Assembly: GCA_037043015.1 (NCBI GenBank)
Contig: CM073321.1
Span: forward strand, 9,370,001-9,434,000
Direction: 5' to 3'
Source: Bryum argenteum
Lineage: Eukaryota > Streptophyta > Bryopsida > Bryales > Bryaceae
Length of the DNA stretch: 64,000 nucleotides
Part shown: in pieces, positions 1 to 64,000 of the stretch
How the letters are laid out: each line of letters opens with the position of its first letter
Numbering within the stretch: the stretch's first letter is position 1
Translations under genes and position numbers: made by a program
The notes under the pieces: generated by a model
Database searches by the model: none
Seen by the model: the letters and a program-made list of their open reading frames with translations, nothing else
Told to the model about the DNA's origin: nothing

Positions 1-688
1 GTTCTCCGGATGGGAGGTCTTGCTTCTCGTGCCAGTAGAAGATCTCCCGGTCGGTGAGGATGCCATGCCGCTGGTAGAGGTAGAAAAGGTAGGGGGCCAG
101 TGGGCACCCCTTCCGGTTACCAATTTTGATAACCTCCCGCTGCACCACATCGTGAATGATGTGATGCCATTCGATCTGCATCTTCCCGTCATAGCTCGCC
201 ATGATCGCCTTTATGAGTTTGATGGTGCAGGTTGTTGGCTTGTCCGGGCTCGAAATCGAGAGGAGGAACCGGAGTAGTCGCATTTCCCGGGGGTTCCTGC
301 AATCCTCAGGCTTGAATCCGTCCTTCTCCGTTGGTTCCTTACTGAACCGGTTCTTCAGTCCGTCATCGCCCTTCTTCTTTATATACCCGATTGAGGACTC
401 CGGAAACTTATAGGTCGCCCTCCAATGGCGCGCTCTCCAATTATCCGTCTTCCCCCTCAGCGGATGCGTCACGTACATTTCGGGGAAGCGGTGGCTGACA
501 GTCTCCTCGATGATGAGCTGGTCTGTCAAGTCCCACGGGACATCGTAAAGTCCGGCGCACCCCATCCGGAGGAGGTCTTCCTTCAATTCTGCCTCGTGCT
601 GCGGCGTGTGAGGAACCTGCAGCTTCACCGCCTTGAGGGGGATCGGCATCCCTATTCGCCAGGGAATCACGTCCTTCTTCTTCGTCAT
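1..688 (-). CDS. Partial ORF, retroelement-associated family of unknown function (runs off left edge)
   Basis: An uninterrupted minus-strand reading frame starts at the ATG at 688 and is still open at base 1 (229 codons). It aligns along its length with the two duplicated ORFs at 11791-13719 and 17665-19581. All three share an N-terminal block with a DL..MG.(S/A)GL.(D/E)-P-W-like stretch, then NW/SWTADHWRA-like residues, a D-C-(R/K)-(D/N)-P-R motif, and a segment of the form DKP..I.(L/V)...I...... ending PxLFYLYQR/FLYHLYK. Identity looks low by eye, so this is an older paralogue, not a recent copy. The family resembles uncharacterised plant transposon-encoded proteins that precede gag in large Ty3/gypsy elements. 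I infer it is the 5' ORF of another element lying mostly left of the window. Unlike its relatives it shows no internal stop. Confidence 0.6.
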   Translation of the reverse strand, partial: MTKKKDVIPWRIGMPIPLKAVKLQVPHTPQHEAELKEDLLRMGCAGLYDVPWDLTDQLIIEETVSHRFPEMYVTHPLRGKTDNWRARHWRATYKFPESSIGYIKKKGDDGLKNRFSKEPTEKDGFKPEDCRNPREMRLLRFLLSISSPDKPTTCTIKLIKAIMASYDGKMQIEWHHIIHDVVQREVIKIGNRKGCPLAPYLFYLYQRHGILTDREIFYWHEKQDLPSGE

Positions 689-1190
689 CGCGCCGGGGTC
701 ACTCTCCTACCGATGTCCGGAGTTTCTCGCCAAACTCTGCTTTTCCGGACCCTCTCCGGTAGGAACCCTACTCCCAGTAACCCTAACCTCGCTCCTTGCT
801 TCTCTCTCTCTCGGATTGCTGAGCGTGCAGCAATGTACGATCTCTAAGAATGCACGGGTTAGAATGACTGAGAATGGTTGCAGCAGCGTCTAATAACCAT
901 AATCCGGAACCCTCCTCCCGAGACATCATCACCTCGTCCTCGAGAGGTACACCGGTAATTATCCCGATCATGATTGAGCCGCTAGTGGTTCTATCGGGCG
1001 CTCGCAAAGTTTCCGGCCGTTTCTTCGGGTTGACCGGCAGCCTCGGAAGTCAGTCCGGTGAGGTGACCGGACCATCCGGTATTCACAGGGCATGACCGGG
1101 TAGCCAAAGCGGTTTCCCCGGTAAGCTTTAGAATCCCTTAAGGCTAACTGGTTGAGCCAGAAACAAAAATACTATCTACGGATCGATCTA
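689..1190. other. Spacer without a recognisable gene
   Basis: This lies upstream of the partial ORF at 1-688 on the minus strand. It holds short CCGG-rich stretches and no convincing coding frame. It probably contains the leader and promoter of that ORF and the ruined end of gypsy element A. I could not recognise an LTR boundary here. Confidence 0.4.
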
Positions 1191-1259
1191 AGCAGTCCGA
1201 TCTTTATTTCCAAATGCTAAAATGACTATTTTAACTCTAATTATATGTTGAAAACAAAA

Positions 1260-2112
1260 ATATTGGATAACAGGGTTCGACACATTTTGTTGCATAATCT
1301 GTTGCCAGAATTATGTATCTTTCCTTTCAAATGGTCACCGGACTTATCGGGGCGATGAAGTCGATGCCCCACTTCTTAAACGGTGCTAGCGGAATGATCG
1401 GGGTGAGCAACCAGTGATGTTTGAATGAAGAATCACCCGTACGCTGGCACTGGTCGGAGGTTGATACAAAATTCTTCACGTCCCAGACTAACCTCGGCCT
1501 CCAGTATCTGGCTTTACGAATCCGGCCTATTGTTCAGACAGCCGCTAGATGTCCTCCTGCCGTGCCGGAATGTAGCTCCCGGATTACCTTCTTCCTGTCC
1601 TTACTTTCCATGCATCTCCTGAGCACTTCATCGGCACCCATTTTAAACAACACCCCTTCTATTATCGTGTATGGTGCCATTTGATGTATGAACACCCTCT
1701 TCTCTTCTCTTCTCATTCCGTCCGGGTACTTTTGTTGTGTGAGGAAGTCAATTGTCTGTTGAAATTCAGACGTCTCTTCTTCATCTATCTTGTTGACATT
1801 TACCAGTCCGTCCTCCTCCAAGAACTCGTCCGGGAATTCCGCTCTGAGGTCGGATACGGCTTCCTTGCCTTGCTGTTTGGAGAGGAAGTCGGCATTAACA
1901 TCGGTCTTGCCGGCTTTCACCTTCACCTCGTAGTCGAACTCTTGAAGTAGTGGAACCCATCTTACAATCCGTCCTGACAAATCCGGCTTGTTCACCAAGT
2001 ACTTTAACGAATCATGATCAGTATGGAAAATTACATGGTATCCAAGTAGGTAATGCCTGAACTTCTTGCAAGCATACACTACTGCCAAAGCTTCACGCTC
2101 TGTAGTAGTATA
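1260..2112 (-). pseudogene. RNase H remainder and integrase N-terminus of gypsy element A
   Basis: The frame resumes beyond element I with YTTTEREALAVVYACKKF and HTDHDSLKYLVNKPDLSGR (RNase H), then an integrase zinc-binding region (RELHSGTAGGH) up to 1534. After a frameshift, minus-strand coding of the HHCC region and integrase core (KWGIDFIAP, later YIILATDYATK) can be followed to about 1.26 kb. The remaining core and C-terminus are not recognisable. Confidence 0.75.
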
Positions 2113-2117
2113 CTTAC

Positions 2118-2401
2118 TGTCATGGGCCAAGGCCTCGTTGATAAGCTCGGATGTTCACTCGCTATTAATTTTATAAATAGAACTTTGGCAGTAGAGCTAA
2201 AGTATAGCCTCGGCAGTAGAGCTAAAGTATAGCCTCGGCAGTAGAGCTAAAGTATAGCCTCGGCAGTAGAGCTAAAGTATAGCCTCGGCAGTTGAGCCAA
2301 GAGATTAGTATATAAGGGACTCTTATTCATTGTAAACCTAAGTCTTGGATCAATATATTTCTTTTGTAGTTTTTGCTTGTTTTGACAGCTAGACTCTTAC
2401 A
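2118..2401 (+). repeat. 5' LTR of element I
   Basis: 284 bp, TG...CA ends. It contains five tandem or near-tandem copies of a 25-bp unit (core GCAGTAGAGCTAAAGTATAG), one more than the 3' LTR. A TATA-like ATATAAGGGA follows the repeats near 2311-2320. Confidence 0.9.
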
Positions 2402-2596
2402 TAATCCAAGACTTCTCTTGATTTTCTGAAGGGCTTCATCCTCCCTTCTTTTTTTCAAACGACAAAAGTAGGACATTGATTAGATTGAGGAACTTATCCA
2501 CCCTCGTGGTAGTGATTGAAGATAGCCACAGAACCGGGACGCATTTGAAGGCTTTGCGAAGCCTGAAGAGTTGATTGAGAGGTGTTGCTTTTTGAG

Positions 2597-3745
2597 ATGG
2601 AGAACGCCCAGATGATCGATGATGAGATCTTGCAGCAGCAGCAGCAGGCGCAAGGAGAAATTACGGCGGAAGACTATCAACAGGAGATCGTGAGGTTGCG
2701 CACACAACTTCAAGCTTCTCAGCAAGCTGAGAAGTTGGCTATCGAGCAGTTGGTTGCACAACAGTCGCAGGTGGCTCCAGCGGCTGGACAATTCACGAGT
2801 TTAGGAGGTCCGTCTTCATCGCAGATGATGCCGCAATCGATGCAGCAACAATATGGAGGAACTGCCGTCGCATTGCGCAAGCGATTGCCAGATATTTCAA
2901 AGTTTGACGGGAGTCGCAAGGGCTACCCGATATGGAAGGTCAAAGCAGATAACAAGCTTCGAATTGATGGAACTGTACTTGGTACACCTCAAGATCAAGC
3001 CGCATACTTGTTTTCGAGGATGGACGCGAAGGCGCAGATGATGGTAGTATCTTTCTACCAAAATCAACGTGGTTGCAATGCGGCGACTTTTATTCAACAT
3101 CTTGACAGCGTTTACATCGACCCGAATGCAGCAGCGCGGGCATTGAATCGGCTTCAAGCAATGAAGCAGGGTAGGGAGTCATTCGCAACATTCTTGCCCA
3201 AGTTTGAGAAGGAGCTTGGTGAGAGTCAACTTACCATGGTTCCGGATATGGTGAAGATAGGATATCTTCGCGGTGCTCTCAACTCAGAGATGCAACGCGC
3301 GATGATTGGACCTGTGACGTACATCGATTATGGTATGTTTGTCCAAGCTTTGTTGGCGGTCGGCTCTCAACTTGATTGCTTGCAATATCAGAAGGGTCGT
3401 GCAGCTCCGATCGCGACATCAAATCGCGTATGGCCAGATGGAGATGAGATGGATTGGATGCCTACAGTCCAAATAAGAAAGCTTCGGAGACGTCTGACTT
3501 TGGAGGAACAACAACGGTGTCGCCAAGAGGGACGCTGTTTTTTATATTTGAAGCGAGGCCACCGTGCAAATGACTGTTCATCCAAGCAAGGTGAAGGCAA
3601 TGAGAAGAAGAAGAAAGAGAGCGCGGACAAAACTTCGATAGTGCGCGCAGTGAGAAAGAAGAGCAATGTCAAGACAGAGGAGGTCAAAGAGATGGAGAGT
3701 TGTGACTCTGATGTAGAGTCGGAAAACGAGCAGCTTCCGGCATAA
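2597..3745 (+). pseudogene. gag of element I
   Basis: Starts at ATG 2597. A Gln-rich N-terminus and coiled-coil-like segment precede the retrotransposon gag core (KFDGSRKGYPIWKVKADNKL ... ARALNRLQAMKQGRES). A degraded zinc knuckle follows: C-F-L-Y replaces C-x2-C before GHRANDC, so the second Cys is lost. The ORF ends at an in-frame TAA (3743-3745), after which the same frame runs straight into the protease. That is either a suppressible gag-pol stop or a CAA to TAA mutation. Confidence 0.8.
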
Positions 3746-4420
3746 GACTCGATCGGAGAGGCGTGGAGCGAGTTGTCAAAGTTGAAGAATCTAGGAGACA
3801 GCTTAGACACGGGTGGTATGTATGTTGATGTTTTAATAAACTCAATTATACCTACTCGTGCTTTGTGTGATTCTGGATGCCAATGCTTTGCAACTGTGTC
3901 TGAGCAATTTGTTCGACGGAGAGGGTTGGATGCGTCATCTATTCAACCTAGATCTTTGGAGCAAGTTACGACAATGAAGAAGCGGCCTATGATTTGCCAA
4001 ATTGCAAATTTTATGGCCGATATTGATGGTATGGAGGAGAAGATTGTTGCCTATGTTATTCCAGGACAGATAGATGATATAATCTTGGGAAAAGGTTAGA
4101 TGGAGCGACATGATGCAAGTGTTCGACCTGCTAAAGAAGAGGTTTGCATTCGAAAACCTTTCAAGATGATTGTGAAGACTCGACCGATTACGTTGGAGCC
4201 AATGCAAGAGATACGCGCATCAGTGATTCAAACTTTGCAGAGAAGCGGTGAACCGGTAGAGGTTTTTAGTGCCAGCTTGGTTGACATCCAGAAGGCACTA
4301 CAACAGAAGGTGTATAGGGACCCGGCACAACATGCTTCTGACTGGCTCATGTCAGTTATTGACGCTTTTAATCGACAAGATGCAAAGTCGTTGCCCCCGC
4401 ATAGGAAGGGTTGATCACGA
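3746..4420 (+). pseudogene. Protease region of element I
   Basis: Continues gag's frame. The active site is ALCDSGCQCF (Asp-Ser-Gly) at about 3870, and IDDIILGKG near 4075 is the downstream ILG motif. A TAG at 4097-4099 interrupts the frame, probably TGG to TAG because the family has Trp after ILG. The frame then continues to 4414, where a frameshift leads into RT. Confidence 0.75.
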
Positions 4421-5205
4421 GATCAATCTTATTGAAGGGAAGATTAATGATGACATCCCTGCCATGCCGCTGTATCAGATGTCCAAGGATCAATTATTAG
4501 TTTTGCGCAAGACCCTTACGGAGTTGTTGGATAATGGATTTATTCGCGTAAGTAATTCACCTGCAGCAGCTCCGGTCATATTTGTGAAGAAACATGACGG
4601 AGGATTGCGATTCTGTGTTGACTATCGGCGATTGAACGAGATGAGTCGGAAGGACAGCTATCCGATTCCGCGCATTGATGAGACGTTAAGATCCATTGCT
4701 GCAGCCAAATATATCTCCAAGGTTGATGTAATCTCTGCGTTTCATCGGATACGTGTGAAAGAAGGTGACGAGTGGAAGACGGCGTTCAAAACACGCTTTG
4801 GCTTATATGAGTGGTTGGTCACACCGTTTGGACTGACGGGCGCACCTGCAACTTTTCAGCGATATATCAATTGGATACTTCGCGACGAATTGGATATATG
4901 CTGCTCCGCATATATTGATGACGTGGTGATCGATAGTGATACTCAAAAAGAACATCGTGATGCAGTTCTTAGGATCATCCGTAAGCTTGCTAACGCAGGC
5001 TTCAACTTGATTTTGATAAGAGCGAGTTTGAAGCGTATACTATTAAGTATCTTGGATATTTGGTGAAGACTGGTTGGGGTTTGCAGTGATCCAAAGAAAA
5101 CTTGAGGCAATTCGTCAATGGGAGCCGCCAACAAAAGTGAAAGGAGTTCGTGGATTTTTAGGTTTTACGCAATTATTATCGACAATTCATAGATGGATAT
5201 TCTAA
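4395..5205 (+). pseudogene. Reverse transcriptase of element I
   Basis: Shows PVIFVKKHDGGLRFCVDYRR, DSYPIPRIDETL, KVDVISAFHRIRVKEGDEWK, TPFGLTGAPATFQ and the active site AYIDDVVI (YIDD, both Asp present). The frame breaks near 5035-5060 in the thumb; degraded thumb sequence follows to about 5205. Confidence 0.88.
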
Positions 5206-5219
5206 CATTGCGTAACCTC

Positions 5220-5907
5220 TTACTCGACTAACGCGAAAGATCAACCTTTCCATTGGACATCGAAATGTCAACATGCCTTTGATCGATTGAAGGAGGCATT
5301 AATTCATGCGCCGGTGCTCGTTAAATGGACTCCAGGTTTGGAAACAACCATTGAATGTGATTCCTCTGGTTATGCTGTTGGTGGCACCTTAATGCAAAAG
5401 GTGGACGGACTTTGGCATGCGGTTGCTTATTTCTCGAAGAAACACAGCCCAGCGGAGTCCAATTATCCGATTCATGACAAGGAAATGCTAGCAGTTGTAC
5501 ATTGCATCCGCGAGTGGCGTACATTACTTGTTGGCCAACATTTTGAAGTAAGTTCAGATCATCGCAATTTGGCTTATTTTCAGAAGAAGCAACATTTGAG
5601 CGAGAGGCAAATGCGTTGGGCCTACGAGTTGAATGATTTTGACTTTGAGATCGTGCACAAGCCTGGCAAGGATCAAGTTCAATCGGATGCACTTTCTTGT
5701 CGGGAACAGGATCTTCCCCAACACGCAGATGATGATCGAATCATGAATCGATATCATCAGCTTTTGGACGGAGATGATGGCGCTTTGAAGGTTGTCGCTA
5801 AATCCGCATGGATCACAGATGGTGATGCAGATTCAGAGAAAGAGACTCCTGCTACAGAGTCGATAATGACCCGCGTCCCATATGTCCATTTATTGACGCA
5901 GAGATGA
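5220..5907 (+). pseudogene. RNase H of element I
   Basis: The open part 5287-5907 begins at the end of the RT connection. It holds TTIECDSSGYAVGG (first catalytic Asp), YPIHDKEMLAVVHCIREW (Glu), SSDHRNLAYF (Asp) and VQSDALSC near the end. The gypsy RNase H residues appear present. It ends at a TGA overlapping the integrase frame. Confidence 0.85.
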
Positions 5908-6890
5908 TTGCATTATGGGATGTTGCCCTGCAAACAAATCATCGTTATTGGAAGATGCGAAAGGCGGTTATGGATGGTGAGCGCCGACTACCTAAAGAAT
6001 GGGGCTTACCTATCACGATTAGTGAGTGTTCTGTAGATTCAGGTCATCGATTGCGTTGGCGTGGACGAATATGGATTCCGGCGCACGAACCTCTTCGGAC
6101 GCGTTTGATCCAATCTACTCATGATTCACCACTAACAGGACATCCAGGTCGTGAGGGTACGCGTGACTTGATTGTACGTGAATATACGTGGCCTGGGTTG
6201 ACACAAGATGTTCGGAGATTTGTACGGAACTGCAACGTGTGGAAAATCGAAGATTTGGCGGGAGCAGAAGCAAGGGTTGCTAAAACCTTTGCCAATTCCG
6301 CACGGATTTGGTGAAGCTCTCCATTGATTTTATTACCGGATTGGCACCAAGCGGCCGATCGTACAAATATCATGGTTGTGACAGCACCGTTTGTCCAAAT
6401 CTATCATTCTTTGTGCCTATGAAGACAATTCGTGCACTTGATGTGGCTCACAAACTTTTAGAGCAAGTTTTTCAAGATCACGGATTGCTGCGGCAATTGT
6501 GTCGGATCGTGGTAGTCAATTTGTTAGTCCGCTTTGGGCCGAAGTATGCAGATTGATGAAGATTACGCGTCGGTTGTCGGCGACTTTCCATCCGGAGACA
6601 GATGGTGCAACAGAGAGGGCGAATCAAGAGCTTGAAAAATATCTTCGTATTTTCACGACATTTGAGCAAGAAGATTGGGCTTTTCGATTTGCGATCGCGA
6701 TGATGGCGTTGAATAATCGTGTGTCGCAGATCTATAGGTATGTCTCGCATTTTTATGACTCACGGTTATCATCATTCGGTCATGAATATTACTATACCCG
6801 AGGAGGCGGGTTCTTCGTTGTCACCGGGCGGAAAAAGGACGCAAGCTTGTTGAGCAAGATCGGCGTAATTCAAGTGAATCGCAACAACGG
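5904..6890 (+). pseudogene. Integrase of element I
   Basis: The zinc-binding region has H and H in STHDSPLTGHPGREG but only one of two Cys (RNCNVWK; the second is Trp). The DDE core is split by frameshifts: LSIDFITGLAP (first Asp), SDRGSQFVSPLWAEV (second Asp) and HPETDGATERANQELE (Glu). Beyond 6730 the frame shifts again before the C-terminal domain. Confidence 0.85.
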
Positions 6891-6899
6891 CAATGGCCA

Positions 6900-7427
6900 T
6901 TGCGCAAGAGACTCAAGAACGCCGAGTCAAATACACGACGCTCGGTGGCCGAGGATTTTCGTCCGGGTGATCGTGTGTGGTTGAAGTTGAAGAACATCAA
7001 CACGTCCCGGCCAATCAAGAAGCTTGATTGGATTGCTCTTCCTTATCGTGTATTGGAGTGCGTAGGTACACGTGCGGTTCGTTTGAATACACCGTCAGGT
7101 ATTCATCCTGTTTTTCATGTGAGTTTAGTGAAGAAGGCAGCTGAGGATCCGTTGCCTTCCCAACTACCTCATGATAATGAGCCCGGTGTTGTTTTGAGCA
7201 ATCCCGCTTTCGAGGCATCCACTAGCGAGGACGAGTATGCTGTTGAAAGAGTGTTGCAACATCGACGTCGTGGGCGCGGTTGGCAACTACTTGTAAAGTG
7301 GACAGGATGGCCGGAGCCTACTTGGGAACCTGTTTGCCAATTACAAAATGTCATGGCCTTAGACGATTACGAGCGCTTGTTGCGCGCGTCTGGTACTGAT
7401 ATTCCTTGGGCACATTCTCTTGTATGA
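6900..7427 (+). pseudogene. Integrase C-terminus and chromodomain of element I
   Basis: The ORF opens with the GPY/F-type region: FRPGDRVWLKLKNI, then HPVFHVSLVKK. It ends in a chromodomain (about 7230-7385): EYAVERVLQHRRRGRGWQ, LVKWTGWPEPTWEPV. The YxVExIL...W-x-W-E pattern is the methyl-lysine binding fold that steers chromovirus integration into heterochromatin. This frame is intact to its stop at 7427. Confidence 0.9.
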
Positions 7428-7473
7428 CACTTGTTAATTCATCAGCACATGAGGAGGAGGAGGAGGAGGCATT

Positions 7474-7732
7474 TGTCATGGGCCAAGGCCTCCTTGATAA
7501 GCTCGGATGTTCACTCGCTATTAATTTTATAAATAGAACTTCGACAGTAGAGCTAAAGTATAGCCTCGGCAGTAGAGCTAAAGTATAGCCTCGGCAGTAG
7601 AGCTAAAGTATAGCCTCGGCAGTTGAGCCAAGAGATTAGTATATAAGGGACTCTTATTCATTGTAAACCTAAGTCTTGGATCAATATATTTCTTTTGTAG
7701 TTTTTGCTTGTTTTGACAGCTAGACTCTTACA
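7474..7732 (+). repeat. 3' LTR of element I
   Basis: 259 bp and nearly identical to the 5' LTR apart from one missing 25-bp repeat unit and a few substitutions. A GAGGAGGAGG-type polypurine tract (7451-7469) precedes it, as expected for plus-strand priming. Confidence 0.9.
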
Positions 7733-7737
7733 CTTAC

Positions 7738-8712
7738 GCTCGGCCAGACTCATCAGTCGGCTAGCATAGTAGATCGAATACTCCTTCTTGTCGTCTCCGT
7801 CATGCCATAGGATTGCGCCTACACACCAGCCGGATGCATCGAGTGTGACATGGAATGGTTTGTTCCAATCCGGCGTTGATAGGACGGGTGCTGATGTAAG
7901 CTTGAGCTTGAGCTTTTCGAAAGCCTCCTGCCGCTGATCCGTCCAAATGAACTCCGTCTCCTTCTTCAGCAGCTGTGTGAGAGGCGTGGCCAGTTGTACG
8001 TAGCTATGTTTGAAACGCTTACAGTAGCCCACGCATCCCAAGAATCCGCGTACCTCTTTCACGTTTGTAGGTGCGACCAGAGCAAGAATTGCTCTGACCT
8101 TGTCAATGTCGACCTGGATTCCATCCTGGCTCACCACATGTCCCAGTAGTAGGCCGGATAGCCTAGGAAAAAAACACTTACCCGGATGCAGCTTCAGTCC
8201 GGTTTCTCTACATCTCTGGAACGTCCTTCGCAGGTAGTTGAGGTGATCCGTCCTCCCACTGAAAACGGCGAAGTTGTCTATAAATACTTCGAGAAAGTGG
8301 CGGAGGAAGTCCCTGAAGATGTCCATCATTAGGCGCTGAAACGTCCCCGGTGCATTACATAGCCCAAACGGCATGCGATTGAATGCAAGCGTCCCCCATT
8401 CTGTTGTAAACGTTGTCTTCAGCTGATCTTCCTTCCGGATCACAACCTGGATGTATCCTAAGAATCCGTCCAGGAAGCTGTAGTACTTCCGCCGGCTACA
8501 TGATCCGAAATGATATCCGTGAACGGAACTGGGAAGTGGTCCTTCTTAGTTGCTGCGTTTGACTTGCAGAAGTCTTGGCACACCCGGATTTTGACCTTTC
8601 CGTCCGCTCCGACCTTCTTTGGTACCACAACAATTGGAGATACCCACTCGGAGTTGTTGACCGGATATATGAAGCCGGCTTCAAGGAGTTTGTCGATCTC
8701 GTCTTTCACCAT
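7738..8712 (-). pseudogene. Reverse transcriptase and first half of RNase H of gypsy element A
   Basis: RT blocks are visible in order: LLEAGFIYPV, KIRVCQDFCKSN, a frameshift near 8455-8480, FNRMPFGLCNAPGTFQ, the active site VFIDNF, and the thumb (VRGFLGCVGYCKRF). The start of RNase H follows (FHVTLDASGW, IYYASRLMSLAERK). The catalytic YxDD is FIDN, losing the second Asp, so this copy cannot be active. The frame stops at element I (7732) and resumes at 2112 on the far side. Confidence 0.85.
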
Positions 8713-8745
8713 GAGTGAGTACTTCGGATTCAGCCGGTGCTGCCT

Positions 8746-9702
8746 TTACCTAACTGGAGTGGCGCCGTCCTCGAGATCTATTCTGTGTTCCCCGAGCCAG
8801 GACAGAATACCCCTGAGGTCAGTTGGCGCCCAACCGAACACGTCTTGGTATTTTTTCAAAGCCCCAACGTATGCAACTTTCTCCTTTTCCGTCATTGATT
8901 TGCCCAAAAAGAAGAACTTCCCTTCTATCACCTCCGTCTTCTCATAGTCATTCGGGTTAACAATGGACTTTACCTTATCCACCGCCGCTTCTTCGGGATA
9001 TAGAAGGAGGTCAGACCATTTCCGTTGTATCTTCCCTGTGCTTAATCCAACCAGTGGGAGCAGGCCGTCCATAATTTGCTGCCGCACCCATTTTGCTGTT
9101 AACTCCACGCTTGTTTCTCTTAGGGTTCTGTCCTCCGTTGGTTGGTATACCGCTTCTCCCGTGTTCACTTCATCCTCGTTCACGACAAGGTATGGAAACT
9201 TGAGGTCGTCTTCTGTCAGCCTGTCAATGGCGCTGACAAAATAACTGAATACATCATCGTCCTCCTCTGGCCCGGACCACTTTGTTGTGTATCCGTCCGA
9301 ACTGGCCGTCTCTCCCATTTTGGAAACCGTCTCCCAGGGCAATTTTACGGACGGCTTGCCTATGACGAACTCGCGTGCTTTCCAGTCGACAAGTGCTTTG
9401 GACAAGTACAGCCACGGTCGTCCCAACAACATAGATAATGATTGTCCAGTGCCGACTCTGATGATGACAAAGTTGAGCAAGTACGTAAACTTGCTGATTC
9501 GGATGGGTACAAGGGATAGCCGTCCTACTGGAATGGCTCTTGACTGGTCGGCCATTCTGAGTACCTGCTTGGTCAGCTTGAAGTTCGTGAATCCGAGTTT
9601 GTGTGATGTCTCTTCCAGCATGATGTTAACTCCCGAACGTCCATCGGCTAGCACCTTCTTGATCATGCACCCCTCCACTTCGACCTCAATTTTTACACCC
9701 AT
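8746..9702 (-). pseudogene. Retropepsin and RT-proximal region of gypsy element A
   Basis: The aspartic protease active site appears as ADGRSGVNIM (family form usually DGGSGVNIM) near the N-terminus, followed by the LLGRPWL motif typical of plant gypsy proteases. The remainder is the linker into reverse transcriptase, ending LEDGATPVR. The TAA that ends the ORF at 8746 lies in frame with the RT ORF at 8712, so the stop is internal to an ancestral pol frame (probably CAA to TAA). Confidence 0.75.
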
Positions 9703-9793
9703 GATCTTCCGTCCCCGTGTAGTTTACGGTTGCCACGGCCGTTAGCTTGATTCTGCGCTAACGTTTCTTTGTCCATGCGTCTTTGAGCAGCTT

Positions 9794-10243
9794 CTAATAA
9801 TTGATATTATCAAGCAGCAATTGCCCAAATGTTACATTCGCCATCTGATTTTTAATGTCCTGGACTATGTCGTATTTGTCCACCTTCAAGCCAGGACTAA
9901 TCACGATGGGGGCGTCATTGAACTTAATTGTCCGGCCTAAAGATTCCGTCTTCGTAGTGCCGTCCTTCTCCTCTAAATCGGCCATGTGTCCTACCAACTG
10001 TCTAATTTCTGCACTAATATCTACTTCTAACGTACTTGGTCCGACCCCCTTTTCAAAGGTGGCCGTCTCTTCGGCTACTACTGGTATGGCCGGATTATCA
10101 AAATCTGTTCCTTGGCTACTACCTCTACTGGACCTCCTCCTACCCCTCCTATTTTTCCTACGATTATGACGTGACTCTTTTTGTGTGGAGCAACGGGTTG
10201 CTACTCTGAATACGTCCTCTCCGTCCGCCAGCTCCACATCCAA
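9794..10243 (-). pseudogene. gag-protease linker of gypsy element A
   Basis: This is in the same frame as the zinc-knuckle ORF and separated from it by one stop. It contains an Arg-rich stretch (RRKNRRGRRRSSRG), an acidic/Thr-rich middle, and at its end QDIKNQMANVTFGQLL. That last motif matches the conserved block (roughly YDI...L....A.ISI.QLL) preceding the protease in plant Tat/Athila polyproteins. A frameshift separates it from the protease ORF beginning near 9702. Confidence 0.55.
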
Positions 10244-10246
10244 ACA

Positions 10247-11085
10247 TCATTTATCCGGCCTTTCTGTCCCGGCCGTATGGGCGTAGTTAAGGCCGGTCTG
10301 CTCTTTTGGTAAGATTTGCACGTGTTTGACTGGCGCTTTTTGCACTTCAGGTTCCGGACAGTCCTTGGCTACGTGTCCGTACTTCCCACAATTCTGACAA
10401 GGTAGCAGCAATTGTGCACCTCCTCCCATTTCCTTTCTCCATGGGCAATTGTTTGCATAATGCTTTTCACTTCCCCAAAGGAAGCAGAATCCGACCTGCG
10501 TCTGTGGTCCTATATACGTACTCGGGGTTGCTTGACCGGCAGCCGTCCTTTGCGCTGTAGCCGGCCTTGCCTGAGGTTTGCCTCTACCGTACGATTGCTG
10601 AATCTGGAAAACCATTTCGTCCATCTCAGCTGACTCTTCGTCTTGCCACACCTCCTCCTCAGTTAGAAACCGGACGTTCTTCACACGGCTTCGGCACTCT
10701 GTTGCAAAATGTCCTTTCTTACCACAGAGTACACAATAGACATTGGCCATGGAGACCGGAATCATCTGCCGTGGCTTTTGCTCTTCTGCTAGGTTAACTC
10801 GGATGGCTTCGAGAGTCTGCTGGATGCCTTTTAATGCCTTCTTGGATTCGTCTTCCTCTTTGACTTTCGATGCAAGCCGTGTACTACGATCTCTCACCAG
10901 CCTTAGATCCTTGCACTTGTGTGACCGAGTTTGACGGATCTACAATCCCATTCTTCCGACAATCTGGCCACATACAAGCAATCTCGATTTCTGGGGCGAC
11001 GTTGTCCGTCACCTTCTGTATCTACGCAAAAAACTTCTCACAAGTAGGCGGGATTTTGGAATACGTCCTATCCAAATCCGTCTTT
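10247..11085 (-). pseudogene. gag zinc-knuckle region of gypsy element A
   Basis: The open stretch at 10897-10247 encodes three CCHC-type knuckles: CVLCGKKGHFATEC, a degraded CFLWGSEKHYANNC (second Cys replaced by Trp), and CQNCGKYGHVAKDC. Coding-like sequence continues upstream to about 11.08 kb with stops. These knuckles bind nucleic acid in the nucleocapsid part of Gag. The reading frame continues past an in-frame TGA (likely CGA to TGA) into the next segment at 10243. Confidence 0.75.
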
Positions 11086-11790
11086 CCATACTAACACTAC
11101 CACTTGGTCAGCAATTAGAATCCCCCACGCTGTCGAGGTTGCCCTATCACACTTACTACAATGACAAACTCCAAGAGATCCGCATCCGGCTAGAGGACGT
11201 CTACACGTATTCCGGTCACGTACTGTACTTCATCCGTCCTCTGAGACTACAGAGGAACCCAAGTCTGTAGCAGTTGGAGGTCGGATTGGAATCCGGCCTC
11301 CCACACTCTACTCCCAGACCCCTCCGGACCGTAAAGTGTTTACCACAGTAGTTTCACTCTCTTAGACACCTAGACCAGCTCAAGACACAAGACACTAAAG
11401 AATACGCCCAACCCGACCTCAACTCCACAAAAACAATGAAGCAAGGAATCCAGACTCCTAACTTCTCACTTACGACCTAGATACAGTAGATACGACTTCT
11501 AAGCACTCAACCTCAAAGGGAGATAGATTCAAGATCACAGAGAATATGCGCATAAGATGGTTTTGATTAACAAGTAAAGAAGCAATGTCATAGGTGATCA
11601 AACATTCACCTATAAGTACTTCTAAGTCAACGACTTAGAACCCTAACTAGATTGCGGCGCCGACCTACACGGCCTACTCCACAAAAAGCGACTCGCCTCC
11701 CAAGAAAGATCCTACTAGCTGTCCTAGGTCGGATTCTAATCCGGCTTCCTAACCCTGGCCAACTTCTAACTTCTGGCCCTTGAATCGGCC

Positions 11791-13719
11791 CTACCTCTTC
11801 TTCCTTGAGCTTACCCCATGCTTTGGCCGTTTCTGAGGCGAGGCTGCAATCCGACCTGTCTTGACCCTCTTGCCCGCGTCCGTGATCATGTACTCGTCGT
11901 CGCTTGCACCCTCGTCCGTGTTGTCTCCGCTGTTCAGCTCCTCCTCCTCTGAGTGTACGAGGCCGATATTGTGAAGCTTCTAGGCGCCTACGAACTTTTC
12001 GTACTCCTCGCTAGTAAGCTTCTTTTTTGCTGTGCGGGTGTTCTTGGCCGGAGAATCTGCTGGGCCGTCTGCGCCTTCCTCCATCTTTACCTTGCTCTTT
12101 TCCTTGGTATCGGCTGGACTCAAGGGTCCAGCATCCGTCCTCTCAACGTCGATTGGGTTTTGCCTTGGGGTCGGGGTCTGGGCAAGGGTAGCCTTAAAGG
12201 CCGGAATCGATGCCATCTCTGCAATCCGTTCACGGATGGAGTCTAGCACTACCTTTACTTCGGCATTGCTCTTCTCGATCTTTGTCGAGTAACTCTTTGC
12301 CGCAAGTAGAAATTTGCCGAAGGTCTCCGCCTTGAAAACTTCCGACTGCAGGATTCCGGCCTCGTACAAATTAGCCTTCTGAAGTACCTCGGCTGGAGTC
12401 TCGCAGACCTCTACGAATTTCACCACTTGCTCGTGAGCGGTCTGGACGGCTTGTCGGCTGATCAAGAGCTCTTCCTCCATTCGCCTGACTGTCTCCCTCA
12501 AGCGTCGATTATCCATCGTGAGCTTCGTAATCTGTCGCTCCACCTGATGGTACTCCTCCTCGGTGGGCTTGGAGTTCCACTTCTGCTTCACCTCAAGCAA
12601 GGTGTGCACTTTAAACTCCTTATAACATAATCTAGAAATTAGTCCCTGGTAATGGAAATACGTGGTACGAGCCTCTGTAAAGTGGTACCACGCCCTCCTC
12701 ACTGGATTTGGATGGTTTGCGGACGGACTGCTGGGTGGAGGAAGTCGGAGGTCGTTGGGCTGCATCAGATTCTCCTAGTCGCCTGTAACCTCGTCATTGT
12801 CGGCGGCTGTAGAAGCTTGGCCGTGCTCGGTCTGAACTCTGGCCAAAGCCGACTTCTCAGGAGGGGTCAATGACGAAAGTATGATTACCTCGGGTGCGGC
12901 TCGCGGCGGGGTTACCTCGCAAGCCGGATCTTGAGGCGCATCCGGCTTTGTTTCCTCCTCATCGGATCCGGCCTCGTCCTCTTTATCATCCGAGTAGACG
13001 GCCTTGCTATCCACGTCCTCCTCTGATTCGAAAATGCCGTTGTTTTTGGATGACAACGCGATCTTGTAATTGGATTCCTCCTCTTCCGTCAGGACCTCCT
13101 CCTTTTTATTTAAATGATAAAGGAAAAGATTCATCGGGCTCGGTCGTGTCTTACCTACATTCTCCGCGAGCCGGGCGACTAAGTCGCGGATGATGATGCT
13201 CCAGTCGACTTCTCGCTCTCCTCGCACGGACCCCAGGACGGTGTTGGCAAGTCGGACGGTGATTCGATGCGGCTTCTCCGCGTGAATAATGAACGCTAGA
13301 AACATGATCACCGCGCGCTCTTTCGACTCCTTGCAGTCCTCTACTGCGTAGCAGTTGTGCTTGTGCGGCTTTCTTTAGAAGGCCGTCTATGCCCATTTGT
13401 ATTTCCGGCTGCACAACCCTACCCCGATGTTTCCGATCAGGCTATAGACTGTCCTCCAATGATCGGCCGTCCAGGACGCTGGCTTCCCTCTAACCGTCCC
13501 TTCAAAGTGATTTGGCGCGCTGGTCTTTATTTCCCGCACCATTCCCGCATCACGTAGTCCCCACGGGGTCTCGAGCATGCCGGACATGCCCATCCAATCG
13601 AGGTCCTCCATCAACATCTTCTTCTCTTCTTCATCGGCCGGAATGATAGGGAGCACCAACTTGATCGAGATCTTGTGCTCCTCCTGCGCCGGAGCGGAAG
13701 CGGAAGCCGATCCTGCCAT
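11791..13719 (-). pseudogene. Retroelement-associated ORF, copy 1 (broken)
   Basis: The ATG is at 13719 and opens MAGSASASAPAQEEHKI. Same gene as the ORF at 17665-19581, but with more lesions: a TAG after YKWA (about 13387), a nearby TAA, a frame disturbance around 12.77-12.79 kb, and a TAG at 11980 where the other copy has CAG. The N-terminal half is a globular domain of unknown function. The middle is acidic (EEDVDSKAVYSDDKEDEAG). Then comes a coiled coil (ERQITKLTMDNRRLRETV). The C-terminus is basic and nuclear-localisation-like (KRPKHGVSSRKKR). A nuclear or chromatin-binding retroelement protein is a guess. Confidence 0.65.
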
Positions 13720-13878
13720 CGGGAAGAAAAGCGACAAAAAGTAACGAGTAGCCGGGCTGAGATCGACCAGGGGGCCGGATCGGGAAAGAAGGACGGAAAG
13801 CAAGAAGGCAGAAAGTGCGAGAGGGCGAGAAAGCAGGAAAGCGAGAAGGCAGGTAACGAGAAGAGCGGACAGGTCGTG

Positions 13879-13885
13879 TTTTATA
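13879..13885 (-). promoter_or_regulatory. TATA box before the copy 1 ORF
   Basis: TATAAAA on the minus strand, about 160 bp upstream of the ATG. It is conserved in copy 2 at 19748-19754 at the same distance. That makes it a believable promoter element for this ORF. Confidence 0.5.
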
Positions 13886-14140
13886 GGAAGGGTCGGATTG
13901 GTATCCGGCAATCATAACCTGTCCGTCCGCCATCATGACCTCATACGGAGCCGTCTTTGGCACTCCGCGTCATAATTGTCCTTCCACCCACTCCGGCCTT
14001 CAACCGCAGTCTTTAACCCATTTCCGGCTTATAACAGTAGGTCCTCGCCATTTGAGTGCGGAGTAGGGATTAATGAACCCGTCCTTTTTATTAAAAACTA
14101 CATTTTAAAGATAACATGTATTTGTTTGAACTTATTTGCC

Positions 14141-15148
14141 TTATAGTATACGGCCTATCACATACATAGGTCGGATTCTAGACACTATACGTATTCTTAA
14201 TGCGCATTTGAACATATTGGCACACAATAAAAAAAAACAAGGTGAGACAATTGTCTCTAGGAGTATAGGTGGCATGGATTCTCCTTCCGCACGTTCAGTA
14301 TTTTCCAGGGTGTAACTTTGAGATTGCGTGTAACTTTGAGATTGCGTCGCATCGAGGTCGTGCACTGGGGATTCAATGGCAACACAATCGTCTTTCCGTG
14401 GAGGCTGGGCTAAACTTGCAGGAACAGATGGAAGAAATGGGTCTTCGTCACCACAACTGACATTCTCATCCGCCGACGTGTGCTTTGAGGACATACTCAT
14501 TGATGGTCTCTTGTTTTGGCCCGAGTACTCTTTGTCACGCTGCATCTCCTGTATAGCTTTTTTGGGTTCTGGTGATCTTCTAAGCTGAATGCGTAGTCTT
14601 TCCGTGATGCCAACCTCTCCAAGGGGTCCAGTCCGGCCCTTGGTACCTCTACAAGACTTGGCGAATTTCATTTGCTCAGATATTTGACAAAATTTCTCCG
14701 ACCCCTCTAATTTAACCAATTTTGTCCAGATAGTCTCATTGATCCATTTTGGGCGCTCGTGCTCTAGTTGGATCATACGTATGAGCTCATGTCTATATGT
14801 TGACAAAGCGTTTCCAATGCGCTGACGTAGCCACGCAGGATTTAGAGGTTCTATATAGTCAAAATCTTCACTCAAGCGCGTCATGAGAATGTCCATCGAG
14901 TGAAAGGGTTGTTGTCTCACATCAATGTAAGGTGGGTCTAAACCACGTACCAATTTTGCAAGGTTGTCATTCCACATAGTAATGCCAAGTCCATACAGCT
15001 TACCTTCTGAGCTTACATTTATGTAGTGAGGCTTCTTGCCCAAGCTTCCTCTTGCCACAGCCGCCTCCTCCCGCTTCGCTTCCCTTTTCGTCTCTCTTGA
15101 CGCTTTGTACTCTCCGATTTGATAGTGAAGCTGGACAGAAGTCGGCAA
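14141..15148 (-). pseudogene. Plant transposase, Ptta/En-Spm (Transposase_24-like)
   Basis: A 335-residue frame whose middle reads RPKWINETIWTKLVKLEGSE, then SEQMKFAKSCRGTKGRTGPL. This is the W..(I/V)W..LV........S...K..R pattern of the Ptta/En-Spm (TnpA-like) family. The C-terminal part is polar and Ser-rich with a short repeat (TQSQSYTQSQSYT). Past about 14240 the frame runs into the 3.1-kb repeat, so the last ~33 residues are not native: the gene is truncated by that insertion. It belongs with the CACTA remnants at 15.6-16.9 kb. Confidence 0.55.
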
Positions 15149-15636
15149 TGGCGTGTACCCACAATTAACTGCTCTCTGTGGGCGCTAGAAGATCCATCTT
15201 TCTTGTTGACGTCATATGTCGGTGGGCTTCTTGCACAGTCTGAGGATCTGAGTGAGTCATGGCGTCTAACGAGAGAACACGTATTTCATTATAATGGAAA
15301 TATATACACAAAATGGTAAATACAAATTAGAGTAATACAATCGCACTTAGACTGCACCAAGCCAAATGCATTACCATATAATGAAAGTTTATCAATATAG
15401 AGAGAAGTATTCTCAAAATAAAAAGCAGGTTTTATCAATATAACAAAATATTCTCAAAACAAAAAGACACAGTAATGAATATACAAAACTATACGAAAAC
15501 AAAAAGAAGAATTCATTCAAAATACAAACACTGATTAAAACAAATTTACTAAAGGAGAAAGGTTTATTGATTGAAAAATCCAGAAAACATATTATTGGTG
15601 TAATTGTAGACCTCCTAAAGTAAAGCCCAGTAAAAT
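15149..15636. other. AT-rich spacer, nothing recognised
   Basis: Between two transposase-related frames. Contains short A-rich direct repeats (for example ATCAATATA..AAAATATTCTCAAAA twice) and no coding signal. Could be an intron or an intergenic part of the CACTA element. Confidence 0.4.
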
Positions 15637-16129
15637 CTAAATAGTACTACGTGGACGTGCATCACTTAAAGCCTCATTTCTGTCACGCTTCCCAACAACT
15701 CGGGGATAGTCTCCATCAAAGGAGAGTCCCACACGGGCGATTGTAGTTCGCAAAGGATCATTTAGCTTCACGGGAGCTAAATCGCAAGGTACATCTAGGT
15801 CCGCGGAATAAATTGGGGTGTCAATAATCGGTGCCACGGTGCCTGTTGTCGTAACCGGGATGTTATCACGTGAAGCCGCTACAATTCGATTTGGTACATT
15901 GACGTAACTATCAACGACACCATCATCATCATCATCCATGACGTCTTTGGTGTAGTCCACAACATATGCGTCATCTCGAGCAGGATATATGTACCGCCCT
16001 CGCTGCAACTTCGAGAGTGTCCTCAAGCCCTCACTATTGTAAGAGGGATCTGACATCGTAAAGAGACCCATTGGGGGAATATCATCCAGGGAGGCACTTT
16101 GTTGTCGATTGTTGGAAACCTGAATATCA
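15637..16129 (-). pseudogene. Uncharacterised exon, possibly from a CACTA transposase
   Basis: Open from a possible 3' splice site near 16122 (ATTCAG before GTTTCCAAC) to the stop at 15637. The protein has an acidic run (DVMDDDDDGVVDSYV) and a Thr/Val-rich stretch. I do not recognise a domain. Position between the frames at 16.3-16.9 kb and the Ptta/En-Spm frame suggests the C-terminal exon of a CACTA protein. Confidence 0.35.
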
Positions 16130-16308
16130 TAAAAAGAAACACTAAGTCTTTAAAAGGCATTCTAATGGTAGACTCACCGGAACTATTGAAAGTGTTCTAA
16201 TGTCTGGTCAGATCATCACCATTTCCTAGTCATGGATTTGAGAATTGCCACAAAGTCAAGCAAGAAGCAAAAAAATCAAATTTAAACCAATACCGTGAAT
16301 GAAAGTAA

Positions 16309-16854
16309 TCACGACATAGTTTTTCTATTTGGTAGGAGCTGGTTCCACACGTAGGGCAAATTCCGGGACATAATGCAATACAACTCAGAGTCCTTGGACA
16401 AGTCATTGTGAGACGGTCTACTAGTCATAACTTGACGGAAGTTTTGCGGACCTCTCAAATGTACGACAAAACAAAACTTGTGGATTAATATCAGTGGAGA
16501 AAAGTCTGAGAGTGGACCCAGATGTGAATGGACCCAAGGATCAGGAAAGAGAGTGTTCAGTGGAGGAACAGCCATATAAGCCGTAGGATTGCTATCGACC
16601 ATAACAAAGTTTTGGGCGTTGAAATTAGCATCCTGTCGCATGCCATGTATTCACTTTGTCTTCCCTGACACGTTCATCAGTGTAATATACGTGTTTAGGT
16701 GACTCGTGTATGGTTCCAGGGATCTGTGAAGTGACCAAGACAAAGTAGTGCTAAAACACCCAGCCACCAAACGTTCTAGTCCCAACTTATGTTTTAGCGT
16801 TGCATGGCAAGGGTATCCCTTTGCAAGAGGGGATGCACAAAGACTCTTTCCCAT
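16309..16854 (-). pseudogene. Remnant ORFs, possible CACTA TnpD C-terminal region
   Basis: Two short frames (16854-16651 and 16641-16309). The second contains KFCFVVHLRGPQNFRQVM, which faintly resembles the W.VV...PRD stretch of plant CACTA transposase C-terminal domains (DUF4216). A gap, stop and frameshift separate the two. Assignment rests mainly on the adjacent TnpA-like frame. Confidence 0.3.
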
Positions 16855-17664
16855 ATGTTTACCGTGGCGGAAACTTCCACACTTAGACTCTTCTCATACA
16901 AACACACACACACCCACTTAGGCAAGCATTACGTCCTCACAACTAATCCGTCCTGGTCGTACCGGATTAGCACGTCACGCAGGCCGTTGTGATTGCCCTA
17001 TCACACTTACTACAATAACAGACTCCAAGAGCTCCGAATCCGGCTAGAGGACGTCTACACGTATTCCGGTCACGTACTGTACTTGATCCGTCCTCTGAGA
17101 CTACAGAGGAACCCAAGTTCTTGGAGTCTGTCATTGTAGTAAGTCCGACCTCCAACTGGATTGAAATCCGGCCTTGCACACTCTACTCCCAGACCCTCCC
17201 AGACCGTAAGGTGTTTACCGCAGGAGTTTCCCTCTCTCAGACACCTTGACCAGTTCAAGACACAAGGCACTCAAGAATACGCCCCACCCAACATCAACTC
17301 CACAAAAATGATCTAACAAAGAATCCGGATTCCTCACTCCCAACTTACGACCTAGACACAATAGATACGACTTCTAAGCGCTCAACCTAAAAGGGAGACA
17401 GAGAAAGGATCACACTGAATATGCGCATAAGAAGGTTTTGATTAACACTTAAGCAAGGAATGTTTTAGGTGACGAAACTTTCACCTATAAGTACTTCTAA
17501 GTCAACGACTTAGAAACCTAATTGGATTGCGGCGTCGGCCTACAGGGCCTACTTCTCAAAAAGCGGCTCGCATCCCCAAAAGATATTTCTAACTTTCCTA
17601 GGCCGGATTCCAATCCAGCTTCCTAACCCTGGCCGACTTCTAACCTTCGGCCTCTACGTACGTC

Positions 17665-19581
17665 CTACCTCTTCTTCCTCGAACTAACTCCATGCTTCGG
17701 CCGTTTCAGTAGCGATGCTGCAATCCGACCTGTCTTGACCCTCTTGCCCGCATCTGTCATCATGTACTCGTCATCGCTTGCGTCCTCGTCCGTGTCGTCC
17801 CCGCTCTTCAATTCTTCCTCCTCCGAATGTTGGAGGCCGATGTCGTGAAGCTTCTGGGCTCCAGGGGACTTCTCGTATTCCTCGGACGTGAGCTTCCTCT
17901 TCGCGGTACGGTTGTTCTTGGCCGGAGAGTCCGTTGGGCCGGATGCACCTTCCTTCGTCTTCACCTTGCTTTTCCTGTTCGTGTCGGTTGGACTCGAGGG
18001 TCCAGCATCCGTCCTCTCAACATTAACCGGATCCAGCCTCGGAGTCTGCGCAAGAGTAGACGTGAAGGCCGGAATTACCATCTCGGCCATCCGCTCTCGG
18101 AAGAAGTCTAGGAGCACCTTGACTTCGGCATTGCTCTTCTCGATCTTGGTGGCGTACGTCTTTGTTGCCAAGAGAAACTTCCGGAAGGTCTCGGCCTTGA
18201 AGACCTCCGATTGCAAGATTTCGGCCTCGTAGAGGTTGGCATTTTGAAGTACCTCGGCCAGAGTCTCGCAAATCTCCACGAGCTTTACGACTTGCTTATT
18301 AGCCGTCATCACGGCTTGCCGGCCAATCAGGAGTTCTTCCTCCCTTCGCCTGACCGTATCCCGTAGACGCCTGTTGTCAAGTGTGAGCTTCGTCACCTGC
18401 CTCTCCATCTGCTGGTACTGCTCCTCGGTCGGCTTGGAGTCCCACTTCTGCTTCACCTCGATCAAGGTCTGCACTCCAAAATCTTTGCACATCTGCGCGA
18501 TTAGCCCTTGGTAAAAGAAGTATTGACATCGGGCTTCCGTAACGTGGTGCCATGCTCGCCTCATTGGGTCCGGATGGTTGGCGGACGGACTGAGGGGTGG
18601 AGGAAGTCGGGGGTCGTTGGGCTGCATGGGATTCACCCAGTCGGCCGTAACCTCGTCATCTTCCACGACCCTCAAAGCTTGGCCGTGCTCGATCTGGGTT
18701 CCGGCCTCGGTCGGATTCCTAGGAGGGGACAGAGACGGAATAACAATTACCTCCGGTTTTGCTCGTGGCGGGGTTGCCTCGCGAGCCGGCTCCTGGGGCG
18801 CATCCGACTGTACGTCCTCCTCCTCCAATCCGACCTTGTCCTCTTTGTCATCAGAGTAGACGGCCTTGCTGTTCGCGTCCTCCTCGGATTCAAACACGCC
18901 GTTGTTTTGAGACGACAGCGCGATCTCGTAATTCGACTCCTCCTCCTCCGTCAGGACCTCCTCCTTCTTATACAAGTGATAAAGAAAAGGGGTGATCGGG
19001 CTCGATTGGGTCTTACCAACGTTTTCTACGAGCCGGACGACTAAGTCTCGGATAATGATGTCCCAGTCGACCTCCCGCTCTCCTCGTACCGACCCTAGGA
19101 CGGTATTGGCAAGCCGGACGGTGATACGATGCGGCTTGTCCGCGTGGATGATCGGAGCTAGAAACTTGATCACCGCGCGCTCCCTTGGGTCCTTACAATC
19201 CTCCACCGAGTAACCGTTATTCTTGTGCGGCTTCCTATGGAAGGCCGTCTTTGCCCAGTTGTATTTCCGGCCGCACAACCCTACTCCGTTGTTTACGACC
19301 AAGCCGTATACTGCCCTCCAGTGATCGGCCGTCCAGGAAGTCGGCATCCCTCTGACCGTCCCCTCGAACTGGTTCGGCGCGCCGACCTTGATCTTACGCA
19401 CCATCTCCGAGTCGCGTAGCCCCTAGGGTGTGTATAGCAGGCCGGAGAGCCCCATCTCGTCGAGGTCATTGGCTAAAAACTTCTTCTCCTCTTCATCGTC
19501 TGGAATGAACGGAAGTACCAACTTGATCGATATCTTGAGCTCCTCCTGCGCCGGAGCGGAAGCGGAAGCTGATCCTGCCAT
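17665..19581 (-). pseudogene. Retroelement-associated ORF, copy 2 (one in-frame stop)
   Basis: The ATG at 19581 opens MAGSASASAPAQEELKI. The frame is a single 639-codon reading to 17665, interrupted only by TAG at 19423-19425, where copy 1 has TGG (Trp). Layout: residues 1-200 globular, including SWTADHWRAVYGL and VEDCKDPRERA; 200-265 acidic (SEEDANSKAVYSDDKEDK); 330-450 coiled coil (YQQMERQVTKLTLDNRRLRD); 480-end polar with NLS-like KRPKHGVSSRKKR. Function unknown. This is the best-preserved member of the family here. It could encode an accessory Gag-like or DNA-binding protein of a large LTR element. Confidence 0.7.
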
Positions 19582-19747
19582 CGGAAAGAAAACTGACAGA
19601 AAGTAGCGAGTGGACGGGCTGAGATCGGCCAGGGGGTCGGATCGGAAACTAAAGGACGGGAAGCGAAAAGATGGAAGGCAGGGGCGCAAGAAAGCGAGAA
19701 GGCAGGAAAGCGAGAAGGTAGGTGATGATAAGGGCGGACGGGTCGTG

Positions 19748-19754
19748 TTTTATA
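19748..19754 (-). promoter_or_regulatory. TATA box before the copy 2 ORF
   Basis: TATAAAA on the minus strand about 167 bp upstream of the ATG, matching copy 1. A purine-rich stretch with repeated AAAGCGAGAAGGCAGG on the plus strand lies between it and the ATG. Confidence 0.5.
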
Positions 19755-20109
19755 GAGAGGGTCGGATTTGAATCCGACCATCATGACCTATCCGTCCGCC
19801 ATCATTACGGTCTCCGTACCGAGCCGTCTTTGGCACCCTTTGTCATCATTATTCTTCCAACCAATCCATCCTCCAGCCGCCATCTTTAACCCCCTTCCGA
19901 CTTCTGACAGTACGTCCTCGCCGTTCGAGTGCGGAGTACGGGTTCGCAAACCCGTCCTTTTTATTACAAACTACATTCTAGATATAATACTTATTTGTAA
20001 AAACGTATTTGCCTTATAGTATATGGCTTATCACATAGTTAAGTCGGATTCTAGACACTTTACTTATTCTTAATGCGCATTAAGACATATTGGCACACAA
20101 TCAAAAAAA

Positions 20110-20656
20110 TAGGGTCCGACACATCCCTTCTTGTGAAGAGATGTCGACGCGGATATTTCAATAAGATAGGATTAGTCGTGCCAGGGTACATGGCCTTCGT
20201 GTAATTCTTCAGCAAGAGTCCATCGCAGGAATTTGAGGCTAATATAACTTGCGGATCGGCAACACTTCTAGAGGAAAGGAATGTGCAGAGACCGTCGACA
20301 ACTTCAGGTTGAAGGGTACTCTAAACGTGGATGTGGCAGAAACGGTCTAACACATTAAGGAAGGGGGTAAGTCCAGGACGACAGTATACTACCGTGTCAG
20401 CAACTACGGTGGGGATAGTGGAGGAAAGAACAGGAGGGTGTATGGGATCGGGAAAAATAAGGTATTGAGATGGGGCCTGAGACATAGTGGTAGTGGAACA
20501 AAGGACGCCGTTCAACTCCAACACCACATTCATCCACTTGGGCATGGGCCGGTGTCCATTGAGTGATGGCACAGGCGATAGGGGTTGACCAAGGGATGTA
20601 GGGAAAGTCTTGCTTGAAGATTTGGACAATCTAGCCTGCAGCACAACAAGTGACAA
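20110..20656 (-). pseudogene. CTD-phosphatase-like (HAD/NIF family) fragment
   Basis: The open frame 20656-20321 contains LELNGVLC and TVVYCRPGLTPFLNVLDRF followed by a HIHV-stop. In the SCP/FCP1 (NLI-interacting factor) HAD family the matching motifs are LDLNGVLC, a Y.RPGL..FL segment and VW(T/S)S. The expected Trp codon after HIHV is TAG here, and the same frame continues with STLQPEVVDGL to the border of the 3.1-kb repeat at about 20.10 kb. The first nucleophile Asp is replaced (LELN), so even an intact protein might not be catalytic. The gene is cut by copy 2 of the repeat. Confidence 0.5.
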
Positions 20657-20659
20657 TTG

Positions 20660-21152
20660 CGGACGATATTAAAACAAGAGTATTACCTTGTGAAATGCTG
20701 AAGCATGCAAATGACTGCTCGGAGTGATTGAGGACCGGACCACCACACCGACGCACAGCACAAGGTGGTCAGTGGGGGTTCTGGTGGCAAGCGCACGGAA
20801 TAAGGTACTCAGAGGCGCGGCCTGATAGAGAAATGACGATTTTTAGCGCCAAGAATGAGGAGAATGACGCGGACGCAATGCAAACGCAACTGATAAAATA
20901 AAAAGTCTTCATTTTATTGAATGATGTCACAACATGGTACTATCTACAAACATGGCACACCATCCAATAATTCAAAGACTAACTCGCCAGAACTACTCGC
21001 CGTCTTCAATGCCGGACTCCTGTAAAACAAGGAGGGCAGGCTTTAAGATTATTACATAGATTAAACATCATATAAGCAGAGCAATAATATGAGCAGATGC
21101 CCAACAACCAGTCAAGGAGAAATTTAGGTCGACCCGAGCTAAATGAGTTTTG
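20660..21152. other. Spacer between the CTD-phosphatase fragment and the coiled-coil gene
   Basis: No convincing coding frame. Contains one 21-bp TTTAG-N11-CTAAA palindrome at 21124-21144, just beyond the stop of the coiled-coil gene. Confidence 0.4.
21124..21144. promoter_or_regulatory. 21-bp TTTAG-N11-CTAAA palindrome
   Basis: Begins TTTAGGTCGA and ends CCCGAGCTAAA, just beyond the stop codon of the coiled-coil gene. Same consensus as the other solitary sites. Confidence 0.55.
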
Positions 21153-22334
21153 CTACAATTGAGTTTGGGTGGTGGAAGTCGAAGGCCCAGAGATAACCAA
21201 AGGAGGCTGATTGATGGAGTTGTAGGAGGCTAGGGGAAGAGCCACATGCGCTATCGGGGTCAACAGGACCCTCAAATCGCTCAAATCGCCCAGAACTCTA
21301 GAATTTGAGGTCTCCAAACTCGACAACTTCGATTCGACTTTCAGTTGATCTTCCCGACGTTGCTCCTCCAACCTAGCAAGATCTGCAAGTCTTTGCGCCT
21401 CCCGTCTTGCATTTACGGCTTCTTCTTCAGCTCGTTTAGCGGCCCTTCTCTCTTCCTTTTCTTTCTGACGCTGTGCACGCTTGGCATCCTTCAAGAGTGG
21501 AACGAGAATGTTTGACTCAATCTTCACTTGCGGTTGTGAAGGTTCACCCTCCTCTTGCGGACCCAGACCAAGATTTATGAGCGGATCGACAGCCCTCTTT
21601 GCTGGCTTGGGGGAATCCGGCTCACCCGAGAAATCAAAATATGTAGTCTCCACCTTCTCATCAGGGTCTTCAGCGTGAGTATTCCAAACACCCTTCTTCA
21701 ACAAAGGAAGGTACCGTTCGCTTACAGGGGCAGGAGCAGGTAATGGATGCACAACAGACGGCAGCAAAGGGGGCTGTCGATCCGCTCATGCAAACCGTGT
21801 AGGACGGGAATGACTCTCTTGCAAGTGGCGGAGGCGGGGATGACTCTGTTGCAAGTGGCGGAGGCGGCGATGGCTCTCTTGCAAGTGGCGGAGGCGGCGA
21901 TGGCTCTCTTGCAAGTGGCGGAGGCGGCGTTAATTCCCTTTCAACTGCTGCTTCCAGTGATGGAGCCGGCATGGAGCCGGGGAGGGAACGACATCATCAC
22001 CCAAATTCATGGGAGAGGGATCAATAATGTTATCCTCGTCAGACCCTTTAGTACCCTCTTCGGCACCCTCTTCGATGTTCTCCTCGTCAGAATTATTAGA
22101 AGTAGCCGCATCTCTGGGCATTCTCTCTTGCTCGAGAACGACCTCCTCATCCGACTCAGACCCGGAAACATCGTTTGTAGCCTTCGTGCGGGTCTCTCAA
22201 CAATGATCAGAGTTCTCTTCTTCATTATCATCATCTTTGCTAAGAGTAACGGGAAGGCCGGTAGAGGCGAGTGTCTCCTCAAGGAGTGTAGGGGGATTTA
22301 GCTTGAGTCGTGCTAAATCCCCACCGCAGGCCAT
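21153..22334 (-). pseudogene. Acidic, proline-repeat, coiled-coil protein gene (frameshifted)
   Basis: A possible ATG is at 22334, but a TGA follows 46 codons later and the first codons overlap a palindromic site, so the true start may be internal. The readable order is an acidic segment (NNSDEENIEEGAEEG), four to five tandem PPPPLARE(P/S)S repeats (21.79-21.93 kb), then a long charged helix (QRQKEKEERRAAKRAEEE) likely to be a coiled coil, ending TTQTQL at 21153. The frame shifts at 21.96-21.99 kb, where CCGGCTCCAT is tandemly repeated with an 11-bp period; this looks like an 11-bp duplication. It may be a separate gene or downstream exons of the ParB-like gene. Confidence 0.5.
22297..22317. 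promoter_or_regulatory. 21-bp TTTAG-N11-CTAAA palindrome
   Basis: Begins TTTAGCTTGAG and ends TCGTGCTAAA, extended by flanking GGGGA/TCCCC. It lies at the proposed 5' end of the coiled-coil gene, which casts doubt on that ATG. Confidence 0.55.
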
Positions 22335-22939
22335 GGAGCGTTGACGGTCGACCACTTAATCAACTTCATCAACGTCGTCATCGGCGGATAGATTTATCAG
22401 CAGGTTCCTCTGAACACGATCGATGTTTTATATAGGCTCAATGCTTAAAGCCCGCACGCTAGAAGTCCCACTAGATGCTTGAGCACAACCACGAGCACGC
22501 CCACGACGACCACGACCACCGGATGAACGAGTGCCACCACGACCGGGAACAGCGGATGCAGGACCGCCTTCACGGCCACCAGACAATGGATTACTACCAC
22601 GAGCACGGCCACCAGACGATGGATTACTACCAAGAGCACGGCCACCAGACGATAGACAACCACTACGAGCAAGACCAGCAGACAACCGATCGCCACCACC
22701 AGCAGACGATGGTTCACCACCACGAGCCACAATAGCAGAGGATGCCTCACCGCGACGAGCACGACCACCAGACGATGATGCCTCACCACGACCACGACGA
22801 GCAGATCCGGTAAACCCAGGCTTCGAACCATGAACACAAAGTTAGTCAAGTAAGAAGAACGCCAAGTAAAGTTTTAGATTGAGCAGAGCGAAATTGACAA
22901 GTAGAGCAGAAGAGCAGATGGGAACTTGATAAGAAGACA

Positions 22940-22960
22940 TTTAGGTGGCATCGACCTAAA
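22940..22960. promoter_or_regulatory. 21-bp TTTAG-N11-CTAAA palindrome in intron
   Basis: Begins TTTAGGTGGC and ends ATCGACCTAAA. It lies just inside the intron that starts at the donor at 22984. Same consensus as the sites at 21124-21144, 22297-22317 and 24132-24212. Confidence 0.55.
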
Positions 22961-24131
22961 CGCCCAAATGAATGTCAAACTTACAATTCCTGCAAGCATG
23001 GGCTTTGTTCCTGCCATAATCCCTCCAAGATACCGTTGAAACGCTCATTGTTCGCAGGAGCGTAGTGGATAGTCTTCGACTTGTACTCATCCTTGAATGC
23101 GTTGAAATAAACGGCGGCCTGGCAATGCCGATCGGTAGTCTCCGTAATAATAAGCCAGACATCAAGATTCTTTATGGAGGGGTCAAACACCGAATCCTTC
23201 CAAGCATTCAAGAAGTCATTGAAGTAGACATTCGAAGTATTGTCCACTCTACTACTATGGCCCGGGACGCATCTGAGGTCAATAATGCCCAACGCGCACC
23301 TTCCATCGTCCCAAGTATACCCATTATCCCAGCTAGCGAATTGAAACGTCTCAGCATCAAACATTCGTGTGCGAAGAGCCAGAGTTGGCAGCGAAAAATC
23401 CCCTTTCACTTCCAAAAATTTCTTGAAACACTCTGCAGCGTACTCAGAGATCTCCTTTGAACTCTTGTTCTTGGTCCTCTTCTGGCGGTAGTCGCTGAAG
23501 AAAGTGTCTTCAGGCAGAGGAAGGAGCATCGACATGGTCTGTCGATTGACGTTGTATTCGTACTTGAAAAGTTTCCACTTTTCAACCACAAACTTATCGG
23601 CACTGTCGAATAACCCCAGTGTTGGCTTGTTGTTGTGGAGCTCTCTTGCAACACATTTCTTCCTCTTGCGCTTCTCCAGCCACATCTTTATCGAAACGCA
23701 CTCCGAGTAGTTGAGTTTCGGTTTCTTCAAAGACACCTTGGGATACGGTAGGTCCCGATTCGGAGTTTTATTCAGAAGATGTAGGGCTAGTGTCTTAAAG
23801 TCATGCTCCTCCAATCCTGACATACACCTGAAGGCATCGTGAGTCAAGACGGCGTCCTTGGATTTTGACTCCCAGTCATGAGCCCGGTTGAAAGGCTCGT
23901 AAGTGTTGAGGTCGATCAATTCTCCCAGCCCGTTTGTAATGATCACGTTAGACCATAGCTGATATACTTACTCTGAAGCGGTGATGATTTCCAATTCATT
24001 GAGGAGGTCCGCTGGCTTCAAGAGCTTGTCGAGAGATTTTGTGTTGATACTCATGAAGCGTTTCACCATGACCTCTTCAAAATCCTGAAGAAGAAAGAGC
24101 GACTTGATTCAAGAATATGACGGGATGATCA

Positions 24132-24212
24132 TTTAGATCGAGTCGAGCTAAACGCACGGAATTTAGCTCGCATCGAGCTAAACACCTGAAATTTTGGTCG
24201 CGTCAACCTAAA
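24132..24212. promoter_or_regulatory. Three 21-bp TTTAG-N11-CTAAA palindromes inside an intron
   Basis: Sites at 24132-24152, 24162-24182 and 24192-24212 (the last starts TTTTG). Starts are 30 bp apart, the same period as the upstream array. The centre is of the form CTCG-NN-TCGAG, so these are better dyads than the array units. They sit in the 193-bp intron of the ParB-like gene. Confidence 0.6.
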
Positions 24213-25728
24213 CGCCATAAATCAAGCTATAAGAGAAATTGCGTTGCAAAAAAAATAACAGAAAATGCAAGACTTACCTCATAGTTCGTCGAGCAATAGC
24301 TTGTTCGATTGATTGACGACCGGACTTGGGCTTTGCACCACACTTCGCGGGCGACCCGTATTCTATCCAAACACTCCCCGCGGCCAAGATGTTTGTGGCC
24401 CACGATGGTGTAAAAGTTCTTGCGTTGTTGGTCTTGTTTGCCATGATAGAGACGTCCATGATCATCTTCGCGTCTGAATGCCAAACAATATGCGCCCGCC
24501 AGGTCTTCAAGGCGGTAATCTTATCCGCTGAGATTCTAGCCTCTTAAATAAGCTCCTTCGCAGCTCCAACGTGATGCTGCCCATTGATGACACGGAAGTT
24601 GCACTTTGTAGCGAGTAGTGCATCCTAGTCCCATGTCGCAGGTGCCTCAGAGATGATGGGCATGATGATGATGGTCTACCTTGAGTTTAAATCGATCGAA
24701 TTCGTCAGGATATTCTTGTAATGCACAACTCCAGCGGCTCAAGCTTCCGGACGATGAACCGCGCACCAGCTTTCTGGAGTAGATCGATAGACACGTTGAC
24801 AAGAGCCGAGTCTTTGCCAAAAACGTAACAGGGCTCCCACTTTTCCCAAAAGTCCTTCAGAGTCTTGCTTGCTGCTTCGTAGACGATGTCCTTCTTGGTT
24901 GTGGCATGCTTGATTGAAGGATTCATGTAAGTAAGCGTACTGCCTGCCAAATTACTCTTGGATCTTGCCCTGCTTAACTGGAGACGGGTTCGAGTTGCGG
25001 CGTTTTCGCGAAGGCGAAGGAATTGCCTCAATGGAGGCCATACCCAACCGCGCTGTTCCTGACCCGGTACCCTCCTCAAAAGCAGGCACGAGTGCCTTCC
25101 GTGCGACAGCTTCGCCTTTGGCCTTGCTTCTTTTGTGCTCGTCCAAGGCACTCCAAATATTCATGCAATACTGCTGGTAGGTCTGAACGAATTTCTTTGG
25201 AGAGCTAACATTCAGTATGCCTGTGACGATGTGGTCTACGAGCCCTGCTTCCGTCTTCCCGACCATGTAAGCTTTAATAGTGTCGTGCGAGTATCGCACT
25301 TCATTTGGAGGAAAAACGATAGTGAACACGAATCCACGAACGTAGGTCACCTGAAGCGTGATCAGAAGGTGTGACTCCTCATAGTTGACAGAGTATATGA
25401 ATGTGTTGTTGCAGATGGGGAGATGAGCAGGATTAGTTCCAGACTGTTGAAATAGGTGGAAAATTCCCTTCTCTTTCGAGTATAAGGACCACGACGCAAT
25501 CGAATTCGGCTTAGGAGCCCACAACATGCCGTATTGTTCGACGTCCGCGGCAGCAGAGGCAAGGACATCTGAGGGCTCGACAACTAGGGGCTCCATGTAT
25601 CCTTCAATAGTACTTAAGTCTAACGGTACCTGATTTAAAAGTAGCAACGAGAATTATCTCGAAATGCATGTACTGGATGTAAATTTAGAATTGAAAACAA
25701 ACCATTAAAGTACAAGAGATATTCATAC

Positions 25729-25821
25729 CTGATTGTCAAGAGGTTCATCCTGACTCCCAGAACGGATGTTCCTCTCTAAGGGAGCGGAAGCAATTGTAGT
25801 AGTCATCTTGGTGCGAGCCAT
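25729..25821 (-). CDS. First exon of the ParB-like gene
   Basis: ATG at 25821; 31 codons; ends at CAG with a GTATGAATAT donor. The acceptor TTTTAAATCAG lies at 25630, giving a phase-0 99-bp intron and in-frame continuation VPLDLSTIEG. It sits just downstream of the 30-bp repeat array, with only about 100 bp between. Confidence 0.55.
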
Positions 25822-25913
25822 TTCTGCAATTTAGCGCAATAACTGTAAGTGTCATTGTTGACTAAAGAATCGTGGGCCGTTACTAAGATCGGGACGAGCT
25901 AAGAGATCTATTT

Positions 25914-26560
25914 AAGTGCTGTGCGTTTAGCAAGCAGCGACCTAAAAGCTGTGCGTTAAGCAGGAAGCTACCTAAAAATTGTGCATTTAGCAGGCAGCTA
26001 CCTATAAGATGTGCGTTTAGCTGGCACCTACCTAAAAGCTGTGCGTTTAGAAGGCATCTACCTAAAAGCTGTGCGTTTAGAAGGCAGCTACCTAAAAGCT
26101 CTGCGTTTAGAAAGCAGCTACCTAAAAGCAGTGCGTTAAGGAGGCAACTACGTAAGAGCTGTGCGTTAAGGAGGCAGCTACGTAAGAGCTGTGCGTTAAG
26201 GAGGCAACTACTGGAAAAGTGTGCATTTAGCAGGCAGCTACCTCAAAGATGTGCGTTTATCAGGCAACTACATATAAGATGTGCGTTTAGCAGACAGCTA
26301 CCTTAAAGCTGTGCGTTTAGAAGGCATCTACCTAACAGCTGTACGTTTAGGAGGTAGCTACCCAAAAGTTGTGCGATTAGAAGGCTGAGACCTAAGAGCT
26401 GTGCGTTTAGAAAGCAGCCACCTAAAAGCAATGCATTAAGGAGGCAGCTACCTAAAAAGTATGCGCTTAGCAGGCACCTACCTAAAAGCTGTTCTTTTAG
26501 AATGCAGCTATCTAAAAGCTCTGCTTTTAGGAGGCAGCTACCTAAAAGCTGTGTGTTTAG
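25914..26560. repeat. Array of ~21 tandem 30-bp repeats, each with a 21-bp palindrome-like site
   Basis: Units of the form GTGCGTTTAG-(M)AGGCAGCTA-CCTAAAAGCT follow each other with exactly 30-bp spacing and no indel over about 640 bp. Units differ by point changes only. Each unit contains TTTAG-N11-CTAAA (21 bp) plus a 9-bp spacer. The array lies immediately 5' of the ParB-like gene on its strand. The 10-codon ORF over part of it is a by-product of the 30-bp period. It resembles an iteron or operator array more than a coding repeat. Confidence 0.9.
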
Positions 26561-27240
26561 CTCGTGAAATTGGAAATACCTGTTTTTGCGACCTAAATGC
26601 ACAGGCATCGACCTAAATGCACACAATAATTCTAGTAATTCTAGTGATGTAAAATGAATCGCGGGGAGAGGTCGCAGAATGCAAGATCAAAAAAAAAAAA
26701 TGTAAATTAATATAGTCCAAAACTAGACCCCTTGCACTCAAATTATACCTTATCTACAATATATCTTCGAATGGATCGAGGTTTCTATCACCAATACAAC
26801 ACTGTAATTGGAATCCATTCTAAAAACTAAATTCAAAATCTAACGATGGTTGAAGGAGATCTATCTCTTCGAAAATCACCCACTTTTTCACTTTTTTCAT
26901 CGTAGAAATATCATTGCAAAGCCAATACTAAAATTATCTGGATCAAAATATTTCCAACTACAAAGATTGTTGGATGCATCTAAAGATCACACTTGTGCAA
27001 AACAAATCATGCAAAAACATTTTTGATGTCACATGATAGGCTTGCAATGGTAAAACTTGCCAAATGTTTAAAAACCCAAAAAACAAATACTCCCTTCACT
27101 AAAATGCATGCCATTTTTTTATACTTTATTGTGTGAGTCTGCAATTTTTACCACATAAACTAGACCAAATTTGGGACCCAACCCAAGTGATTTCGTCAAA
27201 AACAGAGTTCAAATGAAAAAGTTATGGCTCTTCAAAGTTC
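26561..27240. other. AT-rich spacer
   Basis: Contains two further half-sites of the form GACCTAAATGCA near 26590-26625, then AT-rich sequence with no coding frame or recognisable element. Confidence 0.4.
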
Positions 27241-27249
27241 ATGTCCTTC

Positions 27250-27475
27250 GTTCAAAGAGGGTAGACCGCCGGTCGCCCTCTGAGCTATGTTCGGCCATCA
27301 GCTGGATCGGCGGTCGCCCCACTGAGCGACGTTCGTCCATTGGCTGTATTCGCGGTCGTTCCAACATGAGGGGTACAGATAGGCTCGCGGACACTTTGTC
27401 CTTGCCCATCAGGTAGACCGTCGGTCGCCCTCTCAGCTACGTTTGCCCATCAGCTGGATTGGCCCTTTTTGCAAT
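27250..27475. repeat. Diverged tandem repeat, GC-rich
   Basis: A unit like GTAGACCGCCGGTCGCCCT-CTGAGCTA-GTT-GCCCATCAGCTGGAT recurs three to four times with changes. No coding potential is evident. Stands out from AT-rich surroundings. Confidence 0.5.
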
Positions 27476-28741
27476 CGGGAATTCTCCCACCTATGTTGCA
27501 TGCGAGTCCATAAGTGTTCGTATCAGCTCTTAGGAGGATGAGATTAGGATCACTACTAGAAAATCATGACCAATTTAACAAAAAATCAACACATTTACGT
27601 TGCTCGGGACACTGGATTGACCGTTTCAACAGATTTTTGTAATTGTTAGGATCGCTGAAAAAATAGTTGAAAACTAATAAAGAAATCTTTTAAACATAAA
27701 AAAAGCACTCTAAAATTTGAAAATAGCACTTGAAAACCCCAAAAAATACTTCGAAATATGAAATCAACACTTGGAAAAGCCAAAAAAACACTTCAAAACA
27801 TGAAATCAGCACTTGGAAAATCCAAAAAACACTTCAAAATTTGGAAATAGAAACTTGTGAATGTCGGTAAAGCACTTCAAAACTTCAGAATTTGGTGATT
27901 TCAACCCCTAATGTGGAATCGGGTCGTTTGGGGTTTGGTCAGCCTCTGATTTACTATATTTAGCTCGCATGAAGTTAGAACCTTTCGCAGGTTGTAGAGT
28001 TTTTCAATACCTTTCGGAAAAGTCATTTCATGCTACGAAACTCCTTATACTTTAGGAGATAATCACGATCAAAGTTTGAAAACACTATTTGAAATCTGCC
28101 AAAAAATTCCCAGACTGCGGTATATGCTCATTTATTCTCAAATTCTGCCCAAAATAAATTAAAACGCATTAACTTTGAAAATTCACCAAAAACCGAGATT
28201 TTTTTTTTTTTTTCAAGTTTTGATTTTCGTACATGTAAAGATGGTTTGAAGGCATGATCTTACCGTTCGGATCTTCAATCCAATCATTCGTCACATGCCA
28301 TTTTTATTATCAAAGAGGGGCCTTTGTATTTGAATTTCAGCATACCTCTATGTGAAAATTCAAGCATTTCTTTAGGTTTTATAGGTCGCATGAGGATAAA
28401 CATTGCATAGACATGTTCCTAACTCACCTAGGAACAAGAATGTGAAGAGCCTCAATTCAAATTTACTCTAAAAATTGGTTTTTTGGGCTCACAAAAAACT
28501 CACAAAAAACTTCAAACCCACTTTGCAACAAGAGAAAAAAACGTTTTTTTCAACTTTGAACATTATGATCTCACAATTGGTAAGGAATTTGATTGTAAGA
28601 TTTGGTACACATATAGATATTCAAGTTAAGTACTAGATCTTACGGTTACATACTTGAAAAAACGTCAAAGTTTGAAATTGTTTGCCTTGCATCGAAAGAG
28701 GGCAGTTTTGGCAGTTTTGGGGCCTTCCCACTTTAGGGGTT

Positions 28742-29101
28742 AAACTTCTGCAGACTTTAGGGGCCGTTTAGGCATAGTAAACTAATTTTGTTGAAAACAT
28801 TTTGAAATAAGAAAAGTTTCTCAATGGAGTTAAGTTTCATCCCCAAAAAATCGTTTGACATTTCAATCCTCGAATAAAAAGTTATGGACAAAAATCAGAG
28901 AGGGGTTCAAGTGGACATTTAAAAAAATTAATTCGAACACCCTCTCTGATTTTTGTTCATAACTTTTGATTGGAGAATCGAAATGTCAATCCGTTTTTTG
29001 GGATAAAACTTAACTTCATTTAGAAACTTTTCTTAGTTCAAAGACTTTTCAAAAAAGTTAATTTACTATGCCTAAACGGCCCCTAAAGTCTGCTGAAGTT
29101 T
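28742..29101. mobile_element. Foldback (MITE-like) inverted repeat, ~360 bp
   Basis: The left arm starts AAACTTCTGCAGACTTTAGG and the right arm ends with its near-perfect inverted match; the centre is near 28921. The arms (~170 bp each) include GGGGCCGTTTAGGCATAGTA and its complement. No coding capacity. Nested in the CACTA element. Superfamily not determined. Confidence 0.8.
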
Positions 29102-29154
29102 ATATCACCGATTTGTAAGCTTATAAGTTAAACACAATTCCCATTCTTGACATG

Positions 29155-29400
29155 TGCATGAGATGGTGGCTTGATGGTAAGCGGCTCGGTCGTCAAGTGG
29201 GGGGTCGGGGGTTAGAGCCTCTAGGGCGACGGCAAGGGGAGTGAATGGCTGTCCGGAATTCCCGGCCCGTGAACATGTGGCAACTGAAGTTTTCTTTCCC
29301 AATCCGAAATTTTCAGGGAAATTTTTGTTTTTTTCTTTTTTCTTTTTTCTTTTTTCTTTCTTTTTTCTTTTTTTTTTTTTTTTTTTTTTTTTCTTTTTTT
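29155..29400 (+). mobile_element. tRNA-derived SINE with T-rich tail
   Basis: GGTGGCTTGATGGTAAGCGG is an A-box-like stretch, and GGGGTTAGAGCCT about 30 bp later is a B-box-like stretch. These are followed by a unique body and a long T-rich tail (29325-29400). The layout and the opening resemble the plant Au-type SINE. It is inserted close to the right end of the non-autonomous CACTA element. Confidence 0.55.
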
Positions 29401-29542
29401 TATTTCAAAAAAAAATTTGTCCAAATCAACAGAAAATTTCACCATATTTTTGTTGATTAATGTCCAGATCAACGCGTCCAAAACAACAGAGAAAATCAAC
29501 GATTCTGTGTTGATTTGGACGCTGATTTTTCTAGTAGTGGAT

Positions 29543-31690
29543 GAACATTGGATGGGGGAGGGGTAAAAGAGCCTTGTAGTTTTAAATGTATTGGTTAAAT
29601 TAACAAGTAGGCACATGCTAGTAATTTGAGATCATTGGTCCCACACTTCCCATTTCATGATCTTTCTGTTCATAAAAAATAGACATGAGAGGTCTAAATC
29701 TCTACATTGGAAATAATGAATGGGAGAGAGGATGGGGTGACACTTTCTCATCCTCTTGGTAGGCATGACATGTGAGCCTAATTCCCGATGGCCGGGTTTC
29801 AAGCCACAAGTTTGGGCCGTGGGGGTGGAGTGCAATAACAATTAGCCTTCCAAGCAATGTCCTTTTGACTTCTATCTTAGAAATTTCAGCGCATCTTTCA
29901 ACTAGATCTAACTAGATACCTAGATCTTACCTAGATCTAACTTGTATTAACATCCCTTCTTCTTGATCCCCATACAACCCATTACCATATGAAGGATAAC
30001 AAGTCCTTAAACATGCAACTCTTAGTTGAACACAAATTAGGGTTGGGTGGAAATTTTCGGGCAGCGCTTCTGCGCTGATTACAATTTCCCAACTTTTTAA
30101 CCTAAATATATGAATTCAGCCTAAATTTGGGCAGCGCTTCCACACTACCCTTACACGTGGTGCATATTAACTACCCAAAACAGTAATTCAGCAGGGCGTA
30201 TTCATTCAACGAAACAACATCACGTCATTATGAAGCAACACAAATAAGGGACAAAACAATCAATTTTTTCGGCAAATAAATTGCCGTTTCTCAAGATAAA
30301 GTTCACAGATTCTACCTTGTTCAATCCACACCATCTAGCAAAGAAGGATAATGCATGGAGAGTGAAGAATCGGGTAAGAGGGCTCCCTCCGTAATTTCAC
30401 CCTGTCCTCCTTCCGTATTATCATGGAGGAAGGGAACATGGCATCGTAGTCGTATCTTGCCTCAAATTCCCAACCACGAGCTTGCCTTCAAACTCCAAGC
30501 TGATTGTCGGAGGCTGGGTTGAACTGCTGATCGATCAGCTCGTGAGCTGGCGCTACTGCCGATGCATCGTCGGTGATGCTGGCTGGCCTCCGAGGTCGCT
30601 TGTGCTGGCCGTTCCAATGCCGACAACGATACCGATCGGCGCTGTATCACCGTAAATGGAGGCTGCTCCGGTACCGAAGTCGGCTGCTTCCGATCGTTAT
30701 CGCTGTTACCGTGGCGGTGGTCGTCGTCGATCTTGCTCCATGGCCGGCGTGATCTGCTCCGTCGCTGATGCTTCCTTTCCGTGCTTCGGAGATGCTCCCT
30801 CGAACTCCGGCTGGTACCTCGCGATCGCCGTTACCGTTGTCGCTGTGCGACGCGGTTGAATTGCCGGCACTCGTGCTGGTCTCTGCCGGTTGCAGCTCCG
30901 TCACAGCTCCGGCCCTTGCTGCCGATCGGTCTGCCACATCGCCGACGTTCTGCTGCCCTAATTGCTGACTCCGACCGCAGCTCCGATGCTAGCTCGTCCC
31001 CCTCGTCGTCGTCGCCTGCTCAGGTCGGTGGTTGCCGCTCGATCTGGCTGGTACTTACGCCGATCGCCGTGTTGTTGGCGGTGGTGCCGGACCGGCTGCT
31101 GCCTTAGTCCACGGTTCTGCAACCCAAACCCTCGCACTCTTCTTCTACTGCCATACATCGACTTCTACAAAAATACCTACCAAAAACGTGACTCCACAGA
31201 CAGTTCTAGATCTCAACCAGATCTATCGTCACACACAATTCAACACCAATCCCTAGATCCACACGCAAAATTATGAAAAAAAAACCAAGCAACACCAAAA
31301 AACTAGCCTAACGGCTCCCCTTCCGACTAACTCCCTCCCTGGCTGATCCAGGGAGATTGAAGCAAAAAGCTTCATCCGTCCAATTGGACGGACTTCCATC
31401 CATAGCTTTTCCTAAACAATTAGGCAAGATAAGGGCACCAAACCTCATACTAGGGGTTTTGTAGAAGGTAAGGGCAAAATGGGGCACCCCAACCCCTACT
31501 TAGAAATACGTAATCGCTAGACCACACTAAAAACTCGCCATTTAATATATTGGCGTTCAACAAAAATACCAATTTGGTATAAATTAGAGCAAGGCCGGGC
31601 CGCTTGTGCCAAAACCCCCTTCGAGACCACGGTTATTTCGTGAATCTACGAAATGAGCTAAAAAGCCTAATTAAACCCTGGAAACACAAC
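29543..31690. other. Intergenic stretch; no supported gene
   Basis: 29.5-30.4 kb is AT-rich with no signal. 30.45-31.1 kb is GC-rich, and both strands show moderate-length frames with no recognisable domain; they look like composition effects. 31.3-31.7 kb lies just beyond the integrase of gypsy III on its strand and is where its 3' LTR should be, but I found no matching copy near 39.3 kb or at the right edge. Confidence 0.4.
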
Positions 31691-31847
31691 AATTACGCAC
31701 TAACCCTTTCGGGAGTGCATTCCCGCTAGAGTGAACCGTTTCGCGAGTACACAAGTGTTGACCATCTGCGGGGCATTTTTGCCTAAAAATGCAACGGACT
31801 CAGGGTCTCGAAGCTCGTAGGAAAATGCTCCCATTGGGCTCGCACGG

Positions 31848-32684
31848 TCACATGTGGTACAACTTACACCGCTCGGCATTTGTGCGAGCGGGAAAAGGTG
31901 CGCCATCTAATGTCTCGAGTTGGACGGTGTTGTTTGGACGGACATTCCATACTTCAAATGGGCCTAGCCATATGGCATCGAATTTGATCGAGAATTCCAT
32001 CCTTGTGGCATCTTGGAGCATGACTAAGTCTCGTGGAGCTAAAACCCGCTTTTTATGAAGCTTGTCAAAAGCCAACTTGCGGCGCCGAGCCATTGTCTCA
32101 ATATGCTGAGCGCTAAGGCGCCGGGTCTCACTCAACCCTTCAAGCATGTGGACTCGAACGTGGATAGAGTCCGAAATAGGGAGTCTAGCCTCGATTGCTA
32201 TGCGCAAGGAGGGGATCTCGATTTCGATGGGTAAAACCGCCTCTATCCCATAAACTAGGGCAAACGGGGTTTGCTTTGTGGTGACCTTGAACGTGGTCCT
32301 ATATGCCTACAAAGCGGCATTGAGTTTGGTATCCCAATCCCGTTTGTTGTCATGGATAGTCTTCCTCAAAATCCTCACGATGGTTTGATTACATCGTTCG
32401 GCTAGGCCGTTGGTTTGAGGATGGTAAGGGGTGGTTTTACGGTGATCGATCCCGTAAGTCGTGGTAAGTTCCTCAATGAGGTCATTGAGGAAAGGGGTGC
32501 CCCGGTCGCTAACCAAAATCTGTGGGACCCCGAAACGAGAAAAAACACTCTCAAACAAAAAGAGTGCCGTGGTTTTCTTATTTGCAACTTTGACCGCCTT
32601 GGTCTCTACCCATGTGGTCAAATAATTGACTGCGAGAATGATGTACGCCATTTGGCGCGATGAAGTGGGGTGCACGGGGCCCAC
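31848..32684 (-). pseudogene. Integrase core and C-terminus of gypsy element III
   Basis: The core shows AYIILAVNYLTTWVETKAV, where the first catalytic Asp is Asn; VSDRGTPFLNDL (second Asp); and HPQTNGLAERCNQTI (Glu). TAG at 32307 replaces the Trp of the family's ALWAYRT. The C-terminus ends ...LETLDG...ERCKLYHM, typical of Athila/Tat integrases. Loss of the first Asp would abolish catalysis. Confidence 0.88.
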
Positions 32685-32696
32685 ATAGTCTATTCC

Positions 32697-33434
32697 TCAC
32701 TTCTCAAAAGGAAGCAAGGGTAGCGAGGGTATTAAAGGGAACGCCATGTGGAGGTCATTCCGAGCAAACCGTTGGCATGCGTCACACTTGGTGGCGTGCC
32801 GGTGGGCATCCGCGAACATGGTGGGCCAAAAGTACTCGGCTCTCAGGATTTTTTGGGCCGTGTGATGACCCGAAAAATGCCCGCCGCAAATTTCATCGTG
32901 GAATGCTACAATTATACGTGATGCCTCGGGCTCACTAACACACCGGTGTAGGACCCCGTTAATGCCACGCCGGTACAACCGGTTTGCTATAATAGCATAG
33001 TGGCGGCTATTGACCCGGATTTTGCGCCGCTCATTGGCATCTAGGTGATTGGAGTGTTTTTGCGTACTCAAAAACTCCGAAATATAGGTGTCCCACGTGG
33101 GGGTCACGGTAATGGAGAAAAGGTTGGCATCGGGAAGCTCATCCTCGATGTCAACCATGCCCATTGACTCGGACAAACGTGAGAGGTGTTCCGCTTGAAG
33201 ATGCAAGCGGCCGGGTTTATACTCCACGGTATAATCTAGCTCCTTTAGGAGCAAAACCCATCGGGCCACCCGACCGCTAAGGTCGGGTTTGTTAACCATG
33301 TAGCGTAACGCTAAATGGTCGACAAAAAAAACCATGGGATTCATGAGTAAGTAATGCCTAAATTTCTTGGCACTAAACACCATGGCCAAACATTCCCTCT
33401 CCGTGGTGGAATAATTCCTTTCCGCGGCGGTTAA
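32697..33434 (-). pseudogene. RNase H and integrase zinc-binding region of gypsy element III
   Basis: YSTTERECLAMVFSAKKFRH and VDHLALRYMVNKPDLSGRV mark RNase H. Integrase HHCC follows: H in FHDEICGGHFSGHHT, then CDACQRF. The frame is bounded by TAA at about 33433 (probable CAA) and TGA at 32697 (Trp in the expected FEKWGID motif). Confidence 0.85.
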
Positions 33435-35018
33435 TTAGCGGCTAGCAAATGCCACGGGGCGGTCCTTGCCATTAGGTCCATGTGGTTGACACAAGGTAGA
33501 CCCTACGGCTACCGCCGATGCATCACAATACACATGAAAAGGGATGTCCCAATTGGGGGGCACGAGGCATGGATAGGAGGTCAACTTGGTTTTGAGGGCA
33601 TCAAAACCCTCTTGACACTCATGGATCCATAGAAATTTGACCTCCTTCCTTGTGAGGTTGGTCAAGGGTATGGCGGCCGTGGCATAATCGGCCATGATGT
33701 CCCGATACCACCCAAAACGGCCAAGAGCACGTTGTACGCCCTTGACCAAAGTTGGGGGTTCAAGGTTGAGGATTACTTCAACCTTTTCGGGGTCCGGTTC
33801 CTTGCCGGCCTTGGAAATCACGTAGCCCAACAATACCCCTTTTTGTACCCCTAGGTACACCTTGGCGGGATTTAAGGAGAGTCGGTTTCGACGGCACCGT
33901 ACAAAACACTCACGCAACATTGCGTAGTGTTCTAATGCACTTGTCTGGGTGCTAAAATCATCAATGAAAATCGACAAAGACTTATGGAGGAGGTCAAAAA
34001 ATATAGAAGTCATGACTCTTTGGAACGGCGAGGGTGCGTTGCACAACTCGAAGGGCATGACCACATAGATGAATGTCCCCTAAAGGGTTGTGAAAGCGGT
34101 TTTGTGATAATCATCGGGATGGATGGATACTTGGTTATATCCCGAGTATCCATCTAGGAAGGTGTAGAGCTCATGCCCCGCCACCTCATCCAAGATTTGG
34201 TTCACAAATGGAAGAGGAAAATGATCCTTTTGGGTGGCTTTGTTTAAACGACAATAGTTGATGCACACCCTTAACTTCCTATTTTTCTTCTTTACGAGTA
34301 CCATAGAGGACACCCAATCCGTGATTTCCACCGGTTTAATGAAACCCGCCCCTAAGAGTTTTTCCAACTCGGATTTGACCACGAGTTGGAGGCGGGGGTT
34401 CATCCGGTGTTCCTTTTGCCGGAACGGTATGGACCCCAGAAGTAAGGGGATTGTGTGTTGGGCAATCTCCGGTGGGATGCCCTTGAGGTCTTTATAGGAC
34501 CAAGTAAAAATGTCCCGGAATTCGAGGACAAGACCTTTGAACGTCTCAATTTCTTCCGGGGATAATTGAGCCCCCATTTTGATGGGGCGGGGCTCTTTGC
34601 CATTTAGAGACACGTCCACATCTACGCAATTGTTGATTGGAACCGTGACCGGGTTGGTGGGGCCGTGATACCAATCACTGGGCACCGCGGGGTAAATAGG
34701 TAACTCGAAACCCACCTCCAAGTTAGTGGAGGTGTTCTGGAAATGAAGGGGAGGAGGGAGTATTTCCTCTTCTTGTAACCTAGGGGGTTCAAGGTCCTCG
34801 AAATGATCCCGAAGCCATGTGGCAAACTCACCGTCATCCTCCCAATCATAAAGTCCTGGCCCAAGGTTTCTAATCGAGCTTAAATCAATGGGATTCATTC
34901 CCGGGACCAACGTAGGGTGTATAAGGTCCACGTGTTCAACATTGGTGGATGGCGTTGTTTTAGGCACTTCTCCAAGTGTTCCTAACAAGGTGGGTACCTG
35001 ACACCCGATGGTCCCCAT
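33435..35018 (-). pseudogene. Reverse transcriptase of gypsy element III
   Basis: LEKLLGAGFIKPVEITDWVS, KLRVCINYCRLNKATQKDHF, FLDGYSGYNQV, then MPFELCNAPSPFQRVM and the active site SIFIDDFS (both Asp kept). The thumb is present (LGYVISKAG). One in-frame TAG near 34080 sits where the family has Trp (FTTPWGTF-like), the two halves being in the same frame. Confidence 0.88.
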
Positions 35019-35021
35019 CGA

Positions 35022-36455
35022 TCAATTTTCCAGCGGACCAAATTGCAAAGTTGATTGATTGATGGACCAACGCTCGTCGGCGTTGGCCCTCCTCAACCAA
35101 TCTCTCCCTAAAAGAACGAGATAAGCGGCCTTACTAGTCTCAAGCTTCAATACATGGAAAGTCAATGGGTAGACCTCCCCCCGCTTCCATGTGGCAATTG
35201 GCAATTTTGCCAAGTGGAGATATTGGTCGTTGGTCCGCCACCTTGACAATGTAAGGGGAAGGGCCGATAATATCCAAACCTAGCTTAGCCATCGTGATGG
35301 AGGACATGACGTTGATGCCACTACCGTTGTCAACAACGGCGCCCGGGATGATTCTATCCAAAATAGAGACATCAATCTCGAAGGCACCGTCATCTACCAA
35401 CGGGCTAGTGTACATTTTAGCGGTCATTACCACCTTCCGAGGTCTCCGGGGCATTGTCGCCCCTTTCTTGAACTCCTTCCTCAAGGAGGGAGCTACCCGG
35501 ATAAGTTGGGCTATGGATATGTTAGCCCTAATGGTGCAAAGATCCGTCCAAAGGTCATAATCCGCCGCCGGGTTGAACACCCGAGTACCCCGAGCCGCTG
35601 GCCCTAGGGGATCCTGGTGTTCGGACTCCGCCGTGTCTACAAACCGATAGAGGTTCTCTACCTCATCATAAAGAGGTTCTAATTGGATGCCCTCCATTGA
35701 GGGTTGGTCCAGTAGTGGGTCCGGGGGGAACTCATTCAATTGACCCCTCAAGAATTCCTTCACGGCCGGGATATCCGGTTCCTCTTTCGAGTCACTACCC
35801 TCTCGAGATATTGTATCAAGAGGTGGGTTAGTGGCCCGTTGTTGCCGTGTCATAACCGCCACATGGTGTTCAACCGGTTTCCCAATTACCGTCTCCTCAT
35901 GTATGATTAAATGCATACTTTGATGTATAGGGGGGTGGGCCGTGGTTGGAATGACCCCCGTGGTCGGAGGACCACCGGAAGGTGCAACGGTATTCCGGGT
36001 GTCTTGGGAGACCATTGGGTTGGCGTATACCGCCGGCGGTTGAGCACTAGGGGGGACCGGTTGCATCCCCATGTAATATTGAATTGGGGGGGCACTCGGT
36101 CCCGCAAATTGGCTTTGCTCCGACGGTGGTGGGGCATAACTAGTAGGCGCCATTGGATACCATGGAGTCGGGTATGTTTGGAGAAGGTACCCTTGTGCCG
36201 GCTTGTCATAGACGAAGCCTTGGGCGGGGGTTGAGGTATTTGAATCCCCCGGAACGGTTTCCGGCTTTGCCTTTTTTTGGCGGAAACACCGCTCGGTGGG
36301 GTGGTTGTCCCCACAATTGTCACACACCACACCGGTCTCCACCCAACACTTTCCCGGACCAATGGGGTGTGATCGCCCACATGTAGGACACGGTGTCCCC
36401 TTTGGTAATGGTGGGTTACTGTGAGCCAAAAAACCACCATGGAGTGGCCTTTGGT
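35022..36455 (-). pseudogene. Zinc knuckle and protease region of gypsy element III
   Basis: CDNCGDNHPTERC is a complete CCHC knuckle. A Pro/Gln-rich linker follows. The protease active site reads GAVVDNGSGINVMS (family: V-D-G-G-S-G-x-N), with N for the first Gly after Asp. A frameshift near 35.17 kb and a TGA at about 35020 (Trp codon in context LEN-W) separate it from RT. Confidence 0.8.
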
Positions 36456-38124
36456 CACAAGGGGATTGACAAGAACAACACATGAAGAGAGGAACAAGGG
36501 AGAAGAGAAGACGAGAAAAAATAAAGAAGGAACAAGGGGAAGTGAAGAAGAAAACCCCCGCCGGCCTCCTTTTAACCCTCTTCCGATTTTTGGCACGCCA
36601 TTGCTTCATCTTAGCTTCGATTTGGGCGTGCCATAGCTTTTTGGAAAGCCAAGTCAATTTCGCACTCACCCCCAAAATCTCAGAAGCATAGGATCAAAAC
36701 CCGAGGACTGATGGCCAAAATACTGGGGCTTACTTCTTTTAACCGCCGGCGGGAAAACCCTTCAACACCCCCAACTTAAGAGGGGTGTTTCTCCCTCTTC
36801 AAAGATCGGATCGGAACATGCCATATACCCCTAGAAAGCTCTTTTGGAGCTCTACCTACCCTAGAAATCTCAATAGCATAGAGTAAAAACTCCGTGACTG
36901 ATTGCTGTTTGAACACAGCTGGTTTGATCACTGCCGTGGGGAAACCGTTTTCGACACCCCGACTTTGCGAGCAAATTTCTCCTTCTCTACAACTCGGATT
37001 TGAGCATGCTTACTACCGTTGGAAAGCTCTACTAGAGCTCTATCTACCTTAAAAATTGCAAAGAAGTTGAAGTAGAATTGAGTGAGTTATGGGAGAAACA
37101 ATTTGGCTAGCTTTCATGGGGCAATAACAACCTCCTATCTTAACAAAGGAACTCAATAAGGAGGAAGATGAGTGAGGCAAGACAAGCATTTTGAGAAGGG
37201 CTCTCCTTCTCCTAACTACTAACACTTCAAAAACAAGATCATTTTGAGAAGGGCTCTCCTTTTCCTAACTACTAACAATTCTAAAGAGATGATCGAGGTG
37301 AACAAAGAGGAGAAGGAAGCCCATATCCTTCCTCCTCCTAATTACATAGATGGATAGGTAGGTGAACAAAATGGAGGAGAAGGAGGCCTAAGGCCTTCCT
37401 TCTCCTACTCTAACCTAAACTAAGAGGAGATGGAAGAGGTAGACAAACAAGATATGAGACAAACAAGATGGAGGAGAAGGAGGCCCATGGCCTTCCTTCT
37501 CCTACTCTAACTAGATTGAGTGGATTATGATAGCTTGGAAACAAGCTATTAAGTACAAAATGAGAGCTGCCAAAGAGGCGGCTCACCCTAAAGCCTAACT
37601 AAGGCCTAAGCCCTAACTAAAGCCTCCATGGATGAATAATCGCCACTCCACGCGCTCCGTCCTTGAAGCCTCCATTCCATCAACCACTTCATCAATGGAT
37701 GTAGCCTCACATTCTACTACAAGGTTAGATGGATGAGACTTACAACAATCAAATTTCAAACACAACATGGACATCAAAGACTAGTTGTACAAAGCCCATG
37801 GTAAAACGCTCAATTCTAATTTAAGCAACTAACCCTATTTCTAATTTAGGATTCACTAGGGAGAATTTTTCCTCCTCTAGTTCTTCTCCATCATCAACTG
37901 GATCCACTAGGGGGAATTTTTCCTCCTCTAGTCCTTCCACACCCTAATGCTGAAATTAGTCTTAAACATCCCATCAAAGGCCTTGCAACAACTAACCCCT
38001 AATATACAAATTGCATTCAAAACTAAATTATTGTATATTCATCAATTTACCTCAAGATGTCATGGTTTGCAAACACTTCATTAATAAAAGTCATTATTAA
38101 CAACATTTAAACAAGAGAGCGCTC
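36456..38124. repeat. Non-coding insertion inside gag of element III
   Basis: gag sequence stops at about 38.12 kb and resumes at about 36.46 kb (DQRPLHGGFLAHSNPPLPKG). The intervening DNA has no coding signal but has internal repeats. A diverged unit of roughly 165-180 bp with AAAGCTCT..GGAGCTCTA recurs at 36.6, 36.8 and 37.0 kb. A GGAGAAGGAGGCC/CCTTCCTTCTCCTACTCTAA unit recurs at 37.3-37.5 kb. It could be a nested non-autonomous or solo-LTR element; ACAAGA occurs near both ends (36467, 38111), but I could not fix exact borders. Confidence 0.45.
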
Positions 38125-39268
38125 TTACGCTCTCGCAATTACCCCAGTTGGTTTGGGCGGTGTAGGCCGGCTATGTGGTGGGACATAAGGGCTTGGATTA
38201 GGTGGACTTGGGCAAAATCGGGGAGTATGACTAAATTGGCGGCAATTTGTGCACCAAAGGTTAGACGGGTGTACCCCGGTTTCACTTACAGGTGGTGGTG
38301 CATTCATGCTTTTAGCATTAATGGCCATGGTCAATTGGTCCCCTAGAGACTTGATGGTGTTCATCATATCCACCTTAAGATCATCATTGGCCTTTTTAAA
38401 CCGTTCCTCCAATTCCGCCAACCGGTCCACCTTAGCAGGTTCCGGTTGAGGGTGCCATTGAAGTTGAGGAGCCGGTGGCCTTGAATCAAGGGGGTTGGAT
38501 TGAACATAACCGGAGGTATATGGTGCCATAGGCCTAGATGGCTACCCCGGGGTTTGACCCTCCCTATGAGGAGGTTCATAGTGAGTGGGGATAAATGAAG
38601 GATTCGGGGCCACCGATCCGGCCCACATTCGGTTATTCTCCTTCTCTATGCTCTCAACTCGGCGGACAGCGGTTTGGGCATCACCCACCGTTCGGGGCAT
38701 GAAGTTCAACACATCCCGGATTGTGGATTGTTTGTTGAATCGTTGGATGAAGTAATACCGGATGATGTCATCGGTCAAGTGGTTGCCCACGAACCTTGTT
38801 ACCACCGTATTAAACCGGCGTATATACTCCGTGATTCCCTCGGTGGGTCCTTGCCTTATCTCCGTGAGAGCTACCGGTCTCGGGCCTAAATTGCCTCAAA
38901 AAGGCCGTTTGTATGGTCGGCCAATCCACAAACGTTCCGGGGGCGTGTGAGCGGTACCACTCATATGCCACCCCTTCTAAGGTGGTGGAAAACCAAACCA
39001 ACCAATAGCCTTCTTCGGGAATGACATTAGTCACGAGGGTTTCAATATACTTCTCAATATGATTGGAGAGGTCCTCGTGAGCCATCCCGGAGAACTTCGG
39101 AAGGTGCACGGGCATCAATATTGGAAGCCCTCGTGGGGCCATCATTGCATCCGCCGGGTCAACCGGGGGTACCGGGGCGCCTGGGTTGAACGGTTGCGCC
39201 ATGAGAATAGGACCAACTCGGACCACCAGAACCGAGGAGTTTTCTACCTCTGAAGTCCCACCTTCCAA
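38125..39268 (-). pseudogene. gag of gypsy element III
   Basis: Three consecutive frames. 39268-38810 has the gag core (LPKFSGMAHEDLSNHIEKYI, YEWYRSHAPGTFVDWPTIQ). 38805-38542 is the end of the core (FVGNHLTDDIIRYYFIQRFN). 38529-38125 is Pro-rich with a knuckle, CTNCRQFSHTPRFC, which fits C-x2-C-x4-H-x4-C. Frameshifts and a stop separate them. The coding sequence halts abruptly at 38125. Confidence 0.8.
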
Positions 39269-39639
39269 ATCCTTGGGTTGGACTTCTTCTAATTGACTAA
39301 ATCTACTTTGGGCACCAATTAACCGGTATGGATTACGAAGCCTAAAAACACCAAGAAGTTATTAAGCTAGATTCGAACCTAAATCAAGCAACCGGAACCT
39401 CTAAGGACCCTAAAATGACCAATGAAAAAACCGGACAGCATAAGAGAACCCTCAATTAGGTTTGGTGAATTAATTTTTAACACAAGTTTTTTAAACCCAA
39501 GTGAGCACAAATGGCCGTCCGCCCCTTATCGTGATGGTGCACGTCTTGGGAGTGGTAACCACTCAAGAACCTCGTGCCGGTTCTATGATGGGCGGCTTCA
39601 CCCGACCCACTTCCCAGTTTCCCAATTGGACTTCCGGAC

Positions 39640-39650
39640 CAGGGATGTCA
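39640..39650 (+). repeat. Left terminal inverted repeat of the giant hAT
   Basis: CAGGGATGTCA. Preceded by TSD TTCCGGAC. Followed within 80 bp by GGACGTC, GGACGTCCG and GTCCGTCCGG clusters. Confidence 0.9.
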
Positions 39651-39831
39651 ATCCGGACGTCTTTTGGGTTTTTTTGGTCGGACGGACGTCCGTCCGTCCG
39701 GACTTCCGTCCGGGGGGTAAATCGGAATTACTATGAATGTAGTAAATTTATTAACCGTCAGATCGTATTGAAAATCGCATCGTAGCCGTTCAAATAGTGT
39801 TGTGAGTGTAGGTGATTACCGTTGGATTGAA

Positions 39832-40380
39832 TCGGGCGGCCCAGGACCGTCCGATTGGCCTTGCCGACCGACCGGTCGACGCCGTCGGATCGGTCGCGGC
39901 CGGCGGATCGATCGGTCGATTGGCGGCCGCCGTTCGATCGATCGGTCGCGGGTTCGCCGCCGCCGTCGGATGGGCCCCGGTCGGCGTCGGCCGTCCGATC
40001 GGTTGCGGTCGGCGTCGGCCGACCGATCGGTCGCGGTCTCCGTCGGCCGTCCAATCGGCCGCGACCGGCCGGTCGGCAGCGGCCGTCCTATCGGTCGGCT
40101 GATCGGTGGGGTCGGCCGCCGGTGATCGGTCGGGTCGGCCGGGCCGATCGGTCGGGCCGGTCGGCGCCGGCCGTCCGATCGGTCGGCCGATCGGTCGGTC
40201 GGCCGCGGCTATTCGGTTGCGCCGGTCGGCGCCGGCCGTCAGATCGGTCGGGCCGGTCGGCCATCGGCCGTCCGATCTAGGTCGCCGGTCGGCCATCGGC
40301 CGTCCGATCTAGGTCGCCGGTCGGCCATCGGCCGTCCGATCTAGGTCGCCGGTCGGCCATGCGACCGCGGCCTATATAAG
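39832..40380 (+). promoter_or_regulatory. GC-rich CCGGTCGG block and TATA box before the kinase-like gene
   Basis: About 540 bp dominated by CGGTCGGCC/GGCCGTCCGATC words, with at least three copies of a 32-bp unit at 40258-40360. It ends in TATATAAG at 40373-40380, about 165 bp upstream of the first ATG. Similar blocks precede each of the other genes of the giant hAT. The long Arg/Pro-rich frames here are composition artefacts. Confidence 0.65.
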
Positions 40381-40545
40381 GCCGACCGGCCTCCACTCTC
40401 CTCACTTCTTTCCTTCGTTATCAGGGTGCGGAGTAGCTGTAGGTTGGAAATTTTTTTAATTTTCATCCAGTGGCTCCTTATCCTACGGAGGAAAGAAGTC
40501 TTTTCATTTGTAAGGGGGGAGATTTTGCTTTTTTTTTTCACAAAG

Positions 40546-42035
40546 ATGCCTAAACATGGGGCTGGCGGTAGTGGGGGGAATCGAGGCCGGAGACCAAGGG
40601 TTCATAGACATTTGGAGAAGTGGGACACCCATCCAATAAGTGCAAGAACTTTCTTCGGGGGAATGTAATCGTGCGGTTTTATGAGGCTAACAGTCTTCCA
40701 CGTTTGTTTAGCAAATACGTGAGATACAAAGAGGAAGCTGTGGCCAAATTCAAGGACGACATGATGGACCTCATGATGGAAGCGCTCCAAGATCCGGTGT
40801 GGAGAACGGAGACCGATAAGCGTGGTTTCTGGATTTGGATGGAGGATAGATTAATTGATGCTCTCGGAATGTCATCGACATATTGAAGAGGTATGAGAGA
40901 ACCACTCGAGCGGGTGATGAGGAGTTCAGGGATGTGGTATTGAGGGCAGAAGCTTTTCAAGAAGCGATGAGGCTGTATTCCAATAATGCAAACCGGGTTG
41001 GTTCCATAGGATGGTGGCGCACGGAACAAGGAAGGTTAATGGAGCTGGTTCGTACGAAAAATTTGGTAGTAATTCCTATGACGGCCCGTATCATTGAGCT
41101 TGAGAAGAGGACTCTAAGGGGAGGATACGACACAATTTCCAAAGTTCACATAAGAGGGGTTGTGGGTATTGAAGAGTTTTGGGAATTTCTTTGCAAGACT
41201 CCCATCCATCTTTGTGACACGACCGGACTTGGCCAAGGTGGAGCATCGAATGAGGAGCTTCTTTGTGAGGATACAACATCCAGGTGTTATTCGTTTTATA
41301 GCCATTCATGCAAATAAATTCCAAGGCTATACGTATTGGTGGAATGGCGGCACGATTCGATCAATGTTGGCCCTCGATGCAAGATATGGAGATGATGTTC
41401 ATGGAGAGATCGGACTCTCACCTCATTCTGATGATGAGCTTATTCGAGCTTGGCAGTTGGTCCGGTTCCGCAAAAAACGAACAGAGCTTGCTTGGGCTTT
41501 AGTGCATATCATGTGTGAAGTCCACCGGTTGAACTACCTCCACAACGATGTGTCTTCAGACAACATACTTCTTCACTTCCCTCAAGATGAATCACGGGTG
41601 TATATTGGAGTATGTGATTGGGGGCTAAGTACGAGCATGGATGATAAAATGAGGTCCTTGTATACGTTCACAAAACCCCAAGAGCGAATTGATACTCTAC
41701 AAGCACGATATTGGGTAGATCCTCGGGTGGCGTACTTGTACAAACGGAGTGATGACATTCACATTATTCCGCTTCTTGATTGCGCTTCGGAGGAGTTTGC
41801 TACGGCACGAATAGCACAACGCATCCTCAAGAAGAGCATGTCGAAGGCCTACGAGAATTGCCAAAGTACAACGGGGCCTGACCGGTGGTGCAATCAAGAC
41901 TTGGCAAATGCTTTTGACCAATACTTGGAGATGGTAGCTGATGCAAAGTATACGTTGACCCACGTTGTCAACTGCTTCATGGAATCATTCCATTGGCCGG
42001 TGCCAAATGATCATTATCGCACCAAGTATGATTAG
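40546..42035 (+). pseudogene. Divergent protein kinase gene (hAT cargo), frameshifted
   Basis: ATG 40546 gives MPKHGAGGSGGNRGRRPRVH. Coding sense then passes through several frames (shifts near 40.65, 40.87 and 41.18 kb) to a stop at 42035. Kinase signatures: a Gly-containing start TLRGGYDTISKV; helix C/beta4 AKVEHRMR..RIQHPGVIRF; WWNGGTI; the catalytic loop YLHNDVSSDNILLHF (HND-x4-N replacing HRD-x4-N, with catalytic Asp and Asn kept); and CDWGLS replacing DFG with the metal-binding Asp kept. The N-terminal ~200 residues (GFWIWMEDRLIDALGM...) are unlike anything I know. The usual VAIK Lys is not obvious, so it may be a pseudokinase. Host-directed phosphorylation is only a guess. Confidence 0.65.
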
Positions 42036-42751
42036 CAAATTAGTTATGCGCATTTCTTTTAGTTCTTGCGGCTTTATTAGATTTTTAGATTCTGCATTGA
42101 AGTTCTGATGTAAATGTAGGCAAATTTTTGTAGTAAAATGTATTACATGCCTACTATATGTATCGGCTTCAAGTACATTCTTGTTTATATATACCTTACA
42201 CTGATTCTAATGAATGACTTCTTCTCCATTGTTTGTTATTTTATTTTATTACTTCTCACCTTCAATAGAAATATCTCCAAATCTTCATGAACAATATTTG
42301 AGAATGTATAATGAATTGTGGAACTTCTTCATTATATCAACCTTGCGTAGTTGCGATATTAATGGTTTGTCCGAAGTCAGCTCAAGCATAATATGACTTT
42401 TCTTACATATGCTTTTTTTTTAATGAATTGATGAACATATTATATGTTAGGTGAGAGTGTGAGACTGTAAAAAAAGGCTTAAAGCCAAACAGAAGAAATT
42501 ATTACCACCAAGTGAACTTATAGTATAGAATACAAAGACATCGCCATAAAATCCTTGAAATAACAAATTACATAGTATATTAATATACAACAATATAGTC
42601 CGATATTGGATAATCCATTCATAAACAAAATATGGATTTCAGGATCCTCAAAATTGGCCCCTAGCAAGGCGATAATGGTGTAGACATTATCCGTTGCCAA
42701 AAACTACATAACCTTCACTACAATGACACTATGTATGATGATTTGTCATTC
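42036..42751. other. AT-rich convergent 3' region
   Basis: Lies between the stops of the kinase-like gene (+) and the Cys/His gene (-). Several AATAAA/AATGAA-like strings are present, consistent with two overlapping 3' ends. No gene seen. Confidence 0.4.
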
Positions 42752-43971
42752 TTAATCCGATTCTTCATCATCGTGTTTACGACTTCGCGCAGCGCCGTAA
42801 GAAGGTGGTCCTCGAGAAGATTCTCCAAACAAGTACGTTTGCCTAAAGTTTCTTTCGGCTTCGAGCTGTTCAATGTATTCCTGCTGACTTAGAAGTGTGG
42901 CTTGTTGCAGATCTTGTTGGTACCTCGCCTCTTCGTCCTCCGGAGATAGATAAGGTGCTGAAGGCAGGTCGTTACTTCCGTATGCATTCTGACCATATCC
43001 ATAATTTGTGTAGCCAACAATGTCTGATCTTCTATCATATTGACCTCCATACTCGTATGTTTCCTTCGGGTGTGATGGCCTACGGTACTCGGGACTTCCG
43101 AATGTTGTACCGTATTGGTTCCCACGATTGTATGGGTTTATAGGATGAGTTGGGCTTGAGTTGCATTGAGCATTGGATCCGCTACCCTGCTCACCTCCTA
43201 AACCATGTGTACCTCCTGTATACATTGGAGATGGGTAGTTCGAACTAGATCCACCTCTATTGTACTCGCGTTCGGCTCCGTACGTGTTTTGCTGATGAGG
43301 TGGCATATAACTCACCGGAGTACTGAATTGGTGGTTTCCATGGTAATACCCCTCACTTCCTTCGCCACGAGATCTTTGGTGCTTGATGATCGTCATGGTT
43401 TGAGTCTTCTTTGAGTGCCCCCATATGCCCTTGGAGTTCCATGTTGTTGAAGTTGGGCATCCATATCAGCTGAACGTTCTGAATACGTAGTATAACAATC
43501 GCTTGGTCCCATCCAATTTGTCGGAATGAATCGGTTGCTGCGATCCAATAAATGCACGTTCAAACCTATCACAGTGGTCCAGTCAATGTCCATGTGCAGG
43601 ACTATTTCAGCCCACACCATGGCCATGGTAGAATACAACATCAATTCTGGCCTTGTGTTCTTGATTCCAACTGCAATTGTGACTTCGTGATATCTGTGCT
43701 CAAAATGGTCGCTCTTGCAACTCTTCACTGGGCCTTCACGACGAGGACCATATTTCTCTGCTTCGTGCCGCGGCCATAACTTCATGATGTGGTACATCTT
43801 CACGTACTTCTTGCACATGGTGCAATTCCAAATGTCCGCCCACTCCTCTCGCCAACCCGGCTCTGCAACACAGTTTGGGTCACTCCATGCTTCCCAATCC
43901 ATTTTTGGAGGGTCGCCCTTTGGTCGTGGAGACTTGGCCTCCCCTCTCGAACGTGAAAACTTGGGCGCCAT
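42752..43971 (-). pseudogene. Cys/His-rich protein gene with Tyr/Gly/Ser-rich tail (hAT cargo)
   Basis: ATG 43971 opens MAPKFSRSRGEAKSPRPKG (basic, NLS-like). The core has GWREEWADIWNCTMCKKYVK, then KSCKSDHFEHRYHEV; C-x2-C plus C...H..H suggests a metal-binding domain. It closely parallels the N-terminal part of the RING gene at 49387 (both have CKKYVKMY and KLWPR). The first frame ends TGA at 43393. A second frame begins with an ATG overlapping that stop and continues with a Gly/Tyr/Asn/Gln-rich tail (NRGGSSSNYPSPMYTGG) and a short charged helix, to 42752. The ATGA junction is more likely an indel than true coupling. Unknown function; resembles known BED-like fingers only loosely. Confidence 0.55.
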
Positions 43972-44109
43972 TTCCAGCAGCGACAAGTATGCACAGTGTG
44001 GGCGTGGGTGACCCACGCGGACTCTGAGTAACGCAGTCGATGCAGCTTTAAAAAAAGCCGCAACGCACAGCTCGTTCACCAGAGTGAGGGACAATGAGCC
44101 CCTCCCCTC

Positions 44110-44460
44110 CTATTTATGCCGACCGGGATCGGACGCCATTGGCCAGCTGGCATTGGCCGTCCGATCTCGGCCGGCAGCCGTCAAATCCATGATGCGGCGG
44201 CCGGCGACCGGCCGGTACGACCGATCGGGGTCGCACGTCCGATAGATCGATCGGGGCCGTCCGATGGCGCGGCCGATCGGTCGATCGGGGCCGCCGATCC
44301 CGGCCGACCGATCCGGCCGACCGGCGACCGGTCTGGCGACCGGCATCCGGCCACCCGACCGGGCCGGCGACCGGCGACCGGGCCGGCGACCGGCGACCGG
44401 GCCGGAGACCGACGACCGGGCCGGCGACCGACCCCGTCCCCCGGGCGACCGGTCGGTTGA
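44110..44460 (-). promoter_or_regulatory. GC-rich block and TATA box before the Cys/His gene
   Basis: CCGGCGACCGGCC-type words fill 44150-44455. On the minus strand they end with CATAAATAGG at 44111-44120, about 145 bp upstream of ATG 43971. Same arrangement as the other three genes of the element. Confidence 0.6.
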
Positions 44461-46915
44461 TCCTTCCGCGTCTCCCCTTCCCCCTCTTCCTCTTCCCTCA
44501 CCCAAAAACTCCTCGTTTGCACAACTTCGAACACTTCCTCTCCTTGCATACCTGCATTTTCAAAAGTTCTATATTTAGCCTCTTTGGTCCACGTGGCGTC
44601 TAAATAAAGACAGGGAATGTTCTGACAAGGGAATGTCGGGAATGTATTTTCGTCATAAACGGGAACGTTTTATGACAAAGATACTATCGGCTTTAAATAA
44701 ACCTATAATAAGGGACTCTTTGCAAGAGGAGGGAAGGCCAACAAATCTCCAAGCCAATTCATGCACTTTTTGAGTTATGTTGCCCAATTAGCTTTAATTG
44801 AACAATACATTTAACAACCAATTTAGTGGGGCCAATTTTCCGAGTCATGAAGTCCTTTCGAGTTGAAGCCCATGTCTAGAAGGAGAGCCAAGGCCATGGG
44901 GCCAATTCTTATTATTAACTAAAGTCCTTGTTTTTTTTTGGTACACATTTATTTTTTATTTTTTGTTTTTTGGAATTAATCTTCCTTAACACCTTAACAA
45001 TCATGGCCACCATTTCGTCTTTTATCGTCACGGCCAAAAAATGTTTCATATTCAATTTCAAATGTAATGATCTCGCATCTAGTGATGATCCAACGGTTGA
45101 AGATTTCACACTACTACATATGGTACTTTACTCAAGATCCTATGGTTGAAATTATAAAGTATATCCAAAAATATTGGACATAGCCCCTTTGTAGTGAAAC
45201 CACCTATTCTCGTACACTTAAGGAAAATTGAGGGAATCTATATACTTGGTGTGAGAAAGGAGTGGGTTACTATTTTTCACGGATAGGAAATAGAAAAATT
45301 TATCCATTCTCACTAGGAGAATTTGTCATGTCTTGGCCCCCATTCATGACTTGCCCCGTACTGTGTACCCTGAGGTGGCCCTAAGTCCCCTCTAATTACA
45401 TTCCAAAAATTTTACCTAGTCCTTGGTGAGAATATATTGATGTCTCACATTGGAGAGATCCAAGTATATATGAAATGTAGGTGATCATGTGTGAGCATTT
45501 ACTTTTCATAACTTTGGTCTTACTGAGTTTGTCAATATTTAGACTTTCTATTTGGGCCTTAAAATTTCCACATTGTATGGTCTTGTTTAATTGATGGGTA
45601 TTTGGAAATTACTCCGTCGTTGTGTATTCTAATTAGTAATACTTATTATAAAAAATATGGTGCATAAACAATTAATTCTATTATTCGCTATTTTTTGTTT
45701 GACAACCTTCAACTAACCTAGGAGAATATATATAATCTAGTACGTATGATTAATTGTAGCATTATTCTTATTGAATGGATTTGAATAGTTACTCATTTCC
45801 CTCTTACAAAGGTAACTGAAATAAGTTTTCATTGTTACTATTTTTGCAATCATAAAATAAGAGAAATAAATAGGGAGACAAATAAATTTTAAAAAATATC
45901 CCACCCTATAAGTGTTTAACATATGGCAATAATGGCATCAACTTCTAAATTTTTAAGCATATTTGATATTGTACACGTATAGTACATTAGTACTAGGATT
46001 AGATGTTATATCAAATTGATTATTCGTATACTATGATTGATTGATTTGGGAATAGAATATTTTGAAGAGCCATCACTTCTTCATTTACTGTATGTAATGG
46101 ATACATTCTCTTGTGGATAAACTTTAAGTTCTTGGTTAAAGATGTATGAATTACTATGTAGGCCTCTAGGGTATAGGGTTTAGGGTATAGGGTTTAGGGT
46201 TTAGGGTTTAGGGTTTAGGGTCTTGAGGATTTGGGGTGGATTTCATTTTAATCCTAGTTTCTGTGTTGCAAAGCTTTGTAAACACAATTGTGTGTGGATG
46301 TAAAATAATGGATTACTCTATGTATGGTGTAGTTCTCAATTATATTTTACATGGATACAAGTTGCACTTCTCTACATCGCATAGTTAATGTGTGCAAAAT
46401 AATCTATTTTGTATTTATCATTTTTGATTGAAGATGTTATTGACATGGAATAAATCACACATTTATTGCAAAGAATATAGAGGTACAATATTAAACATCA
46501 ACATACGAATTATGATTCCAGAGTCTTCAATCTCATAGCCTATTTTAAACCAATATTGGAATAGAGTTACTATTGTATGTCATGTGCCTCAAAGTTTAAT
46601 TCATAGAGCCTCATAGATCATAACGTATGAGTACTGAAGTAGTGTTTGTACGAAACATCTTTGCATTCGTGAAGATCTATACTTTTATGGAGTTCACTCG
46701 AAATGGTTATGAACTTAAAATTTAAAGTTCAAATGTATCCGTGAAAAAAGAATACTTAGCATTTCAGAAATCAACATAGGATTCCTTTTTAATTGTGTAG
46801 TAATTACTGAAATCTTTGAGAAATAAAAAAAGGATCCTATGCAATTTTATCTTATTTTAGTTATATATTTAAGGAAAAAAATTTTAAAAAAAAATTAGAA
46901 AAAAAAAAAACTGTA
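44461..46915. repeat. Duplicated spacer, copy 1
   Basis: Matches 47101-48905 in order and orientation over several blocks: the CT-rich leader (TCCTTCCGCGTC...TTTGCACAACTTCG), the CACGTGGCGTCTAAATA segment, ATGATCCAACGGTT...CAAAAATATTGGAC, and the end AACATAGGATTCC...GGATCCTATGC. No gene. Contains interstitial telomeric repeats at 46168-46221. Confidence 0.75.
46168..46221 (+). repeat. Interstitial plant telomeric repeats
   Basis: Seven to eight units of TTTAGGG, two reading TATAGGG. This is the plant-type telomere sequence. Inside the spacer of the hAT element, so it is not a chromosome end. Confidence 0.85.
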
Positions 46916-46919
46916 CTGC

Positions 46920-47100
46920 GGCCCCCATTTCGGTTGGCCGCCATCGGGCGGGAGTGCGACCGGCCCGGCGTCCGGCGACCGGCCCGGCGACCGGCGACCG
47001 TCCTGGCGTCCGGCGACCGGCCCGGCGACCGCCCTGGCGACCGGCCAGGCGACCGCCGACCGGCCTGGGGACCGACCACGTCCCCCGGGCGACCGGTCGG
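46920..47100. promoter_or_regulatory. Orphan GC-rich block
   Basis: CCGGCGACCGGCCCGGCGAC-type repeat, like the block at 44.1-44.46 kb and followed by the same downstream sequence. No gene remains on its AT-rich left side. Probably copied along with the duplicated spacer. Confidence 0.55.
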
Positions 47101-48905
47101 TCGCTCCTTCCGCGTCCCCCCTTCCCCCTCCTCCTCTTGCCTCTCCCCACACTCCCCGTTTGCACAACTTCGATCACTTCCTCGCCTTGCATACCTGCAT
47201 TTTCAGAAGTACTATATTTAGACTTTATGATCCACGTGGCGTCTAAATATGGATAGGGAATTTTCTGACAAGAGAATGTCGGGAATATCTCTTTGTCCCA
47301 CGCGAGAATGTTTTATGACAAAGATACTCTTGGCTTTAAATATATCCATAGTAATGGACTTTCTTCAAGGGGAGTTAAGGCGAGCAAATCTCCACGCCAA
47401 TACACTCACTTTTTGAGTTGTTGTGCCCAATTGGCTCGAATTGAAGTAAACATTTAACAATCAATATAGTGTGGTCAATTTTCTCATTTGTGAAGGCATT
47501 GAGAGTTGATGCCCTTGTTTATAAGGAAAGCAAAGGCAATGGGGCCAATTCTTATTATAAGTTAAAGACCATGCTTTTGATTGTACACACTAATTTATTA
47601 CTGTTAAAATATTCCTTCTTAACCCCTAAAGATCCATGGACACCAAAGTGGAGGTTTCCTATTTCGGGCAGCTTATATGAAGAGGTCAAAAGTAATAATT
47701 TTTTATTAAATTTTTTCTAGGTGGTCCTTACACCGCAAAGTGCATGTGCTAAAATTTGCATATCCAAATTCCAAATTTACAACCTACATCTATAATATTT
47801 ACGTTTGAAGTCCACTAAGGGCAGTTAAATTTAGTCTTTGTTTGAAATTATGTTTTGGAAATATGTTCATGAACAATTTACTACTTCAGTTCCAAAGTGA
47901 CCCAAGTCAAAATGTTTGTCTATTTCACAAGGGTACCCTTGAGAGATTACAAAAATAATCTTCACAATTTCTAGTAATTTCCGATATAAGTCATATAACT
48001 CTTTCTTCGATTGATTGTTTTGAAAATATAAAATTATAAATAGGCATCTCTACTTCATTTAGAGTATCTAGTGGATAAAATCACTCGTGGATAGGATTTG
48101 TGGTTTATGGTTTAGGATGTATGAATAACTCTTTAGGATGAGTTCCAAAATAAGTGTCCTACATTAAGATTTGGATACTCCAATTGACATTCTCAACCAT
48201 GCAATATTGGAATAGAGTTACTGTTGTAGGTCATGTGGTTAAAAGTTTGATTCATGAAGCCAATGGTCAATTAAATTACAAAAGGAAAATAGAGAAGAAA
48301 GATATTGATTCGAAACCAAATGAATGCCTTATGTTTGAAACATCTATTAATTTGTGAAGATTTACACTTTAAAGAGTCCACTCAAAATGGTTATGAACTT
48401 AAAATTTAGAGTTAACCCCTAAACGACCACGGCCACCGATTCGGCGTTTACAGTGAAGGAAAAAATAATTTACAGTCAACTTCAAACGTTATGATCTCAC
48501 ATCTAGTAATGATCCAACGGTTAAAAATATTCACAGTACTACCAATGGTAGTCTACTTCAAGATCCTACGGATGAAATTATCAATAATTTCCAAAAATAT
48601 TGGACGTACCCCCATTAGTACATAGTGGTCTGTGTTGGGATTTCAAGCTCCCGAAACATTGTGGATTTTTAGGGGTTAAGATGTATCCGTGAGAAATAAT
48701 ATATTGCATTTCAGAAATCAACATAGGATTCCTCATTTCAGTTTGTAATAATCACTGAGAATCAAATAACAAAAAACTTTGCGAAATAAAAAAGGATCCT
48801 ATGCTATGTAAGATCTCTGAATTTTAAAAATATATATATATATATATATATATAATTTTTTAATTTTTATTTTTAAAAAAAATTGAAAAAAAAATTTTAA
48901 AAAAA
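47101..48905. repeat. Duplicated spacer, copy 2
   Basis: Second copy of 44461-46915, shorter through deletions; its telomere-like part is degraded to TTTATGGTTTAGG near 48100. Ends in an AT microsatellite (48830-48855) and A-rich tract before the GC-rich promoter block of the RING gene. No gene. Confidence 0.7.
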
Positions 48906-49200
48906 ACCGCAGCGGCCGCCCACATCGGTCGGCCGCGTTGGTTGACCGGCATCGGTCGGCCGGCATCGAGCGGCCACGATCGGCCGGCCACATCGGTCGG
49001 CAGCCCCCGGTCGGCAACGACCGGCCGGCCCGAACGACCGGCCACGGTCGGCCGGCCCCGATCGGTCGATCGGATCGACCGGCCACGATCAGTCGGCCGG
49101 ACCGGCCGGCCAAGACGGTCGCGGCCGTGATTGGCCGGCGGCCACCGTCCGGCCGGCCGGTCTCTAGGGTTGGGAGGGAGGGGGGATAAAAGGCCTTTGG
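48906..49200 (+). promoter_or_regulatory. GC-rich block and TATA-like box before the RING gene
   Basis: CGGTCGGCCGGC-type words fill 48910-49165 and are followed by GGGATAAAAGGCC near 49181, about 200 bp upstream of ATG 49387. The leader CCCCTCACTTCTCC resembles that of the kinase-like gene (CTCCTCACTTCTTTCC). Confidence 0.6.
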
Positions 49201-49386
49201 GGCCTCATTTCCCCTCACTTCTCCTTGTATTCATCCATCTCAACTGAGCTGCAACCGTGGGCATTAGCTTCTCGTGTGCTGCATTTGTGGTGGCGGGGGG
49301 AAGTCAGCGTGATACTTGCGGCTGCTGCATCGAATTTTTGCATACTTGGGATATCTTCGGGGTATTTTAAATACTCCCTATTCTTC

Positions 49387-50136
49387 ATGGCGACGGATAT
49401 TGATAACACGAACATGGAGGCTGGTTCTGAACAGACCTTGAGGTCACTGCGACGAAAACCACAAACGCAGGATTGGTGGGGGACCGAGTTGGTTTTACAT
49501 GAGACACCGTCAAAGAGAGTGAAACCAAAAGGAGTGAGACATGAGTTGCACTACGATATCTTGGATAATGAGGCCATCAAAGCCGAGAGCGGTTGGGCCA
49601 ATGAACCGGAGGAATCTTTGGAGAATGGCGACGTGCAAGAAATATGTGAAGATGTATCGCATTGGGAAACTTTGGCCTCGAGAATGTCACAAAGTTAATA
49701 CCAATAATTTTACTTGCAACCCTCAAACATGCAAGGATGATCACTTCCTTCATCGTCTTTGAAGAAGTTTGGGTGGCATTGTTTGGAACTCGTCCCAAGA
49801 GCAAGGGTTATTTTTCATATACGCTCTTGAGCATGGTGTATCTTGAGCTCATATTGAAGTGCAAGGTGAACTGAGCACATTCACGGCGAGTAGTGCATAT
49901 CCTCTTGAATCGGGAGAAATCAAAAAGATATCCCGATAGGTTTGATCCGAATCAAATTCTACAAAGGCCTTATTGCGATTTTCTGAGGAGGAAAACTCAT
50001 GATACGGCGGAGAAGGAATCTCCTCCAACAACCACGACACATCAGGAGGATGGAAGGAATATGGTTGCTACGGATGCCCCAATCGTAGAACCAACTATAA
50101 CTGATAGGCTCGAAGGTGCAAACGTAGTTGAAGAAC
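49387..50136 (+). pseudogene. 5' part of the Cys/His-RING gene (hAT cargo)
   Basis: ATG 49387 opens MATDIDNTNMEAGSEQTLRS. Reading passes through three frames. The second (about 49.55-49.76 kb) has ATCKKYVKMYRIGKLWPRE and NPQTCKDDHFLHRL; the third has EEVWVALFGTRPKSKGYF; the last (49893-50136) has HILLNREKSKRYPDRFDP. All align in order with the gene at 42752-43971. The gene is interrupted at 50136 by the chromovirus and resumes at 56308. Confidence 0.65.
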
Positions 50137-50620
50137 TGTCATGGACATACACAAGAAGTTTCTAGAAGGTTCTTCTAAAATATTCTCTGAAGATTCCCTA
50201 AAAGATTCCTCGAAGATTCCTTGAAGATTCCCAGTGTCACGGCCACGTACTAGGTAGACAACTTAGGAAGGTTCTAGAAGGTTCTAGAAGCTTCCGGAAA
50301 CTTCTGGAAGTTCCTGGAAGTCTCTGGAAGTTTTTGGAAGGTCCTTGAAGTTTCCGGAAGGCCCTGGAAGCTTCTGGAAGGTCTTGGAAGTTCTTGGAAG
50401 GTCCTAGAAGGTCCTAGGTTGAGGAAGGTTCTGGAGAACCTTCTTCTTAGCTAGTATATATAGGAGTCGAGGCTGAGGGCAACCTCAGTCTCGACAACGC
50501 ATCTCTTGGAGCTCTAGCTCATCTCTCTTGTTGTTGTTCGTGTACTCTTCTTGTTAATTCAAGCTCCTGTCAGTTCTTGTTAGTTTCCACATATTCTTAT
50601 CATCTCATTTCCGTGTCACA
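50137..50620 (+). repeat. 5' LTR of element II
   Basis: About 484 bp, begins TGTCATGGACATAC. Made largely of GAAGGTTC/TTCTGGAAG-type short repeats, with a TATA-like CTAGTATATATAGG near 50453. End assigned by comparison with the 3' LTR; the last bases differ between the two. Confidence 0.88.
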
Positions 50621-50812
50621 CGACGGTTTGTCGAGACTACCTTCTCACAAATATCAGAGTTAGTCCCTTCTTGTTAGAGAGTGGATTACCCCTCTTCTCG
50701 AAGGTGTGCTAGTGTTTTAGAGGTTGCGGATTACCCTCCTCTAAACCAATATTGTTCTCTTGTCAAATTTTTCTTTTCTTTCGTAGATTTAGTCAAAGAT
50801 CAAGACGTTAGT

Positions 50813-51805
50813 ATGGCTGAAAATTTGGAATCCAAATTGGACGCCATCATGAGTGCTCTTCTTTGCATTATCACATAGACAAGCGGAGGTAGAAGGAGCC
50901 ATGGCAAGACTTCACAATGACGGAGCATCCGGGTAACATCATCCAGGATTCACCGTCTCAAGCAACTACACCGGAGGAGGAGGCGACTACACCTTTGGTT
51001 CAACAAAACCCAATGATTCAACAACGGAAGGAGCCTAGAGTTAGTCTTCCTGACAAGTTCGACGGAACGCGTTCCAAGTTTCGAGGTTTTGTCAACCAAA
51101 TCAAGTTGATAACAGTTTTACAGCCTGAACGATATCCGACGGAGGAGGCGCGTGTTGGACTTGTTGGAACTCTGCTTACAGGGCAAGCTTTGTCGTGGTT
51201 TGCCTCCTTGTTCGAGAAACGATCGCCAATTCTGAGCAACTTTGAGACGTTCTTGGAGGCATTTGCAGAAGCATTTGGCGAACATGACAAGGTCCGATGG
51301 GCTACAATCACTACGACAAGGAATGCGCTCTGCATCAGTCTACGCATCGGATTTTAGACAACTGGCTAGTGACATCAACTGGGGCGAAGAAGTATTGGTG
51401 ATTCAGTTTTATTGGGGTTTGAGGGATGATGTGAAGGACCTACTTTTATCTCTTCCTGATCCGCAAACGCTCAACGAAGCCATTAGCCAAGCTATAAAGT
51501 GCGACAACCGTTTATTCCAGCGTCGTCAAGACCAGCGCCCAAAATACCAAACGAGTCGCTACACCACGAGTATGTTGGCAAACAATTTGAGTTCTCATTC
51601 GGAGGCAGAAGCCATGCAAGACGAAGCGGCACGTGTCAGAGCGCTTACTCCAGAAGAGAAGAAACGGCGTATGGAAGAAGGACTCTGTTTGTACTGCGGA
51701 GAAGAAGGCCGCAAGGTTGGAAATTGCCCCAAGAAGCAGAACCGGCGCATTGTTAAGACTAGGAGTGCGGTGATCCCGGAAAACGACGACGCCCAGCTAC
51801 AGTAG
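50813..51805 (+). pseudogene. gag of element II
   Basis: ATG 50813 (MAENLESKLDAIMSALL) runs into a TAG after 21 codons; a second frame (50917-51357) has the gag core LPDKFDGTRSKFRGFVNQI. After another shift (51242-51805) come SASVYASDFRQLASDINWGE and a knuckle CLYCGEEGRKVGNC in which the His is Arg. Single-knuckle gag of this style is typical of Tcn1-like elements. Confidence 0.8.
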
Positions 51806-51810
51806 GAACC

Positions 51811-52527
51811 ATGCGGCTGGACGATTCAATGCCACAACAACAATCAGGTTCCTCTTTCTCTGTCCAACCTGCCCGTTGTTTTACAATTCCCTTGTCTCTT
51901 GGTCCTCAAAAACACAAAACTTTAGCTCTATTAGATTCGGGAGCATCTACTTGTTTTTTAGATGAAGAATTTGCTAAGCGCCACAAGATTCGTCTAGTAC
52001 AGAAGTCCAAACCTGTTTATGTAGAGGTGATAGATGGACGACCTTTATTGTCTGGCAGTGTCACCCATGAATCAGTACCTATAGAGGTGGCGTTTAAGGA
52101 CCATAGTAGTTACGTCGTTTTTAATGTCATTAGAACCCCGTCAAACCCTGTCATCCTAGGTCTCTCTTGGTTAGAACAACATAACCCTACCATAGATTGG
52201 AACTTGCGGAAAATGACTTTTTCCAAAGAACATTCCAAGAGCCAACCTAGTAGACATCCCAAGATAGGGAAACCATTGTTTATTGGAGCAAGGGCGTTCG
52301 TACGATCATCCAAAGAAGCAGCACCCTTTGTCATCTATGCAGTCCCAACTAGCACGGAGAAGAGTTCGACGGCAAGCATACCAGAGCAATACAAGGATTT
52401 TGAGGACGTGTTTGAAGAAGAACGCGACATACTACCGAGCATCGGCCATACGACCGCCCATAGACCTGCAAAGAAGGAGCACAGCCGCCTTTTGGCCCAA
52501 TCTACAATCTCTCCCAAACGGAGTTAG
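51811..52527 (+). CDS. Protease of element II
   Basis: ATG 51811. LALLDSGASTCFLDEEFAKR holds the Asp-Ser-Gly active site, and PVILGLSWLEQHNPTIDW is the conserved ILGL.WL..HNP.IDW block of this lineage. Runs to the linker before RT (EQYKDFEDVFEEERDILP). The domain looks intact; the following 80 bp are out of frame. Confidence 0.82.
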   Translation: MRLDDSMPQQQSGSSFSVQPARCFTIPLSLGPQKHKTLALLDSGASTCFLDEEFAKRHKIRLVQKSKPVYVEVIDGRPLLSGSVTHESVPIEVAFKDHSSYVVFNVIRTPSNPVILGLSWLEQHNPTIDWNLRKMTFSKEHSKSQPSRHPKIGKPLFIGARAFVRSSKEAAPFVIYAVPTSTEKSSTASIPEQYKDFEDVFEEERDILPSIGHTTAHRPAKKEHSRLLAQSTISPKRS

Positions 52528-52529
52528 CG

Positions 52530-53495
52530 GAGCTGCGAAAGTGCATTGACGAGAATCTAGCGAAGAACTTCATTCGTCATTCAAAGTCGCCAGCTGGGGC
52601 ACCGATCTTGTTTGTAAAGAAGAAGGATGGCTCCTTACGAATGTGCGTGGACTATCGAGGCCTCAACAAGGTAACTAAGAAAAATCGTTACCCGTTACCC
52701 TTGATTTCTGGTCTCTTGGAGCAGCTCGGGCGTGCAAAGATCTTTACAAAAATTGATCTGAGGGGAGCTTACAACCTCGTACGGATCAAGGAAGGAGACG
52801 AGTGGAAGACAGCGTTCCGTACAAGGTATGGCCATTTTGAATATAATGTCATGCCTTTTGGCCTTACCAATGCTCCGGCTGTTTTCCAACACATGATGAA
52901 TGACATCTTTCGGGAGCACCTTGACGACTTTGTTGTCATCTATCTGGATGACATCCTGATATTTTCCAAAAACGAAGAAGAGCACGAGAAGCACGTTCGT
53001 TTGGTCCTCGAGAAACTACGAGAACGAGGACTCTACGCCAAGTTGGAGAAGTGCCTATTCCACCAAACCGAGATGGAGTTTTTAGGGTTCATTGCAACTA
53101 CAGACGGCTTGAAGATGGACCCTAAGAAGGTGGAAGCAATTGTATCATGGGAGGTTCCGAAGACGGTTAGAGACGTACAATGTTTTCTTGGATTTGCTAA
53201 CTTCTATCGAATCTTCATCAAGAATTATTCTCGAGTCGCTGCTCCACTCACTCGGTTGACTTGTAAGGACAAGCTCGAATGGGGACCTCAAGCAGAAAAG
53301 GCATTCCAAGACCTCAAGATGGCATTTATCACAGCTCCAATCTTGGTACATCCTGACTTTACAAAGGCCTTCTATTTGGAGACCGATGCTTCTGATTTTG
53401 CTTTGGGAGCCGTACTTTCACAGATGGACGTGGACGGGAAGCTTCATCCAGTGGCGTTCTATTCTCGAAAGTTTTATCAAATAAATCAATTATGA
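52530..53495 (+). CDS. Reverse transcriptase of element II
   Basis: APILFVKKKDGSLRMCVDYR, GAYNLVRIKEGDEWKTAFRT, MPFGLTNAPAVFQHMMNDI, active site VIYLDDILIFS (both Asp), thumb FLGFANFYRIFIKNYS, and the start of RNase H (FYLETDASDFALGAVLSQ). All RT motifs are intact. The frame is lost at a homopolymer-free indel near 53490 in RNase H. Confidence 0.9.
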   Translation, partial: ELRKCIDENLAKNFIRHSKSPAGAPILFVKKKDGSLRMCVDYRGLNKVTKKNRYPLPLISGLLEQLGRAKIFTKIDLRGAYNLVRIKEGDEWKTAFRTRYGHFEYNVMPFGLTNAPAVFQHMMNDIFREHLDDFVVIYLDDILIFSKNEEEHEKHVRLVLEKLRERGLYAKLEKCLFHQTEMEFLGFIATTDGLKMDPKKVEAIVSWEVPKTVRDVQCFLGFANFYRIFIKNYSRVAAPLTRLTCKDKLEWGPQAEKAFQDLKMAFITAPILVHPDFTKAFYLETDASDFALGAVLSQMDVDGKLHPVAFYSRKFYQINQL

Positions 53496-54456
53496 AATCC
53501 ACGATAAGGAACTTCTTGCCATAGTAGATTCCTTCCAAGAGTGGCGACACTTTCTCGAAGGCGCTGCACATCCAGTGACCGTATACACGGATCACAAGAA
53601 TTTGGAGTACTTTATGTCGGCTCGAGTCTTGAATCGACGTCAAGCTCGGTGGAATATGTCGTTGTCACGATTTGACTTTGTTATTACCTATCGGCCTGGG
53701 AAGCAACAAGGACTATCCGATGCCTTATCGAGGAGATCGTATCTGGCGCCTAAGGCTGGAGAAGCAGCGTTTGATCAACAATGCACCACATTGCTGAAAC
53801 CGGAGCATTTTAGAATTTGCGCTACTGTCATGCCAATTGATACGGACTTCCTTAACCAGATACGTACTGCGACAATTGAAGATTCTGTAGCTCTCGAGAT
53901 CAAGAAGCGTGCTGATAATGACAAGTTCAAGGTGGAGGGAGATCTTTTGTACTTTGAAGAGCGACTGTATATTCCTAAGGGACGAACACGACTTCGAGTC
54001 CTCCAATCACGCCATGACTTTCCAGCTGCAGGACATTTTGGATACAACAAGACATTGGAGCTTATTTCGCGAGACTTCTGGTGGCCCCAAATGTGGAAGG
54101 ATGTGAAGGAGTTTGTTCTCTCTTGTGATATTTGTTCAAGGTCGAAGAACCCTCGGCATCGCCCCTATGGACTTTTGCAGCCATTGCCTATCCCGCATCG
54201 ACCATGGTCTTCAGTTTCCATGGATTTCATTACGGACCTGCCGCCTTCAAACTCGTTTGACAGCATCTTTGTTGTGGTAGATCGGCTGACGAAGATGGCG
54301 CATTTTGTTCCTTGCAAGAAGACATCGTCGAGCGAAGATACAGCAAGACTCTTTCTTGATAATGTATATCGTTATCACGGCTTGCCAGATGATATTGTGT
54401 CGGATCGCGGAACCCAGTTCGTCTCAAGTTATGGAAATCTCTATTTGAGATATTGA
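53490..54456 (+). pseudogene. RNase H and integrase N-terminal half of element II
   Basis: RNase H continues (IHDKELLAIVDSFQEWRHFL, YTDHKNLEYFMSARVLN, GLSDALSRR). The integrase HHCC follows (HDFPAAGHFGYNKTLEL; CDICSRSK). Core: SVSMDFITDLPPSNSFDSI (first Asp), VSDRGTQFVSSYG (second Asp). A stop at 54456 follows a frameshift. Confidence 0.85.
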
Positions 54457-55276
54457 AGGTGGATATCAAGCTTTCTTGACATTTCATCCTCAAACCGACG
54501 GACGAGGCGGAACGGGTGAATCAAGTATTGGAGCGAGATCTCGTTGCACCATCAACTATCAGCAAGACGATTGGATCGAGTATCTACCGCTTGCCGAGTT
54601 CGCCTACAACAACACTATTCATGCGTCGACCCAACAAACACCATTCTTTGCCAACTACGGATACCACCCGAAGCTTGATATGGAATTCAGTGGCCAATAA
54701 CAACCCAAAGAAATAAGATTTTGCGGCGCGACTATCGGAACTTCAAGCAACGCTGAGACTTCAATTGCAAACTGCCCAAGAGTTGTACAAGGCGTCCGCA
54801 GATAAATTTCGGAATGAGGCACCTACTTTCAAGATCGGAGATAAAGTAGGGCTGCTTCGACGGAATATCAAGACCAAGCGGCCGTGTGATAAGTTGGACT
54901 ATCGAAGATTGGGACCATTTGCCATCCAGAAACAAATCAATCCAGGGGCGTATCGGTTGGAGTTACCGCTACTACTATGAAGGTACATCCAGTCTTCCAC
55001 GTGTCTTTATTGGAACCTTATCGAGAGTTGACTTTTCCGGGAAGAGTGCGAGGGCCGCCACCTAGTATCGAAATTGAGAACCACGAGGAATATGAGGTGG
55101 ATAAGGTACTGGATTCACGGCGCAGAAGGGGAAACTTGGAGTATTTTGTGCATTGGAGCGGATACGACATCAATGAAAGAACGTGGGAACATGCCGAAAA
55201 TCTTGTAAATGCGCCGGAAAAGGTCACAGAATTTCATCAACGATATCCTCATAAACCTAAGCCTTTCCGACGATAA
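54457..55276 (+). pseudogene. Integrase C-terminus and chromodomain of element II
   Basis: HPQTDGRGG marks the end of the core, then LAEFAYNNTIHASTQQTPF. After shifts, FKIGDKVGLLRRNIKTKRPC and HPVFHVSLLEPYRE appear (GPY/F module). The chromodomain (about 55095-55205) reads EYEVDKVLDSRRRRGN, YFVHWSGYDINERTWEHAE. Stop at 55276. Confidence 0.88.
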
Positions 55277-55406
55277 CTTCTCTCCGACGCGCTTGCCCAC
55301 TCGGGAGAGAATAAAAGGGGAGAGTGAACACAACCTTGATTCACATTTGATTTACATATTTTGTTCTAGATAGAATTTCTCTATAGTCATAGTTTGGTTT
55401 TTAGTC

Positions 55407-55771
55407 ATGGATAGTCAAGAGATAGATAGCATACCGGTTATGCCATCTCAACCAACCAACTCTCGAAGGCGACCCGGAGATGAAGAACCGCCTACGCCAC
55501 GACGCCGACGGAGGATTCCGAGCAATCGATCGCCGTGATTGTATTTGAGGTCGTCGAGCCCGCTTTCAATGGTCTCGCGAAGGTGTGTTTGCGGGACAAT
55601 TCCATAACGAAGACATACGTAAGTTCACGCTTGGTCGAGGAAGTGGAAGGCGTCGGCCACTATCGTTGGCTTCAAGGACCGATGAACCACTTGCCTCGTG
55701 AACAACAATTGGAGTTTATTGCGGATGTCATGCGGCAGATTTTCATTTTCCTGCTACTTATTATTGACTAA
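55407..55771 (+). pseudogene. Extra 3' ORF of element II
   Basis: ATG 55407 encodes MDSQEIDSIPVMPSQPTN followed by an Arg-rich stretch (PRRRRRIP) and a TGA at about 55537. A second frame from 55535 to 55771 continues with EVVEPAFNGLAKVCLRDNSI and GHYRWLQGPMNHLPREQQL. The two are probably one gene split by an indel. No domain recognised. Element I has no counterpart after its chromodomain. Confidence 0.45.
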
Positions 55772-55817
55772 CAACAACGTTGCTTCTCGGAGACCTCGAA
55801 GCTAGAAGGGGAGGTGA

Positions 55818-56302
55818 TGTCACGGACATACACAAGAAGTTTCTAGAAGGTTCTTCTAAAATATTCTCTGAAGATTCCCTAAAAGATTCCTCGAAGATTC
55901 CTTGAAGATTCCCTGTGTCACGGCCACGTACTAGGTAGACAACTTAGGAAGGTTCTAGAAGGTTCTAGAAGCTTCCGAAACTTCGGAAGTTCCCGGAAGT
56001 CTCTCGGAAGTTTTTGGAAGGTCCTTGAAGTTTCCGGAAGGCCCCGGAAGCTTCGGAAGGTCTTGGAAGTTCTTGGAAGGTCCTAGAAGGTCCTAGGTTG
56101 AGGAAGGTTCTGGAGAACCTTCTTCTTAGCTAGTATATATAGGAGTCGAGGCTGAGGGCAACCTCAGTCTCGACAACGCATCTCTTGGAGCTCTAGCTCA
56201 TCTCTCTTGTTGTTGTTCGTGTACTCTTCTTGTTAATTCAAGCTCCTGTCAGTTCTTGTTAGTTTCCACATATTCTTATCATCTGTTTCCGTGTCCCTGA
56301 CA
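55818..56302 (+). repeat. 3' LTR of element II
   Basis: 485 bp, begins TGTCACGGACATAC and ends CCCTGACA, next to TSD AGAAC. Preceded by a polypurine tract (GAAGGGGAGG, 55805-55814). It differs from the 5' LTR by point changes and several 1-2-bp deletions. Confidence 0.88.
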
Positions 56303-56307
56303 AGAAC

Positions 56308-58906
56308 CTCGTGAAACCCCGGTACCAACACCAGAGGAGGCAGGGCCAAGTGAACCACGGGAAACCTGAGCACCAACTTCTCCCATGGATGACATGGATC
56401 TCGATTCGGGTGCGGCGCCAAAGTTCGAGAGGTATATGCGTTATCAAGTACCGGATAACACATTGGATGAGTGGATGAAAAAAGCAAAAAGTTTGGCAGA
56501 TTGGTGCAATGAGGTAGATAAAGAGGAAGGTTTGGAAGGGAATCATTGGCCTGAGACTACGGGTGAACAGATAACTAATCTAGGGTACAACTTGAAGATG
56601 GGGTCAAAAATACTTGCGGATATGGCTCCAAACTTGTGGAGATGGCTCATAGTTTTGCAGGTGTCATGCCCAACGTTCTACTAGCTGCCAACAATTTTGA
56701 GGCACTCGTAGATCGGTTTGAACCTCTACTGAAGGACCGAGTGAAGACTGAGCTAATCATTGAGAAACAGGAGAAACAACAGCAAATTACGCAACGTCTC
56801 CTTGACGAGTTCTACAGGGAATTGCGGTTGTTTGGCCAAGGTCCTGCTAGCAAGTATGAGGCAAAGTACCAAGAAGCAATCCGCCAAAAGGATGCGGTAG
56901 AAGCATGGGCGGATGACCAATTCGCCTATGTTCCATCACAGAATGACACTCAGGGGGCTTCATGTAGTCATGTTGTTCCAGAATGTGATGCGGGTGGTAA
57001 AGACGATGGTAAAGAGGATGGTGAAAAGGATGGTAATAAAGATAAGGGGAAGACCATTATAGGGACTTCTGATAGTCTTTTTCTTTCACAAATTGATAGG
57101 GGTGGTAAAGAGGATGGTGAAGAAGAGAAGAGAAAGACGTATATCAGGGATTTATCTCCTCTCAAAGAGGTTAGTGAAGAGGATGGTAAAGAAGATAAGG
57201 GAAAAACCATTATCGAAATAGACGATGATGACGATGATGAAATTCGGGGGGAATTGAAGTTAATATCACAAAAGGAGATAGATGATGCACAGATTGAGCG
57301 ACAACGAGCATGGGCGATGGAGTTCGCAGCACTGAAGAAGGAGAGAGATGTTACAGTTGCAAAATTGGAGGAGGAAGCAAAAGCATGCTCAATGAAGTTG
57401 GAGGCTACAAGTAAAGAGAGAGATGAGGCAGTCGCTGAATTGGAGGAATTACGGAAAACCTTCAAAACGATAGATTCTACAGAGGCAGCAATCCACCTTC
57501 ACCTACGCATACTACCATGGTTGGGATGGGTTCATCGACTTCAAGATAAGAGGAGCTTGGTTTCAAGAGCAAAAGAAGATCTGAAATCGATTGCATCTAC
57601 ATCAAAGGAATCACGTGAAGTTGTAGATGCTTCATTGGAGAAGTTCGTTAAGAACGGATCGAAAAAACGATATGACCCCATAGAGGTCACTTTTTGGGGG
57701 GATATTGAAGAGATGATGGAGCGTACAAACTACTCAAAGATGGGACGAAACAATGATGTTGATTGGACTATGGAGATAGAGGAAGGATGGGCGCCGTATA
57801 GTAGATTCTCATCGCACCTACAAGAGTCAGCTCGCATTGTAATCAACACATGCGACCCTCCTCCCGCAATACTTAAAGACAAATGTGCGGTGTGCCTACA
57901 TAATTTTGGTCCGGAGGGCGCATACACGTTAGGCCAATGTGGCCATAACTTTCATGTTACTTGCATATGCCGATATGCGATGACTAAATCGGTATGTCCA
58001 GTATGTCGCTCCCCATTTAGCACGAGATTTTACGAGATGATGGGCATACGAGATCTTATGCCACCAGGGCACGAGTTCAACCGATGGAATCTTCCACTGG
58101 ATCAATACTCAAAGAAATTTCTAAACTACTCTGATTGGGGAAATGCACTTGACTGGAGTACGTCCGAATTAAAACACCAACTAGCCATTCAATATGGTCG
58201 GGATCATGATCGGTTATTTTGGATGACACAAGATTACGAAATAGAGATAAGGGCGAGGAATATTGAAGGTGAAGAGCAACTAGAGTTGTTTTGTTGTAAT
58301 TTTAGAGGGCATTGCAGCGTCGAACACAACCGTTTCTTTCGATTTCCTCCAAAGAAAGTGGAAAAGGGAGAAGATGGTTCGTGGCACGAAATAACCGATT
58401 CAACAGGCTTTGGTGAGGAGTACAAGAAGTACGATCATACTCCAATTGGAAGAGCTCTGGTACTCGCGAAATTGGAGGAGGCCGCAATATTCCGGATTTC
58501 ATCACCGGAAAATTCTTTCGAAGATGTGGAGGTCTCTTATTGGGATACGGTGAAGAAGTTTGATACGCGTATCGATGACGCCATTACATTTTGGAGAGAA
58601 TGTCTTTTAAACCCAAAAGACACACAACTTCTATTATTGGATGAGTTCGAAGGTGTTGTACAGGATGTCATTGCAAAGATCGAGAAGGCCATGGAAATCT
58701 TACGTAACAAACAAGTAGATCCGAGCAAAAAGCGGAAGAGGCAATCGGGCGACGATGGGGAGGATAGTTGGCAGACAGGTATGAGAGGCGAAATCGCAGC
58801 GGTGGATCGAGAGTATGAAGAGGGCGGTCGAATTGCCCGTCCAAGTCAAAGACCGCGAACTCGTAGTGTATCTCAGATTGGCCAATCGGATGGATCTTCA
58901 GTTTGA
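56308..58906 (+). pseudogene. 3' part of the Cys/His-RING gene: coiled coil and RING-H2 domain (hAT cargo)
   Basis: Directly after the chromovirus the interrupted frame continues; a TGA soon follows (ET-stop-APTSPMDD, probably TGG), then open sequence to 56684. A frameshift leads into the 756-codon ORF ending at 58906. In that ORF, residues ~40-80 and ~215-285 are charged helices (coiled coil). Residues ~417-458 are a RING-H2: CAVCLHNF, CGHNFHVTC, CPVC, with all eight metal ligands in C3H2C3 order. Residues 480-600 hold an uncharacterised domain (DWSTSELKHQLAIQYGRDHD, CCNFRGHCSVEHN). The C-terminus has KKRKRQS. RING-H2 proteins act as E3 ubiquitin ligases; substrate unknown. Confidence 0.75.
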
Positions 58907-59292
58907 AGTTAGAACGGATGTTGGACCTTAAGTTCCTCATATATAACTATACATATTTATATATGCTTTTTTTAGATTGTATGGTTGTTGTTTTAAAAAT
59001 TATGCAAATGCCACCATTGATCCATGGGGCCTTATTTTTGAAGTAAAGGGTTACAATCTTTTTTGATTTAATGTGCATTTCTTTTGTATGCTTGAGAGTG
59101 AAGACTATCGTACGACAAGTATGTAAAAATATATGTAATATTTTTCAAAACATTAAATGTAGTCATGTAGACAATAGAATCTCCAAATGCATTTGGAGTA
59201 TAACAATAAAGTACTACAGTAAACTATAACTACAGTTTCTATAATAAGTATAAGTCCTATGAACCTATACTACATAAAGATGCCAAATTCAA
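58907..59292. other. AT-rich convergent 3' region
   Basis: Between the stops of the RING gene (+) and the transposase tail (-). AATAAA-like strings; no gene. Confidence 0.4.
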
Positions 59293-59911
59293 CTACTCAT
59301 CAGGACCAGAGGATTGCTCATAATCGCTATCTCCCTTCACTTCAGCTCCACTAGATCCCGTAGGATCATATTCATAATCGCTTGGAACCTCCTCTTTGAC
59401 CTTGGGTTTATTCTCTGAACATTGTATATTCCCATACTTATGCCAAGTATCAAATTCGGGGAGATTAACAGGGATCTTCGGTTTTTTAGGCGGAACAATT
59501 GGAACCGTTGCAGATTTCCGTTTATGCGACTTGGAAGTGCCAAAGCTGTTGCTGTAACCCCGTGGCAGTACGAAGAACATTGGCGTTCTTTTTATACCTG
59601 CCCAACGGTACATCAGAGTCACTAGAGATGCTCCCATATTTGGCTCTTGAAAGGGATACTAAACCCTTAGACGATTTCTCCAAGGTTGTCGTAACCCTTG
59701 TAGTAGAGGTTGAAATAAAGCGCGGGAGTAGCACATTGATCGAGATACACCGATCCTTACTACCGGATGCAATATTCTCCGCGACCGGATCGAGCTCATA
59801 GTGCCCGCGGTGGTGTTTGCACGCAGGGTCTTCGCATCTATCCCCTCCTTTTCCAACCGTAAACCAAGAGCGATAATAACGGTAGGACGTTATTTGATTT
59901 GTCCATGCCAC
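59293..59911 (-). pseudogene. C-terminal tail frames next to the hAT transposase
   Basis: Two overlapping frames continue past the transposase's last stop. One (59911-59522) contains CEDPACKHHRGHYELDP, a Cys/His cluster. The other (59637-59293) has a basic stretch (GTSKSHKRKSATVP) and an acidic tail (DYEYDPTGSSGAEVK). They may be the original C-terminus of the transposase after frameshifts, or a small fifth gene. Confidence 0.4.
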
Positions 59912-62195
59912 CTTGTGTCATTAACCGGGCTAACGGCTGCTCATCATCTAGATCATCCGCTGAAAGACCATGAGCGATAAAATCACCATTACCATCATGA
60001 ACATTTGGAGCATCTTCATCATTTGAAGCGGGGAAGAAAGTCATATCATCATCTTCATCGCCAAATTCAAAAACATCATTGTCATCAGACTCTGATTTGT
60101 CCTCGACAACTTCCTCATCATTCTCATGTACTTGGTCTTCCTCTAAATCCAAGTTCTCTCTATACCACCGCCCATCATTACTCAACTTATCATTCGCGAC
60201 CAATTTCGAGTTGGAATATATGTAGACCAAGTCATTAGCTCTGCCCGGTAGTAACCGATTCCGTTTTTTGTCGTGAACATAGGAGTAGCTACTCCAGTTG
60301 CGTTCGCAAGCTGACGAGGACACGGTCTGTCCTAGTATTCGCTTTGCAATTGGAGAGAGGAGCTTAGCACAAGCACCTTCAAACTCCCACCATGCATGTG
60401 GAGCTAGTTTTTGAGTATTAGGCTCCAACATGTCATGGAATGGTGGACCCCTTACTCGAAACGCAAGAAATTCACTCACCACGTCTGCGTAATCCTCCGC
60501 GGGACATAATTTTTGTAAAACACGCTTGCAAGCGATTGTAAGATCGGGATCGTCAGCTAACTCTTGGTCGTGTAGTAAATAAGGATTTAAAAGTGCAGCC
60601 GCGCCATGTAAATCCGTTGTCATGAGCCGTTTCCGATGGTAAAACTCCTCTTTTGCGGTGGCCACCTCAAGTGGTTCCAATGAGATGGGCGGTGCGTGCA
60701 AAGTATGGACATGTCTCTCAAGATCACGCATAATATGCCATGCCTTGCCCGTACTAGGAGCCTTGCCGTCGAATTCTCTCAGAGCGTACACCACGGGGGC
60801 AACCATATCTCGTAGTCTTTTGCATTGCTTCCAAAACTCATCGCTCAACACCACCTTCTTGACCTTACGTGAGAATATAAGCTTATCTCTAGCAGATACC
60901 ATCTTCTTCGAGGCATAGGCTGTGAACATACGGTCGACAACAACTTGCTCCAATGATTCCTTGACCTCCAACAAGCGATCTATCATTATGAATTGACTAG
61001 CAAATCTTGTTTTCCCGGGCATTAGTAGGCTGAATTTCGCCTCGAGTTTACGAAACACAGCTAGGGGCATTTGTCGCCTCTTCATAAACTTGACCATTTT
61101 CTTCGCCATGACCAAAGTATTCGCCATCCATCCAGCCCTTCCCCAATCCTCCAACAACAAGTCCATTGCATGTGTCGCACACCCTTGCATGAAAATGTGC
61201 GGATATTTCTCAAGGACTATTCTTGAGGCATTGAGCATTACAGAAGCATTGTCTGTGCATACTTGAACAATGTTCTCTGGTCCAACTTGTTCTATGTACG
61301 TCAACATGAGAGTTGACATGTACACCGCAGTTTTTTCTTGGCCAGTAGTATCGACAGCACCAAGAAAAAGCTCTCCGGCTTGAGTCACGAGCATCGCATT
61401 CACCAAAGGGCGACTAGTCACGGATGACCATCCATCCATAGTCAAAGTTCCTCCAAACTTCCGAAGGCTCTGAGAGAGTCTACTATCTAGTTTCTTTTGT
61501 AACTCCGTCTTTACTTCTCCGAACAACCTTGTCCGAATGTCATGGTAAGATGGTGGAGCATAGGATTTTCGAAATCCCGCAGTCTTCATCACGGCAGCTT
61601 TGAACGCATCATTGCGGGCCACTGAGAATGGTATATTTGCTTCGTAAAAAAATTTCGCCCAGAGTTTATCCAACTCCCGCCTATCCGCTCAAAAAGTAGC
61701 TTCAATTGAAGATTGCTTCGTTTGCTTCATAGATCCAAACATCGGGCGAGTATCCCTTATTCCCCTCATATGCATGGAAGAAGCAGAGGTTGACCCTACC
61801 AAAAGATTTGTTGAATTCATGGGGGTGCCTAGCGAGGACCCTACACAAGAGTCACTCCTAGGGGTTTCAGGAATGTCATGTTTTGAAGCACCTGGAACGT
61901 CCGTGGATGGAGTGAGAGAACATTCACCGAGAAATAGTTCCAATTCTCCGTTATATGGAGGGAACTCCCTACCACATCTTAAAAATAACTGCCTAATTTC
62001 CCTAGGCAGCTTTGGGCAAAGGGCAGAACTCGAATCCCTATGTCCAGGAATCTTCTCGTACCCATAATGACTCAAATTCCGTCTCTTCTTCTTCGAAACA
62101 ATTACACGACATAGTGAGCACTGTAGGAAGGACCCAGACGCTTTGTCTTATTTCTCGATGTCTCTAAACCAAGGCTCATGTGGAGCAGGGCCCAT
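59838..62195 (-). pseudogene. hAT transposase (BED finger, DUF659, hAT dimerisation domain)
   Basis: ATG 62195 (MGPAPHEPWFRDIEK), with an in-frame stop upstream. It is one frame to 59838 broken only by TAA at 62148-62150 and TGA at 61689-61691. The N-terminus has a BED-like finger with CSLCRVIV and HYGYEKIPGH. DUF659 follows: GGTLTMDGWSSVTSRPLVN (Asp of the DDE triad), VCTDNASVMLNA (second Asp), and a C.TH.MDLLLEDWG motif. The dimerisation region is SSSACERNWSSYSYVHDKKR. The acidic C-terminus is ...EDQVHENDEEVVEDK. It belongs with the hAT ends at 39640 and 62809 and would cut and paste them. Two nonsense codons make this copy probably inactive. Confidence 0.85.
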
Positions 62196-62392
62196 TTTGA
62201 TAAATAGGACGCCTCAAAGTCTTAAACAATGGTGGGACCGTGACGGGGAAAAAAATGGCAAGAGTTCCTTACGGAAATCCTCACTTCCGAACTCAATACC
62301 TACCAAGCAATGTACACATAAAATGAATTATGTGGCTCATAGCTCTTGGAAAGTGTTCAAAATTCGGAAGTGAAATGAGACTCAATGTGTCT

Positions 62393-62695
62393 TCTCTTAT
62401 ATACCATCCAACTCCGAATATGACCGTTGCAATTTGAAGTTGAAATGCTCCTAAACCGTTGGATGCTCAAAAGGGCCATCTGGCCGTTGGCGGTCGCAGG
62501 ATGCGAGGGCCGGTCGCAGTGGCCGACGGCCGGTCGCCTTGGCAGACGGCCGGACCGACGGCCGGTCGTCCGGGCCGACGGCCGGACCCAAGGCCGGTCA
62601 CCCGCGGCCGACGGCCGGTCGCCCTGGCCAGCCGACCGGTCGGTCGGGCCGACGGAGAGGTCGGGGACCGGTCGACGGGGAGGTTCGACCAATGA
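62393..62695 (-). promoter_or_regulatory. TATA box and GC-rich block before the transposase gene
   Basis: TATATAAGAG on the minus strand (62395-62404) lies about 200 bp upstream of ATG 62195. Upstream of it, 62470-62690 is filled with GCCGACGGCCGGTCG-type words. This is the fourth gene-linked GC-rich block of the element, close to the right terminus. Confidence 0.6.
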
Positions 62696-62798
62696 ACGCA
62701 CCCCGTTGGTCATTTACCCTTGGTAAAACGACCAGATTTTCTAAGTCACGGACGGTCCCCGGACCCCTCCCGGACGTCCGCGGGACGTCCAGACGCTG

Positions 62799-62809
62799 TG
62801 ACATCCCTG
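62799..62809 (-). repeat. Right terminal inverted repeat of the giant hAT
   Basis: TGACATCCCTG on the plus strand, exact inverse of the left end, followed by TSD TTCCGGAC. Two GGACGTCC-type motifs lie within 40 bp inside. Confidence 0.9.
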
Positions 62810-62817
62810 TTCCGGAC

Positions 62818-64000
62818 CCACGAGAGGTTTACAAATGGTTTAAACAAATGATTAAGTGGAAAATAAAGAGTGGACCACAAAAGTCTCGATGGACAGGATT
62901 ATAGGCAACCTGTGTGTTCAACCTGCAAACACAACCTCTCAAGACCATTGGGGCATCACTGCCAACGGTCTCGATTACAAACGATAAAAATGGCCACGCC
63001 GGTGATTAAGCCGACCTCACCATATACAAAAACCTATAGAAAAGAAATAGCTACTACACACGAATAGAAGTCACCCAACAACGGTAAACTTCTACTTTCG
63101 GTTGGAAAATTGTCAACCTAAACACAAGTAAATCCTTTCCCAAATGGTGAGAACAATTCACTTTTGCCCCCGAGGGGGCTACGCCGGTGTCCCTTCCTAC
63201 TAGGGTTGGGCACGAAGGATTAAAAACACTCACCGAGCGCCTTGTGAGAGATGGCAGATTACTATAAATAGTAATCTCCCTTCAATCTCCCAAGACTACA
63301 ATAGGCAAGGGGGAGACCCCCCTTGACGCTCAATATTTGAGCGGTAACACAAGCCAACCCCGAAAACCCCCTTGGTACAAAAATTTCAAAAATACCCACA
63401 ATTTACAACATAAGTGAGTTAGGCCAAATGGCCAAGAACCCCACTTCGTGTCCGGATCAGCCGGCTCACTAAGTTACCCACCCCCAACAAAATTCAACAA
63501 CATAAAATTACAAAAACCTCGTCCGGTCTTGGCTACACAAACAAACCACCGTCACTTGCATATAATCCACACACATACATGCAAGAAGTAAGGCAAATGG
63601 GACTCAGTTTTAAAGAAAACCGTTGTTTTGTCTTTTAAGTACTCAAGACTACAGATTACTATATATAATAATATGCTCCTCTTTTCTCAAAGACTGCACC
63701 TACGCAATGCACCAAATCAATTAATTCACGAAGCAATGAACTTCAATGCTCTAAGTGACCACAAGGCAATGAAGCAAAAATCAAATCAAATCAAAATTCA
63801 ATCATGAATTGAACATTCATCAAGCAAGTTCTCCTTGTATGACTCCTCAAGCTCCAAGTCCTCTTCCTTCACACCACACAAGGCTTGACAAGAAGGTTAG
63901 AACCACAAGCGCCTACCTACCACAAAACCACTTCAATGCAATTCCATTCAATAAAAATCAATTCAATATGTTTGGATTCAAATTAATGCAATTTGCAATC
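62818..64000. other. Right flank of the giant hAT; possible 5' LTR/leader of gypsy III
   Basis: No coding signal. If the hAT is removed, this joins to 39632 and so lies upstream of gypsy III gag on the minus strand. A near-perfect 22-bp palindrome centred on a TATA-like TATTTATAG lies at 63256-63277 and would serve as a minus-strand promoter. I found no second copy near 31 kb, so the LTR assignment is open. Confidence 0.35.

Follow-up and report, generated by a model that had tools for sequence, protein, structure and literature searches.

For a cut-and-paste transposon, little beyond a transposase is usually considered necessary. The end of Ac begins with CAGGG, and the VANDALs belong to the Mutator-like superfamily. 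Target sites of Hermes follow the pattern nTnnnnAn, according to the accessible part of PMC10368747. A hAT element of Pseudocercospora fijiensis has a length of 9.5 kb, compared with a hAT range of 110-7,144 bp given in the accessible text of the same paper (PMC6710886). VANC combines conserved domains with regions of high variability, and its targets are arrays of tandem motifs in the non-coding parts of its own element, as described in the accessible part of PMC5735166.

We analysed a window (the whole stretch of DNA under study, 64,000 nucleotides) from the moss Bryum argenteum. As shown in Table 1, it contains a hAT element with a kinase gene, a Cys/His-rich protein gene and a RING-H2 gene besides the transposase gene. 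Members of the family have been inserted as whole units on many occasions. On balance, we favour the reading that this is a four-gene hAT lineage of ~17 kb, in which the accessory proteins would regulate or protect the element.

Ends, target duplications and copies of the element

The preliminary description placed perfect 11-bp ends and an 8-bp target site duplication around 39640-62809, and so we found them: CAGGGATGTCA, its exact inverse, and TTCCGGAC directly outside both. It also stated that such ends around a transposase are very unlikely by chance. This part stands, because the ends recur in the genome with different 8-bp duplications, but the bare 11-mer alone is insufficiently rare. 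An exact 11-mer at 4451 was considered as a part of the element family and was rejected; the DNA of another copy matches the window only inside the element.

Table 1. Features of the hAT element and its flanks in the window.
Feature	Position	Strand	Remarks
Left 8-bp target site duplication, TTCCGGAC	39632..39639	.	Identical to 62810-62817
Left terminal inverted repeat, CAGGGATGTCA	39640..39650	+	Exact 11 bp; recurs in the genome
Left subterminal CG-rich tandem-repeat tract	39857..40360 (approximate)	.	Matching tract in 8/8 other complete copies
TATATAA	40373-40379		After the left CG-rich tract, upstream of the kinase gene
Kinase gene	40546..42035	+	Copy D encodes 494 aa from Met; the frames of this copy are broken
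Cys/His-rich protein gene	42752..43971	-	405 aa from Met in copy J; frameshifted here
CG-rich tract 2	44110..44480 (approximate)	.	Upstream of the Cys/His gene; matched in 8/8 other complete copies
CG-rich tract 3	46919..47096	.	Lies in a diverged tandem copy of the tract-2 region; without a long frame
CG-rich tract 4	48887..49189 (approximate)	.	Upstream of the RING-H2 gene
RING-H2 gene, 5' part	49387..50136	+	N-terminal Cys/His domain common to the Cys/His protein
Later LTR retrotransposon	50137..56302	+	Interrupts the RING-H2 gene; target duplication is AGAAC; 97.9% identity between the LTRs
RING-H2 gene, 3' part	56303..58906	+	Starts with the second AGAAC copy
Hypervariable segment of the RING-H2 protein	56383..56757 (approximate)	+
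RING finger	about 57878-58009		Within the 3' part of the RING-H2 gene; zf-RING_2, E 2.8e-9, above the Pfam cut-off
hAT transposase gene	59293..62195	-	Copies J and K encode 967 aa; this copy has in-frame stops and frame breaks
Dimerisation domain (Dimer_Tnp_hAT)	about 60210-60428		Within the transposase gene; E 1.4e-11
DUF659	about 61098-61553		Within the transposase gene; E 2.7e-33
Right subterminal CG-rich tract	62480..62690 (approximate)	.	Upstream of the transposase gene; matched in 8/8 other complete copies
Right terminal inverted repeat	62799..62809	-	Exact inverse of CAGGGATGTCA
Right 8-bp target site duplication, TTCCGGAC	62810..62817	.

The left-end 26-mer (from 39640) had 185 matches with at most 2 mismatches in the 259-Mb genome, and the control had 0. 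Of the 13 copies read, the window copy included, nine have two perfect 11-bp ends flanked by identical 8-mers; the eight besides the window copy measure 16.8-18.2 kb. The copy at C1:24.8 Mb has both ends perfect and flanking 8-mers that do not match. C3:0.35 was aligned up to the right end minus its last two bases and the perfect right repeat is absent; the perfect right end of C10:15.98 is absent from the DNA fetched, and C8:7.49 has no perfect end within the 10 kb fetched. This last copy (10 kb) was excluded from the whole-element alignment and from the RING-H2 and transposase counts. The 8-bp duplications have A at position 7 in 9/9 and T at position 2 in 6/9, a small sample, and fit the Ac-type preference nTnnnnAn (n = 9 copies).

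Empty sites, named in the preliminary description as a sign of mobility, are present for both insertions searched. The joined flanks of these two match uninterrupted paralogous sites elsewhere in the genome, and the empty version of the window copy's site carries a single TTCCGGAC. Many copies in the same genome share ends and gene order and have differing 8-bp duplications, as had been anticipated.

Kinase and Cys/His sequences were found in 13/13 copies read, and RING-H2 and transposase sequences in all 12 copies that reach so far. The window copy was collinear with 10 others over the DNA compared, and pairwise identity among 12 copies was 90.2-97.3%. For linkage, partial lists of matches were compared (for Cys/His, 150 of 1332 candidates; for left ends, the 98 exact of 185 matches), after removal of 7/92 kinase rows and 6/77 transposase rows that were second fragments of counted loci. 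As to cargo genes at many loci lacking these ends, named in the preliminary description as a refutation, another family part lay in the expected place and orientation at 77 of the 85 listed kinase loci; wrong-side or wrong-strand controls gave 0 to 1. Among the matches listed, 8/85 kinase loci, 16/71 transposase loci and 30/98 exact left ends were without any other part in place. Ends flanking the transposase alone were seen in none of the 13 copies read, nine of them complete. The element is almost certainly one mobile unit.

Without the later retroelement the window copy measures about 17.0 kb, in agreement with the ~17 kb estimated before. It is degenerate: the transposase has in-frame stops and frame breaks, the kinase and Cys/His frames are broken, and the RING-H2 gene is split by the LTR retrotransposon. 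None of the 13 copies read was intact in all four genes. An Rfam search of the element returned no family at the gathering threshold. Matches of the element proteins look over-represented on contig C1, which may reflect the choice of candidates scored; enrichment was taken from the complete exact-end list only.

The four genes and the apparent selection on them

The gene content proposed earlier (a DUF659/hAT transposase, a kinase, a Cys/His-rich protein and a RING-H2 protein) is supported, for the transposase and the RING-H2 protein by Pfam domains and for the kinase by catalytic residues. The dimerisation domain (Dimer_Tnp_hAT in copy J, E 1.2e-10, Pfam), the 8-bp target duplications and the short terminal inverted repeats are those of the hAT superfamily. 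In the transposase, D316 and E632 were invariant and D255 nearly so among 14 aligned sequences, which took in 13/39 relatives; we take these residues as a candidate RNase H-like catalytic triad. The N-terminus contains Cys and His and to our eye resembles BED domains; Pfam reports no BED domain there. Among relatives of the transposase and the kinase whose organism name is plausible, the closest are proteins of Ceratodon purpureus.

The kinase sequence falls under the Pfam cut-off. Residues G205, K230, E249, D347, N352 and D370 were invariant in 16/16 sequences of an alignment made from a single family copy and 15 of the 47 relatives (27-56% identity), and presumably represent the glycine loop and the Lys, Glu, HxD, Asn and Asp motifs. 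A structure model matched kinases with a best E of 8.3e-6; by TM-score the best matches reach no more than about 0.3 (query) and 0.5 (target). The protein has the motif set of an active protein kinase, and activity is predicted. Among 5.8 billion proteins, no ordinary plant homologue was found by searching for relatives that share short exact 5-residue words. Among the matches, organism names were given only for two proteins of Ceratodon purpureus and for a metagenome-assembled 'Bacilli' protein; a prokaryotic origin of the kinase was considered unlikely after a search with this gene. The Ceratodon purpureus annotation places a kinase relative under a V-chromosome tag, and its cluster has 126 member sequences. 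Part of the Ceratodon sex chromosomes may have been filled by a related lineage, and some genes counted as sex-linked in mosses may belong to transposons, such as this V-tagged kinase relative.

The Cys/His and RING-H2 proteins have a common domain (BLASTP E 3e-22, HHalign probability 99.4). Pieces of the Cys/His protein matched no Pfam family. Its matches at 60-62% identity were considered as old subfamilies and dropped; copy A (62%) is 94% identical at the DNA level, and a broken frame is the likelier cause of its low protein identity. In the RING finger, the C3H2C3 Cys and His are conserved in seven aligned sequences, and the protein is probably a ubiquitin ligase. No ordinary host homologue of the RING-H2 protein was seen among 8000 candidates scored for shared 5-residue words, and structure prediction gave no usable result (mean pLDDT 35).

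Among variants common to at least two copies, amino-acid changes were depleted in all four genes. For these shared variants omega was 0.36 in the transposase (p 8e-7), 0.48 in the Cys/His gene (p 0.004), 0.50 in the RING-H2 gene outside codons 275-480 (p 0.0003) and 0.60 in the kinase (p 0.022); the C-terminal part of RING-H2 alone was marginal (shared p 0.061). From this depletion, all four genes seem to have been kept functional in the lineages that spread. The contrast between shared and singleton variants was significant for the transposase only (Fisher p 0.0018), the other values being 0.058 for Cys/His, 0.78 for the kinase and 1.0 for RING-H2 with the variable region included. Singletons were also constrained, with omega 0.55 in the kinase and 0.75 in the transposase, which is not what a simple picture of dead terminal copies would lead one to expect.

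The linkage of kinase and of RING genes to the transposase is suggested to persist at 44-49% transposase identity. We infer it in relatives because paired proteins come from contigs of equal size, namely 8,444 (P0049/P0059), 7,321 (P0053/P0066) and 27,639 (P0033/P0073). The word cargo, used in the preliminary description, brings to mind genes captured as passengers. The genes instead look like long-standing element parts and not a recent capture, because of the constraint on shared variants, the apparent distant linkage and the lack of an ordinary host homologue in the kinase and RING-H2 searches. The accessory genes are very probably the element's own selected genes.

A variable segment and the possible role of the accessory proteins

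New here is a RING-H2 protein with a hypervariable, recombining segment of ~125 residues. Omega was 1.1-1.4 at codons 275-400. Between the main types, dN was 0.41-0.52 and dS 0.36-0.45 in this segment, compared with 0.03-0.04 and 0.04-0.08 in the RING-H2 gene outside it, so that dS is 5-10 times that of the remaining gene. The tree of the segment conflicts with that of the remaining element (AU p 7e-8 and 8e-5). The high dS indicates that much of the divergence goes back to recombination with old lineages. Amino-acid changes are only weakly in excess (shared variants, codons 275-480, p 0.021), and singletons at these codons had omega 1.06.

The transposase would cut the element out and paste it into nTnnnnAn-like sites, as expected of the hAT family. 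The kinase, Cys/His and RING-H2 proteins would be accessory proteins of the element and not passengers. The Cys/His and RING-H2 proteins, which have a domain in common, could bind the CG-rich tandem tracts at the ends and before genes, and the kinase might switch this Cys/His-RING-H2 machinery. The hypervariable segment would engage a fast-changing partner, most probably a silencing factor of the host or the diverging tracts of the element itself. That this segment changes so fast hints at an element equipped with tools of its own for coping with the host. Among the accessory roles, putative anti-silencing ranks as the likeliest, and we propose an anti-silencing or host-counteracting role only tentatively. 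More speculatively, the moss lineage could have a conserved four-gene genome in which a RING-H2 ligase with a swappable and diversifying specificity segment causes silencing factors of the host to be degraded or blocked. Such a system would co-evolve with the CG-rich arrays and be an independent ubiquitin-based counterpart of VANC.

It is possible, but we are doubtful, that the accessory proteins act directly in transposition and not against silencing, as cofactors, in end binding, by kinase timing to the cell cycle or by RING turnover of the transposase. The CG-rich tracts sit subterminally at both ends and before genes, and in several hAT elements the end requirements far exceed the inverted repeats (accessible part of PMC10368747, on Hermes). 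An element of 17 kb may also need more help than one of 5 kb. A fast-changing, recombining RING-H2 segment is, however, more typical of conflict than of housekeeping. To our knowledge, the known hAT transposases work without kinase or RING-type partners, which also argues against a direct role.

Passive carriage of host genes once captured by an ordinary hAT element, in Pack-type fashion and functionless for the element, is improbable. hAT elements with captured genes exist, such as the 9.5-kb fungal one with histone H3 pieces (accessible part of PMC6710886), and the long single reading frames in some copies fit captured processed copies. Against it, in each of the three accessory genes the shared variants change amino acids less often than neutrality predicts, the kinase catalytic residues are kept in 15/15 aligned relatives at 27-56% identity, no ordinary plant kinase homologue was found among 5.8 billion proteins by the short exact-word search, and linkage is seemingly kept in distant relatives. 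Equally improbable is a Starship-like spread as a beneficial package, with accessory genes that serve the host. Their purifying selection would fit, and the cargo of fungal Starships is argued to be beneficial in the accessible part of PMC12506042. Unlike the variable Starship cargo, the set of genes does not vary among 12 copies and apparently not among distant relatives, and all 13 copies are damaged in at least one gene, unlike what host maintenance would give. It is very improbable that the four genes come from a virus that integrated into a hAT element or became fused to one: a kinase and RING-H2 set recalls large DNA viruses and a poxvirus-kinase profile matched weakly (E 0.016, below the cut-off), but relatives of the kinase and RING-H2 were unconfirmed in 2.9 million viral contigs (two peptide patterns per scan), and among the element's own frames Pfam found no virus structural or replication gene, a phage-regulator match (E 0.09) being under its cut-off.

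Comparison with known systems

The reading of a four-gene hAT lineage sets the moss element beside several described systems. Like Ac- and Hermes-type hAT elements, it has short inverted ends starting with CAGGG, 8-bp duplications that fit nTnnnnAn and a transposase whose N-terminus contains Cys and His and whose C-terminal part is the dimerisation domain. Those elements are a few kb long and have one gene or two, whereas the moss element has 17 kb and four conserved genes. We found no multi-gene plant hAT element in the literature searched, which covers few subscription journals and preprints.

With the histone-H3 hAT of Pseudocercospora fijiensis, the moss element shares DUF659, 8-bp duplications and the presence of an extra gene (accessible part of PMC6710886). 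The histone pieces captured there are described in the same text as decayed and host-derived, whereas the moss accessory genes are conserved and constrained, and no host parent was detected for the kinase and RING-H2 in our searches. The fungal ToxhAT / ToxTA (14 kb) is likewise a large cut-and-paste element with several genes. According to the accessible part of PMC12506042, it differs in having TA duplications, in being proposed as Tc1/mariner, and in being non-autonomous and single copy; by that account it is not a giant hAT. Starships, whose cargo varies, are also large eukaryotic mobile elements with accessory genes; the same text describes a tyrosine recombinase 'captain' for them, instead of a hAT transposase.

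Like VANDAL with its VANC in Arabidopsis, the moss element is a DNA transposon with accessory genes (accessible part of PMC5735166). It differs in that its transposase is hAT, and no Pfam family was matched to the pieces of its Cys/His protein; no RING-H2 or kinase part is described in the accessible text of that paper. Anti-silencing has been demonstrated for VANC (PMC5735166, same part), whereas for the moss element it is conjectured. The variable, recombining RING-H2 segment gives a handle on how the element may fight or evade its host. A hAT family that keeps three extra genes under apparent purifying selection, probably still together with the transposase in distant relatives, indicates that a DNA transposon is able to assemble a small genome of its own and keep it.

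Structure of the element and its genomic family

The terminal repeats, the 8-bp target duplication (TTCCGGAC) and the domains reported in the preliminary description were all confirmed at the positions claimed. The window (C1:9370001-9434000) belongs to a 258.8-Mb genome of 25 contigs. The element totals 23,170 bp including an LTR retrotransposon of 6.2 kb, and therefore comes to about 17.0 kb without it, which bears out the earlier estimate of about 17 kb.

Features of the window copy and of the DNA upstream of it
Feature	Position in window	Description
hAT element	39640-62809	kinase and RING-H2 genes on plus strand; Cys/His-rich protein and transposase genes on minus strand
LTR retrotransposon within element	50137-56302	target duplication AGAAC; LTRs 97.9% identical (5 mismatches in 482 columns)
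Region without long frames	45000-48800	about 4 kb, mostly AT-rich; conservation between copies about equal to coding parts; includes diverged tandem duplicate of promoter tract region
End-like site	61868-61878	CAGGAATGTCA, one-mismatch version of terminal repeat, inside transposase gene
CG-rich tracts		both subterminal regions; before Cys/His gene; before RING-H2 gene; one geneless
Fragments of other retroelements, upstream of element	4260-5066, 7658-8545, 32697-35021	reverse transcriptase, RNase H and integrase

The element's terminal 261 bp (left) and 410 bp (right) each gave at least 40 genome matches. A complete pattern count placed its first 26 bp at 185 sites with up to two mismatches (reversed control, 0), 98 of them exact. 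Contig C1 holds 40 of these 98, which is 2.4 times its share (17% of the genome; p 2e-8). At 44.1 Mb, it is the largest contig whose size is given and may be a sex chromosome.

Thirteen copies were read, the window copy included, and nine have both 11-bp ends and the 8-bp duplication perfect. The other eight complete copies measure 16.8-18.2 kb and carry the duplications ATTCGAAT (twice), CTAAAGAT, GACACCAC, GTCCCAAG, GTATTTAG, TCCGGTAG and AAGAAGAC. Shared ends with different duplications are what the preliminary description had expected of a transposon family. The palindromic ATTCGAAT occurs with different flanks in two independent copies, at C7:4568571 and C5:5004791. The C1:24.8 copy has perfect ends and no duplication, the right end of the C3:0.35 copy aligns save for its final two bases, a perfect right end of the C10:15.98 copy was not found within the DNA read, and the C8:7.49 copy was read over 10 kb only. 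The window copy aligned collinearly with 10 others over the DNA compared, with some insertions and gaps, and pairwise identity among 12 copies was 90.2-97.3%. The end-like site in the transposase gene, possibly a decoy end or a coincidence, was present in 8 of 10 other copies scanned; one of the two lacking it was only partly read.

Empty sites, proposed earlier as a sign of mobility, were sought in the genome with the joined flanks of two insertions, and matches without a gap were found for both. The joined flank of the C4:6.86 copy occurs elsewhere at 99% identity over 153 of 153 bases, and that of the window copy at C1:9742217-9742393 at 93% over 177 of 177. Since the matched length equals the query length, there is no net gap at the position of the element, and both empty sites carry a single copy of the 8-mer. 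The duplicated 8-mers thus enclose the whole unit, and both insertions landed in repeats.

Gene content, linkage and constraint

Each gene is a single long frame in some copies: 494 aa from Met (508 stop to stop) for the kinase, 405 aa from Met for the Cys/His protein, more than 1,000 aa for the RING-H2 protein (open frames reach 1,204 residues at other loci) and 967 aa for the transposase. All 13 copies are damaged in at least one gene, and the window copy in all four. A domain some 125-145 residues long is common to the N-terminal parts of the Cys/His and RING-H2 proteins (BLASTP E 3e-22; HHalign probability 99.4), and its Cys and His positions are invariant in seven aligned RING-H2 sequences. 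The kinase glycine loop, Lys, Glu, catalytic Asp, Asn and DWG Asp are kept in every sequence of an alignment of 16, made up of one copy from the family and 15 of the 47 relatives. Its predicted structure (mean pLDDT 75) resembles protein kinases with a best E of 8.3e-6, at TM-scores of only about 0.3 and 0.5.

Of 85 kinase loci, 77 have one or more further parts of the element in the position and orientation expected: a Cys/His match at 62, a transposase match at 27 and an exact left end at 41; controls (wrong strand or wrong side) gave 0 or 1. Another part was likewise in place at 55 of 71 transposase loci and 68 of 98 exact left ends, all these counts being lower bounds because each list names only some of the loci. 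The 8 kinase loci, 16 transposase loci and 30 left ends with no other part among the matches listed either have partners that these lists do not reach or are truncated or isolated fragments.

The neutral ratio of amino-acid-changing plus stop to silent variants, taken from the spectra of singletons in the non-coding central part of the element, was 3.0-3.3. For variants shared by at least two of 12-13 copies, omega was 0.60 in the kinase (p 0.022), 0.48 in the Cys/His protein (p 0.004), 0.50 in RING-H2 outside codons 275-480 (p 0.0003) and 0.36 in the transposase (p 8e-7), these and the following p values being approximate since sharing was scored by count, not by tree, and variants are linked. 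Singletons gave 0.55, 0.87, 0.87 and 0.75, respectively, which lies below neutral expectation for the kinase (p 0.0003) and for the transposase (p 0.003). Compared with the neutral expectation, the data support constraint on each of the four genes. The contrast between old and recent variants that constraint should produce stands out in the transposase alone (p 0.0018, against 0.058 for Cys/His, 0.78 for the kinase and 1.0 for RING-H2 with its variable region).

The variable RING-H2 segment and the CG-rich tracts

Over codons 275-400 the two main types of the RING-H2 segment differ by dN 0.41-0.52 and dS 0.36-0.44 (omega 1.1-1.2, five pairs), against dN 0.03-0.04 and dS 0.04-0.08 in the remainder of the gene. 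A third type, in copy D, is closer to the first (dN 0.15, dS 0.11, omega 1.4) than to the second (dN 0.50, dS 0.45). The trees of the segment and of the rest of the element conflict, either topology being rejected by the opposite data set (AU p 7e-8 and 8e-5): copy D groups with copies K and J in the latter and with the type of copy A in the former. Genome searches with two segment types gave identities from 100% down to 37% in the best 150 of 303 candidate loci each. Across codons 275-480 the amino-acid fraction exceeded neutral in shared variants (p 0.021), and singletons showed no excess (omega 1.06). Judging from sequence, we read this as a putative recombining, multi-type specificity segment. 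Positive selection on it is suggested and not proven, because recombination that introduced old sequence accounts for some of the divergence.

The five CG-rich tracts (GC 0.71-0.78) lie at matching positions in all eight other complete copies and vary more than much of the element. The left tract, followed by TATATAA, is upstream of the kinase; the geneless one of the window copy lies inside the diverged tandem duplicate.

Relatives and comparison with known systems

The kinase has 47 relatives, the best at 56% identity over 95% of its length, apart from a shorter match at 59%. Among them are M758_3G001500 and KC19_VG055000 of Ceratodon purpureus. The latter, an annotated gene with 126 sequences in its cluster, carries a tag suggestive of the V chromosome and lies on a contig of 110.5 Mb; published gene counts for the sex chromosomes of this moss may therefore include transposon genes. 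Another kinase relative, P0019, from a contig of 2.9 kb, bears the label 'Bacilli bacterium' MAG and is probably moss DNA inside a metagenome bin. With two peptide patterns each, no kinase or RING-H2 relative was confirmed in viral contigs, nor any kinase relative in prokaryote genomes. Among the best 8000 candidates by shared words there were 6 RING-H2 and 39 transposase relatives, the latter including one 91% identical and a Ceratodon protein tagged as U-chromosomal (36% identical over half the length). Three pairs of relatives come from contigs of exactly equal size: RING P0049 and transposase P0059 (8,444), RING P0053 and transposase P0066 (7,321), and kinase P0033 and transposase P0073 (27,639). 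The protein sizes are compatible with such contigs, and from the equal sizes we infer linkage of the paired genes in organisms with transposases at 44-49% identity to that of the element.

The element is a hAT by its transposase domains, short terminal repeats and 8-bp duplications. The nine duplications of the family, with A at position 7 in all and T at position 2 in six, fit the nTnnnnAn pattern that PMC10368747 reports for Hermes. Its size and gene content exceed what the literature found describes for hAT elements, and no multi-gene plant hAT was found in searches of open-access literature. A study of fungal hAT elements puts the usual size of hAT elements at about 5 kb and the maximum at 7,144 bp, and also reports 9.5-kb ones with decayed histone genes (PMC6710886); the 14-kb ToxhAT is proposed as Tc1/mariner in PMC12506042.

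The transposase presumably acts as in other hAT elements, and the accessory proteins most likely serve the element itself. By analogy, they may be likened to the VANC proteins of VANDAL elements, which, according to PMC5735166, have conserved and highly variable regions and bind tandem motif arrays to remove silencing; the present element likewise brings together a conserved domain family, a hypervariable RING-H2 segment and tandem arrays.
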